Below are positions 1 through 35,947 of a DNA stretch of 35,947 bases, one piece after another. A program made the position numbers and the translations under genes. Numbering within the stretch: position 1 is the first letter of the stretch; each line of letters begins with the position of its first letter. The notes under the pieces were generated by a model. It saw nothing but the letters and a program-made list of their open reading frames with translations. It was not told the DNA's origin and did no database searches. This DNA comes from a bacterium (lineage in GTDB: Bacteria; CSSED10-310; JAJRTK01): positions 1-35,947 of the forward strand of contig JAJRTK010000388.1 in NCBI GenBank assembly GCA_024278345.1, written 5' to 3'.

Positions 1-104
1 AAGGGAGCTAGCAAGAACCCGTTGGGGACCTATCAGATCTGGTTGACCACATCACCGCTGGGGCGGGCCTCCTTCCCGGCTCCGTGCAGTCCGGAGGGCG
101 CTAC

Positions 105-182
105 ACCGGCAAGATGCCGGTGCCACCATTTCGGCGAAGAAAATTGTAAAGCAAAAACACGACAATTTGATAGGTCCCACCC
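105..182. repeat. Dispersed repeat, copy 1 (partner at 23787-23866)
   Basis: This 78-nt stretch aligns with 23787-23866 at roughly three quarters identity by eye. The two share the opening ACCGGCAAGAT, the block AAAGCAAAA and the block ATTTGAT. The first 301 bases of the window hold no convincing gene; this repeat and the 25-bp direct repeat that follows are all I see there. The bases AGGGAGCTAGC at 2-12 also match the large palindrome at 30718-30737, but that match is short and may be chance. Confidence 0.6.
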
Positions 183-201
183 GTTGCAATACCACCGAGG
201 A

Positions 202-284
202 CCAGCCCCCGTTGGCGTGTAGGCAGATCCATGCCGCAAGCGCATGGTTCAATGGTGAGCCAGCCCCCGTTGGCGTGTAGGCAG
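202..284. repeat. 25-bp direct repeat, two copies
   Basis: A perfect 25-bp direct repeat occupies 202-226 and 260-284, starting CCAGCCCCCGTTGG and ending GTGTAGGCAG. The 33-bp spacer between the copies contains a small imperfect palindrome (ATGC...GCAT). It lies just downstream of the stop codon of the minus-strand TPR gene. Two units are too few to call an array. It may be part of a dispersed intergenic repeat. Confidence 0.8.
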
Positions 285-301
285 CCTCCTGCCGGAATCC
301 G

Positions 302-1183
302 TCATTCCCGCTTTTCCACAAGCTTCAAATGACCGGGCAGTGGCATGAAAAGGCCGTCGCCCCGCCGAAGCCTAGCCAAAAACTCCCGGGCCCAGGCATC
401 GGTAGGATCTTCCGCCAAAAGGCCTTCGAGCTCTCTCATGGCTCCTTCGAAGCAGCGGACATCCGGTTGGGCGTAGAGATAGGCGAGCTGCTGGTGAATC
501 CACCGGTCGGCGGGGTTGAGGGCCAGGGCTCGGACTGCCCACCGGAGCGCGGCAACGTGGCGGCTTTTCAGGCCGTAGGCGTAGGAAAGCGCCTTGAGGA
601 TCTCCACCTTTCGGGGGCAGCGGTGCCGGGCTTGTTCCAGAAGCGCGAGGGCCTCTCCATATCGGCCAACTTCCTCGTAACAGTAGATCGCCGCCAGATC
701 CAAGACCACAGTCACTTCCTCCACTCCCACAGCCTCGATCACTCGCTCGAAGCAGCGGGCCGCTTCTTCGATCCGAGCTTCACGAAGATGTGCGTATCCC
801 ATGTAAAGAAAGGCTTTGGCCAGGGAGGCCGAAGGTGTCAGGTGCCTCTCCAGAATCCCGACTTCCCTCCAATAGACCGACAAATAGGTCACGCATTCGT
901 CGTTTCGATTGAGGCGATAAGCACAGACTCCCAGAAAATAGTGGAGAGCCGTGGAGAGAACATCGGACGGTTGACTGCGGTTGAGGGCATTCTTTAGGCA
1001 AAGAAATGCCATCGTATAGCTTTTTCGAGCCAAGTGAGCGCGGCCAAGCCAGTAGAAGATCCGAGGCTCTGGAGCTCGATCAAGCCAACCGTCACAGCGT
1101 TCGATGACTTCTTCCCAGCGTCCCCTCGACATCAGCATGCGGACCAGGATCGCCCTCCAAAGGCTGACGATGCGCTTTAGCAT
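302..1183 (-). CDS. TPR-repeat protein, function unknown
   Basis: The 293-residue protein is made almost entirely of helical TPR-like repeats. Recognisable A/B helix pairs with small residues at the packing positions include 'AKAFLYMGYAHLREARIEEA' and 'GEALALLEQARHRCP'. The short N-terminus (MLKRIVSLWRAILVRML) is amphipathic and basic rather than a clear signal peptide, so a cytoplasmic or membrane-peripheral scaffold is likely. The ATG at 1183 is supported by GGGGAG about 5 nt upstream. The gene is divergent from the ArsR/methyltransferase gene across about 240 bp, so the two could share a control region. TPR domains bind proteins, and no enzymatic motif is visible. I do not recognise a specific family. 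Confidence 0.8.
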   Translation of the reverse strand: MLKRIVSLWRAILVRMLMSRGRWEEVIERCDGWLDRAPEPRIFYWLGRAHLARKSYTMAFLCLKNALNRSQPSDVLSTALHYFLGVCAYRLNRNDECVTYLSVYWREVGILERHLTPSASLAKAFLYMGYAHLREARIEEAARCFERVIEAVGVEEVTVVLDLAAIYCYEEVGRYGEALALLEQARHRCPRKVEILKALSYAYGLKSRHVAALRWAVRALALNPADRWIHQQLAYLYAQPDVRCFEGAMRELEGLLAEDPTDAWAREFLARLRRGDGLFMPLPGHLKLVEKRE

Positions 1184-1300
1184 CCTCGCTCCCCTCGTTC
1201 CTGCACGTCACAAGGTCTTGGCACCGATTTCCCCTTATCTAGTGGAACTTCAGTGATCATTAGGTGCCTCACTCCGGAAACCTATTGGAGCCGGAAAGAG

Positions 1301-1357
1301 CTTGTCAAAATGGCGCTGCCTCCTCCTCTTGACAAGTGGCCACGGGATGACTATATG
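1301..1357 (+). promoter_or_regulatory. Sigma-70-like promoter overlapped by an inverted repeat, upstream of the ArsR/methyltransferase gene
   Basis: TTGACA (1329-1334) and TATATG (1352-1357) are separated by exactly 17 bp, a good -35/-10 pair. Perfect 8-bp inverted arms CTTGTCAA (1301-1308) and TTGACAAG (1329-1336) flank 20 bp. The right arm covers the -35 box, the placement expected of a repressor operator. The regulator's ATG is at 1425, giving a leader of about 60 nt. Autoregulation by the downstream ArsR-type protein is an inference. Confidence 0.6.
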
Positions 1358-1424
1358 CCCTTATGCAGATAAGCGCATTACACGGATTCCTTCCAGCGCA
1401 TCTGGAAATTCAGGGATTCTAGAG

Positions 1425-2369
1425 ATGACCCATTCTCTAGCCAAACTTTTCAAAGCACTCTCCGAGGAAACAAGGCTTCAAATCCTTGCTCTGCTTCGAG
1501 ATTACGAGCTCTCCGGGCAGGAGATCATGGCGATTCTTGGCATGAGTCAGTCCCGTGTTTCCAGGCACCTGGGCACGCTCCAGAAAGTTGCTCTTGTTGA
1601 AGCCCGTCGGGACGGGAGCTGGGTCTATTACCGGGCGCCTCTCCAGCCGGCGAATTCCGTGGCGAAGCGCGCTTATGATGCTGTCGCCGTAGAGCTTGAA
1701 TCGCTCCTGGATGGGGAAGTTTACTCCAGGCTGGAGGCGGTGTTGTTGAGCCGCAGGGCCCAGGTCAGCCGGTTCTTTGACGAAAGGGCGGGACAATGGG
1801 ATCGTCTCCGGGGCCGGCAGACCGACGAGCTTTCGGTTCTCAAGTCCCTGGCGCCGCTTCTGCCGCCTGAGCTCAGGGTGGCCGACTTGGGAACGGGGAC
1901 GGGAGCACTTTTACCCTATCTCGCTCGCCATGCCAGCGTGGTCTTCGGCATCGATTCATCGCCGGCCATGCTTTCGGCGGCGCGGGAACGACTTTGCCAC
2001 GTGGTCAGGGGCCGGGACGTTTCGCTGATTCGAGCGGAGCTGGAGGCGCTGCCTCTGCCTTCATTCTATCTTGACGGTGCCATTTGCCACATGGTCTTAC
2101 ACTATCTTCCTCATCCTTTAGAGGCACTTAGCGAAATGGCGCGAGTCCTGCGAAAGAGAGGTTTTCTTACGATCATCGACCTGGCCACCCACGAAAATGA
2201 AGAGTTTCGGGAGAACCTAGCGCACCAGCGGCTGGGTTTTTCGGAAGGAGATATCGAGCACTGGTTCCAAAAGATCGGGATGCTGCTTGTGAGTTACGAA
2301 TGCGGCCCGGTCCAGCTTGGTGATCACAGGTTGACGATGTTTTGGGCCCGTGGCCGGAAAATTTACTGA
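1425..2369 (+). CDS. ArsR-family regulator fused to a SAM-dependent methyltransferase-like domain (SahR-like)
   Basis: This is a 314-residue two-domain protein. Residues 1-85 form an ArsR winged helix (LAKLFKALSEETRLQIL, then MSQSRVSRHLGTLQ as the recognition helix, then a GSWVYYRAP wing). Residues from about 110 form a class I methyltransferase fold with motif I DLGTGTG near residue 153 and the acidic strand end VVFGIDSSPAM. No ArsR metal-binding CxC is visible. Known SahR regulators have this architecture, sense S-adenosylhomocysteine or SAM, and control ahcY and methionine genes. The ahcY gene directly downstream on the same strand strongly supports that role here. The ATG at 1425 (AGGGA about 9 nt upstream) is chosen because an in-frame TTG at 1302 would place the promoter inside the gene. 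Whether the C-domain is catalytic or only a ligand sensor cannot be told from sequence. Confidence 0.85.
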   Translation: MTHSLAKLFKALSEETRLQILALLRDYELSGQEIMAILGMSQSRVSRHLGTLQKVALVEARRDGSWVYYRAPLQPANSVAKRAYDAVAVELESLLDGEVYSRLEAVLLSRRAQVSRFFDERAGQWDRLRGRQTDELSVLKSLAPLLPPELRVADLGTGTGALLPYLARHASVVFGIDSSPAMLSAARERLCHVVRGRDVSLIRAELEALPLPSFYLDGAICHMVLHYLPHPLEALSEMARVLRKRGFLTIIDLATHENEEFRENLAHQRLGFSEGDIEHWFQKIGMLLVSYECGPVQLGDHRLTMFWARGRKIY

Positions 2370-2375
2370 CGGGCC

Positions 2376-2433
2376 GTGTCCCGCCCCTTCCTGACGGGCT
2401 GTGGCACTCACCTTCCCGTGGCCCGCCCCTTCC
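2376..2433. repeat. GC-rich direct repeat after the regulator gene
   Basis: GTGTCCCGCCCCTTCC (2376-2391) is repeated as GTGGCCCGCCCCTTCC (2418-2433) with one mismatch. The preceding TGACGGGC is also duplicated. It begins right after the regulator stop codon and precedes the first copy of the 49-bp element. There is no T-tract, so I do not call it a terminator. Confidence 0.5.
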
Positions 2434-2466
2434 CAAGCTGGTGCCTTATCCTGTGGGCGGAAAGAG

Positions 2467-2515
2467 GCGAGCAGCGGCGGCCGGACGGCCGTTGATGGGA
2501 GCGGAACGCAACCCA
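2467..2515 (+). repeat. 49-bp structured repeat element, copy 1
   Basis: The copy has a 10-nt box GCGAGCAGCG, a 17-nt core GCGGCCGGACGGCCGTT that folds as a hairpin, and a 22-nt box starting GATGGGAGCGGAACGC. The same 10+17+22 layout recurs at 7946-7994, 15628-15676 (minus strand) and 30853-30901. This copy sits between the ArsR/methyltransferase regulator and ahcY. Confidence 0.85.
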
Positions 2516-2540
2516 AAAGAGGAACATCCATTTTGGTTTT

Positions 2541-2599
2541 GTCTTGCCCGCGATGGGTAGGATCATGATCGATTTCGTCTTGCCCCGGGAGGGTAAGAC
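2541..2599 (+). promoter_or_regulatory. Two tandem 9-bp hairpins in the ahcY leader
   Basis: A 36-bp unit is repeated twice (about two thirds identical) and each unit folds alike. Stem 1 is GTCTTGCCC (2541-2549) with GGGTAGGAT (2555-2563), using several G-T pairs. Stem 2 is GTCTTGCCC (2577-2585) with GGGTAAGAC (2591-2599), using one G-T pair. Both loops are 5 nt. A perfect palindrome GATCATGATC lies between them at 2561-2570. The second hairpin ends 26 nt before the ahcY ATG. It could be an RNA leader or a pair of protein-binding sites; I see no match to the known SAH riboswitch core. Confidence 0.5.
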
Positions 2600-2625
2600 T
2601 CCCCCCAATGAACGGAGAAAAGTTC

Positions 2626-3885
2626 ATGAGTGACAGGTTTAAGGTCAAGGATTTGGGCATGGCGGAGCACGGTCGCCTCAAAATTGAGTGGGCTGAGTCC
2701 AGGATGCCAGTTTTGATGGCCCTTCGCAAGAAATACGAAGAGACTAAGCCCCTGGCTGGGCAGCGGATTGCCGGGTGTCTTCACGTTACGAAGGAGACAG
2801 CGGTTCTGATTCGGACCCTTCGGGCGGCAGGCGCCGAGATCTCCTGGTCCGGCTGCAACCCGCTCTCTACGCAGGACGAGATCGCCGCGGCTCTGGCCGC
2901 CGATGGCATTTCCATTTACGCCTGGCATGGGATGAGTGTCGATGACTTCTACTGGTGCATTGATCGGACCCTTGACTTCAAGCCGACCTTGACCCTTGAT
3001 GATGGCGCGGACCTCATCATGCGCGTCCACACGAAGTTCCCCCATTTGTCCGACACGGTCATCGGCGGGACCGAGGAAACGACCACGGGCGTTCACCGGT
3101 TGCGCGCAATGGCCGATGATGGCGCACTTCTCTATCCCGTGCTGGCCATCAATGACGCGGAAACCAAGTGGGACTTCGACAACGTTTACGGCACGGGTCA
3201 GTCCTCTCTTGACGGCATCATTCGCGCCACCAGCGTGCTTCTTGCCGGCAAAAATTTCGTCACGGCCGGTTACGGTCATTGCGGCCGAGGCTGCGCCATG
3301 CGCGCCGCCGGAATGGGTGCCAGCACCATCATTACTGAGATCAAGGCCACGGCAGCCCTCAAAGCGACCCTCGAAGGGCACAAGGTCATGACCATGGACG
3401 AAGCAGCCAAGGTCGGCGACATCTTTATCACCGCCACGGGGATGAGAGACGTGATCCGGAAGCGCCATTTCCAGTCCATGAAGGATGGTGCCATCGTCTG
3501 TAACACCGGCCACTACGACTGTGAGATCAACATCCCCGAGCTCGAGGAGCTCGCCACGAAGGTTCGAACCATCCGGCCCAATTGCGAGGAGTTCACCCTG
3601 GCCGACGGTCGGCGCATCTATCTTCTGGCCCGAGGGCGGCTGGTCAATCTGGCGGCAGCCGAAGGGCATCCTTCCGAGGTGATGGACATGTCGTTCGCCA
3701 ACCAGTTCTTGGGCATGCTCCGCCTTGCCCGGAGCGGCAAGGATCTTTCCAACGGAGTCCACGACATCGAGGTGGCCCAGGATCAAGAGGTCGCCACCAT
3801 TAAGCTTGCGACGATGGGCCTCGAAATCGACAAGTTGACCGAAGAGCAGAGTGTTTACGCCACGGATTACTTGGCGGGAACCTGA
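2626..3885 (+). CDS. ahcY: Adenosylhomocysteinase
   Basis: This 419-residue cytosolic enzyme hydrolyses S-adenosyl-L-homocysteine to adenosine and homocysteine, removing the product inhibitor of methyltransferases. Visible family marks are CLHVTKETAVL (His53), the catalytic Lys181 and Asp185 in DAETKWDFDNVYGTGQS, the NAD-binding loop GYGHCGRG (215-222) and NTGHYDCEIN. The protein stops at LTEEQSVYATDYLAGT without the longer C-terminal tail ending in YRY that most eukaryotic and many bacterial enzymes carry. It is therefore the shorter form seen in archaea and some thermophilic bacteria. The ATG at 2626 is preferred over 2608 because GGAG lies about 9 nt before it. The gene follows the SahR-like regulator and is closed by a strong terminator. 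Confidence 0.97.
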   Translation: MSDRFKVKDLGMAEHGRLKIEWAESRMPVLMALRKKYEETKPLAGQRIAGCLHVTKETAVLIRTLRAAGAEISWSGCNPLSTQDEIAAALAADGISIYAWHGMSVDDFYWCIDRTLDFKPTLTLDDGADLIMRVHTKFPHLSDTVIGGTEETTTGVHRLRAMADDGALLYPVLAINDAETKWDFDNVYGTGQSSLDGIIRATSVLLAGKNFVTAGYGHCGRGCAMRAAGMGASTIITEIKATAALKATLEGHKVMTMDEAAKVGDIFITATGMRDVIRKRHFQSMKDGAIVCNTGHYDCEINIPELEELATKVRTIRPNCEEFTLADGRRIYLLARGRLVNLAAAEGHPSEVMDMSFANQFLGMLRLARSGKDLSNGVHDIEVAQDQEVATIKLATMGLEIDKLTEEQSVYATDYLAGT

Positions 3886-3954
3886 TCCGGGGAGGCCGGG
3901 ACGACGCGGTGCTCCAGGATCGCGACCTCTGCGGTGACGCACCGCTTTTCATGG

Positions 3955-3987
3955 CGGGCCATTTCGTTTGGGATGGCCCGTTTTTTT
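3955..3987 (+). terminator. Intrinsic terminator of ahcY
   Basis: The arms CGGGCCAT (3955-3962) and ATGGCCCG (3973-3980) form a perfect 8-bp stem with a 10-nt loop, followed at once by seven T residues (3981-3987). It lies about 70 bp after the ahcY stop and separates it from the convergent lipoprotein gene. Confidence 0.9.
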
Positions 3988-4041
3988 CTGGCTTCGCGGG
4001 GGTTTTTCGGTAAAACGCTTTCTTTTTGGGCCCTTTAGCCT

Positions 4042-4521
4042 TCACGTGCCGCCGATCTTCAGCTTTGGGGCGGGAGTGATGGTGAAATCGATCTCCGCCA
4101 GCAGCTCTTCGTCCATCTCCACGACAACGCGCCAGGGGCCGGGAAGATCGGAGGCCGCGGTTCCCGCCACGGGAAGGCGATGCCAGGTGGTCACCTTGGT
4201 ATGGTAGGCGCCGGTGGGCTGGATGAAGTAGTCGCCCGTGTCGTAGTAGAGGCTGCCGTCCGGGGCGTACCAACGCCACCTGAGAACGTGGAGGCGGGTG
4301 AGGGCACGGAGCCGGACCCAGCAGACAACTTCCTTGGCGGAGGTGGGAAAGCGGGTGGCCGCGCCCAGGGCTTCGAACCCCTCCTCCGATCCGGCGACGG
4401 CCCTTGCGACGACGGCCTCATCAAGGCTCGTGAGGAGTGAAGGGGTCACCACCGGTTTCCTCGATGCGCAGCCGGCCAAGAGCCAGGTGGTCATCACCAC
4501 GACGATCGATCTGTGCAACAT
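4042..4521 (-). CDS. Small lipoprotein, function unknown
   Basis: The 159-residue protein has an N-terminal lipoprotein signal: basic start MLHR, hydrophobic run, lipobox LAGC with Cys18. The mature part is a compact, probably beta-rich domain. It has aromatic-rich strands (VLRWRWYAPDGSLYYDTGDY, HTKVTTWHRLP) and a late strand GPWRVVVEMDEELLAEIDFTI. This pattern resembles the Ig-like or DUF2914-like domains of bacterial envelope proteins, but I cannot name the family firmly. The ATG at 4521 is preferred to a TTG at 4539 because the signal peptide starts naturally there. It is the last gene on the minus strand after the PEGA kinase and the membrane TPR gene, and may act with them in the periplasm. 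Confidence 0.75.
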   Translation of the reverse strand: MLHRSIVVVMTTWLLAGCASRKPVVTPSLLTSLDEAVVARAVAGSEEGFEALGAATRFPTSAKEVVCWVRLRALTRLHVLRWRWYAPDGSLYYDTGDYFIQPTGAYHTKVTTWHRLPVAGTAASDLPGPWRVVVEMDEELLAEIDFTITPAPKLKIGGT

Positions 4522-4620
4522 CCCCTGAAGCCGCTCCAACGCTATGGTTTACGGGTCGCCCGCCCCGCCAAGACGTGAGGCAAGTCGAAACCAAAGCAAC
4601 CATAGGCCGTTGGACGCAAC

Positions 4621-4661
4621 TTTGCCACTCCTCTCTTTTTGGGCAGGGAAAGTGTGGCAAA
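4621..4661. repeat. Inverted repeat between lipoprotein and membrane TPR genes
   Basis: TTTGCCAC (4621-4628) and GTGGCAAA (4654-4661) are perfect 8-bp inverted arms with a 25-nt loop. A further GGTGGCA follows at once. It could be an RNA stem in the mRNA of the minus-strand operon or an operator for the lipoprotein gene about 100 bp downstream. Confidence 0.45.
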
Positions 4662-4683
4662 AAGGTGGCAAGCCGCTAGTGTC

Positions 4684-4741
4684 AACCCTCACCCCTCGCC
4701 TCTCAACCCTAGCCCCTCACGCCTAGCCCCTCGCCCCTCAC
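4684..4741. repeat. Degenerate C-rich tandem repeat (G-rich on the mRNA strand)
   Basis: Imperfect units of the type CCCTAGCCCCTCGC run for about 58 bp and end inside the stop codon of the membrane TPR gene. On the minus (mRNA) strand this reads as four G-runs of three or four with loops of 3, 10 and 3 nt, so a G-quadruplex is conceivable directly after translation ends. Confidence 0.6.
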
Positions 4742-6102
4742 CGGTAGCGGTAGGTTATTTCCAAGTTGACAGTGTGGAAGGGGTTGCAGCCGTTCTTGCA
4801 TTGTTCGATAACATCTTTTCCAGGGCGGACGATGATTTCGATGACGCCGGGGCTGAACTTGTCGGAGAGCGTGGCGTTGAGCTGAGGGATGAGGTTGGGG
4901 TTGCTCTGGGAGTTTTCCCGGCGACCGATGGGAGAGCAGAAGGCCGGCGCGGGGCTGATGGCGTAGATGGGACGTTCCCTCTCGATGAGAATATCGGCTT
5001 CTTTGTCCTGCTTGTCGCTGGTCTGAGGCCCATAGTCGCCCTGCACTTCCACGAAGAGCGAGGCTTCCAAGATCTGGATGGCGCCCGGCTCGGCGGGGAA
5101 ATTGAAGCGGTGGACCGTCTCTCCGCCCTTGAAGGGATCGTTGGAGCCATCGCAGGACGGGACTTCCAGGATCTGTTCCCGGTAGACATATTGCGTGGGT
5201 GTTGGTGTTGGTGTTGGCGCGTGAGTGGGAGTGATCGTGGGGGTGACGGTGGGCGGTCGGTCTTTTTTGCCAGCTTTGGCCAGTAGTACCACGGCGACGG
5301 TGGCGGCAGCCCCGGCCCCGGCCCAGACGTACCAGCGCTTGTACCATTTTTTTCGGGGAGCGTGGCCCGGTGGCGTCGCCGGTGGCGAAAGAACGTGGAC
5401 GGGGTCGGCAAGCTCTCCCTCCTTGGGCCTCGTTCTTTGGCTTTTGAGCTCAGCCTGGACTTCACCGAGCATTGCCCGAAGTTTTGGCGGAAACTGGACC
5501 GGGTCAAGGTCGATCCCGGCTGGCACTCTGGTCAGGGCCTGGCGGAGGGAGGCACGCGCTTCGTCAGGTTGCTGGCGGATGCTCCGGATGAGGGCCAGAT
5601 AGATTTCGATTTCCGCCTGTTTTTCCGGTCTCGCGGCGGAGTCCAGGTTTGACAGGAGTGCGCTTTCAGCTCGTTCGTAATCTCCGTACCAGATGAGCTC
5701 TATGGCCTGATTGAGCGGCAGTATCCACGGCGTTGGAGTGGGGGAAGAATCCCCGGAGAAGTCGGGTGTGGGAGTCAAATTGAGCTTCGGGGCTTCGCCG
5801 GAGGGAGCATCGGACGTGGGAAAGGGCGTGGAGGCCGAGGGCCGCGCCGCGCTGGAGTTTCCAGGCGAAGGAGAAGGCATAGGCGTCCGCCATCCGGTGG
5901 GCGTTGGTGATAGAAGCGTCTGGACGGGATCTTCTCCCGCATCTCCGGTGGCTGCCCCACCGGAAAGATAGAGGGTGAACAGAGCGAGGGAAGCGAGGAG
6001 AAGGAGTCCCTGTCCTCTCTTCCCCGATTTTCCCACCGCAGCACCATGCGAGGCAGTCTGAGGCGCATTCCCACCAAGGAGGCACCTGCCGGATTCGATC
6101 AT
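4738..6102 (-). CDS. Membrane TPR-like protein with Thr-Pro linker and C-terminal domain of unknown function
   Basis: The 454-residue protein starts with a hydrophobic segment (about 31-51). A Ser/Thr/Pro-rich stretch follows, then a helical TPR-like part (about 122-219, with YGDYERAESALLSNL). A second membrane segment (about 258-278) is flanked by basic residues (RKKWYKRW and AKAGKK). A (Thr-Pro)n linker is encoded by GGTGTT units near 5197-5217. A C-terminal, probably beta-rich domain (from about 307) has four cysteines and ends in NLEITYRYR. The layout resembles envelope TPR proteins found next to PEGA kinases, but I do not recognise the C-terminal domain. The ATG at 6102 has GGAG 12 nt upstream; a TTG at 6120 is the alternative. 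It begins 44 bp after the kinase stop, so the two are probably co-transcribed. Confidence 0.75.
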   Translation of the reverse strand: MIESGRCLLGGNAPQTASHGAAVGKSGKRGQGLLLLASLALFTLYLSGGAATGDAGEDPVQTLLSPTPTGWRTPMPSPSPGNSSAARPSASTPFPTSDAPSGEAPKLNLTPTPDFSGDSSPTPTPWILPLNQAIELIWYGDYERAESALLSNLDSAARPEKQAEIEIYLALIRSIRQQPDEARASLRQALTRVPAGIDLDPVQFPPKLRAMLGEVQAELKSQRTRPKEGELADPVHVLSPPATPPGHAPRKKWYKRWYVWAGAGAAATVAVVLLAKAGKKDRPPTVTPTITPTHAPTPTPTPTQYVYREQILEVPSCDGSNDPFKGGETVHRFNFPAEPGAIQILEASLFVEVQGDYGPQTSDKQDKEADILIERERPIYAISPAPAFCSPIGRRENSQSNPNLIPQLNATLSDKFSPGVIEIIVRPGKDVIEQCKNGCNPFHTVNLEITYRYR

Positions 6103-6146
6103 CTTTGTCAATTTCTCCAAGTAGCGGATTTGAGGAAAGAGTTTTT

Positions 6147-7889
6147 TTAGGGAGCGTCATTTTCCAGGTCAATCATGACGGTTTTTCCACTGGAGATGGT
6201 CACTTTGCGCGTGGCGTCGAAGCCCGCGATTTCGTTGGTGAATCGGAGCTCGTAATCTCCAGGAGCCAGCTCCAGGGGGCTGCAAGGGCACTCCGCCAAC
6301 GGAGCATCGGAGCCGATTCGGGAAACTGTGATGGCCATCCTCCGCGGGGGCTTAATTCTCAGATATCCCGGGGGCAGTGGCGCCAGGGTGAGGCGCACCG
6401 TTTGGGGTGAGCTGACGGAGAGCCGGACTTTTTCTTGGGCCCGGTGTTTTCCGTCAAGGGAGACCGCGGTGACCGTGTGGAACCCCGGTCGCTTTCTGAG
6501 CTCGCGGTCACGGCCCTCACCCACGAGCTCGCCGTCGATGAGGATCTTTGCCGGTTGGTCGATGATGATCCTCAAAATGGCAAGTCGAGGAGTGGGCTTG
6601 GGCGTTGCCCTGGGGGTCGCCCCGGCGGTGAGGGGATCGGGTAGAGGCAGCGTAGTCGGGTTTCCGGCGGCGGCAGTGGGTTTCGCCTCGCCTCCCGTTT
6701 CGGGGCGTGTGGGTTCTGCCTTGCCAGGGAGCGTCGCGGGCCGTGCCTCTCCTTGCTCGGAAAGATCCCGCGCGGCAACGGAAGGTGTTTCCTCTGGCTG
6801 TGGCAGCCTTCCTTGGATCGGCGTTGCGTTTGAATTGGACGGCGGAAACATGGCCTGCATTCCCGGCCCGGAGAAGAGGACAGCCACGAAACTCGAAATG
6901 ACCACCAGGACCAGGCCCAGAGAGAGAGCCAGTACCAAGCGCTTGCCCGACTTCGGTGCCTGGGCGGGGAGGGAAACGGTTCGATCCGAGCGGCGGCATT
7001 CCTCGATGGCCTCCAGGGCTTCCCCGGCATTCCCATAGCGCTTCGAGGGGCTCTTGGCCAGCAGTTTCAAGACGATGCGATCGACTTCCGCAGGCACTTT
7101 TTCCAGGGTGGACGGCGCCGGTGGGAAGCGGTGGAGGATCCGTGCCAGGGTTTCGGAAAATTTCGAGGCCTGAAAAGGATGCTCGCCGGTGAGAAGCTCG
7201 TAGAGAACAACACCAAGAGCAAAGAGATCGGTCCGGGCGTCCACGGGCTCGCCACAAATTTGCTCCGGCGCCATGTAGGCCGGTGTTCCCTGAATGAAGC
7301 CGTCCGAGGCGGTCTTCGTGGAGACCGACTGAGTACTTGCAAGGGCGTAGGAGATCCCGAGATCCAGGAGTACCACGCGGCCGTCTTTGGTGCGAATCAG
7401 GTTCGAGGGCTTGATGTCTCTGTGGATAATTCCCCGGTGGTGCGCGTATTCCAGGCCCTTGAGGGTTTCCTTGGCGATCTCCAGTGCCAGCGGCCAGGGC
7501 TGTGGCGACTGTACCAGGTCGCCCAGGGAATCGCCTTCCACGTATTCCATGGCGATGAAGGCCCGCTTCCCGGCCGTTCCCACATCGTGGACCGTGACGA
7601 CGTTGGGGTGAGAGAGCCGGGCAGCCAACCGGGCCTCCTTGAGGAAGGAATGGCCGGAATCCCCTTCCAGCGGGAGCAGCTTGAGGGCTACGGGCCGACG
7701 CAGGAGAAGATCAAAGGCCAGATAGACCTCGCCCATCCCGCCTTCTCCCAAAAGATGGCGGATTTCGTAACGGTCGGCGATGGTCTTGGCATCGATCACT
7801 GGGGTTGTCTCGGAGGAAGAGAGTCCGATCCGCTTGGGGAAGCAGAGTTTGTCCAACCACAAACTAGAAGCTTTTGCCGCAGGGCGCAA
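6147..7889 (-). CDS. Transmembrane Ser/Thr protein kinase with two PEGA-like domains
   Basis: This is a Hanks-type kinase of up to 580 residues. The P-loop is GEGGMGEV (48-55), the catalytic Lys is K70 in VALK, the catalytic loop is HRDIKPSN (156-163), metal-binding Asp176 is in DLG (instead of DFG), and APE is at 207-209. One membrane helix (about 317-340) leads to a Pro/Thr-rich linker and two PEGA-like repeats (about 435-500 and 505-578, with ILIDGELVGEG and LELAPGDYELRF) that should lie outside the cytoplasm. PEGA domains are thought to bind surface structures, so this looks like an envelope sensor kinase. The start is unsure: the first candidate is TTG at 7889 with no clear ribosome site, and the kinase fold begins only at about residue 41. 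Likely partners are the two downstream genes. Confidence 0.93.
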   Translation of the reverse strand: MRPAAKASSLWLDKLCFPKRIGLSSSETTPVIDAKTIADRYEIRHLLGEGGMGEVYLAFDLLLRRPVALKLLPLEGDSGHSFLKEARLAARLSHPNVVTVHDVGTAGKRAFIAMEYVEGDSLGDLVQSPQPWPLALEIAKETLKGLEYAHHRGIIHRDIKPSNLIRTKDGRVVLLDLGISYALASTQSVSTKTASDGFIQGTPAYMAPEQICGEPVDARTDLFALGVVLYELLTGEHPFQASKFSETLARILHRFPPAPSTLEKVPAEVDRIVLKLLAKSPSKRYGNAGEALEAIEECRRSDRTVSLPAQAPKSGKRLVLALSLGLVLVVISSFVAVLFSGPGMQAMFPPSNSNATPIQGRLPQPEETPSVAARDLSEQGEARPATLPGKAEPTRPETGGEAKPTAAAGNPTTLPLPDPLTAGATPRATPKPTPRLAILRIIIDQPAKILIDGELVGEGRDRELRKRPGFHTVTAVSLDGKHRAQEKVRLSVSSPQTVRLTLAPLPPGYLRIKPPRRMAITVSRIGSDAPLAECPCSPLELAPGDYELRFTNEIAGFDATRKVTISSGKTVMIDLENDAP

Positions 7890-7945
7890 AGGAAACCCGG
7901 GTGCTGCTCCGACCTTGGGGCGGTAGATCGAGAGCGGCGAAAAAT

Positions 7946-7994
7946 GCGAGTGGCGGCGGACGGATTGCCGCCGCCGGGAGCGGAAGGCAACAGA
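7946..7994 (+). repeat. 49-bp structured repeat element, copy 4 (most diverged)
   Basis: The box GCGAGTGGCG, the 17-nt core GCGGACGGATTGCCGCC and a 22-nt box starting GCCGGGAGCGGAAGGC keep the 10+17+22 layout. With its flanks the core forms a strong GC stem (GGCGGCGG with CCGCCGCC). It lies just upstream of the kinase start; 7890-8093 holds nothing else I can identify. Confidence 0.75.
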
Positions 7995-8093
7995 AATAAG
8001 AAAAAGGGGTTCTGGAAAACTTGCTCCTAGACGAAGGGTACCATCGAAAAGGGAGCAGTCGGCGGGGATTCAATGGAGTTCGTCAGAGTTGCT

Positions 8094-11000
8094 TCAGGGG
8101 GATCTTGTGCCCGAGGGTATCGCCAGCTTGCGGAAGACCCGAAGAAACATGGCTGACAGGTCATCGAGGAGGGTGTAGATGGTGGGAATCACGATAAGGG
8201 TCAGGATGGTGGAGGTGGTCAGTCCTCCCATGAGCGCCAGCCCCACGGGGGCCCACATTCTGGAGCGTCCTTCCAGGGGTCCGAAGAGCCCGGGAAAGAG
8301 GAGCGGCGCGGTCATGGGCAGAAGGCCGAGGATGGTTGTCAGTGCCGTGAGAAGAATGGGGCGGAGCCGGAGCTCGCCGGCCAGTGGTACGGCTTCCGCG
8401 GCCGGGAGACCCTCTCTTCGGAGTTGTTGCGCCAGGTCCAGGAAGACGATGGCGTTGTTGACAACGATCCCCGACAGAACCATGAGACCCAGCCAACCCA
8501 TGGAAGAAAGAGTCGTTCCTGTAATGTAGAAGGTCAGAGCGACTCCGATGAAGGCAAAAGGCACGCTCAAGAGGATGGTCAGAGGGTGGATAAAGCTCTC
8601 GAAGAGGGAGGCCATGATCACGTAGATCAGAAGGACCGCCAGCATCAACGCCATCCCGAATCCGCTTTCCGATTGCTGCATCCGCCGGTAGGAATCGCCC
8701 AAGGAATAGCCATACCCCGGGGGAAAAGGCAGGTCGGACAGAGCGCTCTCGATTTCTTGGCCCACCCGGTACATACCGCGACGGCTGGTATTGGCGAAGA
8801 CCGTCACGAGGTTTCTGCGGTCAAGGCGTATCCGTTCTTTTGCAGCGTGGCCCAGCCGAGGCCGCAGAACGGCGCCCAAGGGGACTGGTTTGCCGCCGCT
8901 TCCAGGGAGTACGGTCTGGAGAAGCTCCTTGAGGCTCACGGTTCGGCCGCCGTGCATTCCGATGAGGATCGGCACGTCCCTTTCCCGCGTCACAAGGGAA
9001 CCCACGGGCCGTTCGCTGACGCCAAATGCCACGGTCCTGGCGAGTTCGCTTGCCGTGAGACCCAAGCGTGCCGCGTTGTCTCGGTCCACCTCCAGGCGCA
9101 CTTCCTCCTGGCCCTTTTCGAGGCTCGAATCGATATCTTCGATGCCTTTGACGGTTTGGAGTCTTTTCTTTACCTCGGATGCCAAGAGTTCCAAGACCGA
9201 CGGGCTGGGTCCGTAAAGCTCGATGCCAACGCCCATTTGCGTGCCCTGCCAGTGGCGGAGGCGCTCCATTTTCCACTCCACGCCAGGGAGCTCGGGCAAG
9301 AGCTTTTGGACGCGGCGCTTGGCTTCCATGGTCTCCACCGTGGCTTCCTCTTCGTCCTGGAGGTAGAGCTCCAGGCGAATCTCGTTTTTGGAAAGGCGTG
9401 CGTCGATATTCTTGAGGTCGAAGCTTTTTCTGGCATCGGTAAGGAGGTTTTCCAGGCGTTTCGCCAGCGCCAGGGTCTCCGTGAACCCAGCGCTTTTCCA
9501 AAGCTTGCCCACGACACTCAACCGCCGCGCTGGCGTCGATGGAACATACTCCCGATCGATTTGCCCGAACAGCCAAATGCTCCCTCCCAGCGCTCCCAGA
9601 GTGGCCACCATCGTCCAGAAGCGGTGGCGCAAGCTCCAGCGGACCCACCGGCCGTAGATGTTGCCCAACCACCGTACGGAGACCGGCTCCCGGGCGACGC
9701 CGCTCCCGAGGTCGAAATGTCCGGCTACAAGGGGCACTAGGCTCAGGGCAAGAGCCAGAGAGGCGATGAGAGCCACGCAGATGGTGAGGCCAAACGCCTC
9801 CATCCAGATCCCCATTCGTCCGGCGTCCACAAGGATCATCGGCAAAAAGACGCAGACCGATGTCAAAGTCGCCGCAAGGATTGCCGTCCGGACTTCCGCG
9901 GCTCCCCGGCGCGCCGATTCTTTGAGGGGGATTCCCTTCACCCGGTAGCGATAGATGTTCTCCAGCACGACGACGGCGTTGTCCACCACCATTCCCACAG
10001 CCAGTACGGCCCCCATGAGCGAGACGATGTTCAAAGTGACATCGACGCCCAGCCGCCGGAGAATCATCATCAGCCTCGCCGCGCAGACCATGGAGAGAGG
10101 CACGGTTGCTCCGATGATGAGGGTGCTCGACAGATCTCGCAGGAAAACGAACAGAAAGAGGACCGCCAGGCAGCCCCCTATGAGCCCGGCTCGCGCCAAG
10201 TCTCGGAGGCCCTTCCGCACGTCTTCGCTTCGATCGCGGTAGACTAGCAGGCGGAAGCCGCGGGCATGGGCGTCCGGTTCGCGATCTTTCAGCGTGCCAT
10301 TGACACCGTTGGCAACCTCCACCAAGTTTGCCGCCGTGGACTTGTAGATCCGGAGCGTCACGGCTTCGCTTCCATCTAGGCGGCGCATCTCCTCCACCGG
10401 TGGATAGTCGTATCGGACCCTCGCGACTTCCCCAAGAGAAAGGCCCGTCCCCACCACGGGCAGTCGTGCGAACTCGCCGGGATTTCGCATCTCGCCGTCG
10501 ATCCAGACACCGGCTCGGCGACCGGCTTCCTGGACGGCGCCGGCGCTTCGCGAGAGATGATTTCGGATCAGGGTCTGGCGCAGGTCCGCCGCCGTCAAGC
10601 CCAGAGCCCTCAGGCGTCCCACGTCCGCTTCCACCCTGAGCTGCCGGGAGCGAAGGCCGCTCACCTCCACGCTGGCCACACCCGGGAGCCGCTCCAGAGC
10701 CGGCTTGAGCTCTTCATCGACGAAGGGGAAGAGCAAATCCGGCTCCGATTCGTGGGCGACAGAGATGTTGATCACCGGAATATCGGTGGACTGGAATCGC
10801 CGAACCCAGATCCGTTCCACATCGGCGGGCAGGTTGGGGCGGGCCCGATCCAGCCGTTCCCGCACATCCATGGTGGCCAGGTCCATGTCCACTCCGGGCG
10901 TGAGCTCCAGAGTGACGTTTGCCCCCGATCCACTGGAGGTGGAGCGAATTGATTCCAACCCCTCCAGTGAGCCCAGCGCTTCTTCCAGGGGCAGCGTGAT

Positions 11001-11186
11001 GAGGCGCTCTACTTCTGCCGGGGAGCTCGAGGAATAGGTGGCGCGGATCCAGAGGCGGCTGGAGCTGAAGGAGGGCAAAAACTCCAGAGGAAGCGTGAAG
11101 ATCGACAGCGTCCCCAAGACCAGGATGCAAACGAGTCCCATGGCCGTGGCGACAGGCCGATCCAGGGCGATGTCCGTGAGGTTCAC
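8094..11186 (-). CDS. RND-family efflux pump subunit (second of a pair)
   Basis: This 1030-residue proton-driven inner-membrane transporter has the RND layout: one N-terminal helix, a large periplasmic loop, a helix bundle, a second periplasmic loop and a second helix bundle. The TM4 relay motif GMVVDNAVVVLENI places Asp402 followed by Asn403 where AcrB has two Asp residues. TM10-11 has GIVVNNAIVFLDL. The size and sequence fit the HAE/MdtB-MdtC type rather than a SecDF or lipid transporter. The start codon is GTG at 11186 and its bases overlap the stop of the preceding pump gene (GTGA), so translation is coupled. No outer-membrane channel gene is nearby. The substrate is unknown. Confidence 0.95.
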   Translation of the reverse strand: MNLTDIALDRPVATAMGLVCILVLGTLSIFTLPLEFLPSFSSSRLWIRATYSSSSPAEVERLITLPLEEALGSLEGLESIRSTSSGSGANVTLELTPGVDMDLATMDVRERLDRARPNLPADVERIWVRRFQSTDIPVINISVAHESEPDLLFPFVDEELKPALERLPGVASVEVSGLRSRQLRVEADVGRLRALGLTAADLRQTLIRNHLSRSAGAVQEAGRRAGVWIDGEMRNPGEFARLPVVGTGLSLGEVARVRYDYPPVEEMRRLDGSEAVTLRIYKSTAANLVEVANGVNGTLKDREPDAHARGFRLLVYRDRSEDVRKGLRDLARAGLIGGCLAVLFLFVFLRDLSSTLIIGATVPLSMVCAARLMMILRRLGVDVTLNIVSLMGAVLAVGMVVDNAVVVLENIYRYRVKGIPLKESARRGAAEVRTAILAATLTSVCVFLPMILVDAGRMGIWMEAFGLTICVALIASLALALSLVPLVAGHFDLGSGVAREPVSVRWLGNIYGRWVRWSLRHRFWTMVATLGALGGSIWLFGQIDREYVPSTPARRLSVVGKLWKSAGFTETLALAKRLENLLTDARKSFDLKNIDARLSKNEIRLELYLQDEEEATVETMEAKRRVQKLLPELPGVEWKMERLRHWQGTQMGVGIELYGPSPSVLELLASEVKKRLQTVKGIEDIDSSLEKGQEEVRLEVDRDNAARLGLTASELARTVAFGVSERPVGSLVTRERDVPILIGMHGGRTVSLKELLQTVLPGSGGKPVPLGAVLRPRLGHAAKERIRLDRRNLVTVFANTSRRGMYRVGQEIESALSDLPFPPGYGYSLGDSYRRMQQSESGFGMALMLAVLLIYVIMASLFESFIHPLTILLSVPFAFIGVALTFYITGTTLSSMGWLGLMVLSGIVVNNAIVFLDLAQQLRREGLPAAEAVPLAGELRLRPILLTALTTILGLLPMTAPLLFPGLFGPLEGRSRMWAPVGLALMGGLTTSTILTLIVIPTIYTLLDDLSAMFLRVFRKLAIPSGTRSP

Positions 11187-14100
11187 GCCTTGTGCCCTCC
11201 AGTTTTCCAGTCGATGACCCGGAGCAGGCAGGGGATCACCACCAGGGTCAGAATCGTCCCGCCTACCAGCCCACCGATGACGACAAAGGCCATGGGCGCC
11301 CGGAGCTCGGCTCCGTCCCCCAACCCCACGGCCATGGGCAAAAGCCCGAGGACCGTGGTTGCGGTTGTCATGAGAATCGGCCGAAGGCGAACGGTTCCAG
11401 CTTCGATGAGAGCCTCGTCACGGCCTCTGCCCTCCCGCCGCAGGCGGACCGACTTGTCAGCAAGGAGAATCGCGTTGTTGACAATGATCCCCGACAGCAA
11501 GATGACGCCAAGGAGGGCCACAACGCTCACTGGGGTCGATGTCGCCCAAAGGACTGCCACCACGCTGACGAGGGCCAGAGGCACCGAAACGATGATCACC
11601 AGCGGGAGAAGGAAGGACTCAAACTGACTGGCCATGACCAGGTAGACCAGGAAAAGCGCGAGCCCGGCCGCGAAGAGCAGGCTTTGAAGGCTTGCGGCGA
11701 GGTCGTCCGATTGCCCGGCAATCGTGATGCGGACGCCAGGCGACGGCGAAGTTTCGGCCACGACTTCTTCCACGTCGGCCAAGACTTCGGAGTAGGGCCG
11801 GCCCGTCACTGATGCACCCACTTTGTGGAGCCGTTCCAGGTTGGCTCGGAGGATTTCTACCGGACCCAACCCAAGACGGAGGTCTGCCACGGACTCCGCC
11901 AGGATAGGTATCCCGTTGGAATCCGCCACCGGGAGGTTGGAGACATCAGAGGCATCGTGGCGATCCTCCCTTCGGGCGCGGACCCGGACGGGAATCTTCC
12001 GGTCTCCCCGCCAGATTTCGGTGGCGATTTCCCCTTCAATCGCCCCGCCGAGGCGATCGGCAATGGTACGGACATCGAGTCCAAGCCGCCGAAGTTTCTG
12101 CCGATCCGGCAGGATTTGGACTTCTGGAATCCCTCCTTCGGCGCTCGTCTCCACATCCGTAAGCCCGGGAATGCCCCGAATTCTCTCCGCAAGATCCTCG
12201 GCGACTCTGGCCAAAGTCGGTAGATGCCGGCCGCGGATCTCAAGCTCCAGAGGAACCCTGGTGCTCAGGGCGGAGGGGCGTTCTAACCGTGCCTCCAACC
12301 CCGGCTTGTGGGCCAAAAGGCCTCGGACGAGGGCCATGACCTGCAGCTCGGCGGAGCCCCGAATCCCCGGCCCCAGACGGATGTACAGCCGAGCCAAGTT
12401 TTCCCGAATCTGCTGACCCGCGGCGCCACCGGAACTGGAAGCTCCCACCAGAGCGACGACGGAATCGACCCCGGCCAACTCGCCGATCTCTCGCTCCAGA
12501 CGGCCCGAAAGCCTTTCGGTTGTCTCAAGGGATGTTCCCGGGGTCAGCTCCAAATGGGCCACGAACTGGCCTTGGCTCATCTCTGGAAGAAGCTCCCTCC
12601 CCAGGCTCGGAGCTATCCGGGCCGTGGCCCAGAGCAGAAGAATCGCACCTAGAAGAACGATGAACCGCCACCTGAGCGCCCAGCCCAAAAGAACGGGATA
12701 GGCCCACTGGAGGCCGAGGATCGCACTCTGCACAATCCATCTGGCCGGCGCGAGAATCAGACGCAGCAGTTTCAGCGGCATCGCCACAAGCCAACCTATG
12801 GCTCCTAGAATCAAGGTGAGGAGACGTTCCGCGCCCCGTGCGAGCCAACCTCCCTCTTTATCGCCTTCCATGGCCGGGATCGCCTTCACAACCTCGATGC
12901 CCGAGAGCATGGGAATCAGCGTCAGTGCCGCCACCAGAGAAGCCAGGAGGGAAAACGAAACCGTGAGCGCCTGGTCCACAAAAAGCTGCCCCGCGATCCC
13001 CGTGACAAACAGAACGGGAACAAAAACCGCCACGGTGGTGAGGGTCGAGGCGAAAAGCGCGCTCCCCACTTCTTCCGCGCCAGCGGCCGCGCGCTCAGCC
13101 GCAATCTCTTCGGGGGCCGTTTCCCAGCGCCGGTGGATCGCCTCGATAACCACAATGGCGTTGTCCACGAGCATTCCCACCCCCAGGGCCAGACCCCCGA
13201 GGCTCATGATATTGATGGAGACTCCGGCCAAAAACATCATCAAGAAAGAGGCAACAATGGAAATGGGAATGACAAGACCGATGACCAAGGTCGGCCGGGC
13301 GGAGCCCAAGAACAAGTAGAGGATCGCCACTGCCAGGAGCCCGCCCTTCCAGGCGGCGCCGAGGACTTCGTCGATGGCCTGCCGGATGAACTTCGACTGG
13401 TCGGAGATGGTGATGACGTGGAGGCCCCCAAACCGCTGTTTCAAAGAGCTTTCAAGTTGAGACAACCTCTTGCGAATCGCGGTGACGACGCCCACCGTAT
13501 TGGCGCCTGCCTCCTTGTACACCGCCAGCTCAAGCCCTTCACGGCCATTGACGTGGATGATCAGGTCTCGATCCTTGCTACTCCGCTTGACAGTGGCGAG
13601 ATCACCAAGTTTCAGCACTGCGCCAGAGCCCGGCCGAATGGGGATCTTCCGGAGATCCTCCAACCGCACGACCTCCGCCAACGTTCGTACAAGGAATTCC
13701 GTCTCTCCCTCCTCCAAAGAGCCACCGGTCACGTTGACATTTTCCGCGGCGATCCGCCCGGCCAGATCTTCCGCACCCAGGCCAAGCTGCGACAGTCGAA
13801 GTGGATCCACCTCCACCAGGATCTCTTCTTCCAGTCCGCCGCGCACTTCAACAGCCGCAACGCCATCCACCGTTTCGATGTTGCGGCGCAGATCGTCCTC
13901 CGCGAGGTCACGCAGCATAAAGAGGTCATCTACCCCGGTGAGCGCCACCCGGAGCACGGGTTCCAGCCCCGGATCGTAACGGAGCACCACGGGCCGCCCA
14001 GCCGCGTCTGGAAGATCCAGCATTTCCAGCTTTTCCCGCACGTCCATGGCCGCGAAGTCCATTCGCGTGCCCCACCCGAACTCCACCAGCACCTCGGAAA

Positions 14101-14362
14101 CGCCCGTCCTGGAGACCGAGGTCACCCTCTGGACATTGTTGACGACGCCCACGGCCTGTTCCACCGCCCGGCTCAACAGGTTTTCCACTTCTACCGGCGC
14201 GGCATTCCCCATCTCCGTCCGGATGGTAATCGTTGGGTAGCTCAGCTCAGGCAGCAAATCCACCGAAAGCCGCCCAAACCCCACAACCCCGAAAACAACG
14301 ATGGCGACGGTCACCATGGTCACCGTCACGGGACGGCTCACCGAACGTCTGGCAAGAGACAT
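11183..14362 (-). CDS. RND-family efflux pump subunit (first of a pair)
   Basis: This 1059-residue RND transporter has the full duplicated architecture. The N-terminus has the typical SRPVTVTMVTVAIVVFG helix, TM4 carries GMLVDNAIVVIEAI (Asp400, Asn401), and the C-terminal half has GIIVNNAILLADK. It is clearly a paralogue, not a copy, of the next gene. The pair may form a heterotrimer as MdtB and MdtC do; this is an inference from arrangement. The ATG at 14362 lies 3 nt after the adaptor stop codon (TAGAAGATG) with GGGGAG upstream. Its end overlaps the start of the following pump. The extra segment around the middle (near 12,700-12,850) has several hydrophobic stretches joining the two halves. 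Confidence 0.95.
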   Translation of the reverse strand: MSLARRSVSRPVTVTMVTVAIVVFGVVGFGRLSVDLLPELSYPTITIRTEMGNAAPVEVENLLSRAVEQAVGVVNNVQRVTSVSRTGVSEVLVEFGWGTRMDFAAMDVREKLEMLDLPDAAGRPVVLRYDPGLEPVLRVALTGVDDLFMLRDLAEDDLRRNIETVDGVAAVEVRGGLEEEILVEVDPLRLSQLGLGAEDLAGRIAAENVNVTGGSLEEGETEFLVRTLAEVVRLEDLRKIPIRPGSGAVLKLGDLATVKRSSKDRDLIIHVNGREGLELAVYKEAGANTVGVVTAIRKRLSQLESSLKQRFGGLHVITISDQSKFIRQAIDEVLGAAWKGGLLAVAILYLFLGSARPTLVIGLVIPISIVASFLMMFLAGVSINIMSLGGLALGVGMLVDNAIVVIEAIHRRWETAPEEIAAERAAAGAEEVGSALFASTLTTVAVFVPVLFVTGIAGQLFVDQALTVSFSLLASLVAALTLIPMLSGIEVVKAIPAMEGDKEGGWLARGAERLLTLILGAIGWLVAMPLKLLRLILAPARWIVQSAILGLQWAYPVLLGWALRWRFIVLLGAILLLWATARIAPSLGRELLPEMSQGQFVAHLELTPGTSLETTERLSGRLEREIGELAGVDSVVALVGASSSGGAAGQQIRENLARLYIRLGPGIRGSAELQVMALVRGLLAHKPGLEARLERPSALSTRVPLELEIRGRHLPTLARVAEDLAERIRGIPGLTDVETSAEGGIPEVQILPDRQKLRRLGLDVRTIADRLGGAIEGEIATEIWRGDRKIPVRVRARREDRHDASDVSNLPVADSNGIPILAESVADLRLGLGPVEILRANLERLHKVGASVTGRPYSEVLADVEEVVAETSPSPGVRITIAGQSDDLAASLQSLLFAAGLALFLVYLVMASQFESFLLPLVIIVSVPLALVSVVAVLWATSTPVSVVALLGVILLSGIIVNNAILLADKSVRLRREGRGRDEALIEAGTVRLRPILMTTATTVLGLLPMAVGLGDGAELRAPMAFVVIGGLVGGTILTLVVIPCLLRVIDWKTGGHKA

Positions 14363-14365
14363 CTT

Positions 14366-15571
14366 CTAGCGCTCCCCTCGGTCGGTGCTAGAGGGCCGGG
14401 ACTCCGCCTTGGACCCAACTTGGGACTCCAATCGGGACGCAGGACGGGATCCTCGTGGAGACTCTGGCTTAGGCTCCGCCCGGGACTCGGGGGCCTCAAC
14501 GTCGCGCACCTTGGCTCCGTCCCGCAAGCCTTCGTGGCCCACGATGATCAAACGCTCCCCTTCCTGAAGGCCTCGGACGATTTCCACATCGCTTTCTTCG
14601 CTTTCACCAAGCCGCACCGCCCGAACGCGGGCATCATTCCCCTCCACAACAAAAACCCGGTCGCCTTCTCCTTCCAACAAAAGCGCCTTCTTGGGAATCC
14701 GAACCACGTTTTCCCGGATCTCGGTGACCATGCGCAAACGGCAGTACATCCCGGGGCGCAGCTCCGCCGATTTGGGAACCTCAAGAACGACTTCCACCGT
14801 CCCGCTGGCCGGGTCCACTACCGGCGCCATCCGCCGCACCCGGGCTTTCCAGATCCGCCCCGGAAATGCGTCTGTTTGAAGCTCGGCCACCTGCCCCACG
14901 CGGACTCGGGATATCTCGTTCTCCGGCAAATGAATCGGCGCCAACAACGGCTTGAAGTCCCCCAGGACAAACGCCTTCTGGTTCTGCTGGAGAAGCTGCC
15001 CCACCTCCACGAGCCGCTCCACAACCACACCACTGACAGGCGCCACGATGAGAGTATTCCGCACCCGGAGCCGCGCCAACTCCGCCTGAGTCAGCGCCTG
15101 GTCGTAGGCGAACCGGGCCACGTCGTACTGGTCTTGGCTCGTCATCTTCTTCTTGAAAAGCTGCTCTGCACGCCGGAAGGCGCGTTCGGTTTCCTGCTCC
15201 TTGAGCTCGGCCTCCTTGAGGCTGATCTGGAGCTCTTCGTCATCCAGCTTCGCCAACAGACGACCCGCCGTGACCCGGCTCCCTTCTTCCACCTTCAGCG
15301 ATTCCACCCGCCCTTTTTCCCGGCTCAGGACATCCACAAGCCGCTCTGCCTCAAGGATCGAAAAGGTCTCCAACGCCACCCACAAATCACCGCGATCCAC
15401 CGGAATTGTCCGGACCGGAACCGCGGGCTCCTCCCGCTTTCGACCGCCTCTCTTCCCACCCCGCCCAGGCGCTTTTGATGAGGAGTGCCCGGCCGCCTCC
15501 CGTTGCGCCGAGCCTTCGCTTCCCCCCGTGCAGTTTCCCAACCCCAGCGCAAGGAAGACCGCCAACAGCAT
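14366..15571 (-). CDS. Periplasmic adaptor (membrane fusion protein) of the RND pump, HlyD/AcrA type
   Basis: The protein links the two RND pumps to an outer-membrane channel. It has a lipoyl half (EKGRVESLKVEEGSRVTAGRL region), a helical hairpin of about 60 residues (LKEAELKEQETERAFRRAEQ onward), the second lipoyl half (LIVAPVSGVVVERLVEVGQ), a beta-barrel and a membrane-proximal domain. It ends in a charged Ser/Glu/Arg low-complexity tail. The start is uncertain. ATG 15571 (401 residues, GAGG about 10 nt upstream) begins with a hydrophobic segment and Cys14, like a lipoprotein signal but without basic residues and with an unusual -1 Asn. The frame stays open to 15823, but that extension passes through copy 3 of the 49-bp repeat, so it is probably not native. 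Confidence 0.88.
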   Translation of the reverse strand: MLLAVFLALGLGNCTGGSEGSAQREAAGHSSSKAPGRGGKRGGRKREEPAVPVRTIPVDRGDLWVALETFSILEAERLVDVLSREKGRVESLKVEEGSRVTAGRLLAKLDDEELQISLKEAELKEQETERAFRRAEQLFKKKMTSQDQYDVARFAYDQALTQAELARLRVRNTLIVAPVSGVVVERLVEVGQLLQQNQKAFVLGDFKPLLAPIHLPENEISRVRVGQVAELQTDAFPGRIWKARVRRMAPVVDPASGTVEVVLEVPKSAELRPGMYCRLRMVTEIRENVVRIPKKALLLEGEGDRVFVVEGNDARVRAVRLGESEESDVEIVRGLQEGERLIIVGHEGLRDGAKVRDVEAPESRAEPKPESPRGSRPASRLESQVGSKAESRPSSTDRGER

Positions 15572-15950
15572 CCCCGGGATCCCTCTTTTCCGCGGCCAGA
15601 AACCGAGTTTTCCAGAAGGCCCTTCTTTGGGTTGTGTTCCGCTCCCATCGTGCGCAGGCCTGCGCACGCTACTCGCATCTTCAACACCCGATAGCTTTCT
15701 TTTCCCCAAAACAAAGCACAGCCCGACTCCCACAAACCCAAACATCTTTCGCCTCTGCCGTTCGACCCTCTTCGGCGGTGCTTTTTCCACGGAAGCTCCG
15801 CCACAGTAATTTGGCCTTTCCACTCACCAGAGGCAAAGAAGTTTCCGATTTTCCGCGGAAATCTGTTGGCCAATGGCCCACCGGCCGGCCCTCGTCGTCT
15901 CTCCGCAACCAACTTTAGAGCCGCCCCGGAACGGGCGGGCCTTGGCTGGC
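15572..15950. other. Intergenic region between adaptor and TMTC-like genes
   Basis: About 380 bp lie between the end of the TMTC-like gene and the preferred adaptor start. It holds copy 3 of the 49-bp element and a near-palindrome GATTTTCCGCGGAAATC close to 15850. In the adaptor frame one stretch reads MFGFVGVGLCFVLGKRK (from 15745), which could be a remnant of an original N-terminal signal now separated from the rest by the repeat. I see no separate gene here. Confidence 0.5.
15628..15676 (-). repeat. 49-bp structured repeat element, copy 3
   Basis: Read on the minus strand, this copy has the box GCGAGTAGCG, the 17-nt core TGCGCAGGCCTGCGCAC and a 22-nt box starting GATGGGAGCGGAACAC. With the preceding G the core is a perfect 18-bp palindrome. 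The bases at core positions 1-3 and 14-16 differ from the other copies in matching pairs. The copy lies inside the reading frame that extends the adaptor gene upstream. Confidence 0.85.
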
Positions 15951-18059
15951 CTACGGCCTACCACCGGGCAGCCTCTCAAGAAGTGCCAGATTGTGCCGGG
16001 GCCCATCCCATTCAGGGGCAAGGGCCATCGCCTTCAAAAACATCTCCTTGGCCGCCAGCAACCGCTTTTCCCGAAGCTCCAGCATTCCCAGGTTGTTCCA
16101 AAGGCGGGCCTCTTTGGGATGGCGGCGAATCGCGCTCTCTAGAAGGACCCGCGCTTCCTGCCAATGCCCCGATTCCACAAGAGCCGCTCCCAGGCCCACC
16201 GCGAAGTCCGGCTCCGGCGCACCAAGCTCGTGGGACCGCCGGAAGGCGGCCACCGCAGCCTTCGAGTCACCGCGGTTTAAGAAGGCATCACCCAGCTTCA
16301 GCCAACGCCGAGACTCTCGCGCCTGACCCAATAGTCTTTCCTGAGATTCCAATTCCCGCGGCGGCAAAGTTTGCGCCGCCTTCACAAGATGGGCTTCCGC
16401 TAAATCCGGCCGCTGGGCCTGAAGATAGAGGATTCCCAAGTTCAAGTGGCCCAGACCGAAACCCGGATCACGGTCAAGCACCCTGGAAAACAGGATCTGC
16501 TCCGCCTCTTCCACGCGCCCTTGATCCCGGATGACCGCTGCCAGGTTGTTCCAGTAAAGAAGGTTGCCTGGCTCCAGATCGGTCGCCCCCCGGAAGAGAA
16601 CCTCCGCTTCCGCCACCCTCCCCAGGTGAAACAGGGCAACCCCCTTGTTGTCCAATGCATTGGCGTTTTTGGGGTCGAGCATGATGGCCTTTTCGCTCAG
16701 CTCTATCGCCCGTGCGTTTTCTCCCCGCCGGGTCGCCTCGAGGGCAAGATTCGTCCAACCAAGAGGCGAACCGGGCGCCCGCTCCACCGCCCAGCTCCAG
16801 AGACTCTCTTCATCTTGCCAATGGGGCAGAGTCCTGCGGATCGTGAAGACGCTGCCCGCCAACCAGAGTGTCAGGAGAAGGAGGCCCACTCGCCGGGAAA
16901 GGAGCTGGGTGGCCATGAGCGTCACCCCCATGACCAGAAGCGTTAGGGGGAATGTCAAGAAACGCTCCGCCACAATCGCGCCACCGCCCAACTCCAGGGG
17001 CAAGAGATTGACAACTGGCGCGAGGCCGGCTATGCCGGCAGCCACAAGAAAGGCGGCCCTGGGAGGCGGTCGCCTCCAGGAACGAATTCCCCACCAAACC
17101 AAGAACAGGCCACCCACCAGGCAGAGGCCGAACTCTCCCCACACCCAGGGATCCGTCTCCGGTACCGGAAGTGGGCTGACGTGCAGCGGCGAGAGGCTTG
17201 TGAACGGCCAAAGAACCAAGGTCGCATAGGTGGCCATGGATCGAGCGATGAGCAACGTGTGGGAGAGAAGCTCCCGCACATTGATGGCGCCAGCGCCAGG
17301 TTGAGGCAAGACCTGGCCCAGGGCCAGAAATCGGAAGGCCAGGTAAAAAATCCCTCCCAAGACCGCGCCGGCCCAAGCGGGGGCCACTCGGTAGAAGATT
17401 TGCCGCCCACCGGATCGTGGATCCACTACGGCCCAATGCCAAAGCGGCAGAACCAGCAGCATGCAAACGGCCATCTCTTTGGAAAGAGCCGCCATGAGAA
17501 AGGCTCCCGCCGCCATGGCGGTTTTCCCTGCCACGGACTCTAGTTCCAGGGAATCTACAAGCAGAAAAATAAGCAGCCAGGTACAGACCAATAAATCGAA
17601 ACGGCAGGAGACAAAGGCCACTGTCTCCAGTAGAGCGGGATGGAGCCCATAAAGGAGGCCTGCGGCCAGTGAAGACAAGGGTCTGGAGGGTTTCAGGCGT
17701 CGAAATAACAAGGCCACCAGGAGCGAGTTCAGGGCGTGCAGTGCCACATTCAGCAGGTGGGGAGGCAGGGGACCCAGTCCCCAGAAACGAAGCTCCAGTA
17801 CGAAGCTCAAGACGCCCAGCGGCCGGAAGTAGTTGGGAGAGAGAGAAAACGAACTCCAAACCGCCGAAACCAGGGAATCGGCCACACGGTAACGCGCTGA
17901 GTCCACCAGGATAAGAGTGTCGTCCCAGACATACTCCCCGAAAATGGCCGGGTAAAAGCAGATCCCAACCACGAACGGCACAAAAGCGAACTGCCACCGA
18001 CCGGCGGCCAATTCCCGATTCATTGGGTTCAAATCAGGCTCCAGCTCTCGGTTTGCCAC
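15951..18059 (-). CDS. TMTC-like integral membrane protein with C-terminal TPR repeats (putative GT-C glycosyltransferase)
   Basis: The protein has about ten membrane helices (residues about 20-410) followed by some eight TPR repeats (from about 430 to the end). The N-terminal loop FGEYVWDDTLILVDS has the acidic pair typical of GT-C lipid-linked sugar transferases. SPNYFRPLGVLSF and HLLNVALHALNSLLVALLF match the pattern of TMTC proteins, whose eukaryotic members are linked to O-mannosylation. Bacterial homologues are common but mostly uncharacterised, so glycosyl transfer is an inference. The reading frame starts at GTG 18059; ATG 18023 (residue 13, MNRELAAGRW) is an equally good start. It is divergent from ino1 and points toward the RND operon, but the 380-bp gap suggests separate transcription. 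Confidence 0.85.
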   Translation of the reverse strand: MANRELEPDLNPMNRELAAGRWQFAFVPFVVGICFYPAIFGEYVWDDTLILVDSARYRVADSLVSAVWSSFSLSPNYFRPLGVLSFVLELRFWGLGPLPPHLLNVALHALNSLLVALLFRRLKPSRPLSSLAAGLLYGLHPALLETVAFVSCRFDLLVCTWLLIFLLVDSLELESVAGKTAMAAGAFLMAALSKEMAVCMLLVLPLWHWAVVDPRSGGRQIFYRVAPAWAGAVLGGIFYLAFRFLALGQVLPQPGAGAINVRELLSHTLLIARSMATYATLVLWPFTSLSPLHVSPLPVPETDPWVWGEFGLCLVGGLFLVWWGIRSWRRPPPRAAFLVAAGIAGLAPVVNLLPLELGGGAIVAERFLTFPLTLLVMGVTLMATQLLSRRVGLLLLTLWLAGSVFTIRRTLPHWQDEESLWSWAVERAPGSPLGWTNLALEATRRGENARAIELSEKAIMLDPKNANALDNKGVALFHLGRVAEAEVLFRGATDLEPGNLLYWNNLAAVIRDQGRVEEAEQILFSRVLDRDPGFGLGHLNLGILYLQAQRPDLAEAHLVKAAQTLPPRELESQERLLGQARESRRWLKLGDAFLNRGDSKAAVAAFRRSHELGAPEPDFAVGLGAALVESGHWQEARVLLESAIRRHPKEARLWNNLGMLELREKRLLAAKEMFLKAMALAPEWDGPRHNLALLERLPGGRP

Positions 18060-18091
18060 GGCCTGGATTCCAGGCTATCATCTTACGGTTT

Positions 18092-18131
18092 CATCGCCGA
18101 TCTCGTCCCATTGAGTGCCTTTTCGGCGATG
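18092..18131. promoter_or_regulatory. Inverted repeat between TMTC-like gene and ino1
   Basis: Perfect 9-bp arms CATCGCCGA (18092-18100) and TCGGCGATG (18123-18131) flank 22 bp, about 80 bp before the ino1 ATG. A smaller perfect hairpin GCCTGG-ATT-CCAGGC lies at 18061-18075. I see no convincing -35/-10 pair. It is a candidate operator or leader stem for either divergent gene. Confidence 0.45.
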
Positions 18132-18209
18132 GGCTACTCTCCTGCTCCCAAACCTTATACCGGTTCAAGGGCATGATCACGGCCAACACCCCAAGCGTTG
18201 GAAGGCAGC

Positions 18210-19523
18210 ATGAACAATACCCTAGAAATCCAGGACCCATCAGGCAAGCTGGGAGTCCTCATTCCAGGCCTTGGCGCGGTCGGTACGACCTTCATCGCCG
18301 GCGTCTACGCCACCCGAAAAGGGATCGCGAAACCCGTCGGTTCCCTGACACAGCTTAACACGATTCGTCTTGGCAAACGCACGGACAAACGTGTCCCCCT
18401 CATCAAAGATTTCGTGCCTCTAGCCCAGTTGGACAATCTGGTGTTCGGCGGCTGGGATATCTTCAAGGACAATGCCTACGAGGCCGCAAAGAAAGCCGGA
18501 GTCCTCAATCCCACCCACCTGGCAGCCGTGCGTCCCGAGCTTGAAGCCATTGTTCCTTGGCCCGCCGTTTACGATGCCACCTACCTTCCGCGTATCAAGG
18601 GGGAAAATGTCAAGTCGGGCGAAACCAAGATGGATTTGGCCAAGCAGGTCATCGAGGACATCCAGCGCTTCCAAAGGGGAAATGATCTGGCCAGAATGGT
18701 GATGATCTGGTGTGGCAGCACGGAGGTTTTTATCGAGAAGTGCGATGTCCACAATACACTGGAGACCTTTGAACAGGGCCTCCGGGAGAATCATCCCATG
18801 ATCTCTCCCTCAATGATCTATGCCTATGCCTCCCTTCAATGTGGAGTCCCCTTCGCCAACGGTGCGCCGAACCTCTGCGTGGACATTCCGGCCATGGTGG
18901 AGCTGGCCCGGGAAAAATGCGTTCCCATTTGCGGAAAAGACTTCAAGACCGGCCAAACCCTCATGAAGACCATCATCGCCCCCGGCCTCAAGTCCCGGAT
19001 GTTAGGGGTCCATGGGTGGTTTTCCACCAACATTCTGGGGAATCGCGATGGGGAGGTTCTCGATCATCCAGAAAGCTTCAAGACCAAGGAGAAATCAAAG
19101 CTCTCCGTCTTGGAACAAATTCTCCAACCCGACCTCTATCCCGACCTCTACAAAGGGTTGGATCACTTGGTCAGGATCAACTATTACCCTCCCCGCGGAG
19201 ATGCCAAGGAGGGTTGGGACAACATCGATTTCTTCGGCTGGATGGGCTATCCCATGCAGCTCAAGATCAACATGCTCTGCCGCGATAGCATCTTGGCCGC
19301 GCCCATCGTTCTCGATCTGGCCCTTTTCCTGGATCTGGCCCAACGGTGCGACTTCCGCGGGATCCAGGAGTGGTTGAGCTTCTACTTCAAGTCGCCTCAA
19401 TGCGCCGACAAGCTCTACCCAGAGCACGATCTCTTCATCCAGATGATGAAGCTCAAAAATACGCTCCGCTACATGCGCGGCGAAGACGTCATTACTCACC
19501 TGGGCCTTGAATACTACGATTGA
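18210..19523 (+). CDS. ino1: myo-Inositol-1-phosphate synthase
   Basis: The 437-residue protein converts glucose 6-phosphate to 1L-myo-inositol 1-phosphate using bound NAD, the first step to inositol lipids or inositol-derived solutes. The NAD-binding loop is GLGAVG (20-25). Family blocks are easy to see: MVMIWCGSTEVF, NGAPNLCVDIP, GKDFKTGQTLMKT and the strongly conserved FFGWMGYPMQLKINMLCRDS followed by ILAAPIVLDLALF. The length is normal for the bacterial form. ATG 18210 is preceded by GGAAGG at 4 nt; the TTG at 18198 is less likely. No inositol monophosphatase or phosphatidylinositol synthase gene is in the window, so the final product cannot be inferred from context. Confidence 0.95.
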   Translation: MNNTLEIQDPSGKLGVLIPGLGAVGTTFIAGVYATRKGIAKPVGSLTQLNTIRLGKRTDKRVPLIKDFVPLAQLDNLVFGGWDIFKDNAYEAAKKAGVLNPTHLAAVRPELEAIVPWPAVYDATYLPRIKGENVKSGETKMDLAKQVIEDIQRFQRGNDLARMVMIWCGSTEVFIEKCDVHNTLETFEQGLRENHPMISPSMIYAYASLQCGVPFANGAPNLCVDIPAMVELAREKCVPICGKDFKTGQTLMKTIIAPGLKSRMLGVHGWFSTNILGNRDGEVLDHPESFKTKEKSKLSVLEQILQPDLYPDLYKGLDHLVRINYYPPRGDAKEGWDNIDFFGWMGYPMQLKINMLCRDSILAAPIVLDLALFLDLAQRCDFRGIQEWLSFYFKSPQCADKLYPEHDLFIQMMKLKNTLRYMRGEDVITHLGLEYYD

Positions 19524-19565
19524 ACCTGATTCTGGTCCTTTTGGCGCGGCCAACGGCCAGAACGA

Positions 19566-19607
19566 CAAAGCCGCGATCCGGAGCACTGACTTCGGAGCGC
19601 GGCTTTG
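19566..19607. terminator. Strong hairpin between convergent ino1 and TonB-receptor genes
   Basis: CAAAGCCGCG (19566-19575) and CGCGGCTTTG (19598-19607) are perfect 10-bp arms. The 22-nt loop contains a further CCG/CGG pairing. It sits between two convergent genes, the usual place of a shared terminator. No T-run follows on either strand, so it may act only as an RNA end-protecting hairpin. Confidence 0.55.
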
Positions 19608-19688
19608 CCTCCTCCCGCTCCCGCCACCCAGACGGCCGGGTACGGGAGCTCCTGATCAAAGGCGAGCAAGCCCGCCTCCATCCAATCC

Positions 19689-22649
19689 CTAGAACTTCAA
19701 ACGCATTCCAAGCTGCACTTGAAGCGGTTCGTAAGCATCATTGAGGGTTGCCCCGGGGTTGTGCCCGTTACCGGTGTCGATGATGTTGTAGCTGTCAGGA
19801 TCGTGGTTCTTCCGATTCAGAAGGTTGAACCCCTCGGCCAACACCAACACCTTGAACCGATTGCCGATCTCGAACTCCTTCGACAGCCGCAAGTCCCAGC
19901 GGATATAGGTATCGGCACGCCCATCGGTACGGGTCGTCCCCTTGGCGATGTCATTGGGATTGCCGTCGTTGTTGAGGTCGGCATTGGCGGCGATCTCGAA
20001 TGGAGGGCCGGAACCGACTCTGAGGAGCGTTCCTACCCGGACCCCGTAAGGTGCCTGGTAGGTGCCCAGCAGGTTGAAGACATGGGTCTGATCGACGTTG
20101 GCGATGGCCACTTCTTGCTCGGTTTCACCCCGAAGGACCGCGGCGCTGTCAAGGGCTACGTCCGACGTGGGATTGTCTTGCCACCGTTCCGCCCTGGACC
20201 AGGTGTAGTTGATCCGCATTTCCCAGTCGTTGGACATTCGCTTGTGGAAACCCATCTGCACGGAGTTGAAGGTCGATTGTGCAATCGTCTTGAAGGTTCG
20301 GATGGGGCCGAAGGGAACACCCGCCTTGATGAGCGGCCGGCTCAAGGGATTATAGTCGCAATAGCCGTCGTTGCCGGTATCAACACAGGTGCCATCGTCG
20401 TTCATCAAGAGATCTTCAGGCGCATTGGTGTCCACGGTAATGAGCTCGTTGCGACCCAGGGCATTGGTGTAGTCAAGGGTGACGGCAATATCGGGCGTCA
20501 AGGTTCGGGAAATTCCCAACGCTGCCTGCATGGTGTATGGAACCTTCCCATCCGGGTCGGAAGCGTAGATCAGCGGGGCAATCGTGGGATCCGCCCCTTT
20601 GCGCAACGGATTTGTGAAGGTCATCCCCGTGTTGGGATCGAAGTAGTCGGGAAGAATCGTGATCTCCCCCGCGTAGGAGCCGAACTGTCCCACGCCGGGA
20701 ATCCGGATCCCGCTCAATGTCGTGGGGAAGAGGGAGATCGTGCCTTCGAAGAAGGAGTAGAAGACACCCCAGCCACCGCGGAGCAGGGTCTTCCCATCGT
20801 TGGTGAGGTCGTAAGTGAACCCGAAGCGTGGGGCGATGTTGTTCCAGTCCCGGTCCGGCGGCGTGACGTAGGGTTTCAGAGCGTCGGCGAAACCCGGAAT
20901 GGGAACGTCCAAGAGCGGGCTTCGGAAACTGGAATTCAAGGTATCGCTGTCGAAGTCCCAGCGGACGCCCAGGCTCACGGTGAGGCGATCACCGACCGTC
21001 CAGTCGTCCTGAGCATAAACGCCGATCACCGTACGATCCTGGCTGTAACGAGGAGGAGTCCCTACGCCCTCGACCTTCAGAACCGGAAAACCAAACGCAT
21101 AGCGTGCCAACTGTACTGGATCGGTGAAATCCTGCGGAATGAAGAAAGGACCGTCCGCGGAGCATCCGAAGGGGTCGCCGGGAATACACCGGAAGGTGTA
21201 CTGGCTGTTGGAGAAGATGGGAAAGTCCATCCTCAGGCTCCGGAACTGCAAATCGCCGCCAAACTTGAGCGTGTGGCTCCCAACCTGCACGCTGAAGTTT
21301 TCCGACATGGCAAGAGAATTATCATCCGTGTTGGAGAATCCGGCAAGGTAGAAACCTCCCTGGCGGCTGCTGGGGCGAATCTCTTCCTGCAAATCGCTGT
21401 TGCGAACGCTTGGCCGATCTGCAAACACCGCGTAGAGGGAAAGCTGATTCGATGCGTTGGCAAAGGGCGTCCAGTTGTGGGAACCAAGGATGAAGTTGGT
21501 CTTTTGGTCTTCAGAGAAGTAGTTGCTTTCCGTGGCGATGGAGGGTTCGAACCCGGTGAGGTTTCCGGAGTTGGTGGTTTTCCGCTGCTCATACGTGTAC
21601 CGCAGGAAGACCCGCATATTGTCGCTGATCTGCTGGTCGATCTTGGCGAAGAGGTTACTGGTCTCCACTTTGTTGGGAACATCGCCGTCCAGCTCGGGAA
21701 AGGTCCCCGCCGTATCCACGTTGAAGGTCAAGTCCTGATCCCGCCGTTCGAAGGCCACTAAAAAGTGGGTCTTGTCCTGGACAATGGGACCTGAAACCAA
21801 ACCACCGAACTGATGGCGCCTATAATCATCATTGGGGCCATCGAATTCGCCGGACGCCTGCAAGCTTTTGTCCCGGAAATACTCCCAAACCGTTCCGGTA
21901 AGATCGTTCGTGCCCGACTTACTGATGACCGTGATCGCGCCGGCATTCGTCCGACCGATGTCTGCACCGAAGTTCGCCGTCACGACCCGATACTCCTGGA
22001 TCGTTTCCTGGATCGATGTCTGGAATGCGCCTCCGATAAAGTGGCTCGTCGTGTCCACACCGTCGGTTGCGATCAACGTCGCGCTGGGATCCTGAGCACC
22101 CATGACCACCTGGGTCCCGAGGAGCGTAGGATCGCGACCCTCACGAACACCCGGCGTCAGAAGAGCCAGATCGAGAAAATCCCGGTCGTTGAGAGGAAGA
22201 TTCGCGATCTCTTGTGTCGTTACACCAGAGGAGATAGCCGACGTGGTGATATCCACTGAAGCGGCATCAGCCGTGACGATGATTTCCGCTTCCAACGCCG
22301 AAAGCTCCAGCTTGAAGGTCAAGTCCAGCACTTCCCGCAATCGAAGAAAAGTACCCTCCCGGATCGCCTTCCGAAAACCGGTCAGCTCCGCTGAAATCGT
22401 GTAGGCGCCGGGCCGCAGACCACTCATGTAGAATCGGCCAGAAGCATCCGTAACCGTACTCTGCCGGATACCGGTTCCCGAAAGCTCCGCGGTGACCGTT
22501 GATCCCGGCAATGGAGAACCAGCCTGATCTTGGACCTCGCCTCGGATTGAGGACGTGGCCAATTGAGCCAGGGCGTCACTCGTGTGCCAAACAAACAGCA
22601 CGGCGAGCCCCAGCCAAAGAAACGAGCGATTCATCAGCCTCCCTTTCAT
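19689..22649 (-). CDS. TonB-dependent receptor, Oar-like, with N-terminal carboxypeptidase-regulatory-like domain
   Basis: This is an outer-membrane protein of about 986 residues. It has a signal peptide (MNRSFLWLGLAVLFVW... ending ALAQ) and a CarboxypepD_reg-like beta domain (about 30-115, with SSIRGEVQDQAGSPLPGSTV and GLRPGAYTISAELTGF). A plug domain follows (about 120-230, IANLPLNDRDFLDLALLTPG), then a long beta-barrel rich in alternating aromatic strands that ends in Phe (LGMRLKF). This type is expanded in Acidobacteriota and Myxococcota, and its substrates are often peptides or oligosaccharides; here the substrate is unknown. No SusD-like partner is adjacent. ATG 22649 has AGAGAGG at 5 nt; ATG 22634 with GGGAGG at 3 nt is an alternative, and a GTG at 22655 is less likely. 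Transcription probably starts near 22860 through a structured leader. Confidence 0.93.
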   Translation of the reverse strand: MKGRLMNRSFLWLGLAVLFVWHTSDALAQLATSSIRGEVQDQAGSPLPGSTVTAELSGTGIRQSTVTDASGRFYMSGLRPGAYTISAELTGFRKAIREGTFLRLREVLDLTFKLELSALEAEIIVTADAASVDITTSAISSGVTTQEIANLPLNDRDFLDLALLTPGVREGRDPTLLGTQVVMGAQDPSATLIATDGVDTTSHFIGGAFQTSIQETIQEYRVVTANFGADIGRTNAGAITVISKSGTNDLTGTVWEYFRDKSLQASGEFDGPNDDYRRHQFGGLVSGPIVQDKTHFLVAFERRDQDLTFNVDTAGTFPELDGDVPNKVETSNLFAKIDQQISDNMRVFLRYTYEQRKTTNSGNLTGFEPSIATESNYFSEDQKTNFILGSHNWTPFANASNQLSLYAVFADRPSVRNSDLQEEIRPSSRQGGFYLAGFSNTDDNSLAMSENFSVQVGSHTLKFGGDLQFRSLRMDFPIFSNSQYTFRCIPGDPFGCSADGPFFIPQDFTDPVQLARYAFGFPVLKVEGVGTPPRYSQDRTVIGVYAQDDWTVGDRLTVSLGVRWDFDSDTLNSSFRSPLLDVPIPGFADALKPYVTPPDRDWNNIAPRFGFTYDLTNDGKTLLRGGWGVFYSFFEGTISLFPTTLSGIRIPGVGQFGSYAGEITILPDYFDPNTGMTFTNPLRKGADPTIAPLIYASDPDGKVPYTMQAALGISRTLTPDIAVTLDYTNALGRNELITVDTNAPEDLLMNDDGTCVDTGNDGYCDYNPLSRPLIKAGVPFGPIRTFKTIAQSTFNSVQMGFHKRMSNDWEMRINYTWSRAERWQDNPTSDVALDSAAVLRGETEQEVAIANVDQTHVFNLLGTYQAPYGVRVGTLLRVGSGPPFEIAANADLNNDGNPNDIAKGTTRTDGRADTYIRWDLRLSKEFEIGNRFKVLVLAEGFNLLNRKNHDPDSYNIIDTGNGHNPGATLNDAYEPLQVQLGMRLKF

Positions 22650-22721
22650 CTCCACCTCTCTGGAAAAGAATCCATCTTAGACCCTGCTTCACAATCCACT
22701 AAAAACGACTCACCTCGTTAG

Positions 22722-22843
22722 AAAAAACTGGCCGATGCACCGGGACCTACAAGCGGTCCCTCTTGCCAGCTCCCATGATCGATGAACATCGGCGTTACCC
22801 CTTATAAAAGCCCGCGAGTTCTGGCTGGTACTTCCTCCGATGT
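22722..22843 (-). promoter_or_regulatory. Attenuator-like leader of the TonB receptor (competing stems plus U-run)
   Basis: Read on the minus strand, segment A ACATCGG (22843-22837) can pair with B GCCGATGT (22793-22786). B can instead pair with C CATCGGC (22737-22731). A separate stem D AGCTGGC (22771-22765) with E GCCAGTT (22732-22726) encloses a hairpin GGGACC/GGTCCC (22760-22742) and abuts a run of six U (22727-22722). C and E overlap, so the states exclude each other. This is the architecture of a transcription attenuator or riboswitch. No known riboswitch core is recognised. Confidence 0.45.
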
Positions 22844-22866
22844 CCCACCATCCCACTACGCGAATC

Positions 22867-22896
22867 ATTATAGAAAAAACCTATACAAAAGCGCAA
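22867..22896 (-). promoter_or_regulatory. Promoter of the TonB receptor gene
   Basis: On the minus strand a perfect -10 box TATAAT (22872-22867) follows TTGCGC (22896-22891) at 18 bp; the -35 matches the consensus only in TTG. The surrounding 100 bp are clearly more AT-rich than the rest of the window. The start would be near 22860, giving a leader of about 210 nt. Confidence 0.5.
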
Positions 22897-22976
22897 CCAT
22901 TTTCCGCCAGTTTATTCCAAGAAGACAAAACTACAGAGGCAGATCTCGCTATCGATCGGCCCCAGAAGCCCTGGAA

Positions 22977-23065
22977 CCTGGCGGAGGCTCCGCCTCCAAA
23001 CCTCCGCCAGGAGCGCTGGTTATGGCCCGCGGCCATAACGAAGAGTCGGCTCCGCCGACCAACCA
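22977..23065. repeat. Cluster of consecutive hairpins (repetitive palindromic element)
   Basis: There are three strong stems in 90 bp. The first has 11-bp arms 22977-22987/23001-23011 (CCTGGCGGAGG with CCTCCGCCAGG), and an alternative hairpin GGAGGC-TCC-GCCTCC lies inside. The second is GTTATGGCC-CGC-GGCCATAAC (23019-23039). The third is GTCGGC-TCC-GCCGAC (23045-23059). TGGTT (23017-23021) and AACCA (23061-23065) can close the last two into one structure. From 22656 to 23227 I find no convincing complete gene; this cluster, the promoter and the leader are what it holds. Confidence 0.75.
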
Positions 23066-23227
23066 TGACATGCCCCGGGAGTCCATTGCCTGCTTCAAAG
23101 TCCTATCTACAGCCGTCATAAGCAATTGGATCGCATCGCCGATGGCGTTCTCGCCGTCGATGACGGGCTTCGAGGCAGCCGCGGTGCTAAGGGAAAACGA
23201 GCCGGCGAAAGGAGTCCGTGGACCGAG

Positions 23228-23701
23228 CTACGCACTGGGATCACGGCCCGGCACGCAGTTGTACGCTTCGTGGGGACTGACCGTGAGTTCGACCCGCTTC
23301 CGGAGACTCTGAACCTCCGCCTTCAACGATTTCGGCAGGCTCTCCACGTACGCCTCTCTCCGGGCCGGAAGAATCTTCAGGCTCTCCAGGGTATCCCTGA
23401 GCATAGGTTTTGGCGCGATTTTTCGCGCGGGCTGATCCAGAGCCCAGAGAGCCTCCGCGCAGTCCGCGTCGAGTTCCATCAACTCGAGGAGCGCCCGCTT
23501 CCCGACCTCACGCTCACCAACTCCCAATCGATCCAAGGTTCGAAACAGGATGAGGGATTCCAGGCGCTCTTCTTCCAGTACTTGGCGAAGATCATGGGGC
23601 ATGCCCGGCGCCTGTTCGACAGTCAGGCGCTTGAATCGCCTGGAAGGGAACCTGTTTCTTGCCGACTTTTTCTTTTTTCTTGCCGACTTTTTCTTTTTCA
23701 T
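23228..23701 (-). CDS. Small lysine-rich helical protein, unknown function
   Basis: The 157-residue protein starts MKKKKSARKKKKSARN, a duplicated basic heptad produced by a 21-bp direct repeat. The remainder is mostly charged helix (LRQVLEEERLESLILFRTL, VGKRALLELMELDADCAEAL, SLPKSLKAEVQSLRKRVEL). I do not recognise a family. The basic head could bind nucleic acid or acidic lipid. ATG 23701 has AAGGA about 10 nt upstream; the frame upstream of it is not protein-like. It ends in TAG, and the same frame stays open for many more codons after that stop, including a plausible helix (see findings). There is no signal peptide or membrane segment. Confidence 0.6.
   Translation of the reverse strand: MKKKKSARKKKKSARNRFPSRRFKRLTVEQAPGMPHDLRQVLEEERLESLILFRTLDRLGVGEREVGKRALLELMELDADCAEALWALDQPARKIAPKPMLRDTLESLKILPARREAYVESLPKSLKAEVQSLRKRVELTVSPHEAYNCVPGRDPSA
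23658..23699. repeat. 21-bp tandem repeat in the gene start
   Basis: Two units of 21 bp (23658-23678 and 23679-23699), each CTTGCCGACTTTTTCTTTTT plus one base, encode the doubled KKKKSAR at the N-terminus of the small basic protein. The poly-A/T tracts in it are prone to length change. Confidence 0.8.
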
Positions 23702-23786
23702 TTCCCAAGATCCTTGTAAAGCTGATCTACAACCTTGGCGAAGCCGACGACGAGAATGATATGCTCTTTTTGCCGGGAGCCACGCC

Positions 23787-23866
23787 ACCGGCAAGATCTC
23801 GGCCCCACGATTCCGCCCGAGACGATTGGAAAGCAAAAGCATTGCGATTTGATGGATGCCCACTCC
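23787..23866. repeat. Dispersed repeat, copy 2 (partner at 105-182)
   Basis: This 80-nt stretch matches 105-182, with blocks ACCGGCAAGAT, AAAGCAAAA and ATTTGAT conserved and a net length difference of two bases. It is the only recognisable feature in the 490-bp gap 23702-24189 between the small basic protein and the SLOG gene. Confidence 0.6.
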
Positions 23867-24189
23867 AAAATTGGCTATTATTTTACTTGTTGGAGAGGGG
23901 ATTGGGCAAACTCTTGCGAGGGAGCGACCGAACTCCCGTCGCGGGACGTTTCCTGCCTTTCCAGGGCAAATCCTGGGGGAGGGGCGAGGATTGGCCAGCG
24001 ACAGCGAGAGCTGCCGAAGGCACCGCCGACGGACGGCCCCAGTGGAGACCTGGCCGGCTTTCGAGGAAGCAGGGAAAAGACCTGTCTCGCCGCTGAAGTT
24101 GTCAACGGGATCTGATAGATTTCCAGCGGAACCTGCATGCCCGCAAGTCCAGTCCGCGCCCATGGTGCCCGAGCCGCCCGGAGAATGTC

Positions 24190-24774
24190 ATGAGAAGCAA
24201 AATCGTCGGAGTCATGGGGGCTTCGGCCCATGCTCATCCAGAATTGTCCCGCCCCGTGGGCCGGCTCATTGCCCGGATGGGTTTTCACCTATTGACCGGC
24301 GGTGGTTCCGGCGTCATGGCCGCGGTTGCCAAGGCCTTCTGCCAAGTAAAAGACCGTACGGGGGTGAGCATCGGGATCCTTCGGAGCCTCTCCATGCCTA
24401 TCTGGAGCCCGCCGGGCACCCCGCTGGAGTATGCCCGGCCCTACGTGAACGAGTGGGTGGAGATCCCCATTTTCACGCACCTTCCCCTCAGCGGGGAACA
24501 GGGCCGCGATCCCTTGAGCCGAAACCATCTCAACGTCCTGAGCGCAGACATCCTCGTCGCGCTCCCCGGCGGGGCTGGGACCTGCTCGGAGGTCTCCCTC
24601 CGAGTGGATTACGGTCGATCCGTGATCCTCTTCCTTGGGAGCGAAACCATCGACGGGAAGGGGGCCGACGTCGTTGCCCGGCTGGCCAAAAAGACCGGTC
24701 AGATCACCATCTGCCAAGGGATTGAATCCCTCCGCAAGGCCATCGGGGATTGTGATGGCGGGTCGCGACCCTAG
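24190..24774 (+). CDS. SLOG/LOG-family nucleotide-binding protein (MoCo-carrier or TIGR00725-like)
   Basis: The 194-residue Rossmann-like protein has GGGSGVM (37-43) followed by an Ala-rich helix, and PGGAGTCSEV (126-135), the two nucleotide- or phosphoribose-binding loops of the LOG/SLOG superfamily. Members range from cytokinin-type phosphoribohydrolases to molybdenum-cofactor carriers. The second loop has Ala-Gly-Thr-Cys rather than the PGGxGTxxE of canonical LOG enzymes with a distal catalytic Arg, so I would not claim phosphoribohydrolase activity. A cytosolic location is expected. ATG 24190 has GGAG at 6 nt. It converges with the ALDH gene 36 bp away; the gap holds a GGCCCCGGGGCC palindrome but no T-run. 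Confidence 0.8.
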   Translation: MRSKIVGVMGASAHAHPELSRPVGRLIARMGFHLLTGGGSGVMAAVAKAFCQVKDRTGVSIGILRSLSMPIWSPPGTPLEYARPYVNEWVEIPIFTHLPLSGEQGRDPLSRNHLNVLSADILVALPGGAGTCSEVSLRVDYGRSVILFLGSETIDGKGADVVARLAKKTGQITICQGIESLRKAIGDCDGGSRP

Positions 24775-24810
24775 GCGCAGGCCCCGGGGCCCGCCGTTGA
24801 TTAGGCCCGC

Positions 24811-26364
24811 CTACCCAAATTTGATCCCCTGAGCCAGGGGCAGTTCCTTGCTCCAGTTGACGGTGTTCGTTTGGCGCCGCATATAAGCTTTCCAGGCATC
24901 CGACCCCGATTCGCGGCCGCCGCCTGTTTCCTTCTCGCCGCCGAAGGCGCCGCCGATCTCCGCGCCACTGGTGCCGATGTTCACATTGGCGATGCCGCAA
25001 TCGCTGCCGCGGTGGGAAAGGAAGAGCTCCGCTTCCCGGAGGTGCTGGGTGAAGATGGAGGAGGAAAGCCCCTGGGGCACATCGTTGTGGAGCGCCATGG
25101 CCTCTTCTATTTCGGCCACCGCCTCCTTCGGGGAGGCCGAGGCATTGCCATAACCAATGATGTAGAGGATCGGCGCGAAGGTCTCTTCTTGAACGATGGC
25201 GAACTCGTTTTTCGCCGTGGCGATACAGGGCTGGACGTAGTGGCCGCCCGGGTATTCCGGTCCGTCGAGGGTCTCGCCCCCGAAGAGGATTTCTCCGCCC
25301 TCTTCCCGGACTTGCCGTATAGCCTTCTGGAGATCGGTCCCGGCGCTCTTGGTCACCAGGGGTCCCATGAGAGTTTCGGGCTTCCGCGGGTCGCCGATCT
25401 TCACGTCGGCGTAGGCCCGAACAAGCCGAGTGACGAGCTCTTCCCGCACCGACTCGTGGACCAGGATCCGCCGGGTACTGGTGCAACGCTGGCCGGCCGT
25501 GCCCACCGCGCCAAAGAGAATTGCCGGGAGCGCAAGATCCAGGTCGGCATGCGGGGTCACGATAATGGCGTTGTTGCCACCCAGCTCCAGGATGGTTCGG
25601 CCAAGGCGCTTCCCCACCACCGACCCGACCCGGTACCCCATCTTGCAGCTTCCCGTGGCGGAGACAAGAGGGATTCGCTTGTCGTGGAGAAGCCGGTCCC
25701 CCACGATGGATCCCTTGCCGATGCTGAGCGAGAAGATCGCCGGATCCACGCCGTTTTCCAAGCAGACCTCGTGGGCAATCTTGGTGCAGGCGATGGCGGT
25801 GAGGGGCGTTTGGCTCGAGGGCTTCCAGAGGACACTGTCGCCGCAGACAGCGGCGAGGGCCGTATTCCAACACCAAACTGCCACGGGAAAGTTGAACGCG
25901 CTGATGACACCCACGACGCCAAGGGGATGCCACTGCTCGAACATCCGGTGATCCTGCCGCTCGGATGTCATGGTCAGACCGTACAGTTGCCGCGATAGGC
26001 CGGTGGCGAAGTCGCAGATGTCGATCATCTCCTGGACTTCGCCTTCTCCCTCGGCCAGGATCTTCCCCATTTCCAGGGTGACCAGAGCGCCTAGCTCAGT
26101 TTTCTTTTGGCGCAGCCGGTTGCCGAGCTTGCGGATCAAGTCGCCTCGCTTCGGGCCGGGCACGGTGCGCCAGTGGAGAAACGCCCTGTGGGCGCCCTCG
26201 ACGATCTGGTCGTATTCTCCTTCCGTGACCTGTTGCACAGTTCCGATGACGGAGCCGTTGATGGGGGTCGTGACTTCGAGTTCGGGGCCGGAACCGATCC
26301 ATTCGCCGGCGAAGCCACCGGGATTCAACGACTCGATTCCAAGGGCTTTTAGAACATTATTCAT
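24811..26364 (-). CDS. amaB: Aldehyde dehydrogenase of the ALDH7 type (aminoadipate-semialdehyde / piperideine-6-carboxylate dehydrogenase)
   Basis: This 517-residue NAD(P)-dependent enzyme oxidises a semialdehyde to an acid. Visible features are SAFNFPVAVWCWNTALA and WKPSSQTPLTAIA (cofactor binding), the general base Glu in LELGGNNA (about residue 258) and catalytic Cys294 in GTAGQRCTSTRR. The C-terminal blocks ANVNIGTSGAEIGGAFGGEK and ETGGGRESGSDAWKAYMRRQ are typical of ALDH7/AmaB enzymes of lysine catabolism. The gene symbol is based on these blocks, and no other lysine-degradation gene is nearby. ATG 26364 has GAGG at about 8 nt; the TTG at 26388 is less likely. It is divergent from ygiQ across about 290 bp. 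Confidence 0.9.
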   Translation of the reverse strand: MNNVLKALGIESLNPGGFAGEWIGSGPELEVTTPINGSVIGTVQQVTEGEYDQIVEGAHRAFLHWRTVPGPKRGDLIRKLGNRLRQKKTELGALVTLEMGKILAEGEGEVQEMIDICDFATGLSRQLYGLTMTSERQDHRMFEQWHPLGVVGVISAFNFPVAVWCWNTALAAVCGDSVLWKPSSQTPLTAIACTKIAHEVCLENGVDPAIFSLSIGKGSIVGDRLLHDKRIPLVSATGSCKMGYRVGSVVGKRLGRTILELGGNNAIIVTPHADLDLALPAILFGAVGTAGQRCTSTRRILVHESVREELVTRLVRAYADVKIGDPRKPETLMGPLVTKSAGTDLQKAIRQVREEGGEILFGGETLDGPEYPGGHYVQPCIATAKNEFAIVQEETFAPILYIIGYGNASASPKEAVAEIEEAMALHNDVPQGLSSSIFTQHLREAELFLSHRGSDCGIANVNIGTSGAEIGGAFGGEKETGGGRESGSDAWKAYMRRQTNTVNWSKELPLAQGIKFG

Positions 26365-26407
26365 CGGGTGCCTCGCGATCTTTGACAAGGTTGTAGGTCA
26401 AGCTTTA

Positions 26408-26455
26408 GGCCTTGGTTTGTCGCGCGATCCAGGCCATGGTGTGTCGGGCGGTACA
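26408..26455. repeat. 24-bp tandem repeat upstream of the ALDH gene
   Basis: Two adjacent 24-bp units begin GGCCTTGGTTTGTCG (26408) and GGCCATGGTGTGTCG (26432) and agree at about 19 of 24 positions. They lie about 45 bp before the ALDH start, in the divergent ALDH/ygiQ gap. They are a candidate tandem operator. Confidence 0.5.
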
Positions 26456-26655
26456 CCCTCGATCCTGGCGCGATGATTGGGTCTGGTGCCAGAAAGAAAG
26501 TGTCGTGCCGTTTCTACCAACTGTTGCGCTGCAAGCCAACTGTGTCGGAGACTGACTCGCTTCGCGTTTTCCAGGACCTTCCCCCCGCAGGCGCCGGCCC
26601 CTTACCCCGAAAGGTGCCCTGCCACCAGGGTTTTTGGAGGTCATAAGGAGGAGAA

Positions 26656-28620
26656 ATGTCCATTCGAGGGATGAACAAGGGGCGTCCCGCCATGTTTCGC
26701 GAGCCCGAGTCCGCGGAACAGGAGAGGGGACTCCTGGAGGATCTGTCGCTCCAGGAGATCCATGGGCGAGCGCAGCCCCTTCCCATGACGGTTGAGGAGA
26801 TGCGAGGTCGCGGTTGGGATGGTGTTGACGTGGTGATAGTTACGGGGGATGCCTATGTCGATCATCCCAGTTTCGCCATGGCGATCCTTGGCCGCGTGCT
26901 GGAGGCTGGCGGATTTCGTGTGGGCATCGTCGCGCAACCCGACTGGCGGTCCTGCAAGGACTGGCGGCGGTTCGGCCGGCCACGCCTCTTTTTCGCCATC
27001 AGCGCGGGCAACATGGACTCGATGATCAACCACACCACGGCGAGCCGGAAGGTTCGGAACCGCGATGCCTACTCGCCGGGCGGCAAAATCGGGCGCCGCC
27101 CCGACCGCGCGACCCTGGCCTATTGCCAGAGGGCGCGGGAAGCCTACAAGGGTGTCCCCGTCGTGGCCGGCGGGGTTGAAGCCTCGCTGCGACGGCTAGC
27201 CCACTACGACTACTGGAGCGACAAGGTGCGCCGCTCCATCCTCCTCGATTGCAAGGCGGACCTTTTGGGATTCGGCATGGGCGAAGAAACCATTCTTGCG
27301 ATCGCGCGCCGCCTGGACGGCGGAGAGAGCGCGAAGGATCTGCGCGGCATGCGTGGATTGGCTTATACCCTTGGCGCATCCGAGGTGCTTCCCGCCGATG
27401 CACTGGAGATCCCAAGCTACGAGGAGGTTCGAGACGACAAGTTTGCCTTTGCGGAGGCGACGAAGATCGCTCACAACGAGACGAACCCTTACAATGCCCG
27501 GCGCCTGGCGCAGCGCCATGGACGACAAACCGTGGTCTGCAATCCTCCCCGCTTTCCCCTCACCGGCGAGGCCATGGACAGGATCTACGGGCTTCCTTAT
27601 ACTCGGCGGCCGCATCCCCGCTATCGCGAGGCAATCCCCGCCTACGAGATGATCAAAGATTCCATCACCATCATGCGAGGCTGCTTCGGCGGTTGCACCT
27701 TCTGCTCCATCACCGCACACCAGGGACGGATCGTCCAGTCCCGGAGCCGGGAATCGGTTCTTGGCGAAATGAAAAAGATGGCGGTCGATGCCGACTTCAA
27801 GGGCGTGGTCAGCGATATCGGCGGGCCCACGGCCAACATGTACCAGATGGTCTGCTCCAAACCGGAGGTGGAGGCCATTTGTCGCCGTCAGTCCTGTGTT
27901 CACCCGAAGATCTGCAAGCTGTTGCGCACGGATCACCAGCCCTTGATCGACCTCATGGAATCGGCCCGGAAGGTTCGAGGAATCAAGAGGATCATGGTGG
28001 CCAGCGGAATCCGCATGGACCTGGCCCGGCGCTCGCGCCGCTACATGCGCGATCTCGTGCGGCACCACGTCGGCGGGCATCTCAAGGTTGCGCCCGAGCA
28101 CAGTGATCCCGGCGTTCTTGCCCGCATGCGCAAGCCCGGCACCGAGGATTTCGAGAAGTTTGCCGAGCTGTTTGAACGCGAATCGATAAAGGCGGGCAAG
28201 AAACAGGTTCTCATTCCGTATTTCATTGCCGGCCACCCCGGCAGCGATCTCCATGCGATGATCGACTTGGCACTTTTCCTGAAACGAAACGGCTATCAGC
28301 CGGACCAGGTGCAAGACTTCATTCCGGCTCCCTTCGACGTGGCGACGGCGATGTATCATACAGGGCTCGATCCCTTCACCAAGAAGCCGGTGGCCGTCGC
28401 CAAAGGCCTCCGGGATCGCAAGCTCCAGCGGGCCCTCATGCGATTCTTTGCGCCAGAGAACTATTTCGACGTCCGCAAAGCGCTGATCCAGGCAGGCCGC
28501 CGCGACCTCATGGGAAAGGGCAGGGACGCGCTCATCCCCAATACTCCGCCCAGGGAAGCCATCATGAAGCGGCGGCACGAGGCCAATCTGCTGCGATCCC
28601 GGAGCCGAACATCTTTCTGA
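26656..28620 (+). CDS. ygiQ: YgiQ-family radical SAM protein
   Basis: The 654-residue protein has the UPF0313/YgiQ layout. The N-terminal domain is VDVVIVTGDAYVDHPSFAMA, RVGIVAQPDWRSCKDWRRFG and SAGNMDSMINHTTASRKVR. The radical SAM core has Cys343, Cys347 and Cys350 in CFGGCTFCS binding the [4Fe-4S] cluster. A C-terminal domain follows with APEHSDPGVLARMRKPG, QVLIPYFIAGHPGSDL and DFIPAPFDVATAMYHTGLDP. The biochemical role of the family is not established. The length is slightly below the 700 or more residues of many homologues; the missing part is the variable basic tail. ATG 26656 has an excellent ribosome site (AAGGAGGAGAA). It ends 5 bp from the end of the convergent GT4 gene. Confidence 0.95.
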   Translation: MSIRGMNKGRPAMFREPESAEQERGLLEDLSLQEIHGRAQPLPMTVEEMRGRGWDGVDVVIVTGDAYVDHPSFAMAILGRVLEAGGFRVGIVAQPDWRSCKDWRRFGRPRLFFAISAGNMDSMINHTTASRKVRNRDAYSPGGKIGRRPDRATLAYCQRAREAYKGVPVVAGGVEASLRRLAHYDYWSDKVRRSILLDCKADLLGFGMGEETILAIARRLDGGESAKDLRGMRGLAYTLGASEVLPADALEIPSYEEVRDDKFAFAEATKIAHNETNPYNARRLAQRHGRQTVVCNPPRFPLTGEAMDRIYGLPYTRRPHPRYREAIPAYEMIKDSITIMRGCFGGCTFCSITAHQGRIVQSRSRESVLGEMKKMAVDADFKGVVSDIGGPTANMYQMVCSKPEVEAICRRQSCVHPKICKLLRTDHQPLIDLMESARKVRGIKRIMVASGIRMDLARRSRRYMRDLVRHHVGGHLKVAPEHSDPGVLARMRKPGTEDFEKFAELFERESIKAGKKQVLIPYFIAGHPGSDLHAMIDLALFLKRNGYQPDQVQDFIPAPFDVATAMYHTGLDPFTKKPVAVAKGLRDRKLQRALMRFFAPENYFDVRKALIQAGRRDLMGKGRDALIPNTPPREAIMKRRHEANLLRSRSRTSF

Positions 28621-28625
28621 TCTTC

Positions 28626-30344
28626 CTATCTTTCCAGCATGTCGTGCCAGATTTCTAGAAGCCGTTCCGCAATCCGGTCCCAATCGTACTGTTCCAGGAT
28701 CAATTGTCGGCCGCGGACCGCCAGGCTTTGGTGAAAAGAGCTATTTCTTAGGAGTTTTTGGATTGCGGCGCACCAGTCGGCGGTCTCGCGGGCGATGCAG
28801 ATCTCGACGCCGTCCCGGCACTCCAAGCCCTCGGCACCTACGGGCGTCGATACGACTGGTAGGCCCGAGGCCAACGCCTCGAGAATCTTAATCCGAGTGC
28901 CGGAGCCCACGCGGATGGGCGCCAGGAGGATTTGATGCTCCCGGTAAAGGGGTCGCAGATCGTTTACCTCCCCCACCAGGTCTACGCCGCGAACCCGGCA
29001 AATCCTCGCAAGATCTGGCCCGCCACCGCTTCCCGCGACGGTGAGGAAGAGCTCTGGATCTTGGCCCAGGAGCTTGGGCCAGATCTCCGAAAGCAGCCAC
29101 TCCAAGCCGTCGAAGTTGGGCAAATGGTCAAAATTGCCGACAAAGAGCAGCCTCTTGTTGGTGACGGGTCGAGGTGGCGGCCGGTATTCATCGGGATCGA
29201 CACCGTTGGGCACCACCCGGATGCGCTCCGGATGCGCCAAGAAGCCAGCCAGGAAGCGGGCATCTTCGTCCGAAACCGTCTGGACGGCGTCGGCCCGCCG
29301 GATGACCGACAACTCGTAGCGGAGCTGCCGCATCCAGTCCAGACGGCTGCTCCCGAACCAGCGGTCGTGCCTGAATCTGCGGTGAAACCCCGCCGCCCTC
29401 CGCCGTGCCCGTTCCCGGAAGGTGACAACGTACTCCGCCAGGCCGACTTTGACTCCTGGCAGCGCGCAGAAAGCGTATTGACCCGCCTCAGTGTATTCCA
29501 GTTGCAGAATGTCGATGGATCTCTCCTTCAAGATCTCCGAAATCCGCCTCCGCGCCGGGCTCGAGGAGTACCAGCGCGCCGCCGGAGCCTCCAGCCCCAA
29601 AAAGTCTGGCGCCAGCTCCGGCTCCCAAGGGAAAATTTCAACGGTGCTGGCCAGAGTGGCCAGGGCCTCTTCTTGGATGGGATCTTCCTTCCGCCGGCTC
29701 AACAGGAACAGGTGAATCTCGCAGTCCAGGGCGACCCGGCGAAGGAGGTTCCAAAGGCGTGCCCCGCCGCCGTGAAAGGGCGGAAAGATCGGATGTGGAG
29801 CGACGATGAGAATCCGCGGGCGCTTGGTCCGTAGCCCCCGGGCTTGCGGCTGCCGAGTCTCCACCCAAGGTGGGACAGTTTGTGTCAACTCAAGAGTAGT
29901 CGATCCCGGGAGCTTTGTCCGGCCGGTGCTGCTGGCGGCGGGGACGCCTACGCCATGCTCGGTGGTCGTTCGGGGATTCCGGAAACCCAAGGGTTGGCGT
30001 GTGGGCCTTCCGGCCCGCACGCCAGGGACTTCGCCCTGCACCCACCAGGGATCATCGCTCCCTGGATCCACATCTTTGTAAGGATTCGCGTATGGGCCTT
30101 CCGGCCTGCATGTTACGCTAAAGAGGCCATCACTCTTCCAGATATTGGCTTGGATCACGGTCCTGGCGGGTTTCCGTAGAAAAGATCGAACCTGGCGAAA
30201 GATCAGCTCCCGAGCCGTTCCCGCCATGAGAATGATCCAGCCCAAGATCCTGGCACCGGTGGCGAAACTGACGGCAGTGCGCCAGAAAACGTGAGGGTAG
30301 CGCCGCAGAAGCCTCCATAGACGGGGCAGTTGGTTCACGCTCAT
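28626..30344 (-). CDS. Glycosyltransferase family 4 protein with a repeat-bearing N-terminal extension
   Basis: This is a 572-residue protein. The GT-B fold starts only at about residue 170 (RPRILIVAPHPIFPPFHGGG). The C-terminal domain carries LLFVGNFDHLPNFDGLEWLL, APIRVGSGTRIKILEALASG and LPVVSTPVGAEGLE with the acceptor/donor Glu. These are marks of the GT4 branch in exopolysaccharide and PEP-CTERM-type loci. The first about 70 residues (LPRLWRLLRRYPHVFW, then a hydrophobic stretch) look like a genuine membrane-associated segment. Residues about 75-115 are low-complexity Pro/Gly/Arg text encoded by hairpin repeats at 29997-30118. ATG 30344 has GGAG 10 nt upstream; the frame is open to 30482. 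The repeat may have inserted in frame, or may have joined two formerly separate parts. It is part of the right-hand glycan cluster. Confidence 0.85.
   Translation of the reverse strand: MSVNQLPRLWRLLRRYPHVFWRTAVSFATGARILGWIILMAGTARELIFRQVRSFLRKPARTVIQANIWKSDGLFSVTCRPEGPYANPYKDVDPGSDDPWWVQGEVPGVRAGRPTRQPLGFRNPRTTTEHGVGVPAASSTGRTKLPGSTTLELTQTVPPWVETRQPQARGLRTKRPRILIVAPHPIFPPFHGGGARLWNLLRRVALDCEIHLFLLSRRKEDPIQEEALATLASTVEIFPWEPELAPDFLGLEAPAARWYSSSPARRRISEILKERSIDILQLEYTEAGQYAFCALPGVKVGLAEYVVTFRERARRRAAGFHRRFRHDRWFGSSRLDWMRQLRYELSVIRRADAVQTVSDEDARFLAGFLAHPERIRVVPNGVDPDEYRPPPRPVTNKRLLFVGNFDHLPNFDGLEWLLSEIWPKLLGQDPELFLTVAGSGGGPDLARICRVRGVDLVGEVNDLRPLYREHQILLAPIRVGSGTRIKILEALASGLPVVSTPVGAEGLECRDGVEICIARETADWCAAIQKLLRNSSFHQSLAVRGRQLILEQYDWDRIAERLLEIWHDMLER
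29997..30118. repeat. Hairpin repeats inside the GT4 reading frame
   Basis: An 11-bp stem GCGTGTGGGCC/GGCCCGCACGC (29997-30022) is followed by a copy (30034-30071) of the repeat at 30707-30743, with the outer hairpin CCAGGGA/TCCCTGG. A second, weaker version of the first stem follows (GCGTATGGGCC at 30088-30098 with GGCCTGCAT). The middle copy differs from its intergenic partner mainly in the palindrome centre. The repeat block is flanked by two versions of the same stem and keeps the frame open. Confidence 0.75.
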
Positions 30345-30477
30345 GAAACGTTTTCTCCAGAATCGCTCATCGTGCCGGCCCTTCGTGATTTGCAGCTTGG
30401 AAGCCGATTTGAGAACCTCCTTCGGCCTTTCGGAAATCGGTGGTATTCTCAGGCATCCACGCAAAACGGGGCCGTTG

Positions 30478-30562
30478 GACATTCCTTTGCCCCTGCGGGG
30501 GGACGTGCCCGAGTAAAATCAGGGCGTGCCCCTTGGTAGACATTCCTTTGCCCCCGCAGGGG
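30478..30562. repeat. 24-bp direct repeat with small hairpins
   Basis: GACATTCCTTTGCCCC plus GC-rich end occurs at 30478-30501 and 30539-30562, 61 bp apart, with two differences. Each ends in a small hairpin (CCCC-TGC-GGGG; CCCC-CGCA-GGGG). It is part of the 30345-30880 repeat region, which has no gene I can support. Confidence 0.7.
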
Positions 30563-30668
30563 AACGCCTTGCTCCGCTCGGCGGGAGGGAACGCCTTGCT
30601 CCGCTCGGCGGGAGGGAACGCCTTGCTCCGCTCGGCGGGAGGGAACGCCTTGCTCCGCTCGGCGGCTG
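30561..30668. repeat. 27-bp tandem repeat, four units
   Basis: Four units starting GGAACGCCTTGCTCCGCTCG begin at 30561, 30588, 30615 and 30642. The first three are identical in what I read, and the last diverges in its final bases. The period of 27 keeps any reading frame open (AERSKAFPP on minus, NALLRSAGG on plus), which explains spurious open frames here. Copy number is likely to vary between strains. Confidence 0.9.
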
Positions 30669-30669
30669 T

Positions 30670-30743
30670 CCGGGGACTCTGTCCCCGGTCCCCTGGCAGG
30701 GCGTTGCCCTGCACCCACCAGGGAGCTAGCTCCCTGGACCCAC
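30670..30743. repeat. Triple-hairpin repeat, intergenic copy
   Basis: Three hairpins stand in a row: CCGGGGAC-TCT-GTCCCCGG (30670-30688), GCAGGGC-GTT-GCCCTGC (30696-30712) and the perfect 20-bp palindrome CCAGGGAGCTAGCTCCCTGG (30718-30737). Positions 30707-30743 match 30034-30071 inside the GT4 gene. The arrangement resembles repeats found widely between bacterial genes. Confidence 0.85.
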
Positions 30744-30852
30744 TCCTTTGTGCGCTCCACGGCTTTCTCTTTGTTTCCTTGTAGTGTCCCGCCTTACGTG
30801 GATACCCGTCATTCTCCTTGTAGGGTGGGGGCTGAATAGGGCGGGGACAGTG

Positions 30853-30901
30853 GCGAGTAGCGGCGGACGGATGGACGCCGATGGGAGCGGAACGCAACCC
30901 A
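30853..30901 (+). repeat. 49-bp structured repeat element, copy 2
   Basis: The box GCGAGTAGCG, the core GCGGACGGATGGACGCC and a 22-nt box starting GATGGGAGCGGAACGC match copy 1 base for base in the 22-nt box. The ATG inside this box (30881) is in frame with the GT2 gene that follows and could be mistaken for its start. Confidence 0.85.
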
Positions 30902-30922
30902 ATATATGAGTTTGGCGAAAAG

Positions 30923-31666
30923 ATGCGTCTTGCCAAGATGATCCTTCATTATGTGACCGATGGGCTGACTCGCGAGCTCCTTGGGATGGTGCCCGATGCG
31001 TTGGTGGTGGACAATGGTTCTCCCCGTCCTTTTCCAGGGGCGGCGATTCGAAACGAAGACCTGGGTTTTACCCGTGGCTGGAACCGGGCGCTTGGGTTGC
31101 TCTACGACGAGTACGATGCGTTTTTGCTCATGAACAGCGACATTCGGATGTCGATGGAGCAGATTGAGGAGCTTCGCCAGATTCTTGTGAACAATCCTGA
31201 TATCGGCCTTCTTAGCGGCGCGTGCAATTCGTGGCATCCATCCATGCGCCGTCCGTGGCGGTGGTGGCTCAAAAGGGCGGTGGATCCCAGGGAGGTTCCG
31301 TTCGTGGAGATGACCGCGCCTCTTATCCGGAAGGATCTTTTGGAGGCCGTGGGTTTTTTCGACGAGGCTTTGGCGCATGGTTATGGGGTGGACTACGATT
31401 TTGGGTTTCGGGCCTGGCAGGCGGGTTTTCGGGTTTGCGTTTGGGACAGTGTGAAGTTCTGTCACCTTGAGCATGGGACCATCCGGCGTACTGTTGGATT
31501 CAAAGAGTACCACCAGTTTGCCCGTAGGGAGATGGAGCGGGAGCTTTTGCGGAAATATGGGCCGCGTTTTTTCGATCCATCGGTCTATCCATTTTGGATG
31601 ATCGGCGGAGTGGGGGCTCCTCGCGGTGAGAACTGTTTTCTTAGCGGAGGCCCAGGCGCCCCATGA
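30923..31666 (+). CDS. Glycosyltransferase family 2 protein (short form)
   Basis: This 247-residue GT-A enzyme lacks a classical VSVVIPTYN start. It opens with MRLAKMILHYVTDGLTRELL, then DALVVDNGSP, the conserved NEDLGFTRGWNRAL, and MNSDIRMS in the place of the metal-binding DxD. The acceptor side has EVPFVEMTAPLIRKDLLEAVGFFDEAL, YGVDYDFGFRAWQAGFRV with the ED-like acidic pair, and a His-rich FCHLEHGT. It probably adds a sugar to a surface glycan. The start is ATG 30923 rather than ATG 30881, which lies inside the 49-bp repeat; neither has a strong ribosome site. Its last 26 bases overlap the end of the convergent GT2 gene. Confidence 0.82.
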   Translation: MRLAKMILHYVTDGLTRELLGMVPDALVVDNGSPRPFPGAAIRNEDLGFTRGWNRALGLLYDEYDAFLLMNSDIRMSMEQIEELRQILVNNPDIGLLSGACNSWHPSMRRPWRWWLKRAVDPREVPFVEMTAPLIRKDLLEAVGFFDEALAHGYGVDYDFGFRAWQAGFRVCVWDSVKFCHLEHGTIRRTVGFKEYHQFARREMERELLRKYGPRFFDPSVYPFWMIGGVGAPRGENCFLSGGPGAP

Positions 31667-32561
31667 CATATCCTTGTGCCGTGGCGGCGGCGCAGAGGGC
31701 TACGAACCGCTGTCTGGGTCGGAGAATTGCCGACCGCCAGATCTTCCGGCGATCTTTTTTCCCTCTTAGGGTGTAGGTGGGGGAAGCAAGGCCTGGTTCG
31801 TGAGCGGGAGAGAAGGTTTGCTTTCCAAGGCGTGCGCGGGTGACACCGTGCCAGTAGAACCGCTTGAGGAACCATTTTTTGGTCATTCGCTCGGGAGGCA
31901 CGAAATGCTCGACGCGGACCTTGGGGTGGTAGAGGCTGTGCCAGCCTCGGCTTTGGAGCTTGGAGAGCGCCAGGGATTCCTCGCCAGAGAGCAGGTTGTT
32001 CCCCACGCGGCCCAGGGTTGTGTCGAATCCGCCGATCTCTTCCAGTGGCTGGCGCAGCAGGGAGAGGTTGACGCCGGGGAGCCAGTGGTGGGGTTGGTGG
32101 CCGGGGCCTGGCAGGCGGGAGTCATCGAGAAGACTGAGGAACGGTAGAAGCTCATCCCCGAGCCATGCTGGCCTGGCGGCTTCCCAGATGGGGGCCACTG
32201 GTCCGCCCACGGCTGCCAGCGATGGGTGGCCGCTGTTGAAGGCGTTGATGATTTGCTCGAGCCAGTCTTTCGCGGCCATGGCGTCGTCGTCTAGAAATGC
32301 CACGATCCGGCCCTGAGAATGTCGTAGTCCTCTGTTCCTTGCATGGGAGAGTCCAAGGCGCGGTTCCGCCAGGAGGCGCAAGTTCGGGAGTGTTGGGGCT
32401 AGCTTTTGGAGGAGTTCTTGAGTGCCGTCGATGGATGCGTTGTCGATGACCAGGATCTCGTATTCATCGTTGGGAAGGGACTGTCGCCCAAGGCTTTGGA
32501 TCGCGCCTGGAAGATAGCGGCGTCGGTTGTGGGTGCAGATGATGGCAGAGATGGTGATCAT
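31641..32561 (-). CDS. Glycosyltransferase family 2 protein
   Basis: The 306-residue GT-A enzyme has ISAIICTHNRRRYLPGAIQS, EILVIDNASIDGTQELL, LGLSHARNRGLRHSQGRIVAFLDDD (DDD as metal site), then LPGVNLSLLRQPLEEIGGFD and SGEESLALSKLQSRGW. It is a typical inverting transferase acting at the cytoplasmic membrane face. ATG 32561 overlaps the TGA of the upstream YfhO/methyltransferase gene (ATGA), so translation is coupled and the two should act together. The frame is open far upstream only as a shadow of that gene. Confidence 0.92.
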   Translation of the reverse strand: MITISAIICTHNRRRYLPGAIQSLGRQSLPNDEYEILVIDNASIDGTQELLQKLAPTLPNLRLLAEPRLGLSHARNRGLRHSQGRIVAFLDDDAMAAKDWLEQIINAFNSGHPSLAAVGGPVAPIWEAARPAWLGDELLPFLSLLDDSRLPGPGHQPHHWLPGVNLSLLRQPLEEIGGFDTTLGRVGNNLLSGEESLALSKLQSRGWHSLYHPKVRVEHFVPPERMTKKWFLKRFYWHGVTRARLGKQTFSPAHEPGLASPTYTLRGKKDRRKIWRSAILRPRQRFVALCAAATAQGYVMGRLGLR

Positions 32562-35500
32562 AACGGTTCCGTGGTGTCCTTGGCCTGCGGCGCGAAGCCC
32601 TCTCCATCTGGCGGCTCCACCGCTCTTGCGTTGTCCCAGGGCAGTGAGTGGACGGAAGTTGGGAGGGCAGCGGGTTCTTTTCTGGCGATGACAAGGATCG
32701 AGCTTCCCAGTGGGATTCTCCATCGGCCCCATGTTTTCCGTTCCAGGGAGCATGCCAGAAGCAAAAGGCGGTTGAGCCATTGCGGCGGGAGTCTTGGGAG
32801 TTCCTTTTCGATTTGGGGATCTCCTGGAATCCATTTTCGAAGGAGGTCCGGGAGAAGGGTCCAATGGGAAAACGACCAGGCATGCACGGCTTTGTAGCCG
32901 GCTCGCTCCACGAGGTGGCGGAGTCTCTTCCGCGGGTAGTGTTTGCGGCGCCGGCTGCTGGAGGAGAAGGGGTCCGTCCAGCAGCTTGCCGGGGCCGGGG
33001 CCGTGAGGACGAGCCAACCTCCCACGCGGGTCAGCTCGAAGGTCTGGAGCAGAAACGCCAGAGGATCGGGTCTTTTGTGGAGAATACAGGGCGCCAGGAT
33101 CAGAGAAAAACGCTCTTCCGGCCAGTAAGTGTTCTCGAACGGGCCGATGTAGAGGCGTTCGTCGGCGGTGTTTTCAGGGGAGACGCGTTCCGAGGTCCAT
33201 TCGACGCCACGGACGGACCCGAGCTCTTCGAGTTGCGAAAAGAGTTGGCCATTGCCACATCCAACTTCGAGGATCGGCCCCTCCAGTGGCATGAGCTCGC
33301 GGATTGTCTCCAGAACCATTGCATCATGTGCTTTCCAGCGCCAGTGTTCAGTCCGGAGGCGCACGGCTTGTCCGTAGATTGATCGCCGCCACTCTTCGAC
33401 GTCCGGCAGATCTTGTGGAATTTTGGGATGCTCAGCGGGAGCAGCGGTCGGTTGGGAGCTGAAAAATCGATGGAGGAGCTCTTCTTTTTGCTGGCGCCGC
33501 AGGTTCACGGCCATCTTGGCGGGGAGGCTCTCTGGCACCGCGGCCGGCGTGGTGCCGGCATCGTCGCGAAAATCGGCTCGGAGCGGAGCCGCTTCGGTAC
33601 TTGGGATCGCCGCCGCCGGGATTGTGGCTTGGGAATCCATGGCATCTGCTGGATGCTGCCGCGGGTCATCAGAAGCGGGGAGGGAGGCTCCATCTTCACG
33701 GGGAGGAGGTTCCAGTTCCGGAGGAGGCTTCAACTCTGAAGGGGCCTCTAGATAGAAATCCCGTTCCGAAAAGCGGTACGGTTTCATCTTTTTGGCCTCC
33801 GGCTCCACGGAATCGCTGGGGAGGGGTTCTTTTTTCTTCTCCAGAGCCTCCCGTGCTCCAGAGTTCTGGAGAGACCGGGCCTCACGGCGGCCCACAACAC
33901 TGGCCAGGGCGACGGCCAAGAAGACCAGCCAGGAGAAGCGGAAGGCCCAGGGATGGCCAGCCGGCCGGTAGAGAAACTCGATTTCGTGAATGCCCCGGGT
34001 CACCCGGATCATCCGGTAGAGGAAGCAGCCTCTCCAAACAGGTGAAGGCTTGCCGTCGATCCAGACTTTCCATCCGGGCGCGTAACGGTCGGTCACCAGG
34101 ACCCAGCCAGTCTTAGGGATTTCTACCTCAAAGCGGAGCCCCTCGGCGGTGTAGCTAGAGATTTTCACTTCCAGCCGCTCCATGCCTGGCATGCTGTTCA
34201 AACGCCGGGCGAGCTCCGCTTTCGGAATGGAGTTGGCCGGAGATCGATGCACCAAGGGGAGAGGGGCACCCAGCTCCCGACTCCGTGCCTGGAAGAGCTT
34301 GAACAGTTCCTCATCCACCGGAGCCGGCAGGGCGTCGCGGGAAAACCAGATCCGCTTGGTTCCCGTGACGAAGCCGGCCAGCGTCTTGTCTTGCATCCAG
34401 CGGCGGGCATAAACTCCCTGGTATCCATCGACTCCTTGCAAGAGAGAAGTTTTAGTCACGGAACCCGTATTGAGCCACGGGCCAAAGGGGGAGCGCAGTT
34501 TTCTCTCGAGTCCTTGCTTCGTGTTTTCAAGGGCGGAAGAATGAGCTGTCGTCAACTTCTCCCACAAAGCCACTTGCTCCTCTTCACCTGTCCGCGTCAT
34601 CGCCCTTGAGATCAAGAGAGCGCCGAACGCATCGACCGCACAAACCGCGACCAACAGCCACGTGGCGATCCCTCTTCCCCTGCTTCCCTTCACGCGCTGT
34701 CCCAGCCAGGAGACTCCCAGAGTGCCAAGCCAGGCCATGAGGAGCCCTCCAAAAGGACCCGAAAGGTAAAAACTCTCGTCGAAGTGCCACAGGATCCAAC
34801 TGCCCAGGGGAAGGGCCAGGATGGCGAGGCCACCGGCGATCCAGAACATCCGCCGCCATGGGTCCGGCTCCGACCAAACCGACCGCTCCGAGGAGGCCAG
34901 CGCCGCCAACACCGCCAGACAAAAGAGCAGTTGACCTCGTGCATACGCCCCCAAAGACCTGCCGCCATCGAGCGCCGAAAACCCTCGGAGCAGCCAGCCC
35001 ATGGGAAAGCTCCATCCAAGGGCCACGGTCCAGAAAAGTACACCGATCCCCAGAAGCCACCAGCGCCAGGGTTTCCAAGATACGGTCCAGAAGGCCATGA
35101 AGACCAGAACCAGGGCCGGAGCCGTCAAGTAAAGAGAAACGGAGGTTGCCTTACTGGAAGGCCAGAGACTCTTAGGCTTCCTCCATTGGAGAAGAGCCAC
35201 CTCGGGAGAAACCAAAGTCACCAGCGCACCGAAAGGAAGAAAGCCAGAGCTCAAGGAAGGAGGAATCTTGGTGGAGGGAGCCTGAGTTGCGTACTCGACG
35301 CCTTCTTCGGACATGGAGAGCACCAGCGGCAGAAGCAGGGCGGCGGCAATCAGAAGGCTTCCAAGGAGAATGCGACCGACAGTGCCAAGACGTGCTCCCA
35401 AGCGCCGGAGTTCCCGGGAACGGATCTCGATGACGACTCGGATTGCTGGCCAATCGATGGCAAAACCGTGCGTTCCTTCCGTGGAATCCTGGGCGCGGCA

Positions 35501-35947
35501 TTTTTCGGAGAAGAAAAATCTCCCCGCGAGCCAAAGTCCGGCCAGAAGCAGATTTGCCTTCGCCATTGCCGGGGGGCTGGACAGGGCGGAAAGCCCCCAC
35601 AAGGCGCCTGCTTGAACCGCCGGAAGGGAACTCCGAGAAGCGAAGGCGACGTCCAGGCGCCAGACGACCCAAGGAAGCGTCGCCAACCCCAAGACCATGG
35701 GCAGCTCCAAAAGGTGCCCCGCAAAGAAACCGCTGCTCCCGAATCCCAGGACGGCAATGGCGGAGCCCCAATCTGAAGCCCCGAGGTGCCGAGCCAGACA
35801 GAGCATGCCGAGCCCTGCCAGGAACCAGGTCAGAAGGCAGACGGCAACAAATCCCTTCAGGCTTCCCCCAAAAACCCAGCCCAGGCCCACGATCCATGGA
35901 GAAAAAACGCCAATTTGCGGGTCGGCGCAGTCCGACCGCCCCGCGGA
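32558..35947 (-). CDS. YfhO-like polytopic membrane protein fused to a SAM-dependent methyltransferase (5' end beyond the window)
   Basis: The frame is open to the window edge. Upstream of a GTG at 35890 it reads SAGRSDCADPQIGVFSPWIV, which fits the conserved GDPQxxxFxP region of YfhO-like proteins, so the true start lies outside. Up to about 33,890 come ten or more membrane helices and a soluble domain (WVLVTDRYAPGWKVWIDGKP, a typical YfhO end). A Pro/Ala/Glu-rich linker (about 33,790-33,520) leads to a class I methyltransferase: ILEVGCGNGQLFSQLEELG near 33,270 and FSLILAPCILHKRPDPLAF. YfhO proteins are linked to glycosylation of teichoic or other polymers. The fusion suggests a lipid- or glycan-modifying membrane enzyme. 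A downstream GT2 gene overlaps its stop. Confidence 0.82.
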   Translation of the reverse strand, partial: SAGRSDCADPQIGVFSPWIVGLGWVFGGSLKGFVAVCLLTWFLAGLGMLCLARHLGASDWGSAIAVLGFGSSGFFAGHLLELPMVLGLATLPWVVWRLDVAFASRSSLPAVQAGALWGLSALSSPPAMAKANLLLAGLWLAGRFFFSEKCRAQDSTEGTHGFAIDWPAIRVVIEIRSRELRRLGARLGTVGRILLGSLLIAAALLLPLVLSMSEEGVEYATQAPSTKIPPSLSSGFLPFGALVTLVSPEVALLQWRKPKSLWPSSKATSVSLYLTAPALVLVFMAFWTVSWKPWRWWLLGIGVLFWTVALGWSFPMGWLLRGFSALDGGRSLGAYARGQLLFCLAVLAALASSERSVWSEPDPWRRMFWIAGGLAILALPLGSWILWHFDESFYLSGPFGGLLMAWLGTLGVSWLGQRVKGSRGRGIATWLLVAVCAVDAFGALLISRAMTRTGEEEQVALWEKLTTAHSSALENTKQGLERKLRSPFGPWLNTGSVTKTSLLQGVDGYQGVYARRWMQDKTLAGFVTGTKRIWFSRDALPAPVDEELFKLFQARSRELGAPLPLVHRSPANSIPKAELARRLNSMPGMERLEVKISSYTAEGLRFEVEIPKTGWVLVTDRYAPGWKVWIDGKPSPVWRGCFLYRMIRVTRGIHEIEFLYRPAGHPWAFRFSWLVFLAVALASVVGRREARSLQNSGAREALEKKKEPLPSDSVEPEAKKMKPYRFSERDFYLEAPSELKPPPELEPPPREDGASLPASDDPRQHPADAMDSQATIPAAAIPSTEAAPLRADFRDDAGTTPAAVPESLPAKMAVNLRRQQKEELLHRFFSSQPTAAPAEHPKIPQDLPDVEEWRRSIYGQAVRLRTEHWRWKAHDAMVLETIRELMPLEGPILEVGCGNGQLFSQLEELGSVRGVEWTSERVSPENTADERLYIGPFENTYWPEERFSLILAPCILHKRPDPLAFLLQTFELTRVGGWLVLTAPAPASCWTDPFSSSSRRRKHYPRKRLRHLVERAGYKAVHAWSFSHWTLLPDLLRKWIPGDPQIEKELPRLPPQWLNRLLLLACSLERKTWGRWRIPLGSSILVIARKEPAALPTSVHSLPWDNARAVEPPDGEGFAPQAKDTTEPL

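Follow-up and report, generated by a model that had tools for sequence, protein, structure and literature searches.

The window (the whole stretch of DNA analysed here, 35,947 nucleotides long) contains four copies of a short structured element, and the genes downstream of them are unrelated to each other. A sequence-only reading of this DNA had described the copies as 49 bp long, each composed of a 10-nt box, a 17-nt core and a 22-nt box. Their coordinates and strands were all verified, and the features that we assign to them, with the scores of covariance model R1 for the cores, are the following.

2454..2522, + strand: conserved core of copy 1 (78.3 bits, E 7e-22); the 49 bp described earlier are 2467-2515
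7892..7899, + strand: tentative left half of the target-site duplication of copy 2, GAAACCCG, degenerate (read from the sequence and the 8-bp length rule)
7900..8045, + strand: whole element of copy 2, diverged, 146 bp, from GGTGCTGCTCC to GGGTACCATC
7933..8001, + strand: conserved core of copy 2 (72.9 bits); 7946-7994 in the earlier description
8046..8053, + strand: tentative right half of the target-site duplication of copy 2, GAAAAGGG, degenerate (read in the same way, from the sequence and the 8-bp length rule)
15621..15689, - strand: conserved core of copy 3, with flipped stem pairs (74.6 bits); 15628-15676 in the earlier description
30840..30908, + strand: conserved core of copy 4 (73.7 bits); 30853-30901 in the earlier description

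When the 3' box alone is searched with at most three mismatches, exactly these four matches are found in the window, against 0.02 expected. Copy 2 aligns with a young copy of the element over its entire length (70%), and the two halves of its duplication are identical at 5 of 8 positions; the outer parts of copies 1 and 4 have decayed. The gene located 3' of copy 1 encodes an S-adenosylhomocysteine hydrolase (Pfam match AdoHcyase), and copy 3 lies ~50 bp 5' of an HlyD/CusB-like efflux gene that runs in the same direction (Pfam HlyD_D23; gene calls).

The source genome (6.06 Mb in 550 contigs, 87.9% complete) contains hundreds of copies, most of them intergenic, rather than only the four in the window or a plain coding segment. 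A strict sequence pattern detects 184 copies genome-wide, split 95 to 89 between the two strands; its reversed form detects none. A covariance model built from 55 copies gives at least 150 matches in the genome, each of at least 67 bits. As an unbiased sample we used twenty contigs whose selection took no account of the element (L094-L113, 204,447 bp), in which the covariance model finds 26 copies above 40 bits, i.e. ~1 per 8 kb. Extrapolation gives a genome total of ~770 copies (Poisson 95% range roughly 500-1,100), corresponding to nearly 2% of the genome if every copy is full length.

The core has a well-defined fold. With the first G of GGCGAG as position 1, the pairs are 2-37, 3-36, a tandem G.A at 4.35/5.34, then 6.33, 7-32, 8-31, 9.30, and 10-29 up to 16-22/23, enclosing an apical loop with an invariant GG. 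In this fold, GGGAG lies opposite the GCGAG of the 10-nt box instead of folding within the 22-nt box; the second hairpin that had been proposed for the latter (TGGG/CCCA plus GCG/CGC) is not conserved, and positions 42-43 and 48-49 vary. The compensatory changes reported at core positions 1/16, 2/15 and 3/14 are real, and correspond to pairs 12-27, 13-26 and 14-25. In the 94 gapless copies, 13-26, 14-25, 8-31 and 16-22 are among the strongest covarying pairs and 12-27 is also prominent. Lower in the stem, pair 3-36 is C-G with 7 double changes, the tandem G.A is present in 140 of 150 copies, position 6.33 can be G.G, G-C, C-G, G-U or A-U, pair 7-32 wobbles, pair 8-31 covaries between A-U and G-C, and 9.30 is mostly G.A.

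Among 149 distinct aligned copies, double changes that preserve pairing occur at 12 of the 13 pairs. The covariation score is 0.339, compared with 0.146 for a shuffled null that leaves the relatedness among copies in place and at most 0.092 for slid structures, and 79.8% of the cells are pairing versus 66.8% (shuffled) and at most 54% (slid) in this alignment, which had been fitted to the structure. Two analyses made without such fitting, MAFFT alignment A1 and the gapless 94-copy test, agree with the fold, and the flips between G-C and C-G and between A-U and G-C are present in several subfamilies. The 10+17+22 spacing is exact in the four copies of the window; family-wide, there are shorter cores and also versions that are 21-34 nt longer and whose apical part contains an additional hairpin. 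Cores of 62-64 nt (L048, L090, L111, L046, L101, L044) have the extra apical arm GGGGAACTCGCGCCRCAGGCGYGGGTCG, which is common to several subfamilies and resembles a second hairpin that the element has acquired. Outside the core, a search of all copies for a long-range stem between the flanks gave no general signal and only a weak one near -18/+25; flank pairing stands out in young copies alone, in which it corresponds to the terminal repeat. When folded in full, the young element is no more stable than shuffled sequences (z -0.03). A likeness of the GAG/GGGA internal loop to bacterial 5S loop E or to a k-turn was considered and rejected, since the strand order or a missing bulge did not match.

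The sequence-only reading had left it open whether selection acts on RNA or on a cruciform. Selection on structure is borne out by the covariation, and the wobble pairs disfavour the cruciform: G.U outnumbers A.C by 132 to 9, and still by 45:8 after removal of the commonest wobble pair. A cruciform would show no such polarity and, hence, the functional fold is that of one strand. The folded form is probably RNA of that strand; single-stranded DNA of the same strand is an alternative, but not the simplest reading.

A conserved internal loop, a covarying stem, a variable apical arm and a sense orientation 5' of genes are also what a ligand-sensing riboswitch or a ribosomal-leader class, independent of transposition, would display. 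We nevertheless regard this explanation as extremely improbable. The element is present in hundreds of copies in one genome, and searches of 40 other genomes, of the same phylum and of one GTDB scan gave no secure copy outside the source genome; target-site duplications are present, the downstream genes in the window are unrelated, and the element in the window and three further loci have no match to the Rfam covariance models at gathering score. The search of plasmids, phages and viral contigs also gave no match. A Chloroflexi match and one in genome G035 were rejected; both lack the CAAC that lies 3' of the hairpin, and for Chloroflexi the number of matches fits chance. A match of 26.5 bits in a 9.2-Mb genome of the same phylum (G003, contig C120:7598-7664, minus strand, L144), which has an A-U pair at 6-33, is possibly a remote relative, its score barely exceeding the noise level that genomes of other phyla give.

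Pairwise comparison of copies shows sharp edges of homology, one ~32 nt 5' and the other 112-118 nt 3' of the model start, and young copies begin with GGTGGTGCTYC and end with AGAGCACGACC. Of 35 full-length copies, 24 measure 144-150 bp, and 10 measure 168-172 bp and contain the extra arm. The ends form imperfect terminal inverted repeats of ~22 bp (left end GGTGGTGCTCYASCCCTAGGGC; right end, reverse-complemented, GGTCGTGCTCTTCTTTTAGGGC). Direct repeats flank these 35 copies at a length of 8 bp only, with 67.9% identity versus 40.3% expected (SD 2.9%); 14 of the 35 have perfect 8-bp target duplications, such as AGAAGATC, CGTTTTCG and AAAATCCG, and the target consensus is about CC-SRAATTCS-GG. 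Apparent duplications of a variable 11-13 bp proved to be exactly 8 bp long when the ends had been set. The element thus has the properties of a miniature inverted-repeat transposable element (MITE): it is short and non-coding, has many dispersed copies of defined length, and possesses terminal inverted repeats and a duplication of fixed length.

The mobility of the element, which the sequence-only reading had suggested in the form of a REP-like element, is well supported by the 8-bp target-site duplications and the terminal inverted repeats; it is the REP form, with movement by a RAYT (an IS200/IS605-type tyrosine transposase) and a GTAG beside the hairpin, that lacks support, and we consider it very unlikely. 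The proposed search for such a gene did identify one RAYT-like gene (NF047646, 67 bits, under the cut-off of 80), a diverged copy of the element (L093 13199-13267, 45.7 bits) overlaps the 3' end of this gene, the only RAYT-like one found, and G(T/C)AG precedes the stem in about half of the copies. However, the tag is not kept: position 8 is A in 48 and G in 46 of the 94 gapless copies and is base-paired with position 31. Terminal inverted repeats together with duplications of exactly 8 bp suit a DDE element, and RAYTs are not known to leave an 8-bp duplication. Moreover, the RAYT-like gene holds a different REP-type palindrome: it contains two in-frame copies of GGGCGGGTTCGGAACCCGCCCCTAC, a GTAG-type REP in reverse complement (gene at L032 1012-1737, contig C390; L093 about 12511-13236), and these REPs are thus located inside coding sequence. 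In REPs, the tags have been described as lying outside the base pairing (PMC3733652). The REP/REPtron systems resemble the present element in having hundreds of intergenic copies with a hairpin, whereas the present element has no unpaired GTAG tag and does have target duplications and terminal inverted repeats.

Three contig ends point to a possible source of the mobility. Each carries the left terminus of the element (GGTGGTGCTC..CCCTAGGGCA); behind it come a promoter-like TTGACA...TAGGAT, a ribosome-binding site and an ATG. The reading frame starts with MPSSKCEPREGEFQRWQPP; 19 residues are readable, and the interior and the right end of the IS are absent from the assembly. These ends are probably those of an autonomous insertion sequence (IS) that was collapsed by the assembler, and from its position behind the shared terminus we infer that the open reading frame encodes a transposase. 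The candidate IS would be bounded by GGTGGTGCT and AGCACNACC. In the analysed contigs, no convincing assembled IS was found that has these ends and is flanked by an 8-bp duplication, and a partial match in contig C474 yielded no IS. Together, the terminal inverted repeats, the exact 8-bp duplications and the IS candidate sharing a terminus indicate a DDE-type MITE rather than a REP/RAYT element. Young copies with perfect duplications, many of them at contig ends, indicate recent activity. Many contigs (C45, C59, C154, C156, C187, C549, C456, C184 and others) end inside or beside young copies, so that the fragmentation of the assembly probably stems in large part from the element and its IS. 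Duplications of 8 bp are produced by several IS families, including IS1, IS66, ISL3, IS1595 and IS256, and the element begins with GGTGnTGCT, which is reminiscent of IS1; the comparison with these families covers the duplication length and the terminus.

The fate of the core in old copies bears on whether it serves transposition or the host. In 78 copies, the flanks resemble the young consensus no more than background, yet the 18 conserved core positions contain a mean of 0.6 mismatches, a number close to that in younger copies; core mismatch does not correlate with flank decay (rho -0.02). These copies have kept the G at two diagnostic flank positions (68-72% versus 33%), which indicates that they are decayed full-length elements. 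Few cores score in the 20-40 bit range of the covariance model, in which neutral decay would be expected to leave a tail. The copies were, however, found via the core model, by which fully decayed cores could be missed.

It is conceivable that the element is purely selfish, its core being kept only for transposition, as a site for the transposase, a host factor or an RNA cofactor, and with host genes unaffected. The signs of recent activity are in line with this, and for many bacterial MITEs a host function has not been demonstrated. Yet DDE transposition depends on the ends and not on a hairpin in the middle, only one strand is the folded form, and copies with decayed ends, which are presumably immobile, retain an intact core along with compensatory changes; we therefore judge a purely selfish element to be unlikely. 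What we consider likely is that a MITE of ~146 bp spreads a structured RNA module into transcripts, and that its core is under selection as RNA. A DDE-type IS with the same terminus would mobilise the MITE in trans, making 8-bp target duplications. The module (~41-70 nt) would consist of the covarying hairpin with its conserved GG loop, closed by the tandem G.A internal loop between GCGAG and GGAGC, and, 3' of the hairpin, the conserved CAAC and an A-rich tail. The MITE would have carried it into intergenic regions, mostly along the direction of transcription, after which the core would be selected as RNA in 5' or intercistronic transcript regions while the transposon ends decay.

The gene context fits this RNA-module reading. 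Context was counted from covariance-model copies, a regex-based recount being rejected for false positives inside genes. Among the 150 matches listed, the copies in gaps between codirectional genes are in sense orientation in 53 cases and antisense in 17 (p=2e-5), and the split between divergent and convergent gaps roughly follows availability. Young copies lean likewise (10 sense versus 4 antisense, a bias that is not significant), and the sense bias may therefore come from insertion preference. The median distance from the core to the next sense gene is 105 nt, an approximate value based on a simple codon-usage gene caller, which places the core usually within a leader or an intercistronic transcript. 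Based on its conservation, strand and orientation, we infer that the core acts as RNA in transcripts; protein binding, effects on processing or stability, and an antitermination-like activity are possible actions. The most economical mechanism would be that a host factor recognises the RNA module and the IS spreads it. As a more far-reaching and tentative possibility, about which we are rather doubtful, the transposon may have built a genome-wide RNA regulon, in which one structured regulator lies before hundreds of genes and its core has been selected after the ends died. The core of this predicted regulon would probably be bound by one host protein, or act on RNA polymerase or the ribosome. 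The few downstream genes examined for a shared function revealed none that was obvious.

The NEMIS/Correia elements of Neisseria are intergenic MITEs of about 107-155 bp with terminal inverted repeats, whose transcribed structure has been proposed to affect neighbouring mRNAs (PMC2229807). They are similar to the present element in size, intergenic location, terminal inverted repeats and the existence of two size classes that differ by an internal block; however, they have TA-type ends, whereas the present element has 8-bp duplications, GGTGGTGCT ends and a conserved structure in its inner core. The bcr1 element of Bacillus cereus, ERIC and RUP are likewise dispersed, short and structured, a comparison at the level of description. 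They are named as MITEs in PMC3733652.

The suspicion that bacterial MITEs seed regulatory RNA structures is an old one, and has usually relied on thermodynamic predictions for a small number of copies. In the present family, copies are numerous enough for real covariation statistics, the wobble polarity reveals the folded strand, and the core outlives the signals of mobility, whereby it becomes directly testable whether a selfish element has been domesticated into an RNA regulon.

Two other observations concern the window. Positions 23351-23492 (+ strand) match the radC RNA motif below threshold (29.9 bits; cut-off 40). The region 5' of copy 4 (~30670-30830) shares blocks of 150-280 bp (67-90%) with regions upstream of copies in other contigs (L034, L039, L081 and L087), and these blocks are another dispersed repeat family.

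Follow-up and report, generated by a model that had tools for sequence, protein, structure and literature searches.

Among the leaders that act through an intrinsic terminator are the attenuators of the trp type and the transcriptional OFF riboswitches, in which the 3′ strand of P1 is swapped into an antiterminator.

For the bfrG operon of Bordetella pertussis, PMC9426467 describes an upstream ORF, CruR (DUF2946), which acts in a Rho-dependent manner and carries CXXC and RAPP motifs, and this ORF is the closest precedent found in our literature search. According to PMC8040213, HMP2_1032 is a candidate structured RNA with a predicted Rho-independent terminator; likened by description and not by sequence, the leader reported here also has a predicted terminator-like hairpin, but it precedes the gene of a TonB-dependent receptor, whereas HMP2_1032 is palindromic, is restricted to Bacteroidetes and lies mostly near the periplasmic protein TonB itself. 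An attenuator of an Oar-like receptor was not named among the titles and abstract openings listed for queries that did not contain that name and had subscription literature mostly outside their scope.

Layout of the leader and its neighbourhood

The leader was analysed within a bacterial DNA stretch of 35,947 nt (the window), and its features are given in Table 1. The TATAAT box, the pairing segments and the receptor gene lie on the minus strand in that order, with 72 nt between U6 and the receptor ATG and a whole 5′ leader of about 210 nt. The receptor matched PF13620 (9e-18), PF25183 (7.4e-84) and PF00593 (2.3e-10), and starts at ATG 22649 or at a second in-frame ATG at 22634.

Table 1. Coordinates of the leader features and of the receptor gene
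Feature	Sequence or size	Position	Strand	Remark
Putative promoter		22867..22896	(-)	transcription would start near 22860
-35	TTGCGC	22896-22891	(-)	3/6 matches, by eye; 18-nt spacer to -10
-10 box	TATAAT	22872-22867	(-)	exact match, read from sequence
Small ORF	18 codons	22795..22851	(-)	spans A, stop just ahead of B
A:B domain	62 nt	22784..22845	(-)	aptamer-like shape
Segment A	ACATCGG	22843-22837	(-)	pairs with B
Segment B	GCCGATGT	22793-22786	(-)	partner of either A or C
Small ORF	23 codons	22718..22789	(-)	ATG in B, TAA just beyond U6
Segment D	CTGGC	22769-22765	(-)	5′ arm of terminator-like stem
Inner hairpin	GGGACC-(7-nt loop)-GGTCCC	22760-22755 / 22747-22742	(-)	enclosed by D:E
Segment C	GCATCGGC	22738-22731	(-)	pairs with B
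Segment E	GCCAG	22732-22728	(-)	putative 3′ arm of terminator
U6		22727-22722	(-)	putative U tract of terminator
TonB-dependent receptor	986 aa	19689..22649	(-)	CarboxypepD_reg + OMP_b-brl_4 (Oar-like), Pfam

The first-pass annotation had claimed a perfect TATAAT upstream of the segments, exclusive 7-bp pairings of A:B and B:C, and a D:E stem that abuts six U residues and overlaps C. All of these were confirmed by direct reading, coordinates and pairings included. The best −35 in register with the TATAAT box is poor by eye, and no sigma-70 site was reported by a promoter scan of 22500-23300. Exact TATAAT occurs three times in the window (0.92 expected; 8 of 100 shuffles reach three), and the remaining two copies fall within the receptor gene.

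Inverted repeats lie ahead of the promoter on the minus strand at 23064-23044 and about 23008-22978 (GTCGGCGGAGCCGAC and GGCGGAGCCTCCGCC, respectively), and are possibly the end signal of the upstream gene. Farther upstream of the receptor, a SLOG cluster4 family protein (PF18306, 9.4e-27) is encoded on the opposite strand at 24190-24774 (+), and an L-piperidine-6-carboxylate dehydrogenase (NF050084, above cut-off) on the minus strand at 24811-26388. On the other side, a myo-inositol-1-phosphate synthase gene (PF07994 and PF01658) at 18198-19523 (+) is convergent with the receptor gene.

Predicted folds and their stability

A and C compete for B because CATCGG is common to both; A:B consists of 7 Watson-Crick pairs, and B:C of 7 Watson-Crick pairs and one G-U pair. 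The closing stem of the A:B domain comprises nine pairs, one of them G-U (22845-22837 / 22792-22784), and encloses the nested stems TACC:GGTA and AGCC:GGCT; no family match to this domain was obtained in Rfam. D:E is formed by 5 Watson-Crick pairs with a bulge and can be prolonged into the U run by G-U and A-U pairs. Together with the inner hairpin and U6, it gives the stable G+C-rich stem followed by a U tract that characterizes an intrinsic terminator; the hairpin was absent from the output of a short-loop terminator scan. C and E overlap by 2 nt, and B:C is crossed by D:E. Since the B:C stem ends only 3 nt ahead of U6, the B:C fold may itself terminate transcription too.

Calculation with RNAfold, a step suggested in the first-pass annotation, gave near-degenerate energies for the B:C fold (−48.8 kcal/mol) and the A:B + D:E fold (−47.8 kcal/mol), and the best fold containing D:E (−48.4 kcal/mol) was one without A:B. 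For unconstrained RNA ending at U6, the probabilities (P) of A:B, B:C and D:E were 0.62, 0.29 and 0.70, respectively, and for RNA ending 9 nt later, at 22713, they were 0.35, 0.58 and 0.41, so that B:C overtakes A:B as the likelier fold once these nucleotides are transcribed. When A:B was forced, P(D:E) was 1.0 at U6 and 0.96 with RNA to 22713; when B:C was forced, it was 0. In prediction, this behaviour follows attenuator logic, with A:B allowing termination and B:C blocking it. Unconstrained RNA to 22734 only gave a P(A:B) of 0.20, and the piece from B to U6 (22722-22793) alone took B:C, not D:E. Covering A led to a third fold, with P(B:C) of 0.04-0.08 and P(D:E) of 0.05-0.09, and the folds of the growing RNA chain switched several times. 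Antiterminator and terminator are thus mutually exclusive in prediction, yet D:E can form without A:B, B:C approaches U6 and a third fold exists, so that a clean two-state model is too simple for the predicted structures. The expectation of at least two alternative folds, one of them terminator-like, was upheld in prediction.

Stability was compared with that of 200 dinucleotide shuffles for each piece. The 150-nt leader as a whole was ordinary (z −0.50; 56/200 shuffles equally stable). The D:E hairpin with U6 (51 nt, 22722-22772) reached −22.1 kcal/mol (z −2.85, 0/200), and the 21-nt piece of the inner hairpin −12.2 kcal/mol (z −4.25, 0/200). Values for the other pieces were z −1.83 (10/200) for 22722-22793, z −1.18 (27/200) for 22722-22806, z −1.22 (21/200) for 22786-22862, and z −1.40 (20/200) for the A:B domain at 22784-22847 (−18.7 kcal/mol).

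Among 3000 dinucleotide shuffles of the leader's own 175 nt, A:B and B:C pairings of at least 7 Watson-Crick pairs each were present in 10, and the same pairing plus C near T6, or plus D:E at T6, in none; with loosened limits (6 pairs, T5) the counts were 45, 3 and 0 per 1000 shuffles. When the window was divided into 1432 overlapping stretches of 175 nt, the A/B/C pairing was present in 28 and T6 in just one of these, the leader's own. A comparison set was made of 531 distinct T6 runs in other loci, 95 of them with a G+C content of at least 0.5. The A/B/C pairing lay upstream of 35 of the 531 runs, with C at most 8 nt from the run in 9; a hairpin at least as stable as −20 kcal/mol stood at 22, and was combined with a near C at 2. 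The G+C-rich runs gave 5 with the pairing, 3 with C near and 10 with a strong hairpin. Considering that the pattern was freely chosen in a 36-kb window, the arrangement is uncommon but within chance.

The leader hairpin (−20.2 kcal/mol) ties for second place among the 67 runs of T5 or longer in the window, level with 3953-3982 (+). The latter is a terminator-like hairpin of 13 pairs with T7, directly after the ORF at 2608-3885 (+), if that is truly a gene, and suggests that the organism uses intrinsic terminators.

Search for relatives of the leader

No Rfam match was obtained at the gathering score in the window, or for 22600-23230 when E values up to 5 were admitted, in agreement with the earlier statement that no known riboswitch was recognised. 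Among the genomes searched, the organism's own is the sole one of its genus, and the 7 further ones of the phylum all belong to other families. Matches to the leader at the DNA level were pieces of 15-38 nt only. Six weak ones, none better than E 0.43, came from the own genome and were short, and the two that were inspected resembled chance; 14 short matches in 13 of 97 other genomes had E values of 0.024-0.095, and none of these was retained as a relative.

A covariance search for homologous leaders, likewise proposed in the first-pass annotation, came out negative in the own genome, 385 others and 89 receptor-related loci. The model represented this one leader, folded as A:B + D:E, and matched only its own source when it was run on the rest of the own genome and the 7 same-phylum genomes. 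It gave no match in the 89 loci besides the window, nor, under stricter filters, in the 385 genomes besides the own (the same 7 and 378 more distant). Receptor relatives in the own genome and the same phylum are about 24-35% identical, and the best-scoring receptor in a contig scan, which works by short peptide patterns and may overlook relatives, was 30% identical over residues 12-951. Given such distant receptors, failure to find a conserved leader would be expected in any case; the lack of a homologue leaves the leader without covariation, recurrence or a clue to a ligand.

Upstream regions of other receptor genes were compared with the leader. Four loci of the own genome, including that of the window, carry the OMP_b-brl_4 barrel. 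A total of 86 upstream regions of 300 nt were collected from 20 of 22 own-genome and same-phylum rows, leaving out a second match row of the gene on C20 and the truncated L098, and from 66 of 68 contig-scan loci, two being dropped for a start that was not found or had less than 150 nt upstream. Start codons were assigned by a simple rule, which failed in at least one case, L092, by choosing an internal start. T5 with a fold better than −10 kcal/mol was found in 21 regions, and the A/B/C pairing in 15, the window's included; both were found together in 4 of 86, with C adjoining the run only in the window's. Two candidates were rejected: the paralogue on C395, in which a T5 hairpin lies about 105 nt ahead of the start without the A/B/C pairing, and L044, which resembles a gene-end terminator beside a repeat. 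The receptor paralogue match at L091 (G000:C120:13339-15135) spans one TAA stop, owing to a broken gene, a frameshift or an assembly error.

Competing explanations and known systems

The explanation we tentatively prefer, rating it as quite possible but short of probable, is that the 5′ leader of the receptor mRNA is an attenuator leader acting by premature termination. Transcription would begin at the putative promoter; if A paired with B, the D:E hairpin would form and run into U6, and the polymerase would stop near 22722 and release a short transcript, some 140 nt long. With B paired to C instead, D:E could not form because E would be partly occupied, and transcription would read through into the receptor gene. 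A:B would then correspond to the off state and B:C to the on state, and candidate triggers of the switch are a small molecule, a protein, leader translation or temperature. The near-degenerate folds, the forced-fold coupling, the stable D:E hairpin with U6, the absence of the combination from 3000 shuffles, its single occurrence among the window stretches, the high rank of the hairpin among the T runs of the window and the position between TATAAT and a same-strand gene argue for this explanation. The missing homologous leader, the ordinary stability of the whole leader, the independence of D:E from A:B, the prevalence of B:C once 9 more nt are transcribed, the closeness of B:C to U6, the third fold, the short bulged D:E stem missed by the short-loop scan, the poor −35 and the frequency of the A/B/C pairing upstream of receptors argue against it.

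The main rival is that this is an ordinary 5′ leader in which the pairings and the U6 hairpin arose by chance and no regulated termination takes place; we regard it as doubtful, yet serious. It is consistent with the shuffle-like stability of the whole leader, with the frequency of A/B/C-type pairings in the window and upstream of receptors, with the strong hairpins at other T6 runs, especially G+C-rich ones, with the lack of a copy in any genome searched and with the free choice of pattern. The combination with a strong hairpin and U6 just behind a TATAAT, absent from 3000 shuffles and approached at 2/531 T6 runs, and the z value of the terminator piece speak against chance. The promoter-like box and terminator-like hairpin, which flank about 140 nt, would also fit an independent small RNA that starts and ends at these two elements, the receptor being expressed by low read-through or from another promoter. 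Such an RNA seems improbable, since neither a homologue nor an Rfam match (E up to 5) was found, since no second promoter was seen in the scan of 22500-23300 or by eye in 22720-22650, and since a same-strand place ahead of a gene is more simply explained as that gene's leader.

Leader-peptide attenuation, in which translation of a small ORF decides the fold, is unlikely, though less so than the small RNA. Both small ORFs overlie the pairing segments. A ribosome that has reached the stop codon of the 18-codon ORF would cover B, so that D:E would form and transcription stop, and one on the 23-codon ORF would cover C, D, E and U6 and prevent termination; in the folding model, blocking 22812-22780 gave P(D:E) of 1.0 and covering the 23-codon ORF gave 0. 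Small frames are, however, expected in any comparable stretch, and 16 were listed here, one running 52 codons across the leader. A codon score as high as that of the 18-codon ORF was seen in 3.5% of background strings, and 5.8% of gene pieces scored lower; for the 23-codon ORF the figures were 3.9% and 2.8%, respectively (reference set of 9 ORFs, one of them, 30809-31669, doubtful). Both scores thus fall between gene and background, where the two distributions overlap, so that control by leader translation is possible. By eye, a good Shine-Dalgarno sequence is missing from the 18-codon ORF, AAGG stands 10 nt before the 23-codon ORF, and neither ORF shows a run of regulatory codons or a stalling motif of a known type. 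As described in PMC9426467, CruR offers a precedent for control of a TonB-dependent transporter operon by an upstream ORF, and resembles this locus in premature termination before such a gene; it differs in being Rho-dependent and in its CXXC and RAPP motifs, neither of which occurs in the two small ORFs.

An undescribed ligand-sensing, riboswitch-like leader, with the 62-nt A:B domain as sensor controlling uptake by the Oar-like receptor, would be the least expected outcome, and we consider it very unlikely. The interpretation in the first-pass annotation is supported in part: its term attenuator-like is fair because the predicted folds are exclusive, the hairpin ranks near the top of the window and Rfam gave no match; its suggestion of a new ligand-sensing leader gained no positive evidence. 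If the ligand-sensing explanation were true, it would mean sensor-controlled uptake in a sparsely sampled phylum. If attenuation as such were true, an Oar-like receptor would be controlled by premature termination, which might hint at the transported compound. At present the locus amounts to a single orphan leader whose fold is plausible, a useful test case and little more.

Compared with attenuators and OFF riboswitches, the leader gave neither an aptamer match nor a homologue in the searches above, C overlaps the 3′ arm of the terminator (E) by 2 nt and is not its 5′ arm, and D:E is able to form without A:B. In terms of an OFF riboswitch, A:B would act as P1 and B:C as the antiterminator. 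The likeness lies in the competition of three segments and in a terminator-like hairpin with a U tract before the gene. The leader is plausibly an orphan attenuator of transcription whose general type is known.
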